Assembly: GCF_900093605.1 (NCBI RefSeq)
Contig: NZ_FLYE01000006.1
Span: forward strand, 1 to 64,000
Length of the DNA stretch: 64,000 nucleotides
Reading direction: 5' to 3'
From: Candidatus Terasakiella magnetica
GTDB taxonomy: Bacteria > Pseudomonadota > Alphaproteobacteria > Rhodospirillales > Terasakiellaceae
This document shows positions 1 to 64,000 of the stretch, in pieces. The translations under genes were made by a program, and so were the position numbers. A model generated the notes under the pieces. The model did not search any database, was not told where the DNA came from, and saw only the letters and a list, made by a program, of their open reading frames with translations. Within the stretch, counting starts at the first letter, position 1. Every line of letters begins with the position of its first letter.

Positions 1-256
1 ACCGATGGAGTTCCTTCATGCGCCATAAACATCAACCCATAAACAAACACATACAATCGTCCTGGCATACGCCACAGACGGAACCTTAAAAGTCATGTAG
101 AATTAAGTATTGGACGTGAAAAAGCTTCAATATACGAGTTTTTCAACAGCCTCAGCCTCAGCCAGAAACGGAAATATCTATCATTTTTCTCTCGAACTAC
201 TAAAATACTACAAACTGTGTGATGAATGAATGTAGAGCAGCAAAAAAGATTGAGGC

Positions 257-1054
257 ATGAGTATATTAATGAAAAATAAAAAGTTGCTTAGCTTAGTAAT
301 ATATCTAGCGTGTATTTTGCCTCTTTGCGTCACACATGCGATTGCCGCAAATAAACCTTCCATCGTGATTTGTGGCACGACATGGGGAAAGTTATCAGGG
401 CCAAGCCTTCCAAATAAGGGATTTGTTGCAGATTTGGTTTTACGTGTTTTTCAACATGCCGGATATGAAGCTAAATACGAAATTGTCCCTTGGGCAAGAT
501 GTATAGCAGGGGTTAAAGAACTGAAGTATGACCTTGTTGCTTCAGCTTGGCATGGGGACGAAATAGATGAGGAGTACAATTATTTAAATGATATATTAAT
601 TGATTCCATTAACTTCATTGTTCCCGAAGGTTCTACAATAAAAAGTGGAAATATTGAAAGTTTTTATGGCCTACATGTGGGTATGGTTAGAGAAACCACT
701 GGAATTGTAGAAGCGTTTTCTAAAGAAGATAGAAATAACCTCAATATAAGCTATACTGCGAACCTTAGCAGTCTTCCTAAAATGCTAATTGGTAAAAGGT
801 TTGATGCTATTGTTGGAGACCCTGTTAATCTTAACGAAGTTATGAAAGAACAAGGGCTTAATGTTCATCACAAGCTTATTACACTGCAACCACCATTGAA
901 GACCAATATTCAAGCTCCTATTATTTCAAAGAAGCATCCAAATAAAGATCAGATTATTTCAGATTTTAATAATTCTTTTCGTATATTGGTGTCTGAGGGA
1001 ATGTATGATGATTTGATCACATTGCATGATTATCAAGCCAATTATCCTAAATAG
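257..1054 (+). CDS. Periplasmic solute-binding protein, family 3-like
   Basis: A 265-residue protein with an N-terminal signal peptide (Lys-rich start, hydrophobic stretch to about residue 28, ending in AIAA), so it is probably exported to the periplasm. The body has the two-lobe pattern of family-3 solute-binding proteins (SBP_bac_3), including the PWARC stretch near residue 76 and a GDPVN segment in the second lobe. The start at 257 has a GAGG-like site 4-5 bases upstream; a start 12 bases later is also possible. No permease or ATPase gene lies beside it, so it may feed a sensor or a distant transporter. The ligand cannot be told from sequence. No gene is seen in the 256 bases before it. 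Confidence 0.8.
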   Translation: MSILMKNKKLLSLVIYLACILPLCVTHAIAANKPSIVICGTTWGKLSGPSLPNKGFVADLVLRVFQHAGYEAKYEIVPWARCIAGVKELKYDLVASAWHGDEIDEEYNYLNDILIDSINFIVPEGSTIKSGNIESFYGLHVGMVRETTGIVEAFSKEDRNNLNISYTANLSSLPKMLIGKRFDAIVGDPVNLNEVMKEQGLNVHHKLITLQPPLKTNIQAPIISKKHPNKDQIISDFNNSFRILVSEGMYDDLITLHDYQANYPK

Positions 1055-1345
1055 CATTACGTTTGAAAAACCTTTTCAGGAATTTATTTCCGTTATGGCT
1101 AGGCTGTATCAAATATCTTCTGATATGACGATTAATAAGAATAAGTAGCTAATATCCGATAGCTTACCAATTATTGGCGGTTTTACGATTGTTGCGAAAT
1201 TATGCGTCGATTTTAAACAATAAAACTTGGAGAGTTTTCAACACGAACTCATGTAGTGGGAGCATTGTCTATTACGCAATCATACTACTGGTATCAACCT
1301 ACTGACACGAGTAGTATTTATAAAAACAGGTGGACAAGCTACATT

Positions 1346-2056
1346 ATGATTAGAATATCTCTGACATTTCTTTTTATTCTTCTTTCATGCAGCGTTGCAC
1401 GAGCAAATGAGACAATTACGCTTTCAACTCACCTTGCACCAAATAGTCTCGTTTACAAAACAACCAAAGCCATCTTGACTGAAGCTTTTCGTCGTGTTGG
1501 CAAAGATTTGATATTGCGTGCAACACCAGGTGAAAGACCTATTATTGAAGCTGAGAATGGAAAAACAGACGGTGACGCTCACCGTATCTTTGATATCATA
1601 AAAATTAAAAAGTTGAAAAATTTGGTTCGCGTACCTGAGGTTCAACAAGTTATTAGCGACTATGCATGGTCAAAAACTGTTAATAATTTGGATGACGGGT
1701 GGGAAGGGTTAGATAAATATAGAGTTGGAGTTCATTCAGGCTCAATTCTGATTTCAGAAAAGGCAACACAATATGCTAAATCTGTTACAAAAGTCGGAAA
1801 GCATGACCTCTTATTCGAAATGCTGAAATTAGATCGATTTGACATTTTAATTACGACACCTTCAGCTGCTGAAGTTCTTAAAACAAACCAATTTAAAAAT
1901 AGTGGAATTCGTAAAATCGGAAAACCGCTTACGTCGCTTCCGATTTATACTTATCTACATAAAAGACATAAAGACTTAGTCTCAAAACTGGCCCAAGCAC
2001 TTCGATCAATGAAAGCCGATGGAAGTTACGATAAAATTCTAAGCAAATTTGACTAA
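1346..2056 (+). CDS. Periplasmic solute-binding protein, family 3-like
   Basis: The open frame extends upstream to 1256, but the start at 1346 gives a clean signal peptide (MIRISLTFLF, cleaved after a VARA-type site) and has an AGGTGGA-like site upstream. I prefer it, giving 236 residues. The mature part resembles short family-3 binding proteins of the kind that are abundant in marine alphaproteobacteria and often lack transporter partners. It lies in the same direction as the preceding binding protein, with about 290 bases between them in which I see no gene. Ligand unknown. Confidence 0.75.
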   Translation: MIRISLTFLFILLSCSVARANETITLSTHLAPNSLVYKTTKAILTEAFRRVGKDLILRATPGERPIIEAENGKTDGDAHRIFDIIKIKKLKNLVRVPEVQQVISDYAWSKTVNNLDDGWEGLDKYRVGVHSGSILISEKATQYAKSVTKVGKHDLLFEMLKLDRFDILITTPSAAEVLKTNQFKNSGIRKIGKPLTSLPIYTYLHKRHKDLVSKLAQALRSMKADGSYDKILSKFD

Positions 2057-2094
2057 TTGCTCGATTTCATATCAAAAAACAATTGCCTAATAAA

Positions 2095-4506
2095 TCACTG
2101 TTGAACTTTCAAACGCAGGCCTAACATTGAAACGTCATCTCGGCGGATTTCATTACCTTGATATTCTTTTAAAGCAGCAAGAATGTGTTGTTTTTGCTCC
2201 TCCATCGAAATATCACAATGTTTTGAAATTTCTTGCTTTAATCTCTTTTTACCAAGCATACGACGTTTTTCACCACCTACTTGATCTACAATTCCATCAG
2301 AGACTAAATAGAAACAATCGTGTTCCGAGACAGGAATAGAGATATTTGCAAATTCTTGGTCATGAGGAATTTCCTTATATCCAATTCCTTTTTTATCGCC
2401 TTTAATTTCTTCAATATTATTTCCATTGAATTTAAACAATGAGAACCTGGCACCAGAGAATATCAGGTCTGTTTTATCTTGGATGAAACAAGCACCAAGC
2501 TCTAGTCCATCATCCGATTTAGCGCTACCTGTATCTTGCCCAAGCGACATTTGGACAATTTGGTGCATTCTTTGGATAAGACCTCCCACATCACCGGATG
2601 CTACATCTTCCTGTGCGCGATCTAATGCTCCGGTTGCAATCAAAGACATAAAAGCACCGGGTACACCGTGTCCTGTACAATCTGCCAATATTATGAGGAA
2701 ACCTTTTCCCCAACTTCTGGCCCAATAGACATCTCCACCAACACGGTCACGTGGTTCCCAGATAATAAAATAGTCATCCAAATGAGTTTTGAAGAATTCT
2801 TCTTGAGGCAATATTGAACGTTGGATATTGGCTGCATAATCGATACTGCTTGATATTACGCCATAGGCATCTGAAAGTTCCTTAGTGCGGTCTTCCACCA
2901 TTTGTTCAAGGTTTTCCTGATAGCGCTGTAACCCTTCCGCACTTTCTTTCTCTTTCGCCTGCATTTCGTTATAGGCTTTTACGACTTGGCCAAGTTCGTC
3001 CTTGCTTTCCCATTGAACGGGATCTTTTGAGCTGTCTTTTTTCGTTTTTTCAATGGCATGGCGTAAATGCCATAAGGGGCGACCAATTACCACTTGAACA
3101 GCAAACATCGTTGTTGCGATTAGCCCTGAAATTAATACTAAAATAATAATGCTATTGGTTTGAATGTGTTCCCAAACATTCTCCCAAATCTGCTCATCAT
3201 GTACTGAAACAATAAGCATACCAATCTTTTCACTCTTTCCATTCGTAGAGAAAGTCAGGTCACGTTCCATTTTAAAATCAGCAGAAGTCACTTGTTTTGT
3301 GGTCTCGCCAACCTCACCCAACAACTTTCCTGTAATGTCATAAACTGCAGCACTTTGAAATTCAGGTATCAGTAGCAATTCTCCAAGTAAACGCTGAACT
3401 TCGTCAATGTTATATTCCCAAATAGGTGTTTTAAATGCTGAACTTTGGATATTAGAGATACTCTTAAGCGAGTTGATAAGTAACTCTCGTTCTTTTTTAT
3501 AATAAATTACTTCCATCACAGTAAAAATCGCGACCACAGCAAAACTGACCATTGGGATATAAATAGTCAGTAATTTGGAGGTTATGGTTTTAAAAGCTTT
3601 CGTTTTATCCGCATCGTGTATTTCTTTTTCACTGATTTGTTGCACTTTCAATCGGCTCATATAGAGAGCTGCAAAGCCAACAATAATAATTAACAGTGCT
3701 GTCCCCCAAATTAAGTAATTGTATTTTTCGGTCTGTTTATGTGCTGAAAACCATTTGGCATATATCTTATGAAACTCTGATGTCTTGGCAAAGTCAGAAG
3801 ACGTTTTCTCTAATCTGGATAATAAGTCGGGCAGCCCCTTTCTTACAGCTATCCCCCTGTGAATTGTTTTCATAGGTGGCTCAAGGGCTCTGATTTTAGT
3901 ATTTAACCCAAGCTGAGTAGCGAGCTTCCAAGTAACTGGCGCAGGATAAGCAACAGCATCTACGCGTCCACTTAGTAGCCCAAGTATAGCATCTTGCAGA
4001 GTGGGGAAAATTTTAGTGTCTAAATCATCTTGAACGGAAATTAGTCGAGCCCCAATATTTGTATGAACGCCACCCACAATATGACCTGAAAGATCAGTCG
4101 GATTAACAAAGGTCGAACCTTTTTTTACGAAGAGCTTTATTTCAAATTTTTCAATCGGCGATGTGAATCGAGAATATTCTTTTCTTTTAGAAGAGATCCC
4201 TAGATTGGGAATAAGGTCAGCACTACCATCCTTAAGAGCTTCATGAACTTCAGGCCACGAAGAATATACTTTGTAGGTTATCTTGATTTTTTCTTTCTTA
4301 GCAATTGCATTAAGCACATCAATTGCAAACCCAGTTGGTTGACCTGAAGAGGTTAAGGAATAGTGAGGAGGGAAATTTGCTGGCATTGCAGCAATATACT
4401 CATCCTTTGCAAAGGATGAGTTAGAAGCAACTATTGTAATTAAGAAAACAAATAAAGAGTATATGTGGAAGTATAAGAGACTCTTTATGCTAATGAGAAC
4501 ATGCAT
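2095..4506 (-). CDS. Binding-protein/HAMP/PP2C phosphatase sensor fusion
   Basis: An 803-residue membrane signalling protein. Residues about 1-33 form a signal peptide and 35-258 a family-3 solute-binding domain. Membrane segments follow near 265-285 and 315-335. A second extracytoplasmic region (about 340-450) ends in another membrane segment, then a HAMP and coiled-coil stretch (about 480-560). A SpoIIE/RsbU-type PP2C serine phosphatase domain (about 570-800) closes it. Metal-binding Asp motifs are present (DCTGHGVPG, SDGIVD, RDDVSM), so it is probably active. I infer that ligand binding outside the cell controls dephosphorylation of a cytoplasmic anti-sigma antagonist-type target. Its ATG directly follows the stop of the upstream binding protein at 4507, so the two form an operon. 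Confidence 0.85.
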   Translation of the reverse strand: MHVLISIKSLLYFHIYSLFVFLITIVASNSSFAKDEYIAAMPANFPPHYSLTSSGQPTGFAIDVLNAIAKKEKIKITYKVYSSWPEVHEALKDGSADLIPNLGISSKRKEYSRFTSPIEKFEIKLFVKKGSTFVNPTDLSGHIVGGVHTNIGARLISVQDDLDTKIFPTLQDAILGLLSGRVDAVAYPAPVTWKLATQLGLNTKIRALEPPMKTIHRGIAVRKGLPDLLSRLEKTSSDFAKTSEFHKIYAKWFSAHKQTEKYNYLIWGTALLIIIVGFAALYMSRLKVQQISEKEIHDADKTKAFKTITSKLLTIYIPMVSFAVVAIFTVMEVIYYKKERELLINSLKSISNIQSSAFKTPIWEYNIDEVQRLLGELLLIPEFQSAAVYDITGKLLGEVGETTKQVTSADFKMERDLTFSTNGKSEKIGMLIVSVHDEQIWENVWEHIQTNSIIILVLISGLIATTMFAVQVVIGRPLWHLRHAIEKTKKDSSKDPVQWESKDELGQVVKAYNEMQAKEKESAEGLQRYQENLEQMVEDRTKELSDAYGVISSSIDYAANIQRSILPQEEFFKTHLDDYFIIWEPRDRVGGDVYWARSWGKGFLIILADCTGHGVPGAFMSLIATGALDRAQEDVASGDVGGLIQRMHQIVQMSLGQDTGSAKSDDGLELGACFIQDKTDLIFSGARFSLFKFNGNNIEEIKGDKKGIGYKEIPHDQEFANISIPVSEHDCFYLVSDGIVDQVGGEKRRMLGKKRLKQEISKHCDISMEEQKQHILAALKEYQGNEIRRDDVSMLGLRLKVQQ

Positions 4507-5277
4507 TTACTGTGTCCCATCATATTTTTTGAGTATTTTTTGAACAACTCCATTTGATTTAATTCTATCAAATGCATCTGTAATATGTTGATATGGGATT
4601 TCTGACTGCTTTGAGACAACACATTGTATTGGGACAGAGTTTTTACTGGTGAAAACCGTCGTGATTTTATCTTCATAGCCAAAGGCTTTTACTAGGTAGT
4701 TCAATTTCATCCGGCCATCGACAACGGCATCAATAGTACCACTATTCAACTTCTCTAAATTTGCAATAAGATTTGAAGCATCTCTTCTCTTTGCTAACCC
4801 ATTTTTTATAATAGGGTCGATTGAATGCGGATAATTGAAGCCACTAATAGTTCCAATTTTAAGGCCCTTTAAGCTATTGATGCTTGATACATGTACAGCA
4901 TCTGCCTTTCGCATTATGATGATTTCGTGATCATCATATAATGGAACGGTCCATTTTACTCCTTCTAATTCCCCTAACCATTTGGGTGATGTTAAACAAA
5001 GAACATCAACAGTACCCTTGGTGATCGCATCAACAGAACGCTTTCTTGGGATATGACTGAAGTGGCTCTTTGCATTTAGTTCTTTTGCTACAGAAGTTGC
5101 AATATCTTTAAGGAGTCCTGTTACCAGGTAATCTTCAAAATGAAATACAAATGGCGGCGGCATATGTTTGCCAGAGCCAAATGTAAGGATTGGTTTTTCA
5201 TCTGCCAATGTAATGTTTGGGGCGAGTGCAAACACTATAAGGATAAGGGATATGACCATTGATTTTAACAGTTTCAT
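4507..5277 (-). CDS. Periplasmic solute-binding protein, family 3
   Basis: A 256-residue protein with a signal peptide (hydrophobic residues about 7-24, ending ITLA-D) and the binding-protein fold pattern, including an ALKGLK-type hinge region (LKGLKIGTISG). It is the first gene of a minus-strand pair: its TAA touches the ATG of the sensor fusion downstream. Co-expression suggests it may deliver ligand to, or share signals with, the binding domain fused to the PP2C phosphatase. No transporter genes are nearby. Confidence 0.8.
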   Translation of the reverse strand: MKLLKSMVISLILIVFALAPNITLADEKPILTFGSGKHMPPPFVFHFEDYLVTGLLKDIATSVAKELNAKSHFSHIPRKRSVDAITKGTVDVLCLTSPKWLGELEGVKWTVPLYDDHEIIIMRKADAVHVSSINSLKGLKIGTISGFNYPHSIDPIIKNGLAKRRDASNLIANLEKLNSGTIDAVVDGRMKLNYLVKAFGYEDKITTVFTSKNSVPIQCVVSKQSEIPYQHITDAFDRIKSNGVVQKILKKYDGTQ

Positions 5278-5522
5278 TTAAACCTCCCTTAAATCACCAG
5301 TGTCAGGAATTATGCTAATCTTCCAACTGTCCCAAGTCTACAATTACCTATAGTAATTATAAGTCTCTCTCTAAAAGGCCTATAAATATATGATGGCAGT
5401 CACAATGGAACACCGTGTCACTCTTTGACTCTCTTTTGATGATGACCTACTCTAAGGAGACTTATAATATAGGCCTCTTTCAATCTCCTTTTTCCTCGGA
5501 CCTTAAAAGGATAGCCGTCAAT

Positions 5523-6308
5523 ATGATGAGAACTTTCGCAACACTCATTGTTTTCATGACTTGCTTTCTTTCACACACAAACTCTGCCTTCAGTGAAGAC
5601 AAACTATTTATAATGACGGAGGAGTTTCCGCCATTTAACTACACTGTTGATGGGAAACTTGAGGGTATCGCAGTTGAGATCGTTTCCGCGATTCAGGCTC
5701 GATTAGGCTTGCCGAAGACCATAAAGGTCTACCCTTGGGCAAGAGGCTACAATTATCTGCAAAAAAAGAAGAACGCAGTGTTGTTTACTACGGCGAGAAA
5801 CAAACGTAGAGAAAGTGAATTTAAGTGGGTCGGGCCTATAGCAGAATCGAGAATTGGGCTCCACAGCCTCACTAGAAAGGACTTTAATATCCCGTCGATG
5901 GAAGATGCACGACGCTATTCAATCAGCGTGGAACGTAATTCCAATCCTATGGATATTTTGGTCGGGATGAATTTTACGAATTTAAATCCCTCGTCTGATC
6001 CAATAAAGAACTTGAAAAAGTTGTTAGGCGAAAGGAATGACTTATGGTTTACGAACACTGCTGTTGCTTCGAGAACTCTAAAACAAGTTGGTAAAAAAGA
6101 ATCTGAAATCAGTCTGGTGTATGAGTTTAAAACCACGCATCAGTTTATCGCTTTCAACAAGAACGTGCCCGATTCCATGATTGCCCGTTGGCAAGATGTG
6201 TATGAAGAAATGGTTCGAGATGGCTTGGTGTGGCAGATGTTTAAGAAACACTCATTGACATCACTATATCCCAGAGCCTTGGAGAAACTTTATCCTAGGT
6301 CTCCTTGA
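5523..6308 (+). CDS. Periplasmic solute-binding protein, family 3
   Basis: The open frame starts at 5415, but a signal peptide begins only at 5523 (MMRTFATLIVFMTC, cleaved near SAFS-E), preceded by an AAAAGGA site. I choose 5523, giving 261 residues. The mature protein opens with EEFPPFNY, a common first-strand motif of SBP_bac_3 proteins, and carries PWARGY as in the protein at 257. It is transcribed divergently from the binding-protein/phosphatase operon. It may be the last clearly chromosomal gene of the transport/sensing group. Confidence 0.78.
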   Translation: MMRTFATLIVFMTCFLSHTNSAFSEDKLFIMTEEFPPFNYTVDGKLEGIAVEIVSAIQARLGLPKTIKVYPWARGYNYLQKKKNAVLFTTARNKRRESEFKWVGPIAESRIGLHSLTRKDFNIPSMEDARRYSISVERNSNPMDILVGMNFTNLNPSSDPIKNLKKLLGERNDLWFTNTAVASRTLKQVGKKESEISLVYEFKTTHQFIAFNKNVPDSMIARWQDVYEEMVRDGLVWQMFKKHSLTSLYPRALEKLYPRSP

Positions 6309-6445
6309 TTGCCGCATTGGGTCAGCAACAGCCCAAATGGTCTGTTTCCTGTGTTAGTCCGCTTTACCTTTAATAGCTGCTCCTGATATCTTGTTATCAG
6401 AATCTATCTCGAAAATGATGTAGTGTCAGATTTGCTCTATATTCG

Positions 6446-6724
6446 TTAACGCTTACGAATTCTTCTCAAGATAGAAATGTCTTTCATTTGTATCGCCAAA
6501 ATACAAATACTTAGAAATGAAGCCCATTTCTTTTGCTTTGCCAGTAAGTCAATCTTACGAGCTAGGTCGTTTTCGGCTTGAATTTTCCCTTCCAGATCAT
6601 CAACTCTTTTTCCAATCAACAAAACTTCCGCCCGAACTTGGGATAAAAAGCTCTCCGTTAGAGATTGCATGTCCTGATCAGTTCCATTTCTAGCGATAAA
6701 TTCTTCAAACGTTTCCATATCCAC
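6446..6724 (-). CDS. Small coiled-coil protein with a C-terminal hydrophobic segment
   Basis: A 92-residue protein that I do not recognise. The N-terminal part is acidic and helical. Residues about 30-65 have heptad spacing (LLIGKRVDDLEGKIQAEN) consistent with a coiled coil. A hydrophobic stretch (ASFLSICILAIQM) and a basic tail follow, which suggests peripheral or single-pass membrane attachment. It stands alone between the last binding protein and a gene-free stretch that may hold the left boundary of the first mobile element. Confidence 0.5.
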   Translation of the reverse strand: MDMETFEEFIARNGTDQDMQSLTESFLSQVRAEVLLIGKRVDDLEGKIQAENDLARKIDLLAKQKKWASFLSICILAIQMKDISILRRIRKR

Positions 6725-7243
6725 TCCATAGGTTTATGCCTTTCTTTAGTTGTATTTATTCACTTGACACTTTGATAAAGGCGGTCCTATGGCGAAGATA
6801 ATTTCTACCAAAGATCCTACAGCGCTCAGTCACCACTCTATTTAAAGATGAATGATATTAAATTATACATTTTAAAAATTGAATAATCGCATAAAGCAAC
6901 ATTTTGAAAAAATTCTCCAACCAGGAAGAATTTTAAATGCGGGCCGGGTATATTGAAGATCTATTGTAAGCATGGGCGCACATGCTCACATACTCGAATC
7001 ATAGAAATAGCGGCAGTGTTTTTGCCGGCTTACTTATATATTAAGCTGCTGGGGTTTTCAGCGGGATGGTTAGTTGCGCCTTATTTTCATGGGTTCTTAA
7101 CCACAACACTGAGCCAAAAATCCATATTCTGCAAAAATCACGTTTTTCGCGATTTTAGATGCAAAAAAGTGCATCAAAACGTCATTTCTACGATTTGGGG
7201 AATATAAATAACTTTATCAAATTCAAACAAAAAGGAGACTAAA
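6725..7243. other. Gene-free stretch near the left boundary of mobile DNA
   Basis: About 520 bases without a convincing gene. One plus-strand frame at 6953-7207 begins with a non-ATG codon, has no ribosome site and an atypical composition; I do not call it. The sequence is AT-rich, and an AAGGAG site for the next gene lies at its right end. I searched it by eye for a copy of the tRNA-fMet 3' fragment found at 13339 and saw none, so the left end of the element is not resolved. Confidence 0.4.
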
Positions 7244-7486
7244 ATGTCAAATCTAGAAATCTTAGACGAAGCGGCTGCAGGAATTTACATCGGGGGTAAA
7301 GAATCACCGATCTCAGCACGCACAATGCAACGTTGGCGACTTGCCAATGTTGGCCCCAAATTTATTACAGTCGGCGAAGGTCGCCTTATTCGATATCGCC
7401 AATCCGACTTGGTTGAATATCTTAATAACTGTACTAGCACCTCGGGTGAAGAGAGCGATCCCGAGATGCTAGAAAAAGAAGTATGA
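7244..7486 (+). CDS. AlpA/excisionase-type HTH protein
   Basis: An 80-residue protein with a MerR-like winged HTH of the AlpA/HTH_17 type (SARTMQRWRLANVGPKFI, then a wing ending LIRYRQSDLVEYL). These proteins act as excisionases or activators of integrase or replication genes on phages and islands. A strong AAAGGAG site precedes the ATG. It is followed after 12 bases by the primase/helicase reading frame, so it is probably the first gene of that element's replication operon. Confidence 0.8.
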   Translation: MSNLEILDEAAAGIYIGGKESPISARTMQRWRLANVGPKFITVGEGRLIRYRQSDLVEYLNNCTSTSGEESDPEMLEKEV

Positions 7487-7498
7487 GGTAGGTGATAT

Positions 7499-9604
7499 AT
7501 GAGTAAAAATTACGTAACCCTTCTTAAAACAGAGCAAAGGGCAAATAAGCTTATCAAAAAGACTGACTCCGGCGACGTATCTAAAGAAGCAGGGTCACCA
7601 ATCACAACTGCTAGTGGGGTGACCATCAACGTACCTGACTGCGATTCAATGGCAAAGGTTTTAAAGCACGTCGCAAATGATCCAAATGCTGTGATCGTCC
7701 CTAGCGGCTATTTTCCCCAAACTGAACCAGATAGCGATGAACCATTAGCAGAAGGTCGCACGTTCAGAGTTTCTTCCAAAAAATATATTGCAAAACACAC
7801 AGGCTTAGATCAAGACGATACCGACAGTTTGTTGGGCTGGCATGAGATCAATGGTGAGCCGCACATTGCACGTGTCAAAAACAACATGCAGCCTACCATT
7901 TGGATGCTGTTTGATCGCGATGAAGTTAAGGGCATGCCCAAACATCTGGCTTCCATGTCAGATCAAGAATGGCTTGATGCTATGTCGTCTATGATCCCTG
8001 AACTTGATGAAGTCTCAATGGTGAAAGTTCCAAGTTCAACAGGTCGCGTTTTAATTGATGGCGAACCTATGTCAGCCACTGGAAGGCACTACTACGTTCC
8101 TATTGATGACGGGAATGACCTTGAAAGGTTTGGAAAAACCTTGCTTCAACAATCTTTCTTAAACGATTTAGGCTTTATGCGACCTCTATATTCTAAAGAA
8201 AGACCTGAAGAGGTTGTTAACAAGCGCCCTTGGTCTATTTTCGATGTGTCAACATTCTCCCATGAAAGAGTTGTGTACGAGGGTGCTCCAACTATGGAAG
8301 GACATGGACTTTCTCTGAGTGAACCGAATATTGAAGTTATTTATAAACAATCCAAGAAACTTGACACTCATTCCCTTCCAAGCCTTAAAAAAGAAGAAAT
8401 TGATAGAGTTAAGTCTCAGACCGGTTGTCAGATTAATGTTGGAAAACGTTCAGAAAAATTTTTGGATCAATACGGCAAAGTAACTTCCAGAACTATTCCA
8501 ACTTTTACTGTCATCAATGACATCATGCTCAAACTTGGAACACTGATCAAAACAGAGCTTGGAGATATGACCCTTGAAGATTTTTGGAAAAGTTCGCACC
8601 AGAAAGTCCGTTGCCAAGCAACTTTTCGAGAATCATCATCCATGAATGGCTTCCTTTCTCTGCATGAAGATTTCACTCCATTTCTTTATGATAATGGTTC
8701 AAATGTGAAATACGTTCTAGACCCAAATGACCTTAAGGTACATATGCCTCAAGCTTGGATTTCACGCCTTTCAAATAAAACCACCAATGAAATCGATGCC
8801 AGTTGGACTGATAAGTTAAAATTCATGAACTATTATGGCCGCCAAGCAGTATTGGAATGGGTTCACCTCAGGACACCGCATGGTCTTTCACCTTTGAAAA
8901 AGAGACTTAAAGCCGAGGAACAAACTTGGGAAAATGAGAAAATTCAAGCTGCAAATGACAATATGAAGCTTGATGCAGAAGAAGATGGTCGGAGCGCCAT
9001 TTACTTTAATCCGATCAGAATTCCCGAAATTATCAAACAAGCCGAAGACGTTATTTTTCAGGATACGGACCATGAAATGGTGTTTTCCCATTCACAAAGG
9101 CTCGTTACCATTAACGGGAAACGACCTACAACAATCGGAGAAAAGCACAAGGAAAACAATTCTCCGGATAGCGAGAACGCTTTAGGCTATAGGATCGTAC
9201 CGTATGGACCGCATAAATTCGACTTACGTTTGAATAAGTCCTGCGCATTCTTTAAGCAAACCAAAGGCGGTTCGTTAGAAGAAATTCCGGTTCCAAATAA
9301 AGTTACTCAAACGATGCTTGAAGTAAGCCATGAGAGAGCACCTGCACTCACTGGCATCATTGATCATCCCGCCCTTAAAAATGATGGAAGCATCCTCAAA
9401 GGGAACGGTTATGACCCCGAGACTGGTCTGTACACAGCAATTCCCGATGATTTAGTGCCTTCTCTTCCTGAAAAAATCACTCAAGAAATGGCATCTAACT
9501 CATACAAATGGCTTTGCGAAACGGTATTTGACGAGTTTCCTTTTGCCACTGATTTGGATAAAGCCGGAGCAGTTGCGATGCTCTTGACTGCTGTTCAAAG
9601 GTGA
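7499..9604 (+). CDS. Phage/plasmid primase-helicase, N-terminal part (ends at in-frame TGA)
   Basis: A 701-residue reading frame. The C-terminal portion (from about residue 560) begins the helicase-type region found in integrated-element replication proteins, with KAGAVAMLLTAVQR directly before the stop. The TGA at 9602-9604 is in the same frame as the reading frame that starts at 9608, and related proteins continue across this point into the P-loop. I read the two parts as one gene split by a nonsense change, possibly CGA to TGA at an Arg codon. The N-terminal part would lack the ATPase domain. Similarity of the first 550 residues to a named primase domain is not clear to me. Confidence 0.6.
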   Translation: MSKNYVTLLKTEQRANKLIKKTDSGDVSKEAGSPITTASGVTINVPDCDSMAKVLKHVANDPNAVIVPSGYFPQTEPDSDEPLAEGRTFRVSSKKYIAKHTGLDQDDTDSLLGWHEINGEPHIARVKNNMQPTIWMLFDRDEVKGMPKHLASMSDQEWLDAMSSMIPELDEVSMVKVPSSTGRVLIDGEPMSATGRHYYVPIDDGNDLERFGKTLLQQSFLNDLGFMRPLYSKERPEEVVNKRPWSIFDVSTFSHERVVYEGAPTMEGHGLSLSEPNIEVIYKQSKKLDTHSLPSLKKEEIDRVKSQTGCQINVGKRSEKFLDQYGKVTSRTIPTFTVINDIMLKLGTLIKTELGDMTLEDFWKSSHQKVRCQATFRESSSMNGFLSLHEDFTPFLYDNGSNVKYVLDPNDLKVHMPQAWISRLSNKTTNEIDASWTDKLKFMNYYGRQAVLEWVHLRTPHGLSPLKKRLKAEEQTWENEKIQAANDNMKLDAEEDGRSAIYFNPIRIPEIIKQAEDVIFQDTDHEMVFSHSQRLVTINGKRPTTIGEKHKENNSPDSENALGYRIVPYGPHKFDLRLNKSCAFFKQTKGGSLEEIPVPNKVTQTMLEVSHERAPALTGIIDHPALKNDGSILKGNGYDPETGLYTAIPDDLVPSLPEKITQEMASNSYKWLCETVFDEFPFATDLDKAGAVAMLLTAVQR

Positions 9605-9607
9605 TTA

Positions 9608-10573
9608 ATGATTGGAGCTGAAGGTGCTCCCATGTTTGCAACATCTTCGCCTGTTCAATCCTCTGGAAAAACCACATTAATTCAGTTGGTTTCTTACCTT
9701 GTACAAGGTTCTGGCTTAGCCGTAAATCAATGGCCCAAGAATGATGAGGAAATGGGTAAAAAATTGCTCAGTATTTTAACTGGCGGTGAAGCGATTGTTT
9801 TATTTGATAACCTCCCCGAAGCGGTGCGTATTGAAAGCAATAAACTAGCAAGTGCCTGTACAGCTCCGAAATACAGAGATCGTAAACTTGGAGAGAACAT
9901 TGAAATTGAAGTTCCAACTAATGTTTTATGGTGTTTTTCAGGCAACAATATTCAACCTGTCGGGGACTTCAATACACGAATGATGAATATCTATTTAGAC
10001 CCAAATTGTGAAGACCCTGACCGTCGATCGTTTTCAAGAAGTGATTTAGAAGGTTGGTGTTCTACAAACAGAGCAAAATTTTTCTATCATTCACTCATGA
10101 TTTTAATGGGACACAAGCAACTAGATAACGAAATCTCATGCCAGACCACCCGCTTTAAGGAATGGGATAGCCAGATTAGAAAGCCTATGCTTTGGGCTGG
10201 TGCTCCTGATACTGCTGAACTGTTAGACCGAAATAAGGCTGAAGACCCTCTAAAAGCTGGTAGAGCAGAGCTTCTCGAAAAATGGTTTAACACATATGGG
10301 AAACAAGCCGTTCCGCTTAAGACTGTTCTAACTGATTGTAAACAGTATAATTCACAAGCTCAAACTGAAGGATTGCAAACCGCTATTTCTGATTTGGTGC
10401 CCCATGATCAATTAACTTCGCGTTCATTTGCATCTTTATTGCAGAAGTTCGTTAACCAATGGATCGGAGACTATCGACTTCAAATCGAGCGTAATACAAC
10501 GAAGTCCAAAAGGTCTTTAAAATGGTCTGTTGAATGCAAGTCGTATGATCAAGGCTTAAACGACGATTTCTAG
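9608..10573 (+). CDS. Phage/plasmid primase-helicase, C-terminal ATPase part
   Basis: A 321-residue frame that starts in phase with the preceding one, after TGA and one further codon. It contains a Walker A-like PVQSSGKTTL near residue 20, a FDNLPE motif and a polar GNNIQPVGDF segment; this order is typical of helicase/ATPase domains in island replication proteins. The ATG at 9608 has no good ribosome site of its own, which supports the view that it is the broken-off end of the protein encoded from 7499. It could be made by re-initiation or stop-codon readthrough. Confidence 0.6.
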   Translation: MIGAEGAPMFATSSPVQSSGKTTLIQLVSYLVQGSGLAVNQWPKNDEEMGKKLLSILTGGEAIVLFDNLPEAVRIESNKLASACTAPKYRDRKLGENIEIEVPTNVLWCFSGNNIQPVGDFNTRMMNIYLDPNCEDPDRRSFSRSDLEGWCSTNRAKFFYHSLMILMGHKQLDNEISCQTTRFKEWDSQIRKPMLWAGAPDTAELLDRNKAEDPLKAGRAELLEKWFNTYGKQAVPLKTVLTDCKQYNSQAQTEGLQTAISDLVPHDQLTSRSFASLLQKFVNQWIGDYRLQIERNTTKSKRSLKWSVECKSYDQGLNDDF

Positions 10574-11024
10574 AACATCCGTTCATAATGTTTCCACCAT
10601 CATCACCTAGTGATAACCTTATTGTGGGGGTCAAGGGGGTTGAGGGGTTATATTTAACCAGAAGAGATTTGAAAGTATATTTTTCACAAAAAATACATTC
10701 ATCATGTCTCTTCTATTTTAATAGCACTATAGCCCCCTAACCCCTATAGGTGATGAATGGTGAAGATCGAAGCTGAAGATAGCCTTTGACGGAAAGCATA
10801 ATTTTTTTTCAAAAAATTGATCAATTCTCGGAAAAATTAAAAATCGTTATAGTAGAATACAAATGCCATAATCATCAATTAGGAGTTCCAAAAAGGACTG
10901 TACTTTGGCTACTATCGTTACAAGCCATAGGAGATTTATCATATCTATTTTAAATCCTTCGCCTTGTACCTCAGTCAATGAGTCCTTTGAGCCTAGATGT
11001 TCTGTAATATTACCTTGGCAACAT
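10574..11024. other. Intergenic stretch with complementary G-rich and C-rich segments
   Basis: No gene is seen. A G-rich segment near 10624-10650 (GGGGGTCAAGGGGGTTGAGG) is roughly complementary to a C-rich segment near 10728-10750 (TATAGCCCCCTAACCCC), with an AT-rich spacer of about 80 bases between. It could be a transcript structure that ends the replication operon, or an origin-like duplex. The rest is AT-rich and featureless to my eye. Confidence 0.35.
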
Positions 11025-11216
11025 TCACTCTAAATACCCCTGACAAAGCTTGATAAATTGCCCATCAAGCCTCTTCTCAGCATCAATAGCGAATAAAATC
11101 GTCCCTTCTTTTAGCCCTCTTTGTCGCAATTGATATGCTTTGTTATCGACTAAAATGAGTACTTCTGCTTTGTCTGGACTGTTCTTCAAAAGATTTTTCA
11201 ACTCACCAACCGTCAT
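11025..11216 (-). CDS. Small hypothetical protein (63 residues)
   Basis: A 63-residue protein starting MTVGELKNLL with a PDKAEVLILVDN segment, a pattern I associate with short phage/island proteins of unknown function that begin MTVGEL. It is on the strand opposite to its neighbours, with only a weak AGGG site before the ATG. It is too short for firm assignment. Confidence 0.4.
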   Translation of the reverse strand: MTVGELKNLLKNSPDKAEVLILVDNKAYQLRQRGLKEGTILFAIDAEKRLDGQFIKLCQGYLE

Positions 11217-11619
11217 TTAATCAAAGACCCTGCTGGTAAAGCCGCTAAAAGCAGAGGAACTGCGAAGAAACGAAAAGCCTTATAAATAGATTTGTAAGTA
11301 TCACCCATCATGATTACAATTATAGCGGGATAAACTATGCTGTAAATTATTTAATTGATGTGAGTGGTCAAATGTTCTGATATCTCAGCATTCCGAAAAC
11401 CTAGAATTCATTGGGGAACAAAGCTGATTGTTCGAACAAATTTGTTCAAAAACTGGTGCCATGTTGTGCAAGAAAATCGATCATTTCAAAAAAATGCCCC
11501 GATTTCGAGAAAGTTAAATGGCCTTGTACTATAATGAGCAAATCACTACCAGATCCGGCTCTGGGGGCTCCCCAGTGTAACGGACTGGCATATTTATTTA
11601 ACTTTTTAGGAGATATAAT
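11217..11619. other. Gene-free region upstream of the serine recombinase
   Basis: About 400 bases without a convincing gene. Short overlapping frames occur on both strands at 11411-11649, but they mirror each other and lack ribosome sites. The notable content is the overlapping palindromes at 11428-11447 and a TATAAT hexamer near 11529, which could form the control region for the recombinase operon. Confidence 0.4.
11428..11447. promoter_or_regulatory. Overlapping palindromes, candidate operator
   Basis: Two perfect palindromes overlap: TTGTTCGAACAA at 11428-11439 and GAACAAATTTGTTC at 11434-11447. Together they give three alternating half-sites of the TTGTTC type. They lie about 180 bases upstream of the recombinase leader gene. 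The spacing is not that of a LexA box (10 rather than 7 bases between direct GTTC copies). A repressor of the element is the likeliest reader. Confidence 0.45.
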
Positions 11620-11775
11620 TTGACAATAAACACTCATCCCCACAAGCAAAAAACACAGTTTAATACTGTGGAATCTAAGGAAGGAATTTCACACTCTGAA
11701 TATTTAACCAGCTTTGTAAAAGAACTCGCCCGTGCTCAAGCCCTTCATGATCATCAGAAGGAGGTCCTGCAATGA
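11620..11775 (+). CDS. Short protein encoded ahead of the serine recombinase
   Basis: A 51-residue frame starting with TTG, with an AGGAGAT site 7 bases upstream. Its TGA overlaps the ATG of the recombinase (ATGA), so the two are probably translationally coupled. The C-terminal part is helical and polar (SFVKELARAQALHDHQKEVL). I do not recognise it; it may be a small accessory or directionality protein of the element. An ATG start is absent, so the call depends on the ribosome site and the overlap. Confidence 0.5.
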   Translation: MTINTHPHKQKTQFNTVESKEGISHSEYLTSFVKELARAQALHDHQKEVLQ

Positions 11776-13382
11776 AACGTGCTGTAATCTATGCCCGCTA
11801 TTCTTCTGATAAGCAAAATGCCAATTCCTGTGCTGATCAAATCAGACTGTGTACACAATGGGCAAATAAAAATAATATTTCTATAGTGGACAGTTACTAT
11901 GATGAGGCTATGTCGGGTTCGACAACACATAACCGAACAGGTCTAAACACCTTACTTTACGATGCGAAATCAAAAGATTTTGATATTGTCCTCTGCGAAC
12001 ACCTAGACCGCTTAAGTCGTGACCAAGGTGATTTAGCTGATATCAGAAAAAAACTTAATTTTGAAGGAATTGACCTTTACACAGTCTCTAACGGAGAAGT
12101 TAGTACAATTGAGATTGGCGTCAATGGCTTACTCGGCGAAATGTACCTAAAAAATCTTTCTGAGAAAACACACCGAGGTATGGAAGCAGCATTACAAGCT
12201 GGTCGTATCCCTTGCGGAAAATCATATGGTTACACCCCTACTGAAGGACAAAAAGGTTGCTTTACGATTGATACCAATGAAGCAGATATAATCCGTCGTA
12301 TTTTTTCAGAATATATTGATGGTGCAACACCTCACCAAATTGCCCTAGGCTTAAACAATGATAACATCCCAAGCCCAAGAGGTCAGAAATGGAATAAATC
12401 CACTATAGCAGGTTCAAAAAGTAGGCTTAGTGGTATTCTTCGTAACAGACTATATAACGGTGTCTTTGTTTGGAATCGACAACAATTCAAAAACAATCCT
12501 TACACGGGTAATAGAAATTCGGACCTAAACGATAAAAGTGAGTGGCAAAATTATGATTTCCCACAATACGAAATCATAGATGATATAACTTTTAATAAAG
12601 TTACTGAAATTCTTTCAGAGCGAAGCACCAATACCAGTCCAGTCTCCAAGCGTAAAGCGAAGCATTTACTGTCAGGCTTAACCAAATGTGGTTGTTGTGG
12701 CGCTTCATACACAGTACAGGGTAGTGATCGTCTTCGTTGCGCAGGATTGAGCGAAAGAGGCGATTGCGACAATACAAGGACCATAAAACGTGTTGAGGTC
12801 GAAGACCGTGTTCTGACTGCACTTCAAAGTCAATTAACATCACCGGAGCTTATCTCAACTTACATCAAAATCTATCATGAAGAGCGAAAACGTCTCAAAA
12901 GCCTTGAGCGTTCCGAAGCAGACAACAAACGTGCTCGTCTAATTGAACTAGAGAAAGAAATTCATAATATTCTTAAGATGATCGATGCTGGAGTAGCCTC
13001 ATTAGAGATCGCAAATCGTTTAACAAACAAGGAACAAGAGCGAGAAACTCTCAATGCTGAGCTAGCATTAATTGAAGAAGATGATGTTGTGCAAATGCAC
13101 CCTGGTACTGCAGATCACTACGGTAAGCTTGTAGCAAACCTTCAAGACACTTTATCTCAGTACGAAGAAGGTCTTGCACGTGATGCTGTGTTTGCAGAAG
13201 TACGTTCGCTTATCGAAAAAATCGTTATCACGCCTGAACAAATTGGTAAAAAAGGAAGCCCCGTGACTATAGAAGTACACGGGGTCCTAGCTTCTTTATT
13301 GTCCGTATCGAACAACTCCCCGTCATGTTGGGGAAAAGTGGTTGCGGGGGCCAGATTTGAACTGACGACCTTCAGGTTATGA
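11772..13382 (+). CDS. Large serine recombinase (integrase)
   Basis: A 536-residue large serine recombinase. The N-terminal resolvase domain starts AVIYARYSSDKQ, with the catalytic Ser at residue 11 or 12, and contains the HLDRLSRD motif. A recombinase domain follows (about 160-270), then a zinc ribbon (CGCCGASY, later CAG...CDN) and a coiled coil near 370-430. It would integrate or excise the left element. Its last residues (GARFELTTFRL) and its stop codon are read from the tRNA-fMet 3' fragment at 13339-13388; I recall this arrangement in other alphaproteobacterial recombinases next to tRNA attachment sites. The start is set by the overlap with the small upstream frame and a GAAGGAGG site. 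Confidence 0.9.
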   Translation: MKRAVIYARYSSDKQNANSCADQIRLCTQWANKNNISIVDSYYDEAMSGSTTHNRTGLNTLLYDAKSKDFDIVLCEHLDRLSRDQGDLADIRKKLNFEGIDLYTVSNGEVSTIEIGVNGLLGEMYLKNLSEKTHRGMEAALQAGRIPCGKSYGYTPTEGQKGCFTIDTNEADIIRRIFSEYIDGATPHQIALGLNNDNIPSPRGQKWNKSTIAGSKSRLSGILRNRLYNGVFVWNRQQFKNNPYTGNRNSDLNDKSEWQNYDFPQYEIIDDITFNKVTEILSERSTNTSPVSKRKAKHLLSGLTKCGCCGASYTVQGSDRLRCAGLSERGDCDNTRTIKRVEVEDRVLTALQSQLTSPELISTYIKIYHEERKRLKSLERSEADNKRARLIELEKEIHNILKMIDAGVASLEIANRLTNKEQERETLNAELALIEEDDVVQMHPGTADHYGKLVANLQDTLSQYEEGLARDAVFAEVRSLIEKIVITPEQIGKKGSPVTIEVHGVLASLLSVSNNSPSCWGKVVAGARFELTTFRL

Positions 13383-13388
13383 GCCTGA
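13339..13388 (-). other. tRNA-fMet 3' fragment, candidate attachment site
   Basis: Read on the minus strand, these 50 bases match the anticodon arm (loop with CAT), variable loop, T arm, acceptor strand and encoded CCA of an initiator tRNA-Met. The 5' half is missing: at 13389 the sequence stops resembling a tRNA. It lies between a serine recombinase and a tyrosine integrase, so it is probably the displaced half of a tRNA attachment site. From its orientation, an intact tRNA would be expected to the right, beyond the window. Confidence 0.75.
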
Positions 13389-13539
13389 TTGGTACATTTT
13401 CTAAAAAGCTTGCTTTTCTGCAGTTTTCATTATATTACAATAACTTGACTGCGACAGATAGTGACACAAAACGACATCCAACGTCAAGAAACGTCACTCA
13501 GCACCCTCAAAATTGAAGACACAGTGAAGACACAGAAAT

Positions 13540-14820
13540 ATGCCAGGCAATCAAAAGATCACAGACAAGTTCGTTAAAAACCTGAAAGCACCAGCTACAG
13601 GAAACGTTGTCACATACGATACAGACATCTCAGGATTTGGTATTCGTATCACTCATACAGGCCATCGTGCATTTGTCCTTACCTATAGATTCAATGGCCC
13701 ACAAAAAAGGCTAACCATCGGTCAATATCCTACTTGGTCGGTATCAGCAGCAAGAGAAGAAGCTAAATATCTCAAACGTGAGATCGCTAAAGGTTTTGAC
13801 CCGCTTGCAGATAAAATTGAGAAACGTGAAGCACCTACGGTCAACGACCTTTGGGAAAAGTATCAGGAAGAGCATTTGCCGACTAAAGCTGAACGTGCAG
13901 CCAAGGATGACGCCTCTATGTGGAAGAACTATATCCTTCCTAAGTTTCGAAAAACAAAGCTGGCTTCGATAACGGCTGATCAGATTGATAAGTTTCATAG
14001 AGAGATTTCTATTGATAAACCTGTCAGAGCAAATCGAATTATTGAAGTATTTCGTAAAGCCTTCAATTTAGCCATTCGTTGGGAGTGGGTTTCCAATAAC
14101 CCGTGCAGTGGCGTTAAGAAGAATAATGAAGAACCACGCCAAAGATATGCTACTGATTCTGAGATTACAGCTATCACGGATGTTATGCGAGTTCATAAGG
14201 AACAAACGTCTTGTGATGCCATTCGTATGCTTTTACTGACTGGGGCAAGAAAAACTGAGGTTCTTAAAGCCAGATGGCAGGATATAGATCTTGAACAAGG
14301 GGTTTGGATTAAACCTTCAGCCCATACAAAACAGCGAAAGTTCCATCGCGTTCCCCTAGCCTCTAGCACTGTTGAGTTGCTGAAGAAACGTAATGAGAAC
14401 AATGACACCCATAGCCAATGGGTTTTTGAGGGTGTGATTGAAGGCAATCACCTGACTGACATTAAAAACACTTGGAAATCTATTCGTGAACGTTCAACTG
14501 TTATTCTATGGCGTGAAGATCCTCGCTTAAATAAGTTTATGATTAGCTTGGATGAGCAATACGGCCCCAAGTTGACATGTAAGAAATGCCTTGCAGAAGC
14601 TGAAACACTGAATATCAACATGCCTGTTGGCGTTATGGATTTACGAATGCACGATCTTAGACATACATTTGCGTCTATCCTTGCCTCTTCAGGTCAAGGC
14701 TTGCTTTCAATCGGTGCATTGCTGGGGCATACACAACAGCAAACAACACAGCGTTATTCCCATCTATTTGATGAACCACTTAGAGAAGCGGTTAATATTG
14801 TTGGCAGCAAGATTGCGTAA
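13540..14820 (+). CDS. P4-type tyrosine integrase
   Basis: A 426-residue integrase with an N-terminal DUF4102-like arm-binding domain (about 8-95), a core-binding domain (about 100-195) and a C-terminal tyrosine recombinase domain. Catalytic residues are visible: Arg237 in LLLTGARKTE, His371 and Arg374 in HDLRHTF, His397 in LLGHTQ, and the nucleophile Tyr406 in QRYSHLF. An insertion between the first Arg and the HxxR box carries a CKKC pair, perhaps a small metal site. It starts about 150 bases from the tRNA-fMet fragment, as expected for this class. Its last 132 bases recur at 18815. Confidence 0.92.
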   Translation: MPGNQKITDKFVKNLKAPATGNVVTYDTDISGFGIRITHTGHRAFVLTYRFNGPQKRLTIGQYPTWSVSAAREEAKYLKREIAKGFDPLADKIEKREAPTVNDLWEKYQEEHLPTKAERAAKDDASMWKNYILPKFRKTKLASITADQIDKFHREISIDKPVRANRIIEVFRKAFNLAIRWEWVSNNPCSGVKKNNEEPRQRYATDSEITAITDVMRVHKEQTSCDAIRMLLLTGARKTEVLKARWQDIDLEQGVWIKPSAHTKQRKFHRVPLASSTVELLKKRNENNDTHSQWVFEGVIEGNHLTDIKNTWKSIRERSTVILWREDPRLNKFMISLDEQYGPKLTCKKCLAEAETLNINMPVGVMDLRMHDLRHTFASILASSGQGLLSIGALLGHTQQQTTQRYSHLFDEPLREAVNIVGSKIA

Positions 14821-14829
14821 ATTATAGCA
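14689..14829 (+). repeat. Direct repeat, copy 1 (integrase 3' end)
   Basis: The 3' end of the integrase gene plus 9 bases beyond its stop. It aligns without gaps to 18815-18955 with 12 differences in 141 bases by my count, and the differences within codons are synonymous. The two copies bracket the cyclase and haem-protein cargo. Confidence 0.85.
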
Positions 14830-16117
14830 ACTTGTATCTAGAAATATTAAGAGGCTCTTCTCGCCCTTTTACTGTTATCTGTTCAACATTATGAGAATAT
14901 TGCTTAGACATTATGTGCTCTTCATGTCCCTCAATCACAATCTCACCTTGTTCCGCAGCAGAGCAGAGTCGAGAAGCCACATTCACGGTATCTCCAATAA
15001 CTGTAAAATCCATCCGGTTTGTAGCACCAACAGTTCCAACCACGACATCACCTGTGTAAATACCGATACCAATACCTCTTGGAAGGTTAGACATCTTAGT
15101 ATCCTCTAGGGCTTTTTTAGCAGCTTTTAATGCACGTTCTTCTGCTTTCTCACCTTGGAAATGAGCAAGAACCGCATCACCAATCATTTTATCCACATCA
15201 CCACCCTGCTCCCGCACAGCTTCAATAACAATGCCTAGTGATTGATTGAGGAATGCCACGACGTTTTCTGGTGTTTCACGTTCACAGAAGTCGGTAAAGT
15301 CCCGAACATCTGAAAACAATATTGAGGCTCTAACTCTTCGTGAAGCGACCTCACCTTTGCCTGTTGTGGAACGGATTGTTTCAACGGCTTCATTAGACAC
15401 CAGTCTTTGCAAACGTAAGCGAAATTCATTCAGCAAATCTGTGCGGTAGTTAATATCTGCTTGTGCATGGCGAACCAATCGGTTCATCCCCAATGCCAGC
15501 AGTACCAAGATACTAACGGGAATAAGAGTTGCTGGAATAATAACTTTCAAAGTTATACCATCAAGGTAATCAACGGGTTCATATAATTCCATAACAATTG
15601 GGTGTGTAGTGTCAGGAACTTTTACGTAGAGTTCGTATAACTTATGCCCATCGGGGCGTTGTTTCTCTACCAGAGTACGGACACCATTTAGGGCATTCAG
15701 GTATCCCTTGCTGAGGTCTAATGTGCCGATCTGTGCTTCTTCACTTGAATAGAGCAAGAGACCATTCTGTCCATAAACTTTGAGATGGGATAAGCCAAGT
15801 TCCTTCACTTCATCACGCAACGTATGGAGAAGATGTTCACCTTTTGCAGTGTCATAAATTTCATTAGGTGTGTTTGATACCTGTAAATTCTCCCATGCCT
15901 GATGATCTTTTTCACTTAATGCCCGATGAATAACAGCAGCACGATTTTCAGATATTTCAAGATAGATTTTTTCAGTAAGCCACGTACTGCCGTTGCTCAT
16001 GATAAAACCGATTAAGACTGTCAAGAACAAGAGGCTGGGCAGGATAATTCTGCGAAACCTGTTTTGAAGAGGGTATGGGGCTTCAAACGTGATGCTATCT
16101 TCCGCCATCGTTTTCAC
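14822..16117 (-). CDS. Membrane class III adenylate/guanylate cyclase
   Basis: A 431-residue membrane cyclase. A first membrane segment (about 27-46) and a second (about 195-220) flank a periplasmic sensor region of about 150 residues. The cytoplasmic class III catalytic domain (about 250-400) carries metal-binding Asp residues in ILFSDVRDF and IGDAVLAHF and the base-recognition stretch MDFTVIGDTVNVASRL. It probably makes cAMP in response to an external signal; GMP specificity cannot be excluded. The gene overlaps the end of the LuxR regulator gene by about 20 bases, so they are cotranscribed. A start 9 bases later (Met4) is possible. Confidence 0.88.
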   Translation of the reverse strand: MKTMAEDSITFEAPYPLQNRFRRIILPSLLFLTVLIGFIMSNGSTWLTEKIYLEISENRAAVIHRALSEKDHQAWENLQVSNTPNEIYDTAKGEHLLHTLRDEVKELGLSHLKVYGQNGLLLYSSEEAQIGTLDLSKGYLNALNGVRTLVEKQRPDGHKLYELYVKVPDTTHPIVMELYEPVDYLDGITLKVIIPATLIPVSILVLLALGMNRLVRHAQADINYRTDLLNEFRLRLQRLVSNEAVETIRSTTGKGEVASRRVRASILFSDVRDFTDFCERETPENVVAFLNQSLGIVIEAVREQGGDVDKMIGDAVLAHFQGEKAEERALKAAKKALEDTKMSNLPRGIGIGIYTGDVVVGTVGATNRMDFTVIGDTVNVASRLCSAAEQGEIVIEGHEEHIMSKQYSHNVEQITVKGREEPLNISRYKLL

Positions 16118-16622
16118 CGATCATTTTTTCACCTGCCAAAAGGTCTTCAACGAAATATGCAACCAGTTCATTTCGACCTTTCACCCCCGTTTTTTGATAG
16201 ATGGAACTGGTTTGGCTTTTGACGGTTCCGACTTTTGTTTCCCTAATATTTGCAATTTCTTGTGTGGACATGCCTTTGATTAGAAGTAAGGCGACTTCCT
16301 GCTCAGAAGGTGAGAGTTTCCATTGATCAAAGTGACGCTGAATGACACTGAGCAACTCACCTGATGCAACTTCCACCGTATCTTCACTTTGACGGTGCTT
16401 TTTCAATAGCTGAATAATCTGCATACCGATGATGATCAGGGCAAACGTCAGGGTCAGGACCGCAAGAAGTTCAATCTTGTCATGTCCAATCCATGTCGTA
16501 TCAATATCAATGCGAAAGAAATCCGCATAGACATCAATCAAGAAAAAGAGTTCGCAAATAGCAATCACAACAAAGGATAAGATCAATCCCTGCACTTCAA
16601 AACGATTGTTTTTATTCGCCAT
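16095..16622 (-). CDS. Membrane-anchored LuxR-type regulator
   Basis: Start chosen at 16622 because a strong AAGGGGGAAG site lies upstream; the open frame extends a further 8 codons. The 175-residue protein has two membrane segments (about 10-32 and 45-68) and a C-terminal LuxR/GerE HTH (LSPSEQEVALLLIKGMSTQEIA, with VGTVKSQTSSIYQKTGVKGR as the recognition region). It probably regulates the adjacent cyclase and haem genes from the membrane. No receiver domain is present. It lies just downstream of the DHC gene on the same strand. Confidence 0.85.
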   Translation of the reverse strand: MANKNNRFEVQGLILSFVVIAICELFFLIDVYADFFRIDIDTTWIGHDKIELLAVLTLTFALIIIGMQIIQLLKKHRQSEDTVEVASGELLSVIQRHFDQWKLSPSEQEVALLLIKGMSTQEIANIRETKVGTVKSQTSSIYQKTGVKGRNELVAYFVEDLLAGEKMIGENDGGR

Positions 16623-16669
16623 GAAAACTTCCCCCTTGATCATCACAACATAAGATACGACGAATGTAT

Positions 16670-17143
16670 TCAGTCGTCATCATAATTACCCATATCTGCA
16701 CGAGGATGGCAGGCAGCACAGTTGGCTTTGCTTTTTACTTTGGGATCAGACCATGCGTAATTGGGAACTTCTTCATTATGTTCACGAACCCAATATGGAA
16801 TCTCTGTAATACGAAGTGGTACCCAGTCATCACGTACACCACGCATGAATTTACCACTCCACCATCCAGCATCAGAGGCATTCTCAACAAGATAGTTTTT
16901 GATACCCTCCGCTGTTGCCTTGTCCAAAGACGCGTCTTCACCAAAATGATCACCTAATGTATCCATGATTTTCACCCATGAACGTTGCGGTAACATCTGT
17001 GGCTGGAATGCCATATGGCAATCACCACATTCTTTTTTGACCGTTTCATCTTTGATTGATGGAAACCTTTCATCGGCGTGAGCAAATGAGTTTCCAACGA
17101 TGATAAAGGTTGCTGCCAAAAGCAGAGTTTTCTTATTCAGCAT
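16670..17143 (-). CDS. dhc: Dihaem cytochrome c (DHC)
   Basis: A 157-residue exported protein: signal peptide about 1-23 (ending AHA-D) and two CxxCH haem sites (CGDCH near residue 40, CAACH near 144). Together with the DUF1924 protein and cytochrome b next to it, it matches the dihaem cytochrome of the sphaeroides haem protein cluster, where it passes electrons from the membrane cytochrome b to SHP. Its middle (FGEDASLDKATAEGIKNYL) is closely similar to the C-terminal domain of the cytochrome b fusion at 17564, so the two are paralogues. Confidence 0.85.
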   Translation of the reverse strand: MLNKKTLLLAATFIIVGNSFAHADERFPSIKDETVKKECGDCHMAFQPQMLPQRSWVKIMDTLGDHFGEDASLDKATAEGIKNYLVENASDAGWWSGKFMRGVRDDWVPLRITEIPYWVREHNEEVPNYAWSDPKVKSKANCAACHPRADMGNYDDD

Positions 17144-17159
17144 TATGTTAATCCTTAAA

Positions 17160-17567
17160 TTATTGTGTCAGCATAAAAGTGATGAAGTCGCCTTTTTCAG
17201 TTGCACTACAGACACGCCCTAAAACACTGTTGCAGTTTCGACGGAACCACTTTTCGACCTTGCGTTTATCGGTGTAGCGATCTGGTGAAAGAGATGTGGC
17301 GAGTGGGGCAATTGTTTTACCTGCTCGTGTTAAACCAGTCCCAGTAGGTCTATCGGTATGACAGGAAGTGCAGGCAGGTGTTTCTGCTTTTCCCGTTGCA
17401 TGACGGGCAAGGTAGAATGCTTTACCTCGTTCGGCTGAGAACCCCATGAAGGAAGTGTCTTCCTGTTGGGCTTGTGCCTTATATTGATCCAGTAATGGTG
17501 AGGCAAATGCGGGTGTTGTCATGATTATAGCGGCAATAATCAGTGTGAATTGTAATGGTTTTCTCAT
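17160..17567 (-). CDS. shp: Sphaeroides haem protein (DUF1924 cytochrome c)
   Basis: A 135-residue exported monohaem cytochrome: signal peptide about 1-22 (ending AFA-S), one CTSCH haem site near residue 67, and a C-terminal NCNSVLGRVCSATEKGDF segment typical of DUF1924 proteins. SHP binds oxygen and small ligands at a haem with an unusual Asn ligand; NCN in this protein is a candidate ligand region. An AAGGA site lies before the ATG, and the gene overlaps the end of the cytochrome b gene by 4 bases. Confidence 0.85.
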   Translation of the reverse strand: MRKPLQFTLIIAAIIMTTPAFASPLLDQYKAQAQQEDTSFMGFSAERGKAFYLARHATGKAETPACTSCHTDRPTGTGLTRAGKTIAPLATSLSPDRYTDKRKVEKWFRRNCNSVLGRVCSATEKGDFITFMLTQ

Positions 17568-18682
17568 GAGTGAATTCCTTTAGGAAGTTTAATCTGGTCA
17601 TCATCAAAACGACCGCTCTCAGCATCTTGGTGACAGGCATTGCAGTTGACTTTTGACCCAATAGCAGCGTGTCTGAAGTCGCTATCTTTCAGTTCGTCAT
17701 GCTTCTTCTGCCAATAGCGTGTGTCGGTCATACGTAGACTACGGGTGTCATATCGACCGATCTTATGGGCGACCTCAGTATCAAAGGAGAAAGCATCTTG
17801 TGCGTTTAGGTACGTAGCGATTTCACGACGGGTGATGTCATCCAGACTTGCATCTTCACCATAATGATCTGACAGATTGGTCAATATCGCCTGCCAGTCG
17901 TTTCGTGTACGAAGGCTTGGGTGATAGGCAGGATGGCAACCCCCGCATTCCTGCTGGTAGGTTGAATTCAAGGACATCGCCAGCGATGTTGGGGAGGCTG
18001 TATTCACCCAATAAGAAAATGCAAAGCCCACACCAATGATGATCATAAGACCCGCAAGAGAGTGCCACATTGAAACGGGTCTACCCGTTTCAATGCCATC
18101 TTTTCTGCCTGTAATCATGGCTTTGATCAAAGGATGATTGAAGATTACGGTTTCGACCAACACAGCCAGAATGTGAATGCCAATAACAGTCATGAGAATA
18201 CCTGCCAGCACCTCATGAACATCTTCACTCCATTCACCAACTTGATAACCAACAACAGATGCCAATGGTCCGTTGTTTTCTTCTCCACCCCAGACAAGGA
18301 AGCCTGTGACAACGAGTAAGATCAGAGTTGTAAGTAACGCAACGATCATCCATGCCCCGACAGGGTTATGTCCGGCATGTTGGTCTGACTTCCCTTTGAT
18401 AAGGTTCTTAATATGTTTGAAGACGCTTACCTGGGATAAGGGGAAAGTATGAAATCGACTGTAATAACTACCGACAAATCCCCAGATTAATCTGAACACC
18501 AATAAACAAGATAAGACATATCCAGCATAGACATGCACATCCAGCCACCAGTCTTCAAAGAAGTAACCTGTCACTGCTGCAATAGTGACCGTTATGACCA
18601 TTGCCCAATGAAATAGTCGTAGAGGTAAGTCCCATATGATGGGTGATTTATTGTGCTGTGAAGAGGCTTGGGTCTCAGGCAT
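17564..18682 (-). CDS. Cytochrome b561-type membrane protein fused to a dihaem cytochrome c domain
   Basis: Start set at 18682, where an AAGGA site sits 7 bases upstream; the frame is open for 8 more codons. The N-terminal half has four or five membrane segments and the LFHWAMV histidine region of bacterial cytochrome b561-type electron-transfer proteins. After a last membrane segment near residue 215 comes an exported domain with CGGCH and CNACH haem sites, closely related to the separate DHC protein downstream. It probably takes quinol electrons through the membrane to DHC and SHP. It heads a five-gene minus-strand run: cytochrome b, SHP, DHC, LuxR, cyclase. Confidence 0.85.
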   Translation of the reverse strand: MPETQASSQHNKSPIIWDLPLRLFHWAMVITVTIAAVTGYFFEDWWLDVHVYAGYVLSCLLVFRLIWGFVGSYYSRFHTFPLSQVSVFKHIKNLIKGKSDQHAGHNPVGAWMIVALLTTLILLVVTGFLVWGGEENNGPLASVVGYQVGEWSEDVHEVLAGILMTVIGIHILAVLVETVIFNHPLIKAMITGRKDGIETGRPVSMWHSLAGLMIIIGVGFAFSYWVNTASPTSLAMSLNSTYQQECGGCHPAYHPSLRTRNDWQAILTNLSDHYGEDASLDDITRREIATYLNAQDAFSFDTEVAHKIGRYDTRSLRMTDTRYWQKKHDELKDSDFRHAAIGSKVNCNACHQDAESGRFDDDQIKLPKGIHS

Positions 18683-18814
18683 TTCGTATCCTTCGCTTTT
18701 GTGCATTTCGATACGACTAACTTGCTGGGTTTATGCAGAGTTCACAATCAACCCCAAAGGTAATGCGGGGTTTTATAACTTTGGTTTATATAGCCCTAAA
18801 TTGGGTGAGCATCA

Positions 18815-18955
18815 TCAGGACAAGGTTTACTTTCAATCGGTGCATTGCTGGGGCATACCCAGCAACAAACAACACAGCGTTATTCCCATCTATTCGATGA
18901 ACCACTTAGAGAAGCAGTCAATATTGTTGGCAGCAAGATAGCTTAAATTAAAGCA
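18815..18955 (+). pseudogene. Integrase 3' remnant, direct repeat copy 2
   Basis: An intact-frame fragment that encodes the last 43 residues of a P4-type integrase (SGQGLLSIGALLGHTQ to VGSKIA and stop), including the catalytic His and Tyr, but with no upstream part. It is about 91% identical to the end of the integrase at 13540, with synonymous differences. It looks like the surviving end of a second integrase gene cut by arrival of the integrase-plus-cargo segment. Confidence 0.88.
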
Positions 18956-18972
18956 GATAGTTTTAGATTCAG

Positions 18973-19000
18973 AGGGCGGGATTTTTCCTGCCCTTTTCTT
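18973..19000 (+). terminator. Rho-independent terminator after the integrase remnant
   Basis: An 8-bp stem (AGGGCGGG with CCTGCCCT, one G-T pair), loop ATTTTT, then TTTTCTTTT. It would have ended the transcript of the second integrase and now insulates the first accessory module. Confidence 0.75.
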
Positions 19001-19018
19001 TTGCCCTAAAAACCGCTT

Positions 19019-19104
19019 GCACAATAATAACTATTTTACTGAAAAACCAACTAAGTTATTGTTATAAATGCATATTTACAAAACAAAACACAGTGTCCGG
19101 GTGA
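19019..19104 (+). promoter_or_regulatory. Conserved 88-bp upstream element, copy 1
   Basis: It begins GCACAATAA, has TTATTGTT in the middle and ends CACAGTGTCCGGGTGA. This copy is 86 bases because of small spacing changes. It lies 64 bases before the start at 19169. ACAATAA and TTATTGT form a perfect inverted pair here. Confidence 0.85.
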
Positions 19105-19128
19105 GAAAAAAATTCCAAGTTTAGTATC

Positions 19129-19162
19129 TTCCTTTCAGTTCAAACAAACAACCCGAAAGGAA
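19129..19162 (+). promoter_or_regulatory. Hairpin hiding the ribosome site of the gene at 19169
   Basis: TTCCTTTC at 19129-19136 is exactly complementary to GAAAGGAA at 19155-19162, which is the ribosome site. The equivalent leader of the next module (20137-20170) differs in the stem but again pairs TTCCT and CAG with CTG and AGGAA. The conserved arrangement suggests translation control. Confidence 0.55.
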
Positions 19163-19168
19163 TACATT

Positions 19169-19555
19169 ATGACTACTGAACTAACTGTAAAAGCTGTAAT
19201 CAAAACTATTCAGAAAAACACAATTACGCAAACTTTCACTATCTCAGATGAAGAGTTCTTTAAAGGCTGGCAGAGCGGGGAAAAGACACGCATCAAAAAT
19301 TTCGTTTCTTTGGAACTTGGCAAAGTCGCGGATTTGATCGCTGCAGGTAAGAATGATATCGCACGCAACATTGCTTTTGCGAAAGCCCTGTTTTTAATCG
19401 GAAAAGTAAGAAGCACTTGGACTAGACGCAAAGAACTCGATATTCATTTTACGGCAGACCTGTCAGATTTTTTCAATGACCAGTTCAGTTTGGAAATTGA
19501 AACGAAATCAAAATCTCGCAGATACACCCTCGGTCAATACTCAACGTTTGATTGA
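19169..19555 (+). CDS. Accessory protein of unknown function, family with upstream 88-bp element
   Basis: A 128-residue soluble protein that I do not recognise. A beta-strand-rich start (TVKAVIKTIQKN, TFTISDEEFF) is followed by a helical middle (about 45-90) and a final strand pair (ELDIHFTADL). The EEFFKGWQSGEK segment and the helix-then-strand order resemble proteins at 21936, 31174 and 32041, so I place it in one paralogous set. The ATG has a GAAAGGAA site; this site is complementary to TTCCTTTC at 19129-19136, so its translation may be controlled by a hairpin. A terminator follows. Confidence 0.7.
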   Translation: MTTELTVKAVIKTIQKNTITQTFTISDEEFFKGWQSGEKTRIKNFVSLELGKVADLIAAGKNDIARNIAFAKALFLIGKVRSTWTRRKELDIHFTADLSDFFNDQFSLEIETKSKSRRYTLGQYSTFD

Positions 19556-19618
19556 CCCTCTAAACAAGCTGCGTAATCACCATACGGAGACAGGCAATGC
19601 CTATATCCTGGTCTTATT

Positions 19619-19653
19619 AAGAAGCACACATTTCGATGTGGGCTTCTTTTTTT
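19619..19653 (+). terminator. Terminator with TTCG loop
   Basis: GAAGC-A-CACAT, loop TTCG, ATGTG-G-GCTTC, then a run of T. It ends the first accessory module. Confidence 0.85.
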
Positions 19654-19722
19654 GCCTTACAATACCTTCCTTTCAGTTCTAATAATTCATGATAGGGTTT
19701 CTAAAATTTAGGCACTTACAGA

Positions 19723-19950
19723 TCAGAGAACACCACTCACAAACGCATTTACAAAAACCGTGATTCCGCAATTACCACACGCTACTGGCACTACAGGAAG
19801 AACCTGTCCATCATTGCCGCCATGGTATTCGTTCAGTTCATAAATGGTATCAGAAACATTCCATTTCTTAGAACCACACATTTGACAGGTGTTATCGCCC
19901 CATTTGTCTTGTAAGTGAGCAATCATCTGGTTGGCATCAAACTTTGACAT
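19723..19950 (-). CDS. Small zinc-ribbon protein
   Basis: A 75-residue protein with two Cys pairs (CQMCGSKKW near residue 22 and CGNCG near 59), giving a zinc ribbon, and a VLPVVPVACGNCG stretch that I have seen in small phage and island proteins of unknown function. It is on the minus strand, opposite to the surrounding accessory modules, and lacks the 88-bp element. The function is not known; nucleic-acid or protein binding is plausible. Confidence 0.65.
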   Translation of the reverse strand: MSKFDANQMIAHLQDKWGDNTCQMCGSKKWNVSDTIYELNEYHGGNDGQVLPVVPVACGNCGITVFVNAFVSGVL

Positions 19951-20024
19951 ATCATCAAACTCATTCTGTTGTTCTGTTTATTAAGACTACAGGACCCAAT
20001 GAGTTAAAGCACGAAAAACTATCT

Positions 20025-20112
20025 GCACAATAATAGCTATTTTTAAATCAATATCACATACAAGTTGCTGTTTTGATTGCTTTTTAAGAAACAAATCACA
20101 GTATCCGGGTGA
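20025..20112 (+). promoter_or_regulatory. Conserved 88-bp upstream element, copy 2
   Basis: GCACAATAA start, weaker middle box (TTGCTGTT) and CACAGTATCCGGGTGA end, with one change in the last box. It lies 61 bases before the start at 20174. Confidence 0.85.
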
Positions 20113-20173
20113 AATATTCAAAGCAGATTCAGTACCTTCCTAACAGTTCAAACAAGCATTCTGAAAGGAAATT

Positions 20174-20512
20174 ATGATGCTTACAAAAACAAGGAAACAC
20201 ACATTGGTAGTAGTGAACCACCCGTTCAAAACAGTAATGGAATACGTAGCGATTTCCCTACCATTATCCACTCTGCATATTGCGAGACAAACGAGCCTTC
20301 TAAATAAACAAAGCTCAGAAGACTTGGTCAGAAAACTCCACGACCTCTTCACTAGAAAGCTGACCCCAGAAGACGACAGAGTTTTGTCAGCAGTTCTACC
20401 ACTCTTGGAAGAGCATAACGCTTACAAGCAGCTTAACGAGAATGAAGCATATGACTTGGTAGTGCTTGAGTTATTAGAAAACAGCTGCGTTGTCAAAGTC
20501 GATACCCTGTAA
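20174..20512 (+). CDS. Accessory protein of unknown function with upstream 88-bp element
   Basis: A 112-residue protein that I do not recognise. The N-terminal strand-rich part is followed by helices (LVRKLHDLFTRKLTPEDDRVL) and a final strand (YDLVVLELLENSCVV). The helix-then-DLV-strand order is like that in the protein at 21936. The second ATG at 20177 is an equally possible start. The leader again pairs its ribosome site with an upstream segment (20137-20146 with 20161-20170). The next 88-bp element starts 9 bases after its stop, with no clear terminator between. Confidence 0.65.
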   Translation: MMLTKTRKHTLVVVNHPFKTVMEYVAISLPLSTLHIARQTSLLNKQSSEDLVRKLHDLFTRKLTPEDDRVLSAVLPLLEEHNAYKQLNENEAYDLVVLELLENSCVVKVDTL

Positions 20513-20521
20513 TTACCGACT

Positions 20522-20609
20522 GCACAATAACCAATACTTTTCAATCTAATTCAAGACTAAGTGATTGTTTATATATAATACATAGAAACCAATCACAGTG
20601 TCCGGGAGT
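20522..20609 (+). promoter_or_regulatory. Conserved 88-bp upstream element, copy 3
   Basis: GCACAATAA start, TGATTGTT middle, CACAGTGTCCGGGAGT end. It lies 57 bases before the start at 20667. An alternative GTG frame at 20598 would start inside this element, which argues against that start. Confidence 0.85.
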
Positions 20610-20666
20610 TCAAATCCAATTTCATTTTATAAAATGTTTACATCATTAATTGCAAAGGAGATGCAT

Positions 20667-20891
20667 ATGGATACTGCCCTGAACAACACCCCTAACCTTC
20701 TTGAAGGCTTCCTTACACAGGAACAGCTTTCAGAGCTTCTAGGGCTGTCTGTTCGAACACTTCAAAGAAAACACGCTGAACGCATTGGCCCACCACGCAT
20801 CAAGCTTGGTTCCAAGATCTTTTACAAGATTGAAAGCGTTCAAAAGTGGCTGTCTGACCTAGAACGTGAACCCGTTCTCCGCAGACGATAA
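20667..20891 (+). CDS. AlpA/excisionase-type HTH protein
   Basis: Start set at 20667 because AAAGGAG lies 7 bases upstream. The 74-residue protein has a MerR-like HTH_17 domain (LTQEQLSELLGLSVRTLQRK) and a wing (PPRIKLGSKIFYKIESVQKWL). Such proteins act as excisionases or activators on mobile elements. It is the first gene of a two-gene module with the ADP-ribosyltransferase-like gene 53 bases downstream, and it could control the element or the module set. Confidence 0.8.
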   Translation: MDTALNNTPNLLEGFLTQEQLSELLGLSVRTLQRKHAERIGPPRIKLGSKIFYKIESVQKWLSDLEREPVLRRR

Positions 20892-20944
20892 CTAATATTT
20901 TTTCCGGCAATCCTGCCATAACTTCCAAAACGAAAGGAATTCAA

Positions 20945-21628
20945 ATGGAAGAATATATTATCAATACCCAGCAACTAATTGCTGCTAACGCCAAAGGCGA
21001 TTTGCTTGAGCCTGAAAGCTACCAGACAATTGCGGGCCTAATCCCTACGATTAAAGCTGCAATCAATGACTACAATGATGAAGAGCAAGTTGCGGCGGTA
21101 CAAAATTTACTTCAACCATTGGAGTCAATCTTCATTCAAAACCTTTGGACATATGAATATCTTGATAAAGCAGTAAGGCTTCCTGATGAGGTGTATTGGC
21201 ATAAACTTCTATACTTTTATATCGAAGCTGAAAACCTTGGCACAGACAATAAAAGACGTGACCAACTACTTCGCAGCTTATTTGTTGAGCGACAAAAGAT
21301 GAAAGCAAAAAAGAAACGAAAATTGATGATGTACACAACAGACCGTCAACATTTCTCACAGCTTCCGGAATCCTTCACTATTTATCGAGGACAGGATCTG
21401 TTTTTTGAACTTGGCTGGTCTTGGACACTAGCCCCTCAAGTCGCAAAGTTTTTTGCATCAAGGTTTAATCAATCTGAATATGAAGAACCCGTAATCTTGG
21501 AAGCTATGGTTTCAAAAAAGGATGTGATCGCTTTCAGCAACATCCGAGATGAATTTGAAGTCATCATTGACCCCTTAAGCATCACGAAATATACAGCCTC
21601 TGATTTGGAAGTATATAAAACAGCATAA
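20945..21628 (+). CDS. ADP-ribosyltransferase-like protein
   Basis: A 227-residue protein. The N-terminal 130 residues are helical with no recognised domain. The C-terminal third has the pattern of Arg-Ser-Glu ADP-ribosyltransferases: YRG (Arg near residue 149), a GWSWTLAPQVAKFFA segment that corresponds to the STS box and following helix, and DEFEVIID with Glu203 and Glu205 as the ExE motif. It may modify a host or phage protein with ADP-ribose from NAD. The assignment rests on short motifs only. It shares a transcript with the AlpA-type gene upstream, and a terminator follows. Confidence 0.6.
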   Translation: MEEYIINTQQLIAANAKGDLLEPESYQTIAGLIPTIKAAINDYNDEEQVAAVQNLLQPLESIFIQNLWTYEYLDKAVRLPDEVYWHKLLYFYIEAENLGTDNKRRDQLLRSLFVERQKMKAKKKRKLMMYTTDRQHFSQLPESFTIYRGQDLFFELGWSWTLAPQVAKFFASRFNQSEYEEPVILEAMVSKKDVIAFSNIRDEFEVIIDPLSITKYTASDLEVYKTA

Positions 21629-21664
21629 GGATGAAAGCTATGCCTATAGCCGACATACCATGAA

Positions 21665-21694
21665 AGCCAGCCATTCACTTGAGCTGGCTTTTTT
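21665..21694 (+). terminator. Terminator of the ADP-ribosyltransferase-like module
   Basis: AGCCAGC and GCTGGCT form the stem, followed by T residues. The sequence GACATACCATGAAA before the stem recurs before the terminator at 22351. Confidence 0.85.
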
Positions 21695-21779
21695 GTTCAT
21701 TGGTAAAATTAATTGAAGTGGAATTTTAAATTCCGAACCAATGTTTTTTTCACATTACAAAAAATACGCGAAACAGCTT

Positions 21780-21867
21780 GCACAAAAACCCGTATTTTTA
21801 ACTAAATATAACATTTAACTCATTGTTATAAAAAGAAAATACATAAACAATCACAGTGTCCGGATGA
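21780..21867 (+). promoter_or_regulatory. Conserved 88-bp upstream element, copy 4
   Basis: GCACAAAAA start (one change), TCATTGTT middle, CACAGTGTCCGGATGA end. It lies 68 bases before the start at 21936. Confidence 0.85.
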
Positions 21868-21935
21868 AATAATTCGATCAATTCAAATACTATATTCTCA
21901 TTGTTAAATCTTTAGGATATAGAAAGGACATATCC

Positions 21936-22316
21936 ATGAAACACACATTTACTCCAGCAACTGAAACTGTAGCAACATTTATTGAATGCGATAAAGTTGT
22001 TATCTCAGCTCGTATTTCTGAAAAGCACTTCAGCCATAAGCAAAAAAAATCCCTGGCAAGCCTCTTGGGTGGTTTTAATCAAGCTGAATTAAGAGCTAAG
22101 TTGGTGAATCTATTGACCGCCCCTGACATCACAACTAATTCCAAACTGATTGAAGATGCCAAGAGATTTGCGGTTGCTTATCTTGAAAACACATTCAAGG
22201 CAAAGCAGGCTTACTTGAACAAGGATACACATGACCTAGTTATTCAGATTAGCAAAAGAAACGGTAATCCAGAATGTCATACATTCATCCGAAAAAAGCT
22301 TGCTGAAGCAGCATAA
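21936..22316 (+). CDS. Accessory protein of unknown function with upstream 88-bp element
   Basis: A 126-residue protein that I do not recognise. It has a strand (KVVISARISEKHF), then FSHKQKKSLASLL, a helical stretch to about residue 100, and a last strand THDLVIQISK. The FS-x-KQ/KS segment recurs at 31174, 32041 and near the end of the protein at 33147, and the strand-helix-strand order at 19169. It is the clearest small member of the proposed family. A GAAAGGA site precedes the ATG. The stop is followed by a repeated 3' segment and a terminator. Confidence 0.7.
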   Translation: MKHTFTPATETVATFIECDKVVISARISEKHFSHKQKKSLASLLGGFNQAELRAKLVNLLTAPDITTNSKLIEDAKRFAVAYLENTFKAKQAYLNKDTHDLVIQISKRNGNPECHTFIRKKLAEAA

Positions 22317-22350
22317 GGTTCCAAACAATGTCTTCTGACATACCATGAAA

Positions 22351-22381
22351 AGCCAGCCATTAATTTGAGCTGGCTTTTTTT
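22351..22381 (+). terminator. Terminator of the module at 21936
   Basis: AGCCAGC/GCTGGCT stem and a T run. The stem and the GACATACCATGAAA before it are shared with the terminator at 21665. Confidence 0.85.
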
Positions 22382-22471
22382 ATGATCTGTAATTTCCCTG
22401 CAGAATCTTGACTTAAAATTTTAATGTAATTCAAACAATTCACAGACTACCTCCCTTAGCTAATAACCTCT

Positions 22472-22559
22472 GCACAATAACACATATTTTTCAAATCATT
22501 TTTGGCATAAGTAATTGTTTTACTTGAATAATACAAAACAAATCACAGTGTCCGGGTGA
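22472..22559 (+). promoter_or_regulatory. Conserved 88-bp upstream element, copy 5
   Basis: GCACAATAA start, TAATTGTT middle, CACAGTGTCCGGGTGA end. It lies 58 bases before the start at 22618. Confidence 0.85.
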
Positions 22560-22617
22560 ACAAATCGAGGCTCATTTAGTATTATATCTTCATTATTAAT
22601 TATTAAGGAGATAACAA

Positions 22618-23409
22618 ATGACTAAAGAAACAGAACAAGTTGCTTACTATGTATTTGATGCAAAAAAACAAGCTATGCGTCGCATCTGGGTTCCACTAGA
22701 AGCTGTTACTGAGACAATTAAAGCACAAAAGGCCTTGGGCCTCCTACCATACAATACTGAAGCTAATGCTATCGAAATGCTGCTGAAAAGCACAAAGGGT
22801 AAAGACCATCGTACCCACACTGAATTAGCTACTGATTGCTTAAACCTTCTTGCTCATCAAAACTTGCTTGATATTGCAGTTGAAAAGTTTGAAGACCACT
22901 TTGCTATATTTGAGGTTCTGAATCTTGGTCGTAGAAAAACAGCTAAAGTTCAATTTGTGCCTTACTCTCTATATTCCCCTTCTCACGATGTTGAAGGCTT
23001 GGACGATAGTCAGCAATTTAATCCTAACACCATCTTACTTTACAGAGGGGTACGCCACATCATCAACAATTTCATTGATGTTGGAAAGCCCACTTACCAT
23101 GAAAGAAAGAAACACGTTCGTAAGTTTAAAAAGAGTTTTGGCATCAGTAAACAAAATGAGTTCGAAGCCAAAATGCTTCAAATTCTAAGAGCTTCAAATG
23201 GACCATTAAACCACAATGACCATTTATTTCTCACTCTGCTGACCAAACTGTACGTACAGATTATGGGTTTAGGTAAAGAGGCCTACGTCAATCGTTTTAC
23301 GCATAACTGTGTTATTGAAATTGATGATACAGAGCCTGCAAACACATCCTTTGAAGTCAGGCTCGATTATAGAAGCCCAACTTATAAACATGCTCAGAAA
23401 GCTGCTTAA
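22618..23409 (+). CDS. Accessory protein of unknown function with upstream 88-bp element, possibly two-domain
   Basis: A 263-residue protein that I do not recognise. It seems to hold two versions of the same strand-helix-strand unit. The first covers about residues 1-115 (helical NAIEMLLKS to LNLLAHQNLL, then a FAIFEVLNLG strand). The second covers about 155-255 (SFGISKQNEFEAKMLQIL, LFLTLLTKLYVQIM, then THNCVIEIDD). The first half is separated from the second by a YRGV segment. An AAGGAG site precedes the ATG. It is the largest plus-strand member of the accessory set, and a terminator follows. Confidence 0.7.
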   Translation: MTKETEQVAYYVFDAKKQAMRRIWVPLEAVTETIKAQKALGLLPYNTEANAIEMLLKSTKGKDHRTHTELATDCLNLLAHQNLLDIAVEKFEDHFAIFEVLNLGRRKTAKVQFVPYSLYSPSHDVEGLDDSQQFNPNTILLYRGVRHIINNFIDVGKPTYHERKKHVRKFKKSFGISKQNEFEAKMLQILRASNGPLNHNDHLFLTLLTKLYVQIMGLGKEAYVNRFTHNCVIEIDDTEPANTSFEVRLDYRSPTYKHAQKAA

Positions 23410-23440
23410 AGGCTAAGACAATGTCATATGGCATAACATT

Positions 23441-23473
23441 AAGAAGTCGGTAGGAAACTATCGACTTCTTTTA
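23441..23473 (+). terminator. Terminator of the module at 22618
   Basis: AAGAAGTCGgTAG, loop GAAA, CTAtCGACTTCTTTTA. It may also serve the endonuclease gene on the other strand, whose stop lies at its edge. Confidence 0.8.
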
Positions 23474-24172
23474 CTTTATATAGGGGTTTGCATTCCCCTG
23501 AACTGCTTTAATACGGTTATTCCGCTCAACCTCATAAGCAGAAACAGGATCTGATTTATCCCAGGCCTTGAGCAATTTCTTCTGCTGCTTAGATAACTTC
23601 AGACCATACTGTTCTGCCATATAGAAATAGATACGTGCAATATCACCTCTGACCTCGGGAGCTGGTTCAGCTTTCTTGGCCTTGAAGTTCACTTCAAAAT
23701 CACACTTACCGTATTTACGTGGTTCACCTTCAAGCATTGTGAAACGATAATTTGAACGGTCACCATTCAATTCCCCAATTGCGGGAACCAGATTATGCAA
23801 GTCTGCTTCCATCTTTGAAAACTCAGGATCTTTTTTACAGGCCTTACGACCTCCATCCTGCCAGCACTGGCGTTGATGCCCAAACCAGTAAGCAGGCATT
23901 ACGTGTTCCCATTCAATCCTGGTTGCTCGGGAATTAGGCTTTCCTTTTTTAGTGACAGGCTTTCTGGGTTCATAACCACAAGATTCAGCTACAGGGATAA
24001 GCTTTTTGCCTTTGTAAGCATAATCACACCCGCAATAAAATGTGGTTTCCATACCTTTGTGAATTTTAACAGCCAGCTTCTTAGCCTTGGAAAATGACTT
24101 GGGATGCTCTGCCATGGCAAACGTTGGCAAGACAAGCATTGCTGCAAGGGCATATTTTAACATCTCAGGCAT
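23471..24172 (-). CDS. endA: Endonuclease I family nuclease, exported
   Basis: A 233-residue protein with a signal peptide (about 1-21, ending AMA-E), so it probably acts in the periplasm or outside. It matches the bacterial endonuclease I family of beta-beta-alpha-metal nucleases: RIEWEHVMPAYWFG contains the catalytic His, and DLHNLVPAIGELNGDRSNYRF holds the metal-binding Asn. Cys residues at CGCDY and CWQDGGRKACK fit disulfides as in the Vvn-type enzyme. Such genes are common on conjugative and mobilizable elements. A minus-strand terminator upstream separates it from rep. Confidence 0.9.
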   Translation of the reverse strand: MPEMLKYALAAMLVLPTFAMAEHPKSFSKAKKLAVKIHKGMETTFYCGCDYAYKGKKLIPVAESCGYEPRKPVTKKGKPNSRATRIEWEHVMPAYWFGHQRQCWQDGGRKACKKDPEFSKMEADLHNLVPAIGELNGDRSNYRFTMLEGEPRKYGKCDFEVNFKAKKAEPAPEVRGDIARIYFYMAEQYGLKLSKQQKKLLKAWDKSDPVSAYEVERNNRIKAVQGNANPYIK

Positions 24173-24229
24173 CCTTTTTTGTAATCTGATAGGAAGATAG
24201 CCGAAAGCCCATTTACCTGTCCATTGGGC

Positions 24230-24258
24230 AAAAAAAGGGGTGATGAAAAATCACCACC
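24230..24258 (-). terminator. Minus-strand terminator between rep and endA
   Basis: On the minus strand, GGTGAT and ATCACC form the stem and a run of T follows CC. It could end the rep transcript after it passes through the repeats. Confidence 0.7.
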
Positions 24259-24508
24259 CAAGTCCGCCGAGAAACTACGTCGTACTCAGAACCCCAATAT
24301 GGAGAACTGATATTGATAATATATGAAACTGAATTATGGTCTTCACCCATATGAGACAAAACCTAATTTAAATTGCTTTGCAGGTAAAATAAATTGAAAC
24401 ACTTTGCACGGAGTTAGTGCAGAACCCAACTTTTGCGTTGCAGATTACCCTACAGGTGTTTCAGTTCCTGAATTAATTGATGCACAGAAATGAAGGTCCA
24501 CATCTTTT

Positions 24509-24794
24509 CGTAAACACCATCATGTCGTTTACAGTAATGTTTTAAGAAATGTAAACAGCCCAAAACCGTTTACATTCCTGTGCCTTCAGGTGTTGTCATC
24601 ACTTTTGACAAAAACCGTAAACGTTTTCTCTTTGGAACTGTTTACAGCAAAAAACGTTTACATCAGCACTGACAGAACATTTGTCATCAAATTGGGCTTA
24701 AAACTGTAAACGTGCAATCTCAGATATTGTTTACAATTTTATTCGTAAACACTACCGGAATTTGTTCAAAGTTCGCTGTTTACGAATGTTTACC
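24509..24794. repeat. Iteron-like repeats, candidate replication origin
   Basis: Twelve copies of an 8-base motif TGTTTACG or its complement (allowing one change), at about 24509, 24526, 24550, 24567, 24616, 24639, 24655, 24705, 24728, 24744, 24777 and 24787. They lie in both orientations immediately downstream of the rep stop. A Rep_3 initiator normally binds iterons, so this is the best origin candidate, although such repeats more often lie upstream of rep. Confidence 0.7.
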
Positions 24795-24802
24795 GTTCAA
24801 TT

Positions 24803-26047
24803 TTACCCCTGAGTTGGAATTCCTGTATCCCCTTCTGGTTCTTCAAAACCATTCGCTTCCATCCATTTATCATATTCTTCAGCAGTCATATCATGAAGGG
24901 AATTAGGGTCTTTAAATTGAGCCCTGATATTCTCCTCAGTTCCAAGTTCCTTATATAATCGTGAAAGAAACGGAAAATCTGTATTCTTTGTCGAATATGT
25001 TTCAAATTCCTCTTCAAAGAAGCGAATACAGGCTGCTTCAGGATCTTTATCTAACAGTTTTGCAGCATTTGGGCTGAGATAGAACTCATCCTTTGCTTGC
25101 TTCCACAATCGCCTCAAAAGTGGAAGAGTGACACCATCAAGGTTAATCCTTAACAGTCGACTTAGGTATTTCATTGTCTGAAAGCTAATCGGGTCTTTAG
25201 CAAATGACTGCCTGCCTTCAATTCGCTTTTCTCGAAAATCCTTATTCTTTAGATTTTGCGTTACCTTAAACTTCACGCGAACAGTCTTGTTTCCTGTTTT
25301 CTCGTAATCAATGTCATTTTCAGCCACATAGATATTGCTATTATTACTAATATCTTTGACCGCATCTTTGATCTTTTTCTTAAAATTATTCGTCTGGCCC
25401 CACGACGAAACAGGCCAATTTATTAGCTGCTTCAATACATCAATGTCATATGTCGATTTGCCCTTGAAGTCTGTCAGGTCAGAAACAAGGTTGGGATATA
25501 GCAACATTGCGTATTTCGTCTTAAACTTTGGAATGGCATTAAACGATAGATATGCGTAATAGCCATTGGACAAAATAATATCGCCAATTGTTGATGGGAT
25601 TTCCACTCTGAGAGTCTTAGTATCCCTTAGATGTTCCCAATTTCCAATCAACGGATGTTGACCAGGAACCTCCTCATATTTTCGCTTGTTCAGAATTTTA
25701 TATTCAACCTGAACTTCAGCCAGCTCATCAAGAGAACTCTCCAATTCTTCGAGCCTGTCAAAATTGCAATGCTCCATCACCTTGGGAACTGGGATCAGAT
25801 TGCTATCAAGCTTTGCAGTTTCATCACCGTTTTGCTCATAGAGATCTATCAAGATTGAATAAATCGTATCATAGAGCCTTAGGCTTCTTTTCGTGAGATT
25901 GCCTTCAACCACAACTTTTCGCATTAAACGCATCTGATGTTTCACTGAAGGTTTTGATTTAGCATTCCAAAGTTCACCACGTATTTTCTTTGCAGCAGAT
26001 CTGTTAAAAGGTTTTGGGACTTCATTCGTTCCCACAGTATCATTCAT
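24803..26047 (-). CDS. rep: Rep_3-type replication initiator
   Basis: A 414-residue plasmid initiator. The winged-helix pair of the Rep_3/RepB family appears to cover about residues 50-290 (RSLRLYDTIYSILIDL early; the GNKTVRVKFKVTQ strand later), with a KYAMLLYPNLVSDL segment typical of the family. A long acidic C-terminal tail (about 330-414) is less conserved. It should bind the iterons next to its stop and open the origin. Direct 20-base repeats 58 bases before its start may be its operator. In an integrated element it may allow a replicating phase after excision. Confidence 0.75.
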   Translation of the reverse strand: MNDTVGTNEVPKPFNRSAAKKIRGELWNAKSKPSVKHQMRLMRKVVVEGNLTKRSLRLYDTIYSILIDLYEQNGDETAKLDSNLIPVPKVMEHCNFDRLEELESSLDELAEVQVEYKILNKRKYEEVPGQHPLIGNWEHLRDTKTLRVEIPSTIGDIILSNGYYAYLSFNAIPKFKTKYAMLLYPNLVSDLTDFKGKSTYDIDVLKQLINWPVSSWGQTNNFKKKIKDAVKDISNNSNIYVAENDIDYEKTGNKTVRVKFKVTQNLKNKDFREKRIEGRQSFAKDPISFQTMKYLSRLLRINLDGVTLPLLRRLWKQAKDEFYLSPNAAKLLDKDPEAACIRFFEEEFETYSTKNTDFPFLSRLYKELGTEENIRAQFKDPNSLHDMTAEEYDKWMEANGFEEPEGDTGIPTQG

Positions 26048-26104
26048 TTTTACAATCTCTTGAATCTGCTATAATTGATGATGAATATATAGCACAAAGA
26101 TTCA

Positions 26105-26145
26105 ATCTGGAAAACATATCATTTGATCTGGAAAACATATCATTT
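26105..26145. repeat. Two exact 20-base direct repeats before rep
   Basis: ATCTGGAAAACATATCATTT occurs at 26105-26124 and 26126-26145, one base apart. They lie 58 bases upstream of the rep start on its promoter side, so an operator or Rep binding site is likely. Confidence 0.8.
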
Positions 26146-26863
26146 CTCAATTTCTGAAAGAGAGTTAAGTATCTATTTTATTTAGATAATCTCATTTTTT
26201 ACCGGAACATCATAAAAACCTATACTGAGAACTATACTATTATTTCTGCTGACATATGTATATTTGTAGGCAATCCACTCAATTCCATATTTTCAGTAAC
26301 TTAATATTTAAGTTAACCAAGCAATTGCTTTCAGCAAATCCACATTTGTTGGATTAAGTTAAACCGTGTGGGTTTTAACCGTAACAAGAATGGGATTTAT
26401 TCTTTGGATTTTCAAAAGCCAAATAAATCGTTTCTCAGTAGGAAAGCTGGCTTACATATACCAATACCCTATAATCAACAAAACTATGCTCTATAGTAGG
26501 TTTCTGATAAGCCTGATTGTATTTCAAAGGACTAAGGCGTTAGCCACTAATCAAACAAATAGTTAGCTCTTATTGAGCAATGGCGTTAGCCCTAAATGTT
26601 GGCAAACATAAATTTGAGCTTTAGCTCAAATCAATAGGCGATGAGCCCAGCATTACGCGAAGATGCAAAACTCAAGATGCAAACTTCATTTCTGTAAACG
26701 ACATACAGGTTACCAGAACAACCATACACACAGTTTTACCGGATCTATTTTCCGGAAATTACCGGAACATACTTAATCTGAATTAGGTAAATGATGGCTA
26801 CGCCGTTACAATGTATTATTATCATACACCTTTGATTTTATTAACTTTTTTGCATTTTACCTA
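26146..26863. other. Gene-free stretch between rep and the small RNA, with scattered repeats
   Basis: No gene is convincing. TTACCGGAACAT occurs at 26199-26210 and 26759-26770. GGCGTTAGCC occurs at 26536-26545 and 26582-26591. A perfect hairpin (ATTTGAGCT, TT, AGCTCAAAT) lies at 26612-26631. These could be further initiator or regulator sites. A short plus-strand frame at 26366-26566 lacks a start signal and is rejected. Confidence 0.45.
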
Positions 26864-26892
26864 TTGACAACAGAGACTAATTATGAGAATAT
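26864..26892 (+). promoter_or_regulatory. Promoter of the candidate small RNA
   Basis: TTGACA at 26864-26869 and a GAATAT-type -10 at 26887-26892 with 17 bases between. The predicted start falls at the first base of the closing stem of the RNA. Confidence 0.6.
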
Positions 26893-26899
26893 ACAATCA

Positions 26900-27056
26900 A
26901 CAACGCGAGTTCACTAAGTGCATAGCTTAGTAAAACAATTTCAGAAACCTATAAGGTATTAAAAGAGTTAATCTTTTGAGTTATTTTAGAAATCTATAAG
27001 ATATTAAAAGACAAAATATCTCGCGTTGAAAGAAAGACCCGAAAGGGTCTTTTTTT
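26900..27056 (+). ncRNA. Candidate structured small RNA (about 157 nt)
   Basis: The 5' end CAACGCGAG (26901-26909) is complementary to CTCGCGTTG (27020-27028) and closes the structure. Inside are small hairpins ACTAAG/CTTAGT (26913-26931), AAAAGA/TCTTTT and AGATATT/AATATCT. Two direct repeats 45 bases apart (from 26943 and 26988) agree over 24 bases except at two positions, which are complementary partners in a short hairpin: C and G become T and A. A strong terminator (AAAGACCC, GAAA, GGGTCTTT) follows. It has a promoter and no open frame. Role unknown; control of rep or of the XRE gene is plausible from position. Confidence 0.7.
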
Positions 27057-27208
27057 ATGCTTTCAGTTTATTCACAAAAAACTATTTACAATGTTCTATT
27101 GAAATTTATCTGAACATTGTCACTCGGCTTATGTAAACAATGATTGCATAGCCAAAACATATTCGCTTAAATGAAAAAAAATCAGATCATAAATTGAAGA
27201 GACACAAA

Positions 27209-27664
27209 TTGGCTAAGAAAGATAAACCGCTTCCAGGAACCCGAGGTAGTGACACTCCCCACCCTGTTGACGTTCACGTCGGACAACGTATTAAGCTTCG
27301 TAGAACCCTTGTTGGAATGACACAAGGTCAACTGGGCGAAAGCATTGGATTGACATTCCAACAGGTGCAGAAATATGAACGAGGCTTCAACCGTGTTTCT
27401 GCAAGCAAGTTATGGTTACTTTCAAACATCCTTGATGTACAAATTTCCTATTTCTTTGATGAAATGCCTGAGGCCACAAAACAAACCTTCCCTGGATACG
27501 AAACTGATAACTCTGAATCTGATGTACCTGAAGAAGAATTGACCTTGCACAGACGGCAAACCCTTGAGTTAGTTCGTGCCTTTTCTCAAGTAACAGACCA
27601 GAATGTCAGAACACAGCTAAACAAAATGGTTAAGGCAATGGCTGGCATTACTGACGAAGAATAA
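27209..27664 (+). CDS. XRE-family transcriptional regulator
   Basis: An XRE HTH (VGQRIKLRRTLVGMTQGQLGESIGLTFQQVQKYERGFNRVS) followed by a region common in short alphaproteobacterial regulators, ending in LVRAFSQVTD. No ATG is available; of two TTG codons I choose 27209, which has an AGAG site, over 27194, which has none. The protein is about 151 residues. It probably represses its own or neighbouring element genes. It sits just after the candidate small RNA. Confidence 0.85.
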   Translation: MAKKDKPLPGTRGSDTPHPVDVHVGQRIKLRRTLVGMTQGQLGESIGLTFQQVQKYERGFNRVSASKLWLLSNILDVQISYFFDEMPEATKQTFPGYETDNSESDVPEEELTLHRRQTLELVRAFSQVTDQNVRTQLNKMVKAMAGITDEE

Positions 27665-27731
27665 CACCAAGTTTATTTACAAAGCGAGAACACAATAGAT
27701 TAACAACTCTTTGATTTAGTTGAGTTTTTAC

Positions 27732-27760
27732 TTGACTTTAAAAGCAATTTAAGATAATAT
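27732..27760 (+). promoter_or_regulatory. Promoter of the HIRAN gene
   Basis: TTGACT at 27732-27737, 17 bases, TAATAT at 27755-27760. It precedes a good AAGGAG/GAGGAG leader of the gene at 27810. Confidence 0.7.
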
Positions 27761-27809
27761 ATTCAGATTATTAACAATCATAAGGAGATGATTAAGAGGA
27801 GTATAAAAG

Positions 27810-28376
27810 ATGTTATGTTTAACAGTGAAGGAGATTTCTGAAGATCTAAAAATATCAAAACCGACAGTCAAAAACAGATTAAAAGACTGTTCTAAACATT
27901 ACGTTCAACGTGAATTTGAAACAAATTATTATAATTATGACCGAACCTGCACAGCTTACGATTTCAAAGATATCGTAACCAAGGTCTTTAAAGATTCAGC
28001 TCAAAACAAGTTCTTTGAAAAGTACCTTGGCAAATACCTTGAGCAACAAACAGCAGGAATAAGACTTTCAAACGAATTGAAAATTGCAGGAACTCACGTA
28101 ATCCCAACCGAAATCAGTTTGGGTACGCATATTTATCTTGTTCCAGAACCTGATAATCCACACGACAGTAAAGCCCTTAAGGTCTTCAACGCCATTGATA
28201 ATAACCACCTTGGCTATGTCTACAGGGAAGACCAGGAAATTATTTTCAACAGCCCAACGTTCAAGAAACAGCAGAAGTTATTTGGTGTCATCACTGACAC
28301 AGAAAGCTATGGCTTTGCCTCAAGGGAAGACGGCTGGATTGGAGGTCAGAAGAAATATTGCAAATGGTTCATTTAA
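27810..28376 (+). CDS. HTH plus HIRAN domain protein
   Basis: A 188-residue protein. The N-terminus has a small helix-turn-helix-like segment (LTVKEISEDLKISKPTVKNRL). Residues about 88-185 match a HIRAN domain (GTHIYLVPEPDNPHDSKALKVF, NNHLGYVYRED), which in Rad5/HLTF binds 3' DNA ends. Here it may bind damaged or replicating DNA. It is in the same region as HU and umuDC, which gives a DNA-maintenance context. It is followed by an unknown gene 54 bases downstream. Confidence 0.75.
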   Translation: MLCLTVKEISEDLKISKPTVKNRLKDCSKHYVQREFETNYYNYDRTCTAYDFKDIVTKVFKDSAQNKFFEKYLGKYLEQQTAGIRLSNELKIAGTHVIPTEISLGTHIYLVPEPDNPHDSKALKVFNAIDNNHLGYVYREDQEIIFNSPTFKKQQKLFGVITDTESYGFASREDGWIGGQKKYCKWFI

Positions 28377-28430
28377 GAACCTATACAATCAACAAATTGT
28401 TTTTAATTAATTATTTTAGGAGATTTTATT

Positions 28431-28856
28431 ATGAATACAGACACTCAAACCCAAATTAAGAAACACGCAGACAACATTTTGTATGAATTTTCAGGCAAAG
28501 TTCATCTCAACGAAAAATATGGCGATACTGCACAAGGTTGGGCTGACTTTGTCACAGAAGACCTATTTGAACATCAATCTCTTTCAGATCTTGATTATGA
28601 TGCTCAAGATTTTGAAGAGGAGGTTTTCAAATTCCTTACAGAATACTTTAAGGCTTTACCTCATTTTGAGATTGTCAGCCTGACTCAATTTGCAAAAGGT
28701 TGTTCTGACTTCAGCAGGGCTGCCATTGAAAAGCTTTTGGACAATAAAGATATCCCTGAAGAATATTATATTTATCAAGGGAAGCGAACTTATATCAATC
28801 CACGTTTAAGTTTGTGGCTAGACCAGGTATATCCTTTGAAACAGCTTGCTTCCTGA
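28431..28856 (+). CDS. Hypothetical protein (141 residues)
   Basis: A 141-residue acidic protein that I do not recognise; a GTGAATTTA-type frame is clean throughout. The middle is helical and rich in Asp/Glu and aromatic residues (DFEEEVFKFLTEYFKALP), and the C-terminus has EEYYIYQGKRTYINPRL, which resembles a winged-helix wing. It has an AGGAG site before the ATG. It is cotranscribed with the HIRAN gene and ends at a strong terminator. Confidence 0.65.
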   Translation: MNTDTQTQIKKHADNILYEFSGKVHLNEKYGDTAQGWADFVTEDLFEHQSLSDLDYDAQDFEEEVFKFLTEYFKALPHFEIVSLTQFAKGCSDFSRAAIEKLLDNKDIPEEYYIYQGKRTYINPRLSLWLDQVYPLKQLAS

Positions 28857-28861
28857 CAAAG

Positions 28862-28899
28862 AAAAACACCCACCATGGTAAAACGGTGGGTGTTATTTT
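28862..28899. terminator. Bidirectional terminator between the unknown gene and HU
   Basis: AACACCCACC and GGTGGGTGTT form a 10-bp stem, with T-rich and A-rich edges so it can act in both directions for the convergent genes. Confidence 0.85.
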
Positions 28900-28919
28900 A
28901 TGTAAACGATATCGAGGGC

Positions 28920-29192
28920 TTATGCGTTTACAGCATCTTTCAAACCTTTACCCGCTTTAAACTTAGGTTGTTTTGAAGCAGGGATTTGGATCTCTTCACC
29001 TGTGCGTGGGTTACGACCTGTAGAAGCTTTACGATCTGCCACTGAGAATGTACCAAAACCTACAAGGCGAACATCATCACCAGATTTCATAGCATATGTA
29101 ATAGCCTCAAAAACACCTTCTACAGCTTTTGTAGCATCAGCTTTAGTTAGGCCAGATTCAGCAACAGCATTCACCAGTTCAGTTTTATTCAT
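28920..29192 (-). CDS. hup: HU-family DNA-binding protein
   Basis: A 90-residue HU protein of full length with the hallmark ELVNAVAESGLTKADATKAV helices, the GFGTFSVADRKASTGRNPRTGEEIQIPA arm and a KPKFKAGKGLKDAV-type end. It bends and compacts DNA and may aid element replication or recombination. It is a single gene on the minus strand, between the HIRAN operon and umuDC. Confidence 0.95.
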   Translation of the reverse strand: MNKTELVNAVAESGLTKADATKAVEGVFEAITYAMKSGDDVRLVGFGTFSVADRKASTGRNPRTGEEIQIPASKQPKFKAGKGLKDAVNA

Positions 29193-29384
29193 AATTTCAT
29201 TCCTATTTGAAAATTCATAAACGATTTTGCTATTTCACCGAAATTGACCACAAAGTCAAACAATACAAGCTATTTTAAAGCCCATAGAAGGTATGTTTTG
29301 TATTTTCTAAGGATAAAGCATAGGTCTAAATTGGCTACAAAAGCCTCATTTGATGTTTCATTTCACATTGACATATCAACCTAT

Positions 29385-29399
29385 GTTCTTCATATGTTC
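29385..29399 (+). promoter_or_regulatory. LexA box (GTTC-N7-GTTC)
   Basis: GTTC at 29385-29388 and GTTC at 29396-29399 with exactly 7 bases between. This is the alphaproteobacterial LexA site. It overlaps the -10 region of a promoter with TTGACA at 29368-29373. Confidence 0.85.
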
Positions 29400-29403
29400 C
29401 TTT

Positions 29404-29817
29404 ATGGAGATATATAAACCTGACATCACATCACAATGCCCACTGCCCATTTTTCTGTTTGCTGTAAGTGCTGGTTTCCCAAGCCCCGCAGAGGACTTCA
29501 CAGAAAAAACTTTGGATTTAAATGATTTCATAGAACACCCAGCCAGTACTTTTTTTGTACGAGCAGAAGGTGATTCAATGATTGGTGCTGGGATATTCGA
29601 TGGTGATTTGCTGATTGTTGATAAAAGCATCACCCCAAAGCATAATTCAATTGTCATAGCTTCCATCCACGGTGACCTGACAATGAAACGGCTCATCAAA
29701 AAAGGCGATAAATGGTTATTAAAACCAGAAAACCCTGATTACCCAATTTTAGAACTTGAAGAACAATCTCAAATTTGGGGTGTTGTTAAGAACTGTATGC
29801 GAGACCTTGAGAAATGA
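29404..29817 (+). CDS. umuD: UmuD-type polymerase accessory protein
   Basis: Start set at 29404, because the frame upstream overlaps the promoter and LexA box; this gives 137 residues, close to the family length. The self-cleavage site Ala23-Gly24 (VSAGFP), the catalytic Ser58 (EGDSMI) and Lys95 (TMKRL) match UmuD. The leader is very short or absent if the promoter call is right. It overlaps umuC by 4 bases. After RecA-stimulated cleavage it should form the processivity partner of UmuC. Confidence 0.92.
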   Translation: MEIYKPDITSQCPLPIFLFAVSAGFPSPAEDFTEKTLDLNDFIEHPASTFFVRAEGDSMIGAGIFDGDLLIVDKSITPKHNSIVIASIHGDLTMKRLIKKGDKWLLKPENPDYPILELEEQSQIWGVVKNCMRDLEK

Positions 29818-31079
29818 CTATCTTCGCTATAGTTGACTGCAATAACTTCTATGCTTCTTGTGAACGAGTTTTTGAACCTCATCTCGAAGGTAAGCCCGTA
29901 GTTGTGCTTTCTAACAATGATGGTTGTGTTATTGCCAGGAGCAATGAAGCAAAAGCATTGGGAATTGGAATGGGCGAAGCCTATTTCAAAATCAAACCCC
30001 AGATCCAAAAACTAGGGCTGGAGGTTCGTTCATCAAACTATGCTCTATATGGTGATATGTCTAATCGGGTGGCGTCTGTCCTATCTACATTCTCGCCAAA
30101 CATTGAAGTTTATTCAATCGATGAATGTTTCCTGGACCTAACAGGCTTTGAGCATCTTGACCTCACTACATATGCTCAGGAAATACGACATACGGTCAAA
30201 CAATATACTGGTATCCCTGTTGCTCTTGGAATTGCACCAACAAAGACATTAGCAAAAATAGCTAACAGACTTGCCAAAAAATCGACTAAAGCCAATGGTG
30301 TACTTGATTTAACCAACCACCCTGACTGGATACCATTAGCTCTTCAAAAAACTGAAGTGGGAGATGTCTGGGGCATAGGCAGACGTTATTCCAAGTGGCT
30401 TATTGCAAACAATGTGCATACCGCATTTGATTTGGCTCATTCTGAAGATGACTGGATACGAAAGAAGATGGGTGTTGTAGGTTTAAAGACTGTTCACGAG
30501 CTTCGTGGCATCAGTTGTGTGGAATTAGAACATCACGCACCTGACAAGCAAACAACCGCTGTTACACGCTCTTTTGGGAAGATGCTTGATTCCTTAGATG
30601 ACCTTGAAGAAGCCATCAAATCTTTTGCTTCCAGAGCTGCTGAAAAGATCAGAACATCAGACCTTGTTACTAATCAGGTTTCCGTCTTTGTTCGAACAAA
30701 CCCATTTCGTGAAGACCTTGAGCAATATACCAACTCCATTACAGTTGGCCTCACCACATACACCAATGACACCCGAGAGATATTACAAGCCTGCTTATCT
30801 GGCTTGAGAAGAATTTTCAAAGATGGTCTTCAATATAAGAAAGCTGGCATTATCCTTCTTGATTTAATGAAATCAGACTCAGCACCTAAAACCCTATTTG
30901 ATATAAATCAAGCTGTTGATGACCAGTTAATGAAATCCCTAGACAAGATTAATGCTCGCTTTGGGTCTGGAACAATTGCCTTGGGGCAGTTAAAGAAATC
31001 CAGATCCTGGTATATGACCCAAAACCATAAATCTCCCAGCTACACAACAAAATGGGATGAGCTTGTCAGAGTCAGATAA
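29814..31079 (+). CDS. umuC: UmuC-type Y-family DNA polymerase
   Basis: A 421-residue Y-family polymerase with the palm start VDCNNFYASCERVFEP, the catalytic SIDECFLDL, and a helix-hairpin-helix (GDVWGIGRRYSKWL). The C-terminal DUF4113-like end (ARFGSGTIALG) is typical of UmuC. With UmuD it makes an SOS-inducible translesion polymerase. Such umuDC copies are common on mobilizable elements, where they may raise tolerance and mutation after transfer. Confidence 0.95.
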   Translation: MTIFAIVDCNNFYASCERVFEPHLEGKPVVVLSNNDGCVIARSNEAKALGIGMGEAYFKIKPQIQKLGLEVRSSNYALYGDMSNRVASVLSTFSPNIEVYSIDECFLDLTGFEHLDLTTYAQEIRHTVKQYTGIPVALGIAPTKTLAKIANRLAKKSTKANGVLDLTNHPDWIPLALQKTEVGDVWGIGRRYSKWLIANNVHTAFDLAHSEDDWIRKKMGVVGLKTVHELRGISCVELEHHAPDKQTTAVTRSFGKMLDSLDDLEEAIKSFASRAAEKIRTSDLVTNQVSVFVRTNPFREDLEQYTNSITVGLTTYTNDTREILQACLSGLRRIFKDGLQYKKAGIILLDLMKSDSAPKTLFDINQAVDDQLMKSLDKINARFGSGTIALGQLKKSRSWYMTQNHKSPSYTTKWDELVRVR

Positions 31080-31103
31080 TCTCTAAATCAGAACCAACCA
31101 GAC

Positions 31104-31136
31104 AAAAAAGAAGCCGACAGAATTAACTATCAGCTT
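31104..31136 (-). terminator. Minus-strand terminator of the module at 31174
   Basis: On the minus strand an 11-bp stem (GAAGCTGATAG with CTGTCGGCTTC, with G-U pairs) and a run of T. The TGACATACC ahead of it recurs before the terminators of plus-strand modules at 21665 and 22351. Confidence 0.85.
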
Positions 31137-31173
31137 CTCTACGGTATGTCAGACAGGGACATTTTCCAGATCC

Positions 31174-31947
31174 TTATGCAGCTTCCGTAAGGTATGCAGG
31201 CACTCTATCCAGAACACTTACCTTAACACCATCCCTCTTACCGAGGTCAGTATTTAGGTCAATAACCAGTCTCTTAGTCCAGGGGTTTTTTGCCGCCTTT
31301 TGAGTGACCTTACTGCTTTCAACTAAAGCAAGAACGCACATAAGCAAACGATTAGCCTGCTCCTTATCACTGTTGTTACAGTTCAATTCCCACAATCGTA
31401 GAATTTCAGCTTTCAACTGCTCTTTTGACAAGTTACCCAAACGGTCAGATGCCTTATCATTAGATTTTTTACTAAAGAAGACATCACTGTCCACAGTAGC
31501 TTCAAACTCAGGGAAACCTCGACCATCAAAAGTCAGATTAACTTGAAGGTAGCCATTTGGAACATCAGAAATCAGCTTTTGGCCTGGAGCACTGACGTAC
31601 AAATCTAATGGAACACTTTTACATACAGCTTTCCAATTATCACCAACACGATTTAGCTCAACAGCGATAAAGTTCTCATCCGCTTTATCTACAGCAGGAA
31701 CAAGAAGTCTTTTACTTTCCAGCAGCTTGATGCAACATACTTTCAAAGTATTCGCTACCGCTTCAGCTGGCATAAACTGAGCTGAAAACAAAGCTGATAC
31801 AATATGGTCAGCTAGGCGTTCAGCATTCAAAAACGCGGGTAAAAGTTCTTCAGACGCACTTAGGTTAGCAATCTGGACTGTAGGGACTGCAATCATAGCA
31901 GTTCCACCAGTATCTTTATTATTTAACGCAAAAGTCAAATATTGCAT
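31174..31947 (-). CDS. Accessory protein of unknown function, two-domain
   Basis: A 257-residue protein that I do not recognise. It looks like two strand-helix-strand units. The first is about 20-125 (ERLADHIVSALFSAQF, then ENFIAVELNRVG). The second is about 150-245 (VDSDVFFSKKSNDKASDRL, KEQLKAEILRLWELN, RLLMCVLALVESSKV, TKRLVIDLN). The second unit aligns well by eye with the protein at 21936. An AAGGAG site precedes the ATG. It is the second gene after the 88-bp element copy 6. Confidence 0.7.
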   Translation of the reverse strand: MQYLTFALNNKDTGGTAMIAVPTVQIANLSASEELLPAFLNAERLADHIVSALFSAQFMPAEAVANTLKVCCIKLLESKRLLVPAVDKADENFIAVELNRVGDNWKAVCKSVPLDLYVSAPGQKLISDVPNGYLQVNLTFDGRGFPEFEATVDSDVFFSKKSNDKASDRLGNLSKEQLKAEILRLWELNCNNSDKEQANRLLMCVLALVESSKVTQKAAKNPWTKRLVIDLNTDLGKRDGVKVSVLDRVPAYLTEAA

Positions 31948-32040
31948 ATTTAATCTCCTTTTCTATGCACATAGCCCCATAAAGCAGGAATGGACTGGGG
32001 CATTTAAAAAAAATGTCCATCCCTGTTTGAAACAGTCTGG

Positions 32041-32481
32041 TTAAGCTGCTTCTTCGATACGCACTCCTTTCTTGAATTGGTTTGAACCTTCCTTGAAGCT
32101 CACCACTGGCAACACTTCAACAGCCTCATCCTCATTGTCTTCATCGAAGAATGAGAAAGTGAAATCGTACTGCAATGGTGCAGCTTGATATCCAGCTTCA
32201 ACCTTGACCGTGAACTGTTCAGCTTTAGCCATTACAGTTTCATAAAGGTCACAGGCTTCCAAAACAGCCACAAGACATTCAAAGAACTCATCTTGGTTCT
32301 CGAAGAACACTGAAGTACGAGAACTGACCAGGCTGAATGTATTATGAAGAGCATCACCTGCTGTTTCACAGTTACGAGGCAACTTGCCTTTGAGCTGTTT
32401 CACCTCTTCCAGGGATTTCTTTGAAAAGTGTGTGCCTCCGTTGTTTCCGCTGGTTGCAATGGCCTTAAATAATTTAGTCAT
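32041..32481 (-). CDS. Accessory protein of unknown function with upstream 88-bp element
   Basis: Start set at 32481, where a GGAG site lies 8 bases upstream; a start at 32496 is open. With 32481, the distance from the upstream element is 61 bases, as in the other modules. The 146-residue protein has THFSKKSLEEVKQL, a helical middle (FFECLVAVLEACDLYETV) and a final strand (QFTVKVEAG, YDFTFSFFD), so it fits the proposed family. The acidic DEDNEDEAVEV stretch is a feature of this member. It is cotranscribed with the gene at 31174. Confidence 0.7.
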   Translation of the reverse strand: MTKLFKAIATSGNNGGTHFSKKSLEEVKQLKGKLPRNCETAGDALHNTFSLVSSRTSVFFENQDEFFECLVAVLEACDLYETVMAKAEQFTVKVEAGYQAAPLQYDFTFSFFDEDNEDEAVEVLPVVSFKEGSNQFKKGVRIEEAA

Positions 32482-32542
32482 AGTGTCAAACTCCATCTTT
32501 GTTTTCGATGAGTTCAGTTATACTCGACCAAACGAAAAACCT

Positions 32543-32630
32543 GCACCCGGACACTGTGATCAGTTTTGCAAAAACATTATATATCAATAACTTAATTGCA
32601 TAATCAGTGAAAAAATAGCTATTATTGTGC
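32543..32630 (-). promoter_or_regulatory. Conserved 88-bp upstream element, copy 6
   Basis: On the minus strand it reads GCACAATAA, TTATTGAT in the middle and CACAGTGTCCGGGTGC at the end. It has the same spacing as the five plus-strand copies although it lies 10 kb away in inverted orientation. Confidence 0.85.
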
Positions 32631-32669
32631 AGCCCATTTCTGGAGCGTTTTAAAATGAAATTGAGACGA

Positions 32670-32700
32670 AGAAAAACCCGCAGCTTTCACTACGGGTTTA
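32670..32700 (-). terminator. Minus-strand terminator after the gene at 32730
   Basis: AAACCCG and CGGGTTT form the stem, with a T run on the minus strand. It insulates the 88-bp element copy 6 from the operon upstream. Confidence 0.75.
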
Positions 32701-32729
32701 ATCTTTGAAAAATAATCCAGAAATCATTT

Positions 32730-33092
32730 TTAATTCACTCTGAGTAATTTTCTCTCATTCTTACAAACCATCTCAGTACTGAACTGATTGTCCTTCCATT
32801 GGATCAGAACATATTCATCAGACTTCAATTTTCGTGCCTCATCCAACGCACCATAGCTCGCAATCAGCTCAGCAATTGAATGGCACAGCAACTGATAAAA
32901 CAAACAATCAACTTGTACATTGGCTTTCGACAGGTGATCAAAAATCATCCCGTATATACTTTTAAGTTCAACAATGTCGGCTTTGGGAACTGTTTCGTAA
33001 TCACTCAGCAGTGATTCATACATACGGACATCCTCGTCACCATCAACGAGAACACCATTTTCAATGCGTTTCACTTTTACTCTAAAATCCAT
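32730..33092 (-). CDS. Hypothetical protein (120 residues)
   Basis: A 120-residue protein that I do not recognise. The helical stretch (LLCHSIAELIASYGAL) followed by a strand (EYVLIQWKDNQFS) resembles the accessory family, but it lacks the 88-bp element and I am less sure of the relation. Its ribosome site is within a perfect 10-bp inverted repeat (33093-33102 with 33120-33129). It follows the gene at 33147 by 54 bases on the same strand. Confidence 0.6.
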   Translation of the reverse strand: MDFRVKVKRIENGVLVDGDEDVRMYESLLSDYETVPKADIVELKSIYGMIFDHLSKANVQVDCLFYQLLCHSIAELIASYGALDEARKLKSDEYVLIQWKDNQFSTEMVCKNERKLLRVN

Positions 33093-33129
33093 ATTAGCTC
33101 CTTTTATAAAATTTATGACAGGAGCTAAT
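33093..33129 (-). promoter_or_regulatory. Inverted repeat hiding the ribosome site of the gene at 32730
   Basis: On the minus strand ATTAGCTCCT and AGGAGCTAAT form a perfect 10-bp stem with a loop of 17 bases. The second arm contains the ribosome site and ends directly before the ATG, so the hairpin should limit translation unless melted. Confidence 0.65.
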
Positions 33130-33146
33130 GGTCTCAGAATTGGCTA

Positions 33147-34634
33147 TTAATCTTCAGGGGCAGATTGTGATTTTCTTTCCGACCACTTCTCAACCTTTTG
33201 ATTTAAAAAACTTCTTACATCTTCCGGGTATGATTCATTGGCCTTTATGTATTCTTCACGGGCTTTTTCTAGGTGTTTACGTTGCTTGTTTGAAAACTTG
33301 GTTTCGAAATGCACATTCAACCGAATTTGTTTTGAGTAGCTATCTTCAATCCGTGTCTCTTCAGCTACCTCACTTTCTGGTTTTATCTTTTTCAGCATTT
33401 CAGGTTTTTCCAGAGGTCGAGAACCGTTCCAAAGTTTGCTTAACTGCCAAAATTCAGGGTCGGATTGAAAATTATCGTCAAGCAAAGCTGATATGACTTT
33501 ATCTTCACAGTCACCGCTCAGGTGTTTCTTGAAGCTTTCATCATTTAATTGATGAACATCTGCTAAAGGCACTATTTTATATGGACTTGCGGGAACCTCC
33601 GATTGATGCATTGCATCAAAAGCACCTCTTTCTTCAGACATTTTTCGGATCTCTTCAGCTCTTGCCAAGAACTTAAATAAATCTTTCCCTGAAACTTTTT
33701 TACCTTTTCGGTTACCGTATACATCAAATATAGGTTTTCCATTTCGGTCGAAATAAGCTGCCCATAAGTGAGCAACATTCTGATATTTCCCCCGCAATTG
33801 CCTGAACGCCTTAACTGTTCTAGGAGGAGTATTTGTCAAAACCTTCCTAAGAGGCGACACCTCTTCTTCATCCAGTTTTTCGTCTTTGCTAAGCGTGACA
33901 TTTCCTAAAACCTTTGAGAGTTCATTCTCACTGAGTTTGCGACCCTTTTTCCGCTCGGCATTTTCAGCAGCCTTTTTCTTTTTAGCATGTAAAAGCCCTT
34001 TATTCTTTTGCTTATTGGTTTTTGTTATCTCTTTTTCCATCTCATACAAAGGGTTGTAAATTTCTAATGGCAAATAATACGGCAGCAGTCCAGGGCTTAT
34101 TCGCCCTTCATACCTATACTCATCATCATTCTTGGCTTCCAACAAACAGTACATAAACTCCAAAGACCGTGCTGCTAAATAACCATACCTGAAATAAGTT
34201 TCATTTTTGCTCATTACCTGAACATCTTCAGGTCTTTGGTCAAACGCTAACAGCTCGATATCTTCGCGGTTCAGTTTCATTGGCCATTTATTTTTAATGT
34301 TATGACCTAGATGGTCAGACCATTCATCAGCAAGCAGGTTTTCGCATAATGCTTTACGTTCAAATGACCGCAAAAATGCTTCTCTCTCAGCCTTGTCCTC
34401 GTCCTTTCTTGGAAAAAGCATATAAGCAAGAATCACGTTTGTTTTGCTGTAACCATATGATGAGACATCAGGTAAAAGAAAAATTGTATTTGTATCTCTA
34501 AGCTCGATTGGTTCCAAAGAAGTTTCATATTCAGATAGGCTCTCTTCTAGCTGTTCCTCAACAGTAATCTTACTTGCCCCTTTGAGTGCTTTGAATTTTT
34601 TGCCCCTTGATTTCTTTTTCTTTTCTTTAGCCAT
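33147..34634 (-). CDS. Hypothetical protein, Lys/Glu-rich (495 residues)
   Basis: A 495-residue protein that I do not recognise. It starts with a Lys-rich segment and has a charged helical middle (about 200-250, KKKKAAENAERKKGRK). The ordered N-terminal part (about 45-200) has SSYGYSKTNVILAYMLFP. Near residue 440 it has RLNVHFETKFSNKQRKHLEKA, which resembles the FSHKQKK segment of the accessory family. It precedes the hairpin-controlled gene at 32730 and may share a transcript with it. Confidence 0.6.
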   Translation of the reverse strand: MAKEKKKKSRGKKFKALKGASKITVEEQLEESLSEYETSLEPIELRDTNTIFLLPDVSSYGYSKTNVILAYMLFPRKDEDKAEREAFLRSFERKALCENLLADEWSDHLGHNIKNKWPMKLNREDIELLAFDQRPEDVQVMSKNETYFRYGYLAARSLEFMYCLLEAKNDDEYRYEGRISPGLLPYYLPLEIYNPLYEMEKEITKTNKQKNKGLLHAKKKKAAENAERKKGRKLSENELSKVLGNVTLSKDEKLDEEEVSPLRKVLTNTPPRTVKAFRQLRGKYQNVAHLWAAYFDRNGKPIFDVYGNRKGKKVSGKDLFKFLARAEEIRKMSEERGAFDAMHQSEVPASPYKIVPLADVHQLNDESFKKHLSGDCEDKVISALLDDNFQSDPEFWQLSKLWNGSRPLEKPEMLKKIKPESEVAEETRIEDSYSKQIRLNVHFETKFSNKQRKHLEKAREEYIKANESYPEDVRSFLNQKVEKWSERKSQSAPED

Positions 34635-34788
34635 TATATCCCCCTTAAAAAAATTACTAGAAAGATTAACGCTTCAAAAACATAGGTCAACTCGAGAATT
34701 GCATCATTTTCATACAGTTAGGAACAAAGTGTTCCACTATAAACGTGTGTTTATTATGGAACACCCTGTGTTTCTACCCTCTTGTCCA

Positions 34789-35697
34789 CTATTCAGCTGA
34801 AATTGCCATTTTAGGCATATGAAATGATGGAATTGCCTTCTGGGTTTCTTGGATCTGAACCAAATCTGCATTCCAGAAAATAAGTGCTGATGGGAATGGG
34901 GCAGAATTAGTCTGAGAACCAAATTTTAAACGACCGTGCAAAAACAGAATATCTGCTTTGCCTGCACAATTATTGTTCCACCATTTCGTATCTGTGCGAG
35001 CTGGCACCAAGCCGACCACTGTTTTAGCATCCCCCCTCTCAACACTATCAGCAGCTTTTTTCGTCCAGGAGGCAACATCTGAATAAGGAGGATTCATAAA
35101 GACAACACCGCACCATGGTAAAGACAGACCATCATTCTTCTGGGTGAAATATTTCTTGGCTTTAACAGGTGCTTTACCCTCGTCCCTTGTTGGTGAACAC
35201 GGGTCTAGGTCAAAGACACTATAAACAGAATATAAAACATCCAAGACATGTGGTGGTGTATACCACTCATCAGATGTGGATGTGTTGGCAGCGTTTTCAG
35301 TAAATCGTTTCTTTTTATCCTTTGGTTCAATCTTTGCCTTTACACCAAGCACATCAAATACCCTGGATAATGTGTCGACCCGACCAGTCGATTGACTTTC
35401 AAGTCTAATAATTGTCTGCCTTGCCACATCAACAGAACGTGCTAGTTCACTTTTGCTTAGTTGCTTCCGTTTTCTTAAATGTTCAATGCGTTGGCCAATG
35501 TTATTACCAGCAGGTAAACCTCGCCCAACAATTTCCAACCCCATTACGTCAAGAACTCGAACCAAACTTATCAAGTTTCCTTTACCTTGATGCAGACTTC
35601 TCAATGTATTTCTTGTCAAAGATGTATGCTGCCCTAACTCACTTATGTTGATTTTTCGTTCAGCAGCAAAATGAAGGAAACTTGTATCTAATGGCAT
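34789..35697 (-). CDS. Double HTH fused to phage-type N6-adenine methyltransferase
   Basis: A 302-residue protein. The first 120 residues hold two XRE-like HTH units (ISELGQHTSLTRNTLRSL and LSKSELARSVDVARQTIIRL). The C-terminal half (about 135-300) is a phage-type Dam N6-adenine methyltransferase, with DEWYTPPHVLDVL at its start, DLDPCSPTRDEG and the catalytic NPPYSD near residue 200. It could methylate element or host DNA, or protect the element from restriction. The HTH parts may give it a regulatory role. I know of HTH and Dam as neighbours; two HTH units in one chain with it are less usual. Confidence 0.85.
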   Translation of the reverse strand: MPLDTSFLHFAAERKINISELGQHTSLTRNTLRSLHQGKGNLISLVRVLDVMGLEIVGRGLPAGNNIGQRIEHLRKRKQLSKSELARSVDVARQTIIRLESQSTGRVDTLSRVFDVLGVKAKIEPKDKKKRFTENAANTSTSDEWYTPPHVLDVLYSVYSVFDLDPCSPTRDEGKAPVKAKKYFTQKNDGLSLPWCGVVFMNPPYSDVASWTKKAADSVERGDAKTVVGLVPARTDTKWWNNNCAGKADILFLHGRLKFGSQTNSAPFPSALIFWNADLVQIQETQKAIPSFHMPKMAISAE

Positions 35698-35775
35698 CTG
35701 TTACTATTTTTAACCAAACTTGATAATATTTGCAGGTCTATTGGTTAAAAAGTTATACAGTTAAAGCTACTAAAA

Positions 35776-38277
35776 TCAATCAGCTTGATATCTTTTTGAA
35801 TATAGTTGGTTTGCCAGTTCTAATATTCTCCGGCTATTGTGCAATTCAGAGACCCAAGAACTTGGGATACCGTCCATTCCATAAATAGCACCTGCTATTT
35901 GTCCAGTAACAGCACCAACCGTATCAGCATCATCACCTAGATTCACAGCAAGTAACAAAGCATCTTTGAAATTCTCGGTCTGCCAAACCGCCCACATTGC
36001 CGCTTCTAATGTTGAAACGACATATCCATCTGATTTGATTTCATCTCTGCTCTTATTCTTATAGTCCCCATTGATGAGATGAAAAAGCTCTTCAGGACAC
36101 CCCTCCACGTCAACAGCTTGCAGAGCTTTCTGCTTATTGCCAGTTTTTATCCCTTCGATAATAATTGCATTCAACATCCTGCAGGCAAAATTTGGAACAA
36201 AATGGTTATGGGTAAATTGCCCTTGTTCAACCGAAATGATGTCAGCCATATCAGCATTATTTTGTCCAAAAATTGAAACTGGAGATAAACGCATAATACT
36301 TCCATTTCCCCCAGCCCATTTCCCTGTAATCCCGCAATCAAGATTTTTGGTGCGGTTATAATTTGAAATTGCTCGAAGCGTTGTATCCCCAATATCAAAA
36401 CACCTTGGTAATGAGGAGTTATATCCATCATCAACCCAACGAATTAACTTTTCTCCAAACGAAAAAGCATCATATCCATTTTTCTCAATAAGCGTTTCAG
36501 CCAAACATAAAGCCATAGATGTATCATCTGTCCAAAACCCTGGCTCTAAACTATATGTCCCGCCAGCTGTATATCCTGAAACATGTTGATATGTATCCCG
36601 TCTCATAAATTGAATTGGAGCACCCAGTGCATCTCCAATTGCCAAGCCAACAAGAGCAGCAACTGAACGCTGTTCACCTCCTGAAATTTCCTCTGATAAT
36701 TTACTTTTTGACTTATTTAGTTGCTTGCAGACATCTACATATTGCGACAAAACACATTTAATTTCGTCGTTTAGATATTCCATAGTGATAAATGCAATAT
36801 CGTCAGGCACACCGAATAATGCTTCTGCAATGCTTCCTGCAATACATGCTATTGTATCGCTATCCCCACCAATTGAGATGGCATTTCGTATTGCATCCTC
36901 AAAGTCAGTTGCTTCCAATGCACAAATAATTGCTTGTGGGACACTACCAGCACAAGAGACATCAAACCTATAATCTGGTCTAATTTCATCTACAGTTTTA
37001 GAAAGGTCATATTGGAACCGTGAACTTATTTCAGAACGAATATCTTCAGACTTAGCATCGTGCAAGGCCATCCAAATAGCAACAGCAACCGCTTGAGCCC
37101 CTTTAATACCCTCAGGGTGATTGTGTGTCGCAGAACTAACATATTCAGCCAAATACAAGACATCATCAAAATCTTTCGCAAAATATGGAACTGGGCTAAC
37201 CCTCATAGCTGAACCATTCCCCCAGCTATCATATGGTCCCATACTTGGGTCGTTCGCCCACTTTTTGAACATCCCACCGTATCCAGAATGAGGATACTTC
37301 TTCACGTATTTTCGTAAGTAATCCGCTACATCGCCACCATTCATAAGACAATCCGCTATGGCAACTGTACATATAGTATCGTCAGTGAACCTGCACCCGT
37401 GACCAAACAAAGGAAAGTCTTTGCGTTTAGTTCCATAACCTTCATAGATTGAACCTACAACATCACCTGTTATTGCCCCAATAAGCCACGGACTAGTTTT
37501 TGTGCTTCCTTTATATTCATTATGAATTTTGGAATTCCCTACGGTTCTAACTTTGTCAGGTTTCAAACCGCCCCATAATGCACCCGCAAATGCACCACTA
37601 AGAACAGGTGAATAATTAGCGGAACCTGCAAAAGCTATAGAACGCTCTAATGCTTCATCGAAACTTTCAGATGTTCCGACAAAATGCAGAGCACTATGTA
37701 AAACTGACAGAGAAAATGCTGATTTATCAGCAGGTGGTCTATGCCAATTCACAATGGATTGCACAACATCTTCAGGCAAATCAGTGATGCAATTTTCAAT
37801 TACATTTTCCCATTTAACTCCTGTAGCCAGTAAACGAGCGATACGAACTGAAGCTACAGCAGAATAAGCTGCAATGTCACTTAGATGAGTAAGCTTTGCT
37901 TCCTGATAGGCAGCTTTCTCAAGTTGGTCAATATCGAGAAATGAAACGCCTGCAAGAACCACACTTCTATGGAGTGGGCCGCAGCCAGCTGTCATACCCT
38001 TTAAGCTTTCATCAATTTCAAAAACAGCCTGCGTTACAGGAGTTCCTTCAGAAATTTTGCAAAAAACACCCTCAGCAACTGGCCCTGTATCAAAACCCTT
38101 TTTATCCCACCAACTGACATAGCGATTAACTACATCATAAGCATCAAATCCTTGATGTTCATAGACACTGTCTAAAAGGATATTAGCTAAGCTGGAAGGC
38201 CCCCCAATCTTGTCACCAATTGATTGCCCTACAACAATGCTTTCATATTTATCTGATGAGGAATAAGCATCTGTCAT
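35776..38277 (-). CDS. Triple-domain ADP-ribosylglycohydrolase-like protein
   Basis: Start set at 38277, where AGAAAG precedes the ATG; a TTG 8 codons earlier is open. The 833-residue protein has three ADP-ribosylglycohydrolase (DraG/ARH) units. The first (about 10-245) is degenerate: it keeps IGDKIGG but lacks the FTDDT and GGDSDT metal motifs. The second (about 262-505) has FTDDTICT and GGDSDTIA, and the third (about 540-820) has FWTDDTSMA and GDDADTVG, so both are probably active. It should remove ADP-ribose from proteins or nucleic acids. It ends a minus-strand run with two unknown genes (overlap 38741). It could serve as an antitoxin or defence component. Confidence 0.9.
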   Translation of the reverse strand: MTDAYSSSDKYESIVVGQSIGDKIGGPSSLANILLDSVYEHQGFDAYDVVNRYVSWWDKKGFDTGPVAEGVFCKISEGTPVTQAVFEIDESLKGMTAGCGPLHRSVVLAGVSFLDIDQLEKAAYQEAKLTHLSDIAAYSAVASVRIARLLATGVKWENVIENCITDLPEDVVQSIVNWHRPPADKSAFSLSVLHSALHFVGTSESFDEALERSIAFAGSANYSPVLSGAFAGALWGGLKPDKVRTVGNSKIHNEYKGSTKTSPWLIGAITGDVVGSIYEGYGTKRKDFPLFGHGCRFTDDTICTVAIADCLMNGGDVADYLRKYVKKYPHSGYGGMFKKWANDPSMGPYDSWGNGSAMRVSPVPYFAKDFDDVLYLAEYVSSATHNHPEGIKGAQAVAVAIWMALHDAKSEDIRSEISSRFQYDLSKTVDEIRPDYRFDVSCAGSVPQAIICALEATDFEDAIRNAISIGGDSDTIACIAGSIAEALFGVPDDIAFITMEYLNDEIKCVLSQYVDVCKQLNKSKSKLSEEISGGEQRSVAALVGLAIGDALGAPIQFMRRDTYQHVSGYTAGGTYSLEPGFWTDDTSMALCLAETLIEKNGYDAFSFGEKLIRWVDDGYNSSLPRCFDIGDTTLRAISNYNRTKNLDCGITGKWAGGNGSIMRLSPVSIFGQNNADMADIISVEQGQFTHNHFVPNFACRMLNAIIIEGIKTGNKQKALQAVDVEGCPEELFHLINGDYKNKSRDEIKSDGYVVSTLEAAMWAVWQTENFKDALLLAVNLGDDADTVGAVTGQIAGAIYGMDGIPSSWVSELHNSRRILELANQLYSKRYQAD

Positions 38278-38279
38278 TT

Positions 38280-38741
38280 TTATTGTCTTTCTGATTTCCA
38301 AAAAGTTGGAATTGAAAACGCAATTTCATCATCATTCCCAATAAAACCTGATGGATTTTCAGACCGTCTTTGGTCATTTATTGGCAAAGATTTTGAGCAA
38401 GCATCATCCAAAGCTTCAGACTCTTCTGCAAATGGCCCAATATAACCAAACCCGCAGCCTGCAGGCTCATAATAAGTAAGCCAGTACCATCCAACTTCAT
38501 TTGGAAAGCCCGCACTAGAGGTCATATCCTCACGGACATACATAACTTGAAAGAAATCATAAAAATTATCTAAACCGTCAATCTCCACACGCTCACTTAG
38601 CGTGGGCAAACCATCCCTGGAAGAAGAGTAGTCGAGAGGCAAAGTTTTTGCCATTTCACGGATTGTTATCGGATTACCATCTTCATCAGAAAACAGGATT
38701 TCAAAATCATCTGATGTTTCCACAATGTCATCTCGATTCAT
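38280..38741 (-). CDS. Hypothetical protein next to the ADP-ribosylglycohydrolase
   Basis: A 153-residue acidic protein that I do not recognise. It has a NEVGWYWLTYYEPAGCGFGYIGPFA stretch in the middle that looks like a beta-rich core. Its start overlaps the stop of the gene at 38741 and its stop lies directly before the ADP-ribosylglycohydrolase start, so all three are one operon. A partner or substrate role for the hydrolase is an inference from position. Confidence 0.65.
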   Translation of the reverse strand: MNRDDIVETSDDFEILFSDEDGNPITIREMAKTLPLDYSSSRDGLPTLSERVEIDGLDNFYDFFQVMYVREDMTSSAGFPNEVGWYWLTYYEPAGCGFGYIGPFAEESEALDDACSKSLPINDQRRSENPSGFIGNDDEIAFSIPTFWKSERQ

Positions 38742-39277
38742 TATTCTTTCTCCATCTTTAAGCTAAATGCTCGCCTAACAAAATTAGCGATACTTGATGT
38801 TCTTTTTATTTCTGGTGGACCCTTTCTCAATTCCTCCATTTCCTTAGAACGGTCGATTACATCGTGAATGCGACCATTTTCAATATTCACGTCGAATACA
38901 GTTTGATAAGAAGAAGGAGCTTGGAAGCCCATATGAACATAAAGTTCATCAATAAAATCTTTTGCTAATCTGATTTGACCAGAAAAAGGAATGGTGACAT
39001 CAAGGTTTTCATAACTAGCCTGATATTCATCTTTCATTGGCTCAACATCACCAATTTTTACATAATTGCTATTTTTGTCTCTTAGAGTTAAACCCCGAAG
39101 TTTTAATGCGTCTTCAGTCAATTCGAAGGTACAATAGAACCCAGCATAACAAGCTGTATGTAGCATTTCAGGTATCATCCCATATTCACTTGGGTGAAAT
39201 AACTCAGGACCTTCAATGCCTATTAGGTCATAGAACTCACCATCATAAATTATTGTATTTGAAAACTGTGCAGTCAT
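38741..39277 (-). CDS. Hypothetical protein (178 residues)
   Basis: A 178-residue protein. The N-terminal part (LFHPSEYGMIPEMLHTACYAGFYCTFEL) resembles a widespread unknown family that I recall in enterobacteria and actinomycetes, with no known function. The C-terminal part has an acidic and a basic tail. It lies 9 bases downstream of the small exported protein and overlaps the next gene by one base, so it starts the operon that ends with the ADP-ribosylglycohydrolase. Confidence 0.65.
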   Translation of the reverse strand: MTAQFSNTIIYDGEFYDLIGIEGPELFHPSEYGMIPEMLHTACYAGFYCTFELTEDALKLRGLTLRDKNSNYVKIGDVEPMKDEYQASYENLDVTIPFSGQIRLAKDFIDELYVHMGFQAPSSYQTVFDVNIENGRIHDVIDRSKEMEELRKGPPEIKRTSSIANFVRRAFSLKMEKE

Positions 39278-39285
39278 AATCTCAT

Positions 39286-39591
39286 CTATTGCCCATTAAC
39301 AGTCCCATAGACTGAATCATATCCAGGAATTTCATAATCAAATCGATGCTGCCTAACTCTTCCAGGTGTCTCGACCCCAGAAGGAGTTTCTCTACCCAAA
39401 TATTCTCTTTGGGAACCGAAAGGTACATAGAAGCTATTTGCTTGAAGATTTCTCTGATGGTCATCATACCGCTCAGAACTAAGCCGTTGGCGATACTGCT
39501 CTGTTGTCTCAAGCAAACGTGACTGCGACATTGCTTTCAACGATTGAAGCACAACAAAAAATGTAAATAAGAAAATCAATGCCCTGTTCAT
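39286..39591 (-). CDS. Small exported protein
   Basis: A 101-residue protein with a signal peptide (hydrophobic residues about 3-18, ending LKAM). The rest is polar and rich in Arg, Gln and Tyr with no recognised fold. It has the candidate GTGAC-N7-GTCAC operator 44 bases upstream, so it may be the first gene of the run that leads to the ADP-ribosylglycohydrolase. A shorter overlapping frame at 39282-39512 is rejected. Confidence 0.6.
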   Translation of the reverse strand: MNRALIFLFTFFVVLQSLKAMSQSRLLETTEQYRQRLSSERYDDHQRNLQANSFYVPFGSQREYLGRETPSGVETPGRVRQHRFDYEIPGYDSVYGTVNGQ

Positions 39592-39634
39592 TTGCCTCTC
39601 CTGTGTTTCCTGTTTTTAGGTTTAACACTGGAAG

Positions 39635-39651
39635 GTGACAAAATAGGTCAC
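39635..39651. promoter_or_regulatory. GTGAC-N7-GTCAC operator, site a
   Basis: GTGAC, 7 bases, GTCAC: a perfect inverted repeat 44 bases upstream of the start at 39591. One of five such sites in the defence island. Confidence 0.75.
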
Positions 39652-39726
39652 TCAAAAATATTATGATGTCGCAACATGGTTTTTATGCACTAACCCTACA
39701 ACAATATTAAATCTGCTGGGATAATA

Positions 39727-40149
39727 CTATGCATGACCTTTCATCATTATCACTGATAAAGGTATTTTAGAGGGGATAGATTTAAGGTCAGTATTCCATA
39801 TTTCCATCAAATCCGCACATGTTTCATCAATCTCGCAATTCTTGGAAAGAGTAGAAAACAAAATATCACTCATGAAAATTGTAAGTGGTGCGTTATGAGA
39901 AAGTGCCGCCAAACAAACATTTGCCGCATACTTAACAACCGTAGTGCATGATTTCCTATTAGCAACGGAAAGTGCCATAAACATGAAACCTGCAATATCA
40001 TCCTCGGATAAATCACCATGAAGTGCATCTTCGATGGCATGATGTAAAATCATTAATCTTCGATCCATGCGGTCTGAAACACTCAGAAATGACAACGTAT
40101 TTAGAGCTACTTTGTATGAATAATTTTGAAGTTCGATTGATGCTACCAT
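39727..40149 (-). CDS. Hypothetical protein (140 residues)
   Basis: A 140-residue helical protein that I do not recognise. It has several Ala/Leu/Cys-rich helices (FMFMALSVANRKSCTTVVKYAANVCL) and two Met-rich stretches; Cys is frequent (about five residues). It has its own promoter region with operator site b 48 bases upstream. It stands alone between two larger runs. Confidence 0.6.
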   Translation of the reverse strand: MVASIELQNYSYKVALNTLSFLSVSDRMDRRLMILHHAIEDALHGDLSEDDIAGFMFMALSVANRKSCTTVVKYAANVCLAALSHNAPLTIFMSDILFSTLSKNCEIDETCADLMEIWNTDLKSIPSKIPLSVIMMKGHA

Positions 40150-40196
40150 TTCAACAACTCACAGCTAATATTTTAGTAACTGTGTAGCATCGAAAT

Positions 40197-40213
40197 ATGA
40201 CAAATAAGGTCAC
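40197..40213. promoter_or_regulatory. GTGAC-N7-GTCAC operator, site b
   Basis: ATGAC, 7 bases, GTCAC, 48 bases upstream of the start at 40149. One base of the left half differs from the consensus. Confidence 0.65.
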
Positions 40214-40217
40214 ATTC

Positions 40218-40703
40218 CTATTTATCTTCTGGCATAGGAATTCTAGCACTGAATAACCACGTTTGCCGTTGATCGGTTTTGTGCCTCAAAGGTTCATCAA
40301 TTCCTTCTGGCATTCCCTTATGGTTAGGGTCAGGCTTTAAAACTTCTCTTTTGATGGGTTTGACACCATTCAACCCAGTTGAAGGAACCATGACCTTGGA
40401 CTTTCCATTAGAAACCTGAAGACCCACTGCCATATATGTCAGGCGAATGACAGTATCTAGAGGCCATGTGGTGACGATTTTTGCCAATTTTACTCCATCG
40501 ACCTGACATCGCCATGTTTCCTTTCCTATTGCTTCAATCAAATGGTCAAACTTACTAAATTTTGATTCAGAAACTGATAATTGGCTGGAACCACGATAAA
40601 ACTCTAAATCGACATACAAAGGCTTCTTTCTTCGCTTATAGTTTGTATTTTTCAAAGCTTCGCTCAATAAGCCAGCTTTTACATCACAATATTGATCCGA
40701 CAT
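40218..40703 (-). CDS. Hypothetical protein (161 residues)
   Basis: A 161-residue basic protein that I do not recognise. It contains YRGSSQLSVSESKFSKFDHLI and EVLKPDPNHKGMPEGIDEPLRH, both without a known domain. Its start follows the stop of the gene at 40704 directly, so it is the last gene of the run that begins at 46098. Confidence 0.6.
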   Translation of the reverse strand: MSDQYCDVKAGLLSEALKNTNYKRRKKPLYVDLEFYRGSSQLSVSESKFSKFDHLIEAIGKETWRCQVDGVKLAKIVTTWPLDTVIRLTYMAVGLQVSNGKSKVMVPSTGLNGVKPIKREVLKPDPNHKGMPEGIDEPLRHKTDQRQTWLFSARIPMPEDK

Positions 40704-41111
40704 TTAATTCACCTTCTCATCACTGTCATCCATATAAGGGGATACATGTTCCAGCCCCCAGCCACAGAGTTCGGTTTCAAAGCTTGAAAATCCGAAATGA
40801 GCTGTATCCGACACGTTATCGACTTGGAATTCCGTTAAATTAGAAAAGCTTGAAGAATGCTTTGCTCCAATGTCCTCAGGCTCCCCAAATTTTTGAATTT
40901 CATCAGTATTTAGCTCAGCATCAAAATCATCTTCATCACCAGACAAACCGATCACTTGATTAAAGTAATTACTTCTATATTGGAAGTTCCCATCAAAGAT
41001 GACATATAAAAGGTGTTTACAACCTGGAAAATCTCGTGAGTGAGACGCTTTTCCACAAAACGGACAGTGTATAGGCTGTGCATACCACTGATTAAGTTCA
41101 ACTACATTCAT
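40704..41111 (-). CDS. Small protein with an N-terminal zinc-binding motif
   Basis: A 135-residue acidic protein. The first 40 residues have CPFCGKASHSRDFPGCKH, which would bind zinc; a CGWGLEH motif is near the end. The middle is acidic (GDEDDFDAELNTDE). It resembles short zinc-finger proteins found with nucleases, but I cannot name a family. It is cotranscribed with the DnaQ-like gene upstream and the unknown gene downstream. Confidence 0.65.
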   Translation of the reverse strand: MNVVELNQWYAQPIHCPFCGKASHSRDFPGCKHLLYVIFDGNFQYRSNYFNQVIGLSGDEDDFDAELNTDEIQKFGEPEDIGAKHSSSFSNLTEFQVDNVSDTAHFGFSSFETELCGWGLEHVSPYMDDSDEKVN

Positions 41112-41123
41112 TTAATACTCCAA

Positions 41124-42008
41124 TTACACGCGTACAGAATATCTATCGTAAGCCGTAATCTTGGTTGAAAAAACATCAACATCTCGCTGATAAATTTCTT
41201 CCTTTAGATAATTCTCTTCAGCATCCAATTCATCTTCTAAAACATCAATATACCAAGCTTTTGGTCGACCATCATTTCCAGGGTTCCATCTATAACCTCG
41301 ACCTTTCAATATATCTTTGAAGTCAAAAGGAGCATTCTCAGCCCAAATTCGATAAGTGGTTTTACGGGCATTTTCTAGTAATTTGAAGAAAGCCAGGCAT
41401 CCTGTAGCAGGTAGTTTTTTAGACAGGATTTCAATAGATGCCAAACAATCATCTGTTGCCCTGTGTGCATCAAAAAAGAACCCCATAGAGTTGGCAAGAT
41501 ATCCTAATTTGGCTCCATCATAGCCTTCTTCAGTCCAAGGCACTTCTTTAACCGAACACCCCCAAGCCTTCGTTTCAAAAACACCTGCAAAATTTTCAAG
41601 AAACTTGCGGTCAAATGAAGCATTGTGAGCAATTACCAAATTAACTGTAGAAGCAAATGCATTCACCTCATCGACATCTATACTCTGACCTTTAAGCATA
41701 TCATTTGTAATGCCTGTGATAGCCGTAATCTCTTCAGAGATTGGCTCAGACGGTTCTCTCAAACCTTGAAACGCCTCTTTTACTTCAAAGATACGACCAT
41801 CAACAGAATAGGTGAAAGGCACCATAGCGATTTCAATGATTTCATCTTTTAGATAGTCTAGGCCAGTTGTTTCAACATCAACAAACAGACCATTCCTAGT
41901 CTCCGTGCCATCATATGGATTTATAAACTGCTTAGGTGTTAGCTTGCGAAGAACTTTATATTGTCCCGTTTCTTCTAATGCTTTTGCCATTCCTTCATAG
42001 TCATTCAT
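41124..42008 (-). CDS. DnaQ-like 3'-5' exonuclease (DEDDh)
   Basis: A 294-residue protein with a DEDDh exonuclease core: motif I in NGLFVDVETTGLDYL (about 39-53), motif II in VIAHNASFDRKFLEN (about 130) and motif III in AHRATDDCLASIE (about 182). The C-terminal 90 residues (LKGRGYRWNPGNDGRPKAWYIDV) form a small extra domain common to this subfamily. It overlaps the end of the helicase/nuclease gene (ATGA), so both are made together and may process the same DNA or RNA. Confidence 0.9.
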   Translation of the reverse strand: MNDYEGMAKALEETGQYKVLRKLTPKQFINPYDGTETRNGLFVDVETTGLDYLKDEIIEIAMVPFTYSVDGRIFEVKEAFQGLREPSEPISEEITAITGITNDMLKGQSIDVDEVNAFASTVNLVIAHNASFDRKFLENFAGVFETKAWGCSVKEVPWTEEGYDGAKLGYLANSMGFFFDAHRATDDCLASIEILSKKLPATGCLAFFKLLENARKTTYRIWAENAPFDFKDILKGRGYRWNPGNDGRPKAWYIDVLEDELDAEENYLKEEIYQRDVDVFSTKITAYDRYSVRV

Positions 42009-45000
42009 TCAGCAGCCTCCAATATTGGCTGTTCTTGGGCAATCGCTGAGAAGAAGTTTACTAGTTTCATCTGTTCAATGCTGTTTGCTTGTGTAAACGC
42101 CAGTTCAGGGGAGCCAACAACAATAGCCAATGCCTGTGCTCTAGAAAGTGCAACATTCAGTCTATTCTTAGAAAATAAGAAGTCTAATCCTCTTGGGCTT
42201 TCATCAGCTTTAGAAGCACACATACAGACAATCACAATGGGGGCTTCTTGACCTTGGAATTTGTCCACGCTGCCTATTTTTGCTTCATCACCCAAAGCAG
42301 AACGCAATAAGTTCACTTGATAATTATATGGAGCAACAAACAAGATATCATCCAAGGAAACTTGTTGTCCCGAATGACCTCCATTTGCCCAAAGGGTCGC
42401 AGTTTTCAGTTTTTCGACAATATGAAGAACAGCTTCAACTTCTTCTTCACTGCCTTGTGTATTTCCTTCGTGCTGAACAGCCTTAAAACATATTCCAGAT
42501 GCAGGAACCCCCACATCACTTGGGAAATTAAGCTGATACTGCTCTGCAACTGACGCTGAGGTCAACCTGCTTTCATAAATGTGCTCAGATATAAAATTAC
42601 CAATCACAGGATTCATTCGATATGTCTTAGGCAGGAAAACACCTAAGTTTTCTGGTATCGTTTGGTGTTCCTGTAGAAGATAATCCAAAACAGAAAGCCC
42701 ACTGTCTTCAGGGTGGCTCCCTTGCAAGGGTTGTCCCAATTGCATTTGGTCACCCATTAAAACAATATTCTCACAGCAATGACTCATTGCTATCAAATTA
42801 GCTAAAGAAACCTGCCCAGCTTCATCGATAAAGAGATAATCAATTGGCTTATCTTCATCTTCTGTCGTGACGAATACATTATTTGAAAAAGCCCAAGCAG
42901 TTCCACCGAAGCAAACTGCGGGTTGTCCAAAGTACTTTTCACATTCCTTCGATTGAATGGGGACCATTGAATAATCTTTAATTTCAGGATCTTTTAGGTT
43001 TCCCCCAACCTTAAGTAAGGTAGACGTAATTCCCTGTTCACTTGTGTAAGAGCTAACACCTTTCATCAAATTCATAATGGCTTTATGGCTATTAGATGAA
43101 ATACCAACACTGTGACCATTCTTTAAAAGCTCAGCGATAATGTGCTTAGCCGTATATGTTTTGCCTGCTCCAGGAGGCCCCTGAATGCTTAAACAACTAC
43201 TATCTAGGTTCACTACAGCATCAATTACTTGAGACAAGAAGTCATTGGCATTTAGATCAGCTGGAACGATTGGATTTCGTTCACCTGTGACAAAACGAGG
43301 AGGCCTTCTCAATAAGAAGTCCGTTATTGCTGATGGGGTGAAATCATTATTGGCAATTTCTTCAATCACTTCCCTCAGGCGAACAGGAATGTCACGAGGA
43401 TGAACATATTCATCAGGAATAACAGTTAATCTATCGGGGAGCTCTTCACGGTCTTTGAAAATCGCAATGCCATTTTCAGTATCCATTAAATCCGTATCGA
43501 CCTTTTTGTTCTCTTCTCCAACCACATAAAATGTTTTGTTATGTCCTTTAAATGGCTGGTCGAGGTCAAACCTATATTCGAAGGATGCTTTTTGAACCCT
43601 GTTTGATGACTTAAATGGAGGTCTATCTGTTCTCGTTAATCCAGCTAAACAATCCATATCGTCATAGAGTTCAAGCTCAGAAAGCCCCATCCTATCAAAC
43701 AAACGCCACCAAATTGGTTTAGCTTCTCTGCTATGGAATTCAGACATCCAACCAAGGTTTCTTAGAAGAACCTGCTTATCTTCATCCTGTTCTGCCTCAG
43801 CCTTTGACAAAAGTTTATCTCGAAGAATTGTTGCTTCAGTTTCCTCTTCCTTGAGAACCTTTTCTTCCTCTACTTTAGGGCCTGTATATGCAATTTGTTC
43901 CTGCTCTTTTAATTCACGCAACCAAGCAGTCAGTTCCTGAGTAGAGTCACAATCATCAATATTGTAAATACGGATAGAATTCAAAACTTCCGAGGTTTGC
44001 CAAGTCATTCCATCTGGATTGTTTTGCCATTCTTCATAGACAATTACAGACTCACCACCACTGGCAACATCTGTATCTCGTTTTCCACGATAGATATGCT
44101 CAACATTTTTAATGGAATAACTTGGTTCACCTATAAGCAAACCGTGCTTAACAACCTTATACAGGTCAACAAATACGTTATTTCTTAGCAGCGTATCAAC
44201 TTCATATTCACATACGCCATAACGTCCCATAAGCTTTCTAATCGCCGATATTTCATATGAAGCATAATGGTAGATGTGCATATCTGGATACTTGAGCCAC
44301 CTATCATAGGCCCAACGAATAAAGTCAGAAAAAGCGACTTTCTCTTGCTCGTGGTCGTGAGCCCAGAAATCCCTAAAATCTCTTTCGCCATTTTCTTTAA
44401 AATACGTAACGCCCCAGAGGTATTCGAGACCACCCTCCATTAACGGGAAACCTTCAATGTCGAAGAAAAGGTCGCCTTTTGAATGGTCAGGAAGTAATGA
44501 CAGACCTTTGGCTTGCTCAGGGCTATGGGGCAACACCTTATAATCAGGAACTTCATTTCCAGCTGAAGCCAACTGAATTGCAGCTTGGGCCTTTAACCTT
44601 TCGAAGACATCAACATTCAGCTTCTTGATACGCTTAACATCTGTTTGAGCAAGTTCAGTAAATGTCTTTATCCCTGCTTTCTCAAGGCGTTTAATTTGTG
44701 TCCCTGTTATTCCTGCCACAAAACACAAATGGTCCATTTCCTTTAAAAGTTTTTCCCCATAAGAAGACCATCTTCCATTATCCATAGAGATATTTGGCAA
44801 TGGTTGCTGCAGGTTTTCATCTGAGTGAAACGCCAAGAAAGATGATTTCAAAGCCTGATAATAAGCGTAAACCTCGTGGGTTAAGATATTAACCCGTTCT
44901 TTTGTACCCAATACAACCGCAACCTTTCTAGGGCGAACACCCTGTATTGCTTCGAGCATCTCAGCATAACAACAGAGTTGGACAGCAAAATATGGTTTAA

Positions 45001-45421
45001 CTTTCTTTGAAAGCTTCGTATCCCAAACCTCATAATGATAATCACCAAATTTTGATTTCCCTGGCACTTTTACAAGAAAGTCTGAAAGACCTGCAAATTG
45101 CCCATAGGTTAAATATCCCTGTGCAATTACATCGGCACCAGATGCCATAGCTTCTAGAGTTTTAGCTTTTTGTTCTTCTTTACTTTTACCTTCAATTTTG
45201 ACAACCCTATCCTGCTCTTTCTCTAAGTCTTCCAAGAAATCATCTTCGTGCTGATACCCTTTTTCCTGAAGGTTCTTAAGAACACGGTCTTCTTCATCAA
45301 CTAAAGACCATAGAGATTTATCATCAAGTACCTGTCTTTCCATATATGAAGCAAAAGGTGACCCCATAAATGTAATTAGGTCAGATGGAGAAAATAATAG
45401 CTGTCCGTTTTGAAACTGCAT
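42005..45421 (-). CDS. RecB-like nuclease plus SF1 helicase (TM0106-type)
   Basis: A 1138-residue multidomain enzyme of the TM0106 RecB-like type. The Cas4/RecB-like nuclease is at about 85-210 (VWDTKLSKKVKPYFAVQLCCY). An RNase H-like domain comes next (LFFDIEGFPLMEG near 320). The helicase half has Walker A QGPPGAGKTYTAK near 750, Walker B FIDEAGQVS near 868 and further SF1 motifs up to SRAQALAIVVGSPE near the end. It probably unwinds and cuts foreign nucleic acid. It lies between a HEPN gene upstream and the DnaQ-like gene downstream; the group looks like a defence operon. Confidence 0.9.
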   Translation of the reverse strand: MQFQNGQLLFSPSDLITFMGSPFASYMERQVLDDKSLWSLVDEEDRVLKNLQEKGYQHEDDFLEDLEKEQDRVVKIEGKSKEEQKAKTLEAMASGADVIAQGYLTYGQFAGLSDFLVKVPGKSKFGDYHYEVWDTKLSKKVKPYFAVQLCCYAEMLEAIQGVRPRKVAVVLGTKERVNILTHEVYAYYQALKSSFLAFHSDENLQQPLPNISMDNGRWSSYGEKLLKEMDHLCFVAGITGTQIKRLEKAGIKTFTELAQTDVKRIKKLNVDVFERLKAQAAIQLASAGNEVPDYKVLPHSPEQAKGLSLLPDHSKGDLFFDIEGFPLMEGGLEYLWGVTYFKENGERDFRDFWAHDHEQEKVAFSDFIRWAYDRWLKYPDMHIYHYASYEISAIRKLMGRYGVCEYEVDTLLRNNVFVDLYKVVKHGLLIGEPSYSIKNVEHIYRGKRDTDVASGGESVIVYEEWQNNPDGMTWQTSEVLNSIRIYNIDDCDSTQELTAWLRELKEQEQIAYTGPKVEEEKVLKEEETEATILRDKLLSKAEAEQDEDKQVLLRNLGWMSEFHSREAKPIWWRLFDRMGLSELELYDDMDCLAGLTRTDRPPFKSSNRVQKASFEYRFDLDQPFKGHNKTFYVVGEENKKVDTDLMDTENGIAIFKDREELPDRLTVIPDEYVHPRDIPVRLREVIEEIANNDFTPSAITDFLLRRPPRFVTGERNPIVPADLNANDFLSQVIDAVVNLDSSCLSIQGPPGAGKTYTAKHIIAELLKNGHSVGISSNSHKAIMNLMKGVSSYTSEQGITSTLLKVGGNLKDPEIKDYSMVPIQSKECEKYFGQPAVCFGGTAWAFSNNVFVTTEDEDKPIDYLFIDEAGQVSLANLIAMSHCCENIVLMGDQMQLGQPLQGSHPEDSGLSVLDYLLQEHQTIPENLGVFLPKTYRMNPVIGNFISEHIYESRLTSASVAEQYQLNFPSDVGVPASGICFKAVQHEGNTQGSEEEVEAVLHIVEKLKTATLWANGGHSGQQVSLDDILFVAPYNYQVNLLRSALGDEAKIGSVDKFQGQEAPIVIVCMCASKADESPRGLDFLFSKNRLNVALSRAQALAIVVGSPELAFTQANSIEQMKLVNFFSAIAQEQPILEAAE

Positions 45422-45444
45422 TTAACTGAAAATCTTTCTTCTTT

Positions 45445-46098
45445 TTATGAGGAGACAACTGGGTAAATTGGCTTACCCCAATCTTCTTCAGGATGATTGA
45501 TTATGATTTCAATAAACTTTGGGAGCATAAACTCAAGGATCTTATGACCATCTTGGATTTGCTGACGGTTTACTCTTGAGTTCCAAGTCGCCCCACCGTG
45601 CATTATCTGGTTTCTAAGGACATAGAGCCTGTCAAAAACCAAAGACAACATCGTTTTGGTGTCTTTACTGACAAGACACCGATTAGCCATCTCTATGCTT
45701 TTTTGAAACCTGTTTTCCCAATCTTCATATCCTTCAACCCCATTCTGGAAATGCCAGAAAGGCTGGTAGACATACTGGTTATTCATTAACAAGCGTATAG
45801 ATTGTGAGAATTTTTCCCAAATCGCCATATAAAGGATATTGGCATCATCGTGACCAACTACCTTTTCAAAGAAATCCCCGAAAGAAGCTTTTTCATTGGA
45901 AATATCACTATAGTCTTTCTCTTGGGCATAAATTGAATTGAATGCTATCCAACAAAAAATAAAGGCAGCATCTTCATCATCAGAAGCACCTTCTGCTCGT
46001 CCAAACCAACTCAAAGTCCTGTGAATTCTTAGTTTATCATTTTCTTTAAGAACCTCTTTTTTCTCATCAAAGAGTGCCTTGAGTTGACTATGATTCAT
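45445..46098 (-). CDS. HEPN-domain protein
   Basis: Start set at 46098 for its GGAG site; a start 7 codons earlier is open. The 217-residue protein is helical with the R-x4-H motif of HEPN RNases near residue 160 (LYVLRNQIMHGGATW). An N-terminal region (AFIFCWIAFNSIYAQEKDYSD) is typical of Apea-like HEPN proteins. HEPN domains often cut RNA in defence or toxin systems. It is the first gene of a minus-strand run that continues with the helicase/nuclease. A promoter with operator site c is 135 bases upstream. Confidence 0.8.
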   Translation of the reverse strand: MNHSQLKALFDEKKEVLKENDKLRIHRTLSWFGRAEGASDDEDAAFIFCWIAFNSIYAQEKDYSDISNEKASFGDFFEKVVGHDDANILYMAIWEKFSQSIRLLMNNQYVYQPFWHFQNGVEGYEDWENRFQKSIEMANRCLVSKDTKTMLSLVFDRLYVLRNQIMHGGATWNSRVNRQQIQDGHKILEFMLPKFIEIIINHPEEDWGKPIYPVVSS

Positions 46099-46232
46099 TA
46101 CCGCTCCCAGTTTTTTCATACTACTATCCCAAGAGTATATAGGTAACTATACACAGACAAATAAAATTGATGATTGATATTAACTTTCTCATCCACAGCC
46201 CACCTCGCACCTAAATTGAATACCTCATCAAT

Positions 46233-46249
46233 GTGACAAAAACGGTCTT
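46233..46249. promoter_or_regulatory. GTGAC-N7-GTCAC operator, site c (imperfect)
   Basis: GTGAC, 7 bases, GTCTT: the right half is imperfect. It lies between the divergent HEPN gene and the macrodomain gene and may control either. Confidence 0.5.
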
Positions 46250-46335
46250 ACATAAGATGAGGTTGGACTGTTTGCTGTTTTATTATTCTGAGAAAAGGTT
46301 ACGATGCTCCATCTATTTAATGAGGCTAAAAACAA

Positions 46336-46827
46336 ATGATACGTGTCATTCGTGGAAACATCGTAGAGCTTGATGTTGATGTAATTGTAAACTCAGCACA
46401 CCCCACTTTAATGGCGGGAAGTGGCGTTTGCGGTGCAATCCATGCAGCAGCAGGCCCAATGCTAGAACCAGTTGTAAAGAAGCTTGGTCCTTTAGAACCT
46501 GGCAATGCAGTAACAACTGAAAGCTATAACCTCAATGCCTCACATATCATTCACGCTGTAGCACCACGGTATTTAAGAAAAACTACCGAAGAAGAACTTC
46601 AACTTCAAGAAACCTATAAGGCTTCTATGAAAGAGTTCCAAAAATTAGATAATGCAAAAACAATTGCATTCCCATCAATGGGAACTGGAATATATGGTTG
46701 GCCTTTGGATTTAGCTGCTAAAATTGCTGCAGAAACATTATCCAGTTATCCAAACGCTGAGATAATAATTTGTGCTTTTGATGCAAATACAAAGGCTGCA
46801 TACTTATCAGCCATAGAAAACCATTAG
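46336..46827 (+). CDS. Macrodomain protein
   Basis: A 163-residue single macrodomain with the ADP-ribose site signatures VDVIVNSAHPTLMAGSGV, GAIHAAAG and a PSMGTGIYGWPLDLAA loop. It should bind or hydrolyse ADP-ribose derivatives, or process tRNA-splicing intermediates such as Appr-1''-p. It stands apart from the ADP-ribosylglycohydrolase but in the same island, and its start is 87 bases from operator site c. It overlaps the end of the WYL regulator gene by 4 bases at its 3' end. Confidence 0.9.
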   Translation: MIRVIRGNIVELDVDVIVNSAHPTLMAGSGVCGAIHAAAGPMLEPVVKKLGPLEPGNAVTTESYNLNASHIIHAVAPRYLRKTTEEELQLQETYKASMKEFQKLDNAKTIAFPSMGTGIYGWPLDLAAKIAAETLSSYPNAEIIICAFDANTKAAYLSAIENH

Positions 46828-47810
46828 ATAACCCCTTGCCAACTTTTTTGGGTATCTGACACTAGTTTTTTCAATCCTTCAGGCTTTACGACCTCAACAT
46901 TTGTACCCCAACAGTACAGATGCCAAGCCATTTCTAGTTCACCACCAGCTATAAACTCTACAGTCAATGAACCATCAGAGTTTCTTGTTGATTTTTGACT
47001 GGGGTGAAATTCAAACTCCTCTGCAACATCAGCAATTTCAGCATTGAACAGCCATTCAACTTCAAAAGGTTCTTCTTGGTAGACACCGAATGATTGTTCC
47101 GCGAATGCTTGAAGAGAAAACTTAGGGTCCCTCTCATAAAAATCCGTTTGAATCTCTACATCTTCAATATTGGGAAGGCTAAATAATACATAGCTATTTG
47201 CTTTTGGGTGAACGTGGTAACCAACCAAATAGTTTCTATGACCATGCAGGAAACCATATGGGTGAACGGTCCTTTCGTTTACCTTGCCATTCTTCCTGTT
47301 CTTATAGTGTAACATTACAACAGCATTTGCTTTAATTGCTTGGCGTAACTGTGAGACCACCGATGTTCGAATTTTCGGCCTTGGCCCTGGACGCATTGCT
47401 AATCCTTCAGCTTCCAATAAAGCTTCTAGGTCAGGTTCAACACGTCTTGCCACATTAGGATCCATAATTGCCTGAAGTTTGGCTGTGATGCCTTCTAAAG
47501 ATGCCACCTGCTCATCCATATTTTCTCTTTTCAGGACTTGTACAGCTGTTTCGAGGTCAGCTAATTCATCAGCTTCAAAATTGATGATACGGTCTAATGT
47601 ACCATTTGGTATTCTCCAACGCTTCTTACGATCATCACATAAAAGCTCATCTGTTTGGGGGAACACGCGAACAATAGCATCCCTTAGCCTCATCGCTGTT
47701 CTTCGGCCGACTTCAAACCGTTCTTGAATGTCACCAAGAGAAAGACCTTGCCTTGATGCCTGCATATCAAGAGCTAATTTCAGCAATGTATCTGCTTTTT
47801 CGTATCTCAT
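46824..47810 (-). CDS. WYL-domain transcriptional regulator
   Basis: Start set at 47810, where GGGGG precedes the ATG; the open frame is 18 codons longer. The 328-residue protein has an N-terminal winged HTH (LSLGDIQERFEVGRRTAMRLRDAI) and a WYL domain (about 130-230, VVMLHYKNRKNGKVNERTVHPYGFLHGHRNYLVGYH). Regulators of this kind (BrxR/CapW type) repress phage-defence genes and are relieved by a nucleic-acid signal. Operator site d is 68 bases upstream, so it probably controls itself and the five-site set. Confidence 0.85.
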   Translation of the reverse strand: MRYEKADTLLKLALDMQASRQGLSLGDIQERFEVGRRTAMRLRDAIVRVFPQTDELLCDDRKKRWRIPNGTLDRIINFEADELADLETAVQVLKRENMDEQVASLEGITAKLQAIMDPNVARRVEPDLEALLEAEGLAMRPGPRPKIRTSVVSQLRQAIKANAVVMLHYKNRKNGKVNERTVHPYGFLHGHRNYLVGYHVHPKANSYVLFSLPNIEDVEIQTDFYERDPKFSLQAFAEQSFGVYQEEPFEVEWLFNAEIADVAEEFEFHPSQKSTRNSDGSLTVEFIAGGELEMAWHLYCWGTNVEVVKPEGLKKLVSDTQKSWQGVI

Positions 47811-47877
47811 AGAATCCCCCGCAATTTTCTTCATCATATCTGAAGGCAAGAGAAAAAGTATCACCTATTTGGGCGAA

Positions 47878-47894
47878 GTGACCGTAACTGTCAC
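47878..47894. promoter_or_regulatory. GTGAC-N7-GTCAC operator, site d
   Basis: GTGAC, CGTAACT, GTCAC: a perfect inverted repeat between the divergent WYL gene and the gene at 47943. It is the key site that links the motif to the WYL regulator. Confidence 0.75.
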
Positions 47895-47942
47895 ATTGGA
47901 ATGATACAAAACGAGAACATTTTAGAAGCAAAAGGTTTGGTA

Positions 47943-48608
47943 ATGCATACTCAAAATAATAAGTTCTCTTGGGATTATCACTTCAATCAAGGAGTGTTGA
48001 CCGAGAAAATCTGTTCAAAAGAAAGGTTTTATGGATGCTGGGACGGTTTCTTTGGATACTGGGAGGGCATAGAAGGAAATCCATCGTCTGTTTCAATGTC
48101 AGTACCCTTTAGACGTTTACTTGAGAATAATGGAGTATGGCAAAAACCGTCAAAAACACTTTCCTCAACAGATATTTCAATCCCTGAAAATGAACTCTCA
48201 AACTGGAAATATGAAGCAGATGCAGCTTATGCAGCGTTCTTTGGCAAAATTCCTTCTTGGGTTCGACGCATTGCTGCACCATTTGATAAATTCCAATGGT
48301 TAGTGATGGAAATGATTTGGCACAACCCTAAAACCGTCAAAACATTCGAGAGGATCACACTAGAAAATCAAACCCAACTTTTCTTTGCCCTTGCATCTAT
48401 CCAGCAATGGCATTTGCAGACAAGGACTATGAGAACAGTATTAAGCAGTGAAATCTCAACATTAGACCTTCGAACAGAGCTATCCAGAAATTGCAACCGA
48501 GAGATAAAGCTGGCAGAGGCAATAACCCTTGCCTCACTCGGCGATGAAGCAAAAAGCCTTGAACTCTATTGGTCTCTTTTGACACAAGAAGGAAACAAAG
48601 TGCATTAG
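47943..48608 (+). CDS. Hypothetical protein (221 residues)
   Basis: Start set at 47943 because a longer frame from 47901 would begin 7 bases from operator site d and has no clear site; AAAAGG lies before 47943. The protein is rich in Trp and Phe (YGCWDGFFGYWEG, FDKFQWLVMEMIWHN) and helical at the C-terminus. I do not recognise it. It is divergent from the WYL regulator and so may be the regulator's first target, possibly an effector or its partner. Confidence 0.6.
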   Translation: MHTQNNKFSWDYHFNQGVLTEKICSKERFYGCWDGFFGYWEGIEGNPSSVSMSVPFRRLLENNGVWQKPSKTLSSTDISIPENELSNWKYEADAAYAAFFGKIPSWVRRIAAPFDKFQWLVMEMIWHNPKTVKTFERITLENQTQLFFALASIQQWHLQTRTMRTVLSSEISTLDLRTELSRNCNREIKLAEAITLASLGDEAKSLELYWSLLTQEGNKVH

Positions 48609-48609
48609 C

Positions 48610-48831
48610 TCATTTTAAAGGGGTATCAGCCATAGCAGCTAGAACCAATGCAGCTGTAGCTCCTACAGTGACTAAAAAACCTGCAATATTCAGTTCTTCT
48701 TTTTCTTCATCAACAACTGTAACGCTGCCGTCAAATTCATCTTGATGATATGAATAGTAACGTTCCTTATTCGTTAAGCAGCCTGTTAACATTAAAGTTA
48801 AAACGGAAATCATCATTAATTTACGGGCCAT
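48610..48831 (-). CDS. Small lipoprotein
   Basis: Start set at 48831 for a GGAGGCG site; an upstream frame is open for 29 codons but overlaps operator site e. The 73-residue protein has a lipoprotein signal (KLMMISVLTLMLTGC) with lipobox LTGC and a C-terminal hydrophobic segment (AGFLVTVGATAALVLAAM). It is probably anchored in the inner or outer membrane. It is divergent from the large helicase operon. Confidence 0.7.
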   Translation of the reverse strand: MARKLMMISVLTLMLTGCLTNKERYYSYHQDEFDGSVTVVDEEKEELNIAGFLVTVGATAALVLAAMADTPLK

Positions 48832-48878
48832 TATCGCCTCCACATTACAATTAACTGAGATTATAGAAACATATTGAT

Positions 48879-48895
48879 GTGACAAAACAGGGCAC
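48879..48895. promoter_or_regulatory. GTGAC-N7-GTCAC operator, site e
   Basis: GTGAC, 7 bases, GGCAC: one base of the right half differs. It lies 48 bases upstream of the lipoprotein start and 99 bases upstream of the 14-kb operon start. Confidence 0.65.
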
Positions 48896-48909
48896 CTCAC
48901 CAAAATGGG

Positions 48910-48940
48910 GGTTAGCAACCTTCACGAGTTCGTGCTAACC
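48910..48940. promoter_or_regulatory. Inverted repeat ahead of the 14-kb operon
   Basis: GGTTAGCA and TGCTAACC are perfect 8-base arms with 15 bases between, which themselves contain CACGA and TCGTG. It could be an attenuator or a second operator. It lies 54 bases before the start at 48994. Confidence 0.6.
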
Positions 48941-48993
48941 TCCGTGCAAGTCATTAAGAGCGAGTAAAACGTTTGGCAAAGTGGGGGAATAAA

Positions 48994-51900
48994 ATGCCTG
49001 ATGGCGATCAAAATAAAAAAGAAGAACTTTCAGCTCTAATCCGTTCAAAGATAGAAAACCTAAGACCTAAATTACTAGATTTGAGTCGACGTAACCCACT
49101 GCTGTCGACTAGGTTTTCAACAAGGTCTAACGCTATTGTACGTGTTGTTGATGAGCTACCTGGTTATCTTTTTGACGACCTGTCTTTAGGAAAAAGTATG
49201 CGTCTCGCTCCTCTTCCTCCTTTGGAAGATGACCCAAAAGATGAACAAACAAGAGAATTCCAAAATGCACTATCTGATGCAAGACTTACAGATGAAGTTT
49301 ACATCGCGTTCCTAGAAAATATTGACCAAAACAGTGACACCTATATCGAAGATAATTTCCGCTCTGAACGTGAACTAAAAGATAGAGTTCGAGAAACTCT
49401 AAATATGCCCGCAAGGCAGACATCATCTGACTTATCCTTAAGCCAACACGCTTTAAACAATGGCATCTCACCATCTTACGAATTACCTAAACCGACATAC
49501 GAACACGAAGATGGTCGTCATACAGATTCAGATATCCAAACACTATTATTACCTGACATTCTTGAACGAAGAATGAATGCATTAATGACCAAGTGTCGAA
49601 CTTGGGTGCAAGAGACTGGTATTAATGTGTTGCATATTGCATTTGGGTTCTTGGAATGGAGCGAAGCCAATGCTGGTAAAACATCGTATTCACCACTAGT
49701 GCTTTTACCTGTAGAGCTTAAACGAAACAAAACAAAGGAAGGTTTGGAGTTTTGGATCAATAGCCTTGGTGATGCTGCTGAGATCAATACTGTTTTAGCC
49801 GAGAAGTTGCGGCTTGATTTTGGTGTAGAATTACCAGAATTGGACGGTAAAACGATTGAAGACTACCTTAAAGAAATAGCAGAATTGTCTCCTAAAAACT
49901 TAGGCTGGAGAGTTCGCCGACAAGTTGCAGTAGGTGTATTCCCATCTGCAAGAATGGCAATGTATAATGACCTAGATACCGGTACTGGTCGCTTTGATAA
50001 CCACAATGTAATAGCCGAATTATTTGGAGGCACTCCTGTACAAGCAGGTGAATCCCCCTTTGGTGAAGAATACGAGGTAGATGCCCCTCACATAGAGAAG
50101 AAAGTCCCATATTTAGTTAGAGACGCTGATTCATCACAATTTAGTGCAATTGTTGATGTAGTAGATGGTAAAAACCTTGCCGTAGAAGGTCCTCCAGGAT
50201 CGGGAAAATCGCAAACTATTGTTAACACCATTGCTGCAGCATTAGCAGACGGAAAGAAAGTTCTTTTTGTGGCAGAGAAAATGGCTGCGTTAGATGTAGT
50301 TAAGTCACGATTGGAAGCTGTTGGACTAGGTGAGTTCTTGCTCTCATTACAGGCCAATCGTTCTACGAAAGAGCAAGTCATTAGCTCGTTACGAGACAGG
50401 GTCGAAATGGAAGTTGGTGACACTCCAAACAACTATGATTCTAAAATTGCAGAGTTCCGTAAAATTCGATCAGAGATCTCATCATATATTGATGTCATAG
50501 CTACAGAATATGAAGATACAGAGTTAACAGTTCATGACATCTTAGGGAAATGTATTTTTACGAACGAAACACTACGTTCTTTACCAAAACAACTACAATC
50601 TATTTCATTTAAAAATGTAGAAAAGTTCACTCCTGAAAAACTCGAAGAAATATATGAAATCTGTAAACAAATTGAAGACGCATGGAAAACCACTTCGAAG
50701 GTTGCGGACTATTGGCAAGGCACAACCATAAAAGATATCGACCCTTTCAAAACAGAAGAATTGCTTGAACATTCAAAAACGGCTGCACAGCATTTTGAAG
50801 CCCTATCTAAAGCACGTGAAGGGTTGTCACAATTTGGTGTTTCATCAACTGTAGGCACTCAACAAGCAAATGAAATTAAAGATATCATTTCAGGAATTTC
50901 AGATGAGATCGCTGAAATAGATTTTCACCTTCTTAGCAAAATTGCTAATGAACAGATTCTAACTAGCCTAAATAATTTCATAGAAAAATGTCAAAATATT
51001 CAATCTCAATTAGAGACCCTGAATACACAAATAGATGAACCTCTTTTCTCCTCGCGGTTAGAAAACTTGAAGACACTGGCAGCCCTCGCAGATAAAATCT
51101 CAGCACCAGGCTTGTCTACAGAACAAATTCAGAAAGTCCGTGAAGAAAATGAAGCTCAAAAAAATGCTTATGTAACTCTTTGTAACTTTCTTGAGCCAAT
51201 ATCAAAATTAATACCTGAGAGTAAAGACTGGATTCTGAACTCAATTATCAAAGCTTGCGATATTGTATCCTCAACTGAGAAAGAAACTCTATCATTAAGA
51301 AACAAAACTTTTGCGGATCCTTCAGTTGCGTCAGTTTTTGAAAAAGGCTTTGAACGTACAAATGAATTGCGTGTGCAAGCAAAACGATTAGAACAAAATA
51401 TTTCAATAAATACCCTTCCTAGTTATTCAGAGATTTCTGACCACGCGGCAGTAATTAGTTCAGGAGGCTTTTTTTCATTTTTATCGTCCGACTATAGACG
51501 TTCAAAACGGTTTTTCTTATCGCACGCAAAAGAAAAGAGTTTTGATAGAAAGAAAGCAGGCAGGACATTAACTGAATTAGCTGAATGGGTAAGTAAAAAG
51601 GACAAGCTTGAAAAAGACCATCAACTTATTGGTCTTTTTGGAGTTCGATATGCAGGTTTAGAAACAGACTTCGAAAGTATTGCTAAAGTCTTTGATTTTT
51701 ATAAACGTGTTGAAGAAAGCCTTGTTGGTGCTGAACACATTAACTTACGTAAGTTTCTAAAAGAAGGTGACCTCGATATATTGCTTTCATTACCAAAGGT
51801 CGAAGCAAGCAATCCTATTCGAGACAATATTGATACTACTTATTTTGACGCAGAAGCTAAGCTAAAAAACCTTGATATAAAGCTGTCTGATTTTGATGAA

Positions 51901-54486
51901 ACCTCAAATGAAATTAGTGAGCTGTCTAATTTCATCAAAAATAAACACATTGCTAATGCTGAATGGTTACGCCAAGCAGCTCAAAACCTTGAAGAGATAC
52001 GAAATGGCATAGATGAGGTAAATGACAATGAGGAAATACCTGCTCTGTTAGGAAAACTCTTTAATGGTTATGAATTTAACCCTTTAGTTATTCATGCTGA
52101 ATTACAAGTCGCAAGTTCACTAGTCAGAAGCCTTCCAGAAAACCAAAGCATTATTCAAGAAGCTATTAAAAAGAACAATTATATAGAACTTCGAGAGCAG
52201 CTAGAACAGTTAGTGGATCTTGATGCAAAGTCATATGGTGCTCTTTTAAAGGTATCTGAGCTTTCAGGAATCAAAATAGATGATTTCTTTAAAGGTGCCC
52301 ATCACGAAACGGCACAATTCTTAAACCTTGCTTCAAATGATAGAGAAGGATTAATCACACATTCTAACCTTCATTCGAACATTGAAAAATTAAGAGAAAG
52401 AAAATACGGCATTGTTATTGATCAGCTTCTTGATAATGAAAAAGGTTTAGAAAACTTAGCAAAAACAGTGGAAGCAATCGTTGTACGCTCTATGGCAAAA
52501 AGCGTTTATTCTTCTTATGGAGATGTTCTGTCGCAGTTTAATGGATCTAAGCTGGATACTTTACGATCACGAATTGCAAAAATTGATAGAGAAATCATTC
52601 AGTTATCCAAACAACACCTTAGAAATAAGATTTTCAAGTCTTCCTATCCTCCTATGGGTAATGGGACAGGTAGAAAATCAACTTGGACGGAATATTCCTT
52701 AATCCATAACGAAATCAATAAAACTAGAAGATACGTTCCTGTAAGAGACTTAACAAGAAGGGCTGGAAAGTCTCTTCTTGAACTTAAACCTTGTTGGATG
52801 ATGTCACCTCTAGCTGTTGCTCAGTACATTCAACAGGGAGCCATTGATTTTGATCTTGTTATTATTGACGAAGCGTCCCAAATGACACCTGAAGATGCTG
52901 TAGGGGCGATCCTTCGAGGTAAAAAAGCAATGGTGGTAGGCGATACAAATCAATTACCTCCAACAAGTTTTTTCCATAAAATATTTGAAGATGAAGATGC
53001 TGATGAAGATGAAAGCGTCACTGAAGAATCAATTCTTGAAATGGCAAATTCTGCATTCCGACCCGCTCGTCGATTACGTTGGCACTACCGTTCAAGACAC
53101 TCTGGCCTTATCGCTTTTTCTAACCATCACATATATAACGACGATCTAGTCGTCTTTCCTTCAGCATCAGAAGATGCCGTCAATATGGGAGTGAAACTCG
53201 TATCAATTGAAGGCAGATATTCTGCTGGTACAAACGCAGACGAAGCCAAAACAATGGTCGATCATATCATCAACTTTATGAGGCATTCCCAGGAACGCTC
53301 ACTAGGTGTGGTAACACTTAACCAAAAGCAAAGAGATTTAATCCAAGAAGAGCTCGAATATGCTTTGAAGGATGATGTTAAAGCCTCACGATATATTGAT
53401 AAATGGGAAGAGAAGAACGACGGCTTAGAATCTTTCTTCATTAAAAACCTTGAAAATGTTCAAGGTGATGAAAGAGATGTAATTTTCATTGGAACAGTAT
53501 ATGGACCTGAAAAAGTTGGTGGCCCTGTTATGCAGCGTTTTGGCCCTATCAACGGTGTTGCAGGTAAAAGACGGTTGAACGTACTATTTTCTCGAGCCAA
53601 AGAACAGATAGTTACGTTCTCTTCGATGAAGAGCACAGACATAAAAGCTGAAGAGGACGGTAATCAAGGCGTTTATATGCTTAAACGTTGGCTTGAATAC
53701 TCCGCTACAGGGATACTACACGCAGGTAGTCAAACCAATAAAGAACCTGATTCAGACTTTGAAGTTCACGTCATTGAACAATTAAAATCTATAGGTTGCG
53801 AACCTAGCCCACAAGTTGGTGTCGCTGGTTACTTTATTGATATTGGAGTAAAACATCCAGAGTGGCCACACGGTTTCATTATGGGCGTTGAGTGTGATGG
53901 AGCTACTTATCACTCGTCAAAATCTGCTCGCGATCGAGACCGCCTAAGACAGGAGGTGCTTGAAGGACTGGGTTGGCACTTCCACAGAATTTGGTCAACG
54001 GACTGGTTTAGTGACCCCCAATCTGAAGTAAACAAACTTAGAGAAGCCGTCGAACGACGTCTAAAAGAACTAAAAGCCAGTGAGGAAAACTTTCAAAGTT
54101 CCCCATCATCAATGGCTAATGAAATTCGGGTTCCCCAGCAAAAGACCCCAAGCTTCAAAAAAGTCACATCCCACAAAAGTAGTCCTATAGTTTCTCAAAT
54201 TGAGAACCGTCAGGTCCCACAGAAACCCACTACTCCTAATCCGGTCAAAGATGATGGAAGTGTGAAGGTCGGGGATAGAGTCTTAGTTAAATACCTTGAG
54301 GGAACCCAAAGTGAACTTGAAATTACTTTAAGTGATAAAGAAAACATTCCTTCTAAAAGGATCGTTCACATCGACGAACCACTAGGCGAAGCAGTTCTCG
54401 GTGCAATAGAAGGAGAAGAAATTGAAGTCTGGATTGGTGGGCAAGAAAGAAAAGCCCGTGTTGAAAAAATTACAAACCGGAGCTAA
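48994..54486 (+). CDS. DUF4011/SF1 helicase/Vsr-like protein (Hhe-type defence)
   Basis: Start set at 48994, with GGGGG upstream; a TTG frame begins 7 codons earlier. The 1830-residue protein has an N-terminal DUF4011 region (RPKLLDLSRRNPLLSTRF), an SF1 helicase with Walker A GPPGSGKSQT near residue 402 and Walker B VIIDEASQM near 1291, and a long coiled-coil-rich middle. A Vsr/DUF559-like nuclease lies near 1600-1680 (GVECDGATYHSSKSARDRDRLR), and a GreA-like C-terminal domain at about 1755-1828. The DUF4011-helicase-Vsr order is that of the Hhe antiphage protein. It is the first gene of a seven-gene operon, with 9 bases to hsdR. Confidence 0.88.
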   Translation: MPDGDQNKKEELSALIRSKIENLRPKLLDLSRRNPLLSTRFSTRSNAIVRVVDELPGYLFDDLSLGKSMRLAPLPPLEDDPKDEQTREFQNALSDARLTDEVYIAFLENIDQNSDTYIEDNFRSERELKDRVRETLNMPARQTSSDLSLSQHALNNGISPSYELPKPTYEHEDGRHTDSDIQTLLLPDILERRMNALMTKCRTWVQETGINVLHIAFGFLEWSEANAGKTSYSPLVLLPVELKRNKTKEGLEFWINSLGDAAEINTVLAEKLRLDFGVELPELDGKTIEDYLKEIAELSPKNLGWRVRRQVAVGVFPSARMAMYNDLDTGTGRFDNHNVIAELFGGTPVQAGESPFGEEYEVDAPHIEKKVPYLVRDADSSQFSAIVDVVDGKNLAVEGPPGSGKSQTIVNTIAAALADGKKVLFVAEKMAALDVVKSRLEAVGLGEFLLSLQANRSTKEQVISSLRDRVEMEVGDTPNNYDSKIAEFRKIRSEISSYIDVIATEYEDTELTVHDILGKCIFTNETLRSLPKQLQSISFKNVEKFTPEKLEEIYEICKQIEDAWKTTSKVADYWQGTTIKDIDPFKTEELLEHSKTAAQHFEALSKAREGLSQFGVSSTVGTQQANEIKDIISGISDEIAEIDFHLLSKIANEQILTSLNNFIEKCQNIQSQLETLNTQIDEPLFSSRLENLKTLAALADKISAPGLSTEQIQKVREENEAQKNAYVTLCNFLEPISKLIPESKDWILNSIIKACDIVSSTEKETLSLRNKTFADPSVASVFEKGFERTNELRVQAKRLEQNISINTLPSYSEISDHAAVISSGGFFSFLSSDYRRSKRFFLSHAKEKSFDRKKAGRTLTELAEWVSKKDKLEKDHQLIGLFGVRYAGLETDFESIAKVFDFYKRVEESLVGAEHINLRKFLKEGDLDILLSLPKVEASNPIRDNIDTTYFDAEAKLKNLDIKLSDFDETSNEISELSNFIKNKHIANAEWLRQAAQNLEEIRNGIDEVNDNEEIPALLGKLFNGYEFNPLVIHAELQVASSLVRSLPENQSIIQEAIKKNNYIELREQLEQLVDLDAKSYGALLKVSELSGIKIDDFFKGAHHETAQFLNLASNDREGLITHSNLHSNIEKLRERKYGIVIDQLLDNEKGLENLAKTVEAIVVRSMAKSVYSSYGDVLSQFNGSKLDTLRSRIAKIDREIIQLSKQHLRNKIFKSSYPPMGNGTGRKSTWTEYSLIHNEINKTRRYVPVRDLTRRAGKSLLELKPCWMMSPLAVAQYIQQGAIDFDLVIIDEASQMTPEDAVGAILRGKKAMVVGDTNQLPPTSFFHKIFEDEDADEDESVTEESILEMANSAFRPARRLRWHYRSRHSGLIAFSNHHIYNDDLVVFPSASEDAVNMGVKLVSIEGRYSAGTNADEAKTMVDHIINFMRHSQERSLGVVTLNQKQRDLIQEELEYALKDDVKASRYIDKWEEKNDGLESFFIKNLENVQGDERDVIFIGTVYGPEKVGGPVMQRFGPINGVAGKRRLNVLFSRAKEQIVTFSSMKSTDIKAEEDGNQGVYMLKRWLEYSATGILHAGSQTNKEPDSDFEVHVIEQLKSIGCEPSPQVGVAGYFIDIGVKHPEWPHGFIMGVECDGATYHSSKSARDRDRLRQEVLEGLGWHFHRIWSTDWFSDPQSEVNKLREAVERRLKELKASEENFQSSPSSMANEIRVPQQKTPSFKKVTSHKSSPIVSQIENRQVPQKPTTPNPVKDDGSVKVGDRVLVKYLEGTQSELEITLSDKENIPSKRIVHIDEPLGEAVLGAIEGEEIEVWIGGQERKARVEKITNRS

Positions 54487-54495
54487 ATAAGCGAA

Positions 54496-56865
54496 ATGAA
54501 ACTATCCGAAACAGATGTGAAGACAAAGTTCATCACACCTGCGATCAAAAAAGCTGGATGGGATATCCATTCCCAAATGAGGGAAGAAGTCACCTTTACA
54601 GCAGGCCGTATCATTGTTCGTGGAAAAATGACAGCTCGTGGGAAAACCAAAAGAGCTGATTACATTCTCTATTACAAACCCAATATTCCCCTGGCAATTG
54701 TAGAAGCCAAAGACAACAAGCACACCATTGGTTCTGGTATGCAGCAGGCTTTGGAATATTCAGAAATGTTGGATATCCCATTTATCTTTTCGTCAAATGG
54801 TGATGGTTTCCTGTTTCATGATAAATCAGGAACATCAGATAAAGTTGAAACTGAAATCCCGATGGATGAATTTCCATCCCCAGATCAATTGTGGGCTAAA
54901 TACAAACAATACAAAGGATTGAGTGAAGACTCTTCTGAAATAGTTGCCCAGGATTATTATGATGATGGTTCTGGGAAAGCTCCCAGGTATTATCAATACA
55001 TTGCAATTAACAGAACTATTGAAGCTATTGCAAAAGGCCAGGACCGTATTCTGCTTGTTATGGCGACTGGTACTGGCAAAACATATACAGCATTTCAGAT
55101 AATCTGGAGATTATGGAAAGCCCGTAAAAAGAAACGTATCCTGTTTCTTGCTGATAGAAACATCTTGGTAGACCAAACAAAACAACAGGACTTTGCACCA
55201 TTTGGTGACAAGATGACAAAGATTCAGAACCGCACAGCAGATAAATCATATGAAATTTACCTTTCACTTTATCAAGCTGTTACAGGAACTGAAGAAAGCC
55301 AAAATATTTACAAGCAGTTCTCACCAGACTTCTTTGATTTAATTGTAATTGATGAGTGTCACAGAGGAAGTGCATCAGAAGCATCTGCCTGGAAGAAGAT
55401 TCTAGATTATTTCTCCAGTGCAACTCATATCGGCTTAACAGCTACGCCAAAGGAAACGAATGATGTCTCAAATATCGCTTACTTTGGAGACCCAGTTTAT
55501 TCCTATTCTCTGAAGCAAGGTATTAATGATGGTTTCCTTGCTCCATATAAGGTTGTCAGAATTGATTTTGATAAAGATCTTGAAGGCTACAGGCCAGAGA
55601 AAGGAAAGACTGATAAATACGGACAATTAATTGATGACCGTATTTACAATCAACGTGACTTTGATAGAAATCTGGTAATTGAGCAAAGAACCGAATTAGT
55701 AGCTCAAAAAGTTGCTGAATTTCTCAAGCAAACAAATCCATATGATAAAACCATCATCTTCTGTGAAGATATCGATCATGCAGAACGAATGAGACAGGCT
55801 ATTACAAACTGTCTTCCTGAACTGGTTAATGAAAATCATCGTTATGTAATGAGAATTACTGGGGATAATGAAGAAGGTAAGGCTGAGCTGGATAATTTTA
55901 TTAATCCAGAGTCTCGTTATCCTGTAATTGCAACCACTTCAAAGTTGATGACTACTGGTGTTGATGCAAAGACATGTAAGTTAATTGTCCTAGACCAACG
56001 TATCCAATCAATGACTGAGTTTAAGCAAATCATTGGTCGAGGAACCCGTGTAAATGAAGAGTATGGGAAGAAATATTTCACCATTCTCGATTTTAAAAAA
56101 GCCACAGAATTATTTGCAGACCCTGATTTCGATGGTGAACCAGTACAAGTATTTGAGCCAGGAACTGGGCCTGATGACAATGTAATACCTGAAGATGAAG
56201 GCACTGAGGAAGGCACCGTTATTGATAATGGTGAGGAAGTTCCTGTAACAGATATCACCTGGGATGATGATGAAGACGATGAAAAAGGCAGGACTAAATT
56301 TTACATTAATGATGTAGAAGTCGATATCCTTTCAAAACGTGTTCAATATTTAGATGCAGATGGAAAACTAATTACTGAGTCACTTCAGGATTACGCAAAA
56401 AATAATGTGCAAAAAACTTATGCTTCCCTTGATGATTTCCTAAGACGTTGGAATGAAGCAGATAAGAAGTCAGCTATTGTTGATGAGCTTGCAGAACAAG
56501 GTATTCCCCTGGAAGCACTGCGAGAAGAAGTTAAGAATGGTGATGCATACGGGGTTTTCGACTTAATTTGCCACGTAGCCTATGGTCAACCTCCATTAAC
56601 CAGGAAAGAACGTGCTGAAAACGTCAAAAAGCGTAATTATTTTGCTAAATATGAGGACAAAGCAAAGGCAGTTCTAGAAGGATTGCTGGATAAATATGCT
56701 GATGAAGGTTTAACCACCCTGGAAGACAAGAAAGTTCTTAAACTTGCTCCATTGAATTCTTATGGAACACCAATTGAGATTGTGAAAAATGTATTTGGTG
56801 GTAAAAAACCATATGAAGAAGCCATTCTCGAATTAGAGAACGAAATTTTCAAGCAAGCTAATTAA
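54496..56865 (+). CDS. hsdR: Type I restriction subunit R (HsdR)
   Basis: A 789-residue motor and nuclease subunit of the shorter, EcoEI-like type. The N-terminal nuclease has Asp55 and Glu70-x-Lys72 (VEAK). The SF2 translocase starts with Walker A ATGTGKT near residue 190 and has a DECHRGS box and the GRGTRVNEE motif VI. A coupling region follows an acidic insert ([24 protein letters not shown]). It cleaves DNA that lacks the methylation of the modification unit. It lies 9 bases after the helicase gene and 41 before hsdM. Confidence 0.95.
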
Positions 56866-56906
56866 AACCTGACATACATGTCATCTAATTAAATAAGGAA
56901 TAAATA

Positions 56907-58358
56907 ATGAGCAACGTCTCAGGAATCATTAAATCCATTCAAGATATCATGCGTAAAGATGTTGGTGTTGATGGGGATGCTCAGCGTATTTCCCAGCTTG
57001 TATGGATGTTTTTCCTCAAGATTGTAGATGACAGGGAAGAAGAGCAAGAACTACTTGATGATGATTTTGTTTCTCCAATTCCTGAAGAACTTCGTTGGTG
57101 CAACTGGGCCAAAGATGAAGAAGGCATTACAGGGGACGGTTTACTGAATTTTGTAAACAATGATTTATTCCCACAATTAAAAGAACTTCCTGCATCTTCA
57201 GGAAAACAGGCGACTGTTATCAGAAATGTATTTGAAGATGCCTATAACTATATGAAGTCAGGTACGTTGATGAGACAGGTCATCAACAAAATTAATGAAA
57301 TTGATTTCAACAGCTCTGATGATAAGCACACTTTTGGTGATATTTACGAACAAATCCTTAAAGACCTTCAAAGTGCTGGTAATGCAGGTGAGTTCTATAC
57401 ACCCCGTGCTGTAACACAGTTTATGGTGGATATATTAGACCCAAAACTGGAAGAGAAGGTTCTCGACCCTGCTTGTGGTACAGGTGGTTTTCTTGCTTGC
57501 ACAATTGAGCATAAACGAAGCAAATACGAGAAGAGTGCAGAAGATAGAACAACCCTCCAGGACTCTATTTTTGGTGTTGAAAAGAAATCTCTTCCACACC
57601 TACTTGCCACAACAAATATGATTTTGCATGGCATTGATGTTCCAACCAATGTTCGCCATACAAATACACTTTCAAGACCCTTGGTGGATTACGGGCCATC
57701 AGATCGAGTTGATGTAATTCTTACAAACCCACCATTCGGTGGCACTGAAGAAGATGGTATTGAAAACAACTTCCCAGCATCTTTCAGAACCCGTGAAACA
57801 GCAGATTTATTCCTTGTTTTAATTGTTACCCTTCTCAAGGAAGGTGGTCGTGCAGGTGTTGTTCTTCCTGATGGAACTCTGTTTGGTGAAGGTATTAAAA
57901 CCCGTATTAAAGAGAAGCTCATGACTGAATGCAATTTACATACAATCGTCAGACTCCCTAATGGTGTGTTTAATCCATATACAAGCATTAAAACGAACCT
58001 GCTGTTCTTTACCAAAGGTGAGCCAACAAAAGATGTATGGTTCTATGAACACCCGTATCCAGCAGGCTATAAAAACTATTCTAAAACTAGACCTATGAAG
58101 GTTGAAGAGTTCGCACCTGAGAAAGCCTGGTGGGATAATAGGGAAGAAAATGACCAAGCTTGGAAAGTCTCATTTGAAGACATAAAAGCCAATAACTTCA
58201 ATCTGGATATCAAGAACCCGAATATTCAGGATGCAACACATATGGCCCCTGCTGATTTATTGGAGAAATTCAATAAGAACCAGGAAGAGATGCATAAAAC
58301 CCAAAACCAATTAAAATCCATTCTTTCTGAAGCTCTCAATCGTTTGGCTGGAGAGTAA
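56907..58358 (+). CDS. hsdM: Type I modification subunit M (HsdM)
   Basis: A 483-residue adenine methyltransferase. The helical N-terminal domain (about 1-135) is followed by the catalytic core with AdoMet-binding DPACGTGGF (residues 187-195) and catalytic NPPFGG (274-279). It methylates adenine in the recognition site chosen by HsdS and protects the element and the host. It ends 2 bases before hsdS. Confidence 0.97.
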   Translation: MSNVSGIIKSIQDIMRKDVGVDGDAQRISQLVWMFFLKIVDDREEEQELLDDDFVSPIPEELRWCNWAKDEEGITGDGLLNFVNNDLFPQLKELPASSGKQATVIRNVFEDAYNYMKSGTLMRQVINKINEIDFNSSDDKHTFGDIYEQILKDLQSAGNAGEFYTPRAVTQFMVDILDPKLEEKVLDPACGTGGFLACTIEHKRSKYEKSAEDRTTLQDSIFGVEKKSLPHLLATTNMILHGIDVPTNVRHTNTLSRPLVDYGPSDRVDVILTNPPFGGTEEDGIENNFPASFRTRETADLFLVLIVTLLKEGGRAGVVLPDGTLFGEGIKTRIKEKLMTECNLHTIVRLPNGVFNPYTSIKTNLLFFTKGEPTKDVWFYEHPYPAGYKNYSKTRPMKVEEFAPEKAWWDNREENDQAWKVSFEDIKANNFNLDIKNPNIQDATHMAPADLLEKFNKNQEEMHKTQNQLKSILSEALNRLAGE

Positions 58359-58360
58359 TT

Positions 58361-60088
58361 ATGGATAAAGAAATCTTTCTAAATGAATTTGGTCATTTAG
58401 CCCAAGGGCCAGATGGAATTAAAAACCTTCGTGATTTGATTCTACAATTAGCCGTCCAGGGAAAGCTTGTAGAACAAGATTCAAATGATGAGCCTGCTAG
58501 TGTGCTTTTAGAGAAGGTTGAGAGTGATATTCAGGTAGCTTTAAAAGAGAAAACAATTAGGAAAAATAGGCTCTTTGATGTTGAAGATAGTCAATTCAAA
58601 GATTACATCCCTGAAAGTTGGCTTACACTAACTGTGTCACAAATTGTAAACGTTTTTAATGGTAATAGCGTTTCAGCATCTGATAAAAAATCAAAATATA
58701 CTAATGTGACCGAAGGGTATAATTACATCGCTACAAAAGATGTGGATTTTAAATCTCATCAGATTGATTACAATAATGGTATCAAGATTCCATTTGAAAC
58801 ACCTAAGTTCAAGATTGCCCCCAAAGGAGCTGTTTTGATTTGTGCTGAGGGTGGTAGTGCAGGCAAAAAACTGACGATTACAGATGAAAATATATGTTTT
58901 GGAAACAAGCTCTACGCAAGTGTTCCAATAACATCAGCAATTGATAATCGCTTTCTGTTTTATGTTTATAAATCCCCCTTATTTATCTTCCAGTTTCAAG
59001 AGGCAATGACAGGTATCATAGGTGGAATTTCACAAACAAGTTTCCTTGCCTTGTCAGTTCCTCTTCCTCCTCTTGCAGAACAAAAACACATTGCAGCCAA
59101 AGTAGATGAATTGATGGCTCTATGTGATGAGCTAGAAGCCTCTCAAGAAGCCCATAAATCTCTCAAAAAAGATTGTGTAGCCTCAAGCCTTCATCATCTC
59201 TCTGAAACATCTGAGAATGAAGAAATCAAAAGTAATTGGTCTATTGCTGAAGGAAACTTCAACAGTTGGTTTGATGACCTCGAAACAGTGAAGAACTTAA
59301 GGGCAACAATTCTTCAGTTGGCGGTACAGGGTAAACTTGTTGAACAAGATCCAAATGATGAGCCTGCAATTTTATTAAAACAAAAAGCTGAAATAGAGCT
59401 TGCAGCACTGGTTTCAGAAAAAAAAGTACGAGTTCAGAAAGGTATCTCACCATTTAATGAAGAAGGTTGGCCTGCTTCAAAATCACTTAATTCTATTTGG
59501 TGTAAGTATGGTGAAATTTCGGCAATATCATCAGGCGTGACTAAAGGACGAAAACTGGAAGGTAGAAAACTTATTACAGTTCCCTACTTGAGAGTCGCAA
59601 ACGTTCAAAGAGGATGGATTGATATCACTGTTCTAAAGGAAATCGAAATTCCTGCTGATGAGCTTGATAAATTCGCCCTTATGAAAGGTGATGTTTTACA
59701 AGTAGAGGGAGGCGATTGGGATAAAGTAGGGAGAGCTGTTGTGTGGGAAAATCCTGTTGCTCCTTGTGTCCACCAAAACCACATATTCAAAAGCCGTCCT
59801 TTAGGTGGCATTATTCCAAAATATGTAGAATTATTTATGAACTCACCAATGACGATGCAATATTTCCAAAGTTGCTCCAAACAAACGACAAATCTTGCCT
59901 CAATAAATAAAACACAACTATCAAACACTCCATTTTTACTTCCCCCTCTTGAAGAACAAAAACGAATTGTCGCCAAGGTAGATGAATTAATGGCTTTATG
60001 TGACCAATTAGAAAGCCAGATTCAATCTTCTGATGACTTAAATAAAGATCTAATGGCATCTTTAGTTCATCACATGTCGGCGGCTTAA
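58361..60088 (+). CDS. hsdS: Type I specificity subunit S (HsdS)
   Basis: A 575-residue specificity subunit. It has two halves, each with a target-recognition domain, and repeated conserved stretches: NLRDLILQLAVQGKLVEQD near residue 20 and NLRATILQLAVQGKLVEQD near 310, and LPPLAEQKHIAAKVDELMALCD near 237 and LPPLEEQKRIVAKVDELMALCD near 530. The latter are the coiled-coil spacers. Each target domain reads half of a split DNA sequence; the sites cannot be told from here. It is the last core gene of the Type I system. Confidence 0.95.
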   Translation: MDKEIFLNEFGHLAQGPDGIKNLRDLILQLAVQGKLVEQDSNDEPASVLLEKVESDIQVALKEKTIRKNRLFDVEDSQFKDYIPESWLTLTVSQIVNVFNGNSVSASDKKSKYTNVTEGYNYIATKDVDFKSHQIDYNNGIKIPFETPKFKIAPKGAVLICAEGGSAGKKLTITDENICFGNKLYASVPITSAIDNRFLFYVYKSPLFIFQFQEAMTGIIGGISQTSFLALSVPLPPLAEQKHIAAKVDELMALCDELEASQEAHKSLKKDCVASSLHHLSETSENEEIKSNWSIAEGNFNSWFDDLETVKNLRATILQLAVQGKLVEQDPNDEPAILLKQKAEIELAALVSEKKVRVQKGISPFNEEGWPASKSLNSIWCKYGEISAISSGVTKGRKLEGRKLITVPYLRVANVQRGWIDITVLKEIEIPADELDKFALMKGDVLQVEGGDWDKVGRAVVWENPVAPCVHQNHIFKSRPLGGIIPKYVELFMNSPMTMQYFQSCSKQTTNLASINKTQLSNTPFLLPPLEEQKRIVAKVDELMALCDQLESQIQSSDDLNKDLMASLVHHMSAA

Positions 60089-60092
60089 TTAA

Positions 60093-61355
60093 ATGAATGC
60101 AAATTCACATAAACAATCTTGGTGTGAGGTTGATAACCACCTAGAGTATGAAAAGTATTCAGATTTCAACGATTGGATTGATGAGGAAGCAGAGACCTCA
60201 TTTACTATTCCATCAGCTAAACTAGGAGACCTTTCTCAAAAAAGCAAAGCTCTCTTTACTGGCGATAGAGCTATGTACAATCAGGTTTTTGAACAGTTTA
60301 GAGCTAAGGAGATTGATGAAACCTTCGCTTCCCTTGGTGATGAAGGGCATTGGTCTGACAAAAATAAGTCACGCTTCAATCAATTGATATCAGCACTTTC
60401 TCAAGGAGACATCGTTCCGTTTGTAGGAGCTGGATTATCTTCAGGGTGTGGTTTTCCAACTTGGAAAGAACATTTAATTCGCCAAGGTAAAATTGCAGGG
60501 ATGCCAGAGGTGGATTTAAAACGGCTTCTCCAAGAAGGACAGTATGAAGCCATCATTGCAGAAATCACCAATATTCATGGGAAAGATGGTTTTAAACAGC
60601 ATATCATGGATGATTTCTTTGAAGGTGAACATCAACCTTCTGAAACAATGTTGTTAATTGCAGAGATTAGCAAAGGCATGGTTGTAACAACCAACTATGA
60701 CCACATGCTTGAAGTAGCTTTAAAAGAAAAAAGTATTGAGAAATTTACATCACATGTTGGTAATTGTGATTCTAAAGAGTTCTTTAAAATTTTGATGGAT
60801 GACCTACCTGCTCTTCTAAAGTTACATGGTGATGTTTCTCAGCCTAGAGGCTGTATCTTAGGAGAAGAGGATTATGATATCGCATATGGTGAAACTGCTG
60901 TCGATATGAACCTGAACCTTCCCAAAAATCTGATAAATCTTCATCAATCCAGAAGTCTATTGTTTGTAGGATGTAGCTTGGCTAATGACAGAACCATGCA
61001 CGTTTTTTTCCAAGAGAAGAAACGCAGGGATGAAGCAGGTGAAGGTTTAGATGAGAAACACCATTTTGCTATTGTCCCATTACCAAAAGAAGAAGCTGAT
61101 ATCATAGAGAGAGAAAAATTCTTGTTAGCTCATGGGATAAGACCAATTTGGTTTCCTGATGGGGATTTTAGTTTTATTGAAAAGATTCTTTCAAGATGTT
61201 TGCTGGAATTACAATATAGAGGAATTTCAATTGAAAGAATGAGGGATAAGCAAAGACAAATTGTTGAAGAAAGTATGCCTAAACTCAATTTGTCTACATT
61301 TGCAGAAGCTTCTGCAAAATTCCTAGAGCCATTTCTATATAAGTTTGTTCTGTAA
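60093..61355 (+). CDS. SIR2-like domain protein
   Basis: A 420-residue protein. After a polar N-terminal region (about 1-95), a SIR2_2-type NAD-binding fold starts with IVPFVGAGLSSGCGF (108-121), TTNYDHML near 199 and KLHGD near 243, and later LLFVGCSLAND. The Asn and His of the catalytic site are present. SIR2 domains of this kind deplete NAD in several defence systems. It is in the operon 4 bases after hsdS, so it may act when restriction fails. Confidence 0.88.
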   Translation: MNANSHKQSWCEVDNHLEYEKYSDFNDWIDEEAETSFTIPSAKLGDLSQKSKALFTGDRAMYNQVFEQFRAKEIDETFASLGDEGHWSDKNKSRFNQLISALSQGDIVPFVGAGLSSGCGFPTWKEHLIRQGKIAGMPEVDLKRLLQEGQYEAIIAEITNIHGKDGFKQHIMDDFFEGEHQPSETMLLIAEISKGMVVTTNYDHMLEVALKEKSIEKFTSHVGNCDSKEFFKILMDDLPALLKLHGDVSQPRGCILGEEDYDIAYGETAVDMNLNLPKNLINLHQSRSLLFVGCSLANDRTMHVFFQEKKRRDEAGEGLDEKHHFAIVPLPKEEADIIEREKFLLAHGIRPIWFPDGDFSFIEKILSRCLLELQYRGISIERMRDKQRQIVEESMPKLNLSTFAEASAKFLEPFLYKFVL

Positions 61356-61375
61356 TTATCAGAGGAGAAAATCTG

Positions 61376-61954
61376 ATGGATGAGGATGCTTCTGATGATG
61401 TCACACAGCTAATGAAAAAATATAAGCTCACCCCCCTTGAAGCCATGCGAGGGCAAAAAGGTGAAAAAGAATTAAAGACGATTCTTGATCGTCGTGAAGT
61501 TGGGAAAACGAGTCATCAATGGAAAGAGAAAGATTTTTCTTCATTAAACCCGTTTGATTTTTCTTGGGATTTAAATCCAGATAATTTTCATTATGCTCAG
61601 GATGGTGTGTCAGAAGCTGATTTTAAAAAGAAGTTTCCTGATTGCCAAATTGCTTATGCCGACACTGTTGAGATTGCTGATAATTTGTTCAAACATAGTA
61701 CTAGAGGGGGGCAGAAACCTTGGGAAGGCAATTATGCCAGCTCTACGGCAAATATAATTGATAGATGTTATCGAAATTGGCCTATTACGCCACCTCAATT
61801 TCATTTACATAATCATGAGATCATTATTTCTGGAGGCCATCATAGATTTCATATCGCTCTAGAAAAAGGTGATGTAAGGATCCCTTTTATTTATGAAACA
61901 GCTCATAAGAACGATTTTGTTTCGCTCTTAAAAAGTTTCAATGAAAGTAAATAA
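61376..61954 (+). CDS. ParB/sulfiredoxin-like fold protein
   Basis: A 192-residue protein. The C-terminal half has ISGGHHRFHIALEKGDVRIPFIY, which resembles the nucleotide-binding box of ParB/sulfiredoxin-like domains (GHHR). The N-terminal 80 residues (LTPLEAMRGQKGEKELKTI) are helical. It could bind or hydrolyse a nucleotide, and its exact role is not known. It is 20 bases downstream of the SIR2 gene. Confidence 0.6.
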   Translation: MDEDASDDVTQLMKKYKLTPLEAMRGQKGEKELKTILDRREVGKTSHQWKEKDFSSLNPFDFSWDLNPDNFHYAQDGVSEADFKKKFPDCQIAYADTVEIADNLFKHSTRGGQKPWEGNYASSTANIIDRCYRNWPITPPQFHLHNHEIIISGGHHRFHIALEKGDVRIPFIYETAHKNDFVSLLKSFNESK

Positions 61955-61958
61955 CTGA

Positions 61959-62819
61959 ATGCCTGAACTCGTTAGCACCATTTCATTTAGCTGCCCTGAA
62001 TGTGAAGAATACACACTTTGTGACATCTATGTTCCTGAACCTGATTTCTCAGGGGAAAAGACATCTGATTGTATTTCAGAAGCTGATGTTGAAGTTGAAT
62101 GTGAAAACTGTGGTGCTGGTTTTGATGTATCAGTTGTAAACAGATGGGGACAGATTGATGCCGAAATCAGGAAACACCCTGAAATCGAAATTGATGCAAC
62201 AGATGCTCAATACACGCAAGATGAAGATGACTGGGAAGATTACGAACTTCCTGACAACCCTTATTATCATTTCAGGGATGCCATTTCACATTCTTCATTG
62301 ATATTAGGTAAATTTGGACCTCAAGATTTCCAAGGTACTATCAATAGAATGGTATTTGTGCAGGCTTTTTCTGCATTGGAAGCCTATCTGAGTGACACTT
62401 TAATTAGTTCTGTGTTGAACGACAGGGTTGCATTAGCCAGAGTCCTTCAGCGAGATAAAGAGCTTTTAAAACAGAAGTTCACCCTGCATGAAATTTACAG
62501 TGAACCAAAACTGATTGAGCAAAAGGTGAAAGCTTATTTGCTAGATATTTCATATCATAACCTAGGCAAGGTTTCTCACCTCTATAAGAATGCATTTGGC
62601 ATCAGCATTAAACTCGAACCAGAAAACTGGGAAAGGCTTCATAAGGCTGTTTCTAACAGGCATGATTGTGTTCATAGAAACGGTTACACAAGCGATGGAG
62701 AGAAACCATCAATCTATTCTCAAGAATACATTGAAGAGATTATGGGCCTAATCTCTCAATTGGTTGAAAAGGTGGAAACCGAACTTGGGAAATATCGCAA
62801 AGATGCCTTAAAGGTCTAA
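61959..62819 (+). CDS. Zinc-ribbon plus HEPN-like protein
   Basis: A 286-residue protein. The N-terminal part has two Cys pairs (CPECEEYTLC and CENCGAGF) that should bind zinc. The C-terminal part is helical with an R-x4-H motif near residue 234 (SNRHDCVHRNGY), as in HEPN RNases. It is the last gene of the operon that starts with the DUF4011 helicase. It may be an RNase effector or a nucleotide sensor. Confidence 0.75.
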   Translation: MPELVSTISFSCPECEEYTLCDIYVPEPDFSGEKTSDCISEADVEVECENCGAGFDVSVVNRWGQIDAEIRKHPEIEIDATDAQYTQDEDDWEDYELPDNPYYHFRDAISHSSLILGKFGPQDFQGTINRMVFVQAFSALEAYLSDTLISSVLNDRVALARVLQRDKELLKQKFTLHEIYSEPKLIEQKVKAYLLDISYHNLGKVSHLYKNAFGISIKLEPENWERLHKAVSNRHDCVHRNGYTSDGEKPSIYSQEYIEEIMGLISQLVEKVETELGKYRKDALKV

Positions 62820-63103
62820 CCTAGTTGCCTTCCCTGTATTTTCTTTCTTCCGACCATCAGTGCTATTTAATTGAGAACAAATATTTTTTCCGTTTACTCA
62901 ATGTTTACAGCGTAGCCATCTGGTGTTGTCCACAAACTGCATCAAACAGCCTTAAAAAAAGAGATTTGACAACTCAAATTTTGGTCATATTTATACCTAA
63001 TAGAGGGAAGCAAGCCATACCGTTTACAATTCTGTCACGGTTTTCTTGCAAGGGGATGACCCCGTTGACCCCATATTTTTTTAATTTCAAAGGAGACCAT
63101 TCA
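62820..63103. other. Intergenic region upstream of the mobilization genes, candidate oriT
   Basis: No gene is seen. CGTTTACT, TGTTTACA and CGTTTACA motifs occur near 62881, 62901 and 63020, as in the iteron cluster. A small palindromic stretch (GGGGATGACCCC) lies near 63050, and a T run is before an AAAGGAG site. The position directly before mobC is where an origin of transfer is expected, but no nic site can be recognised. Confidence 0.4.
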
Positions 63104-63160
63104 ATGAACACATACATTTCCATTAACCGCCAGCAGGAAAGGAGCCTGCTTAAACCATAA
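63104..63160 (+). CDS. Short leader peptide before mobC
   Basis: An 18-residue frame (MNTYISINRQQERSLLKP) with a good AAAGGAG site 8 bases upstream; its stop is 5 bases before the mobC ATG. The mobC start has only a distant ribosome site, so mobC may be translated by coupling to this peptide. Confidence 0.45.
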   Translation: MNTYISINRQQERSLLKP

Positions 63161-63165
63161 CTGCC

Positions 63166-63582
63166 ATGGGTACTGAAAGAATACCCAGACAGTTCCTCGT
63201 ATCATTCCGCCTGAATGGATTTGAGGCCGCAGCATTAGATGCTGCTAGGGACACACATAATATCTCCAGAAGCCGTGGCGACTACGCTCGTGCGTTAGTC
63301 CTTCACTATCTGAAGAAGAAGGTTCCAGAACCTGCTAAGCCAGCCAAGCTGCCAGCAAGACGACTTCCCTCATATGACCGACAGGAGTTGTCCAAGATTT
63401 TGGGACAACTAGGAAAGATTGGTTCAAACATCAATCAGATTGCACGTTTTGCAAACCAATCTGAAGAATTCCCTGAAATAGATCTTATCAATCAGATTCA
63501 AGCTGACATTGCTGCAATACGCGATGATGTAACTTCTGCCCTCTCAGGTCGTGAGAAAACCACTCAGGAGGCCGCAGAATGA
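63166..63582 (+). CDS. mobC: MobC-like mobilization protein
   Basis: A 138-residue protein. It begins with a strand-helix segment (RQFLVSFRLNGFEAAALDAARD, like a ribbon-helix-helix) and has the MobC signature LGQLGKIGSNINQIARFAN near residue 90. MobC proteins bind the origin of transfer and help the relaxase open it. It overlaps the relaxase start by ATGA. Confidence 0.88.
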   Translation: MGTERIPRQFLVSFRLNGFEAAALDAARDTHNISRSRGDYARALVLHYLKKKVPEPAKPAKLPARRLPSYDRQELSKILGQLGKIGSNINQIARFANQSEEFPEIDLINQIQADIAAIRDDVTSALSGREKTTQEAAE

Positions 63583-64000
63583 TAATCAAGGGGTCTTCCA
63601 GGGGGCAAACCAAGGCTGATGTTATTCAGCTCTCAAATCACTTACTTTCATCAGAAAACGAAGAAGTTAATGTGCTTCAGCTAAAAGGCTTGGCTTCATT
63701 AGACCTGTCTTCAGCCCTTGAAGAGATGAGAGCTATATCACTTGGCACGAAAACAAGGAAAGCCCTCTATCACGCAAGCATAAGCGTTCCTGTTGAAGAG
63801 CTTCATTTGATGAATCAAGAACGATGGTTAGAAGCTGTTAATACCCTTGAACGCCATTTAGATTTTGAAGGCCATCAAAGAACAATCATTCAGCATAACA
63901 AAAAGGGACGTATCCACATCCATATTGTTTGGAACCGTGTAGATACAGTTACTCTTAAATCTAAGAAAACATCCTGGTCTTATAAAAAACACGAAGCCTG
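63579..64000 (+). CDS. Relaxase (MobA/VirD2 type), partial
   Basis: The first 140 residues of a relaxase; the gene runs off the window. The histidine triad motif GRIHIHIVWNRVD (residues near 114-126) is the metal-binding motif III of MobA/VirD2-type relaxases. The catalytic Tyr is probably among the Tyr residues before it; the start lacks one near the N-terminus, and residue Tyr66 in ALYHASI is a candidate only. It should nick the transfer origin and lead the strand to a recipient. Confidence 0.85.
   Translation, partial: MIIKGSSRGQTKADVIQLSNHLLSSENEEVNVLQLKGLASLDLSSALEEMRAISLGTKTRKALYHASISVPVEELHLMNQERWLEAVNTLERHLDFEGHQRTIIQHNKKGRIHIHIVWNRVDTVTLKSKKTSWSYKKHEA

Follow-up and report, generated by a model that had tools for sequence, protein, structure and literature searches.

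Closest described systems

The late promoters controlled by P2 Ogr and P4 Delta are several promoters with a poor −35 that depend on one element-coded activator, the site of which lies near −55. Operator-plus-promoter units that are repeated in front of variable genes are known as well, namely EGeRS2 and ESAS. EGeRS2 promoters are found on p576 and other clade II plasmids of the pLS20 family in Bacillus, and are described as strong promoters with an operator, the dual heptamer TTATCCCnnTTATCCC, that is bound by a ribbon-helix-helix repressor (PMC8708921). Several units have this operator next to the −35 on its upstream side, and one of the units precedes a gene for a DNA-binding protein (PMC8708921). 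ESAS of cluster K mycobacteriophages (~46–50 bp) combines an inverted repeat with SigA-like −10 and −35 hexamers and is repeated before non-structural genes; its 17-bp inverted repeats are 4–14 bp apart, and the 13-bp SAS lies at the start codon (PMC3203893, PMC12699233, PMC11373665). Frpo/ssi promoters, which belong to the leading region of conjugative DNA, are active in the form of folded single strands and recur before anti-defence and uncharacterized genes (PMC11541004).

The locus described here lies in a window of 64,000 nucleotides (the whole stretch of DNA that was analysed) of Candidatus Terasakiella magnetica. The initial annotation had stated that no promoter of this form was known, which in view of EGeRS2 and ESAS was too strong. 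As in EGeRS2 (PMC8708921), a mobile element carries several operons of variable genes with a conserved unit repeated in front of them, and one unit precedes a gene for a DNA-binding protein; a box that may be an operator lies next to the predicted −35. Unlike in EGeRS2, the box is GC-rich and without a heptamer repeat, the −35 is poor, two further sites lie upstream, and the proteins are others. By reading, the dual heptamer is absent from the six aligned copies; a ribbon-helix-helix repressor gene was not found behind any copy, and the recognisable DNA-binding protein there is of the HTH_17 family. With ESAS the locus shares a conserved element with an inverted repeat and predicted −10/−35 hexamers before non-structural genes, whereas sequence and layout differ and the carrier is a mobilizable element and not a phage; the 17-bp inverted repeats next to SAS (GGGATAGGAGCCC) are, by reading, absent from the six aligned copies through the start codons. 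Frpo/ssi is similar in the repetition of promoters before such genes and differs in that no stable single-strand fold is predicted for the six copies here. Several poor −35 hexamers under one putative element-coded activator recall the plan of P2 Ogr and P4 Delta, from which the locus differs in the position of the putative activator site. The control plan resembles known ones, but the collections that were searched yielded no relative of this signal.

Six copies with three conserved boxes

Six copies of one element are present in the window, at the places that had been annotated (Table 1): CACAGTGTCCGGGTGA at up to 3 mismatches was found at 6 places compared with 0.24 expected, and 0 of 100 shuffles reached 6. 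The alignment, which has 90 columns with the leading T included, confirmed that, counted from GCACAATAA through the last base of box C, five copies measure exactly 88 bp and copy 1 measures 86 bp. Each copy contains three conserved boxes (A, B and C) with spacers near chance identity between them. Pairwise identity among the six copies is 0.97 in the first box (0.35 expected from composition), 0.79 in the middle box (0.36 expected) and 0.89 in the last box (0.26 expected), compared with 0.39 (expected 0.33) and 0.42 (expected 0.36) in the two spacers; the copies are related by descent, so that their similarity overstates independence. The first box is longer than noted earlier and reads TGCACAATA-N5-TATTTTT, a dyad AATA-N5-TATT, in which TATTTTT has an identity of 0.95 (0.71 expected) and, being T-rich, is weak evidence. 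Conserved boxes, spacers near chance and equal length in five of six copies are expected of sites that are read by a protein under a spacing constraint.

A sequence-only covariance model of the six copies scores them at 68.9–79.3 bits. Beyond them, the best score is 9.9 bits in the window and, genome-wide, 13.7 bits (E 0.27); the genome holds these six copies only, all on one contig.

The distance to the start codon, given earlier as 46–68 bases, is 57–68 bp if the sixth gene is read from the ATG at 32481, where a Shine-Dalgarno sequence was seen by eye; the value of 46 applies only to the alternative start at 32496. Terminator-like hairpins precede copies 1 and 6 and, as seen by eye, copies 4 and 5; their counts are not clearly higher than in shuffles (6 vs 3.3, sd 1.9, around copies 1–5; 2 vs 1.8 near copy 6), and the hairpin scan reported none before copy 3.

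Table 1. Positions in the window of the element copies, predicted −10 hexamers, terminator-like hairpins and genes behind the copies
Feature	Position	Strand	Remarks
Copy 1 (boxes A, B, C; 86 bp + leading T)	19018..19104	+	precedes 128-aa gene 19169-19555
Copy 2	20024..20112	+	precedes 112-aa gene 20174-20512
Copy 3	20521..20609	+	precedes HTH_17 (AlpA-like) gene 20667-20891, then 227-aa gene 20945-21628
Copy 4	21779..21867	+	precedes 126-aa gene 21936-22316
Copy 5	22471..22559	+	precedes 263-aa gene 22618-23409
Copy 6, inverted	32543..32631	-	precedes 146- or 151-aa gene 32041-32481/32496, then 257-aa gene 31174-31947
−10 of copy 1, TATCTT	19125..19130	+	+36 from box C start; predicted start A 19137
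−10 of copy 2, TACCTT	20133..20138	+	predicted start A 20145
−10 of copy 3, TAAAAT	20630..20635	+	predicted start A 20642
−10 of copy 4, TACTAT	21888..21893	+	predicted start A 21900
−10 of copy 5, TATTAT	22580..22585	+	predicted start A 22592; also found by sigma-70 consensus scan
−10 of copy 6, TATAAC	32517..32522	-	predicted start A 32509, one base later than in other copies
Hairpin directly upstream of copy 1	18971..18996	+	hairpin scan
Hairpin between copy 3 operon and copy 4	21663..21706	+	by eye; absent from scan output
Second copy (84%) of the preceding hairpin, between copy 4 gene and copy 5	22349..22392	+	by eye; absent from scan output
Hairpin directly upstream of copy 6	32674..32699	-	hairpin scan
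HTH_17 (AlpA-like) protein, 74 aa	20667..20891	+	candidate regulator
227-aa protein	20945..21628	+	second gene behind copy 3; related to PHROG 4776 (unknown function)
126-aa orphan	21936..22316	+	behind copy 4; paralog of 263-aa and 257-aa proteins
263-aa orphan	22618..23409	+	behind copy 5; paralog of 126-aa and 257-aa proteins
257-aa orphan	31174..31947	-	second gene behind copy 6; paralog of 126-aa and 263-aa proteins

A predicted core promoter at fixed distance

Conservation does not end with the 88 bp: in every copy a −10 hexamer (TAnnnT) follows, placed exactly 36 bp after box C begins, with T and A in 6/6 and the final T in 5/6 copies. This hexamer was first spotted in the conservation table and the offset test was run afterwards, with hexamer frequencies entered by hand; +36 ranks first (mean 3.2 bits, next 1.69) when every offset between −130 and +79 is scored in the six copies, and random rotation of the +16 to +79 regions gave no equal score in 5000 trials. 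The offset still ranks first with copies 2, 4 and 6 alone and with copies 1, 3 and 4 alone. With such frequencies, the best −35/−10 pair at fixed offset (spacer 15–19) is GTGAnn-18-TAnnnT, with a mean of 4.46 vs 2.08 for the next and with a weak −35. The dinucleotide CA follows at +47/+48 in 5/6 copies and one base later in copy 6. Box C is thereby placed at about −48 to −33 with its GTGA tail as the weak −35; in 6/6 copies, this conserved box both adjoins and overlaps the predicted −35. A generic sigma-70 consensus scan reports the element promoter in copy 5 and in none of the other five, and its sites are not in excess over shuffles (7 vs 13.2 in the region of copies 1–5, 5 vs 4.5 in that of copy 6); thus, the core promoter appears weak. 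Sites for CRP, sigma-54 and other sigma factors were weighed by eye and dropped.

The most fitting reading of the element from these sequence features is a sigma-70-type promoter controlled by a protein bound beside the −35, with two inverted sites upstream. The initial proposal, that a set of unknown genes shares a regulator or a transcription signal, is still the best reading and has been sharpened by the −10 at fixed distance and the weak −35.

Genes behind the copies and their mobilizable element

On the same contig, a tyrosine integrase, a Rep_3-like protein (E 6.6e-4, which falls slightly short of the Pfam cut-off), MobC, a relaxase (PF03432, E 2.9e-22) and ArdC are encoded, a gene content that identifies an integrated mobilizable element, which also has umuDC-like genes. 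Among plasmids, the Rep-like protein has one match, at 26.5%, to an annotated replication initiation protein.

The 126-, 263- and 257-aa paralogs have diverged from one another, and AlphaFold2 models of the three were set aside at a mean pLDDT of 42.3. The 128-, 112- and 151-aa proteins were compared with Pfam and PHROGs and with the paralog profile, which does not show them to be members of the paralog family (E 0.11 to 1). The AlpA-like protein is the sole protein directly behind a copy with a match to a DNA-binding family; among the PHROGs, it matches one with the name excisionase and transcriptional regulator. Proteins of its kind are common, with distant matches in 14 of 60 genomes searched, its own included. 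The 227-aa protein has no Pfam domain at E up to 1 and carries putative ADP-ribosyltransferase-like motifs, seen by eye.

Search for relatives

No convincing relative of the element was found in the collections searched. A strict two-box pattern gave no match in the genome contigs and one in the viral contigs (L026), which lies inside a coding region and was read as chance; a looser two-box pattern gave none. The last box alone matched 15 stretches of the viral contigs and, at 2 mismatches, 137 of 199 relatives, and the reversed control matched many too, among the matches listed; at 3 mismatches, 5/5 genomes of the genus were matched, with similar numbers for the control. A single box is therefore not informative. 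Among 36 loci, three (L031, L037 and L038) have a first-box-like string at most 95 bases before a last-box-like one, judged by eye to be chance. At 92 loci outside the own genome, 101 last-box-like places were found (up to 4 mismatches), of which one (L014) is correctly spaced from a first-box-like string (up to 3 mismatches) but lacks TAnnnT at +36.

The six-copy model gave partial matches at E up to 0.1 in 27 others of 317 genomes of the order, the best at 21.1 bits and none of full length; in the best 10 alignments of 19 loci, these cover mostly box B and the AT-rich middle. Three genomes of one genus (L087, L090 and L092) share a box-B-like string together with its right flank. Another locus (L096) has AATCACAGCGTCCGGGGG at the start of an open frame, but lacks box A and a −10 at +36. 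In 385 genomes of the class, a sample that overlaps in part with that of the order, the model found the own genome only at E up to 0.001. DNA of positions 18900-23500 gave no match to phages and none to plasmids. None of five protein queries was confirmed in the viral contigs, the 263-aa protein had no match in phages, and a 495-aa protein had none in plasmids and none in genome contigs. The Rep-like protein (314 genomes of the order) and the paralog profile (385 genomes of the class) found the own genome only. A literature search with the box CACAGTGTCCGG listed two papers on human taste, and other literature searches listed no direct parallel.

Proposed mechanism and alternative explanations

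Each copy would be the regulatory region of one transcription unit, in which host RNA polymerase with the housekeeping sigma factor would use the TAnnnT −10, and the poor −35 would be GTGAnn at the tail of box C, 18 bp from the −10. Transcription is predicted to start ~7 bp beyond the −10, at the A of CA, which would leave a leader of ~25–36 bases. Polymerase would be contacted at the body of box C (AATCACAGTGTCCGG, about −51 to −37) by a sequence-specific protein bound there, probably an element-coded activator in class II position, for which the AlpA-like protein behind copy 3 is the first candidate. Further molecules of this protein, or a second protein, would occupy the two inverted sites, A at about −121 to −101 and B at about −84 to −73. 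The outcome would be one switch for scattered genes, mostly orphans, of the integrated mobilizable element, which are probably needed together at induction of the element or at entry into a new cell. As a whole, this explanation is considered moderately probable. The boxes, their near-fixed spacing, the −10, the confinement to this contig of the genome, the paralogy of three genes and the mob genes are read from the sequence, whereas start sites, binding, direction of control, regulator and purpose are inferences.

An activator is favoured because the −35 is poor, and a repressor at box C ranks a close second. By analogy with EGeRS2, box C might be an operator that keeps the promoters shut in the resident state and allows brief firing on entry into a repressor-free cell; the published arrangement of operator, −35 and DNA-binding protein gene in that system and the ArdC and umuDC-like genes, which suit a role in establishment, make this possible, if doubtful. 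The EGeRS2 promoters, however, are described as strong, the section on them mentions no counterpart of sites A and B, and their regulator is a ribbon-helix-helix protein (PMC8708921), whereas the −35 is poor here and the regulator would be of the HTH_17 family if it is the AlpA-like protein. That box B supplies the −35 (TTGTTW) and an ACAAAT-like hexamer beside box C the −10, so that box C would be 5′ leader RNA or a start-site operator, is improbable: in 4/6 copies (3–6) a hexamer starting with TTG does lie 17 bp ahead of the ACAAAT-like one, and AAACAAAT beside box C is mildly conserved (0.72 vs 0.59 expected), but the pair has a mean score of −0.86, compared with 4.46 when the −10 lies at +36. 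No part of the window matches Rfam at gathering score and no covarying pairs were seen, which also speaks against a known structured RNA such as a riboswitch.

It is very unlikely that the copies serve, like Frpo/ssi in the leading region of conjugative DNA, as single-strand promoters or as priming sites. Upstream elements repeated before orphan genes of a mobilizable element, with A and B as an inverted pair, would suit such sites; however, the 12 DNA folds (six copies, both strands) have z values of −1.15 to 1.12, no better than shuffles, and of the 6 pairs in the consensus fold (−0.51 kcal/mol), none is changed on both sides. Equally little weight is given to the copies as leftovers of a duplication of gene units, with an ordinary promoter and no special signal, even though three proteins are paralogous, one hairpin is duplicated and the leaders of copies 1 and 2 are alike. 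Boxes A, B and C are 79–97% identical with spacers near chance, whereas a recent duplication keeps the spacers too and an old one without a signal keeps neither.

Possible meaning of the regulon

With the promoter and box C protein as the preferred reading, a more speculative step would be a hitherto undescribed regulon for entry into a new host. An element-coded activator would read a ~23-bp site at the −35 and the two upstream inverted sites and would switch on a rapidly diverging orphan family that counters host defences, most of it in insulated units of its own, on a mobilizable element that carries ArdC; this remains tentative. A conserved promoter that joins orphan genes defines a regulon without protein homology, and six natural variants of one promoter are a compact system for learning which bases a regulator reads. 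If the gene set acts against host defences, as in plasmids of the same plan, the element would be a route to such genes. If the reading as an entry regulon is true, the promoter would stay fixed while the proteins diverge until they are no longer recognisable, and could thus find counter-defence genes that are missed by protein searches.

Conservation and arrangement of the repeated element

Six copies of an 88-bp element before accessory genes had been proposed in the initial annotation, and the last box (box C) was indeed found six times at these places in the window with at most three mismatches, a count reached in 0 of 100 shuffles. The three boxes were retained, but the first (box A) extends further than described and conservation runs past 88 bases. 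Box A reads TGCACAATA-N5-TATTTTT and contains the dyad AATA-N5-TATT, the middle box (box B) reads TAAGTNATTGTT, and box C together with less strictly conserved preceding bases reads AAACNAATCACAGTGTCCGGGTGA. Aligned copies 2–6 are of equal lengths; copy 1 has three bases fewer from A to B and one more from B to C. Between copies, identity was 97% for TGCACAATAA, 89% for box C, and 79% for box B, with TATTTTT (95% vs 71% expected) and AAACAAAT (72% vs 59% expected) as weaker cases. As the spacers are near chance identity (39% and 42% vs 33% and 36% expected from composition) and the boxes are conserved, the copies look old, and boxes and distances appear to be what was retained.

A sequence-only covariance model built from the six copies scored them at 68.9–79.3 bits, which is high by construction for a training set; what is informative is how far they stand above the best other score, 9.9 bits within the window and 13.7 across the genome. 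After the first gene lies a stray stretch matching the leaders of copies 1 and 2, perhaps the remnant of a seventh unit. A further site resembling the box A dyad was also seen; chance alone predicts 1.5 of these in the window.

Convincing relatives of the element were found neither in 317 genomes of the order, where partial low matches were inspected, nor in 385 genomes of the class (a partly overlapping sample), genome contigs (one strict pattern), viral contigs, phage and plasmid records, or 92 fetched loci. In one other genus, three genomes (loci L087, L090, and L092) have in common a string resembling box B together with its right flank, perhaps an unrelated conserved site.

Positions of the six copies and of further features on the contig
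Feature	Position	−10 hexamer	Proteins or content
Copy 1 (+)	from ~19019	TATCTT	128 aa
Copy 2 (+)	from ~20025	TACCTT	112 aa
Copy 3 (+)	from ~20522	TAAAAT	74 aa (AlpA-like); second gene, 227 aa
Copy 4 (+)	from ~21780	TACTAT	126 aa
Copy 5 (+)	from ~22472	TATTAT	263 aa
Copy 6 (inverted)	32630–32543	TATAAC	146/151 aa; second gene, 257 aa
SBP_bac_3 proteins	257–6308		five consecutive, one match under Pfam cut-off; one joined to SpoIIE phosphatase domain
147-base repeat, integrase gene end	14683–14829		
Its duplicate	18809–18955		90% identity
Stray leader	19663–19685		87%, without boxes
XRE protein	27194		
HIRAN protein	27810		
Near match to box A dyad	29261–29277		~70 bp upstream of umuD-like frame
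841-aa protein	35776–38301		three stretches matching ADP-ribosylglycohydrolase
TM0106-family RecB-like nuclease	42005–45421		fused to helicase; adjoins exonuclease-domain protein
Macro-domain protein	46336		
Defence-like cluster	48973–62819		1837-aa DUF4011/helicase/MTES_1575 protein; type I restriction genes; SIR2-domain protein with ThsA-like score; sub-threshold HEPN match
MobC-like protein	63166–63582		

Predicted promoter and regulation

When fixed offsets between −130 and +79 relative to the box C start were all scanned, the best mean −10 score was obtained at +36. When the downstream regions were rotated at random, none of 5000 trials equalled it; this is a post hoc test of a pattern first spotted in the conservation table, and the same offset ranks first in two three-copy subsets. 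The best fixed-offset −35/−10 pair was GTGAnn-18 bp-TAnnnT (score 4.46 vs 2.08 for the runner-up), which makes the tail of box C the predicted −35. A CA dinucleotide stands at the appropriate distance beyond the −10 in five copies; in the sixth it is shifted one base downstream. The predicted core promoter is weak, since a generic consensus scan detected it in copy 5 only and sites were not in excess over shuffles.

Box C spans about −48 to −33 relative to the predicted start, and a protein bound there would contact the −35-binding part of sigma; the mutually inverted boxes A and B would be further protein sites. Given the poor −35, an activator at box C suits, and a repressor at the corresponding position is what has been published for EGeRS2 (PMC8708921). 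Rfam, covariation, and single-strand folds gave no sign of RNA or single-strand structure in the copies. Directly behind a copy, the AlpA-like protein is the only product with a DNA-binding family match (Pfam, PHROGs). It matched solved structures weakly (RdfS, E 0.055; an AlpA-family protein, E 0.7) and has distant matches in 14 of 60 genomes, its own included. The XRE and HIRAN proteins are further regulator candidates on the contig.

Genes behind the copies

The 227-aa protein matches PHROG 4776 of unknown function (E 1.3e-23); apart from it and the AlpA-like protein, no protein behind the copies matched a Pfam or PHROGs family at E ≤0.001. The 126-, 263-, and 257-aa proteins are paralogs. 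Their three pairs ranked top among 136 pairs from 17 region proteins, each score being reached in 0 of 300 shuffles (next pair, 1 of 300), with BLAST E-values of 2.7e-5, 5.8e-4, and 0.004. With the 263-aa protein alone as whole-genome query, the paralog matches were weaker (E 0.011 and 0.098). Membership of the 128-, 112-, and 151-aa proteins in this family was unsupported by profile scores. A C-terminal -AA occurs in all three paralogs and in the 151-aa protein. Terminator-like hairpins precede copies 1 and 6 (scan) and copies 4 and 5 (by eye), and copy 3 begins a few bases after the preceding gene.

The host element

The contig (66,672 bases, ends without overlap) encodes a tyrosine integrase, a Rep_3-like protein (sub-threshold Pfam match), umuDC-like genes and, at its right end, a MobA/VirD2 relaxase (PF03432) and ArdC with the MobC-like protein. 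Its DNA is read as an integrated mobilizable element, which may be a mosaic of two or more elements. The two 147-base repeats flank a 4-kb stretch with a cyclase gene and, by eye, cytochrome-like genes, as if this stretch had been inserted at the integrase end; the duplicate has no further long match in the genome. The contig of the 841-aa and macro-domain proteins also encodes the 227-aa protein, in which ADP-ribosyltransferase-like motifs were seen by eye.

Relation to known systems

The element is a real, specific, and repeated unit of predicted regulation. It had been held to resemble no known promoter. However, repeated operator-promoter units before variable genes have been described in p576-type plasmids (PMC8708921) and cluster K phages (PMC3203893, PMC12699233, PMC11373665), and thus the general plan is already known. 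What is new in Candidatus Terasakiella magnetica is the signal, the three-site layout, and the gene set.
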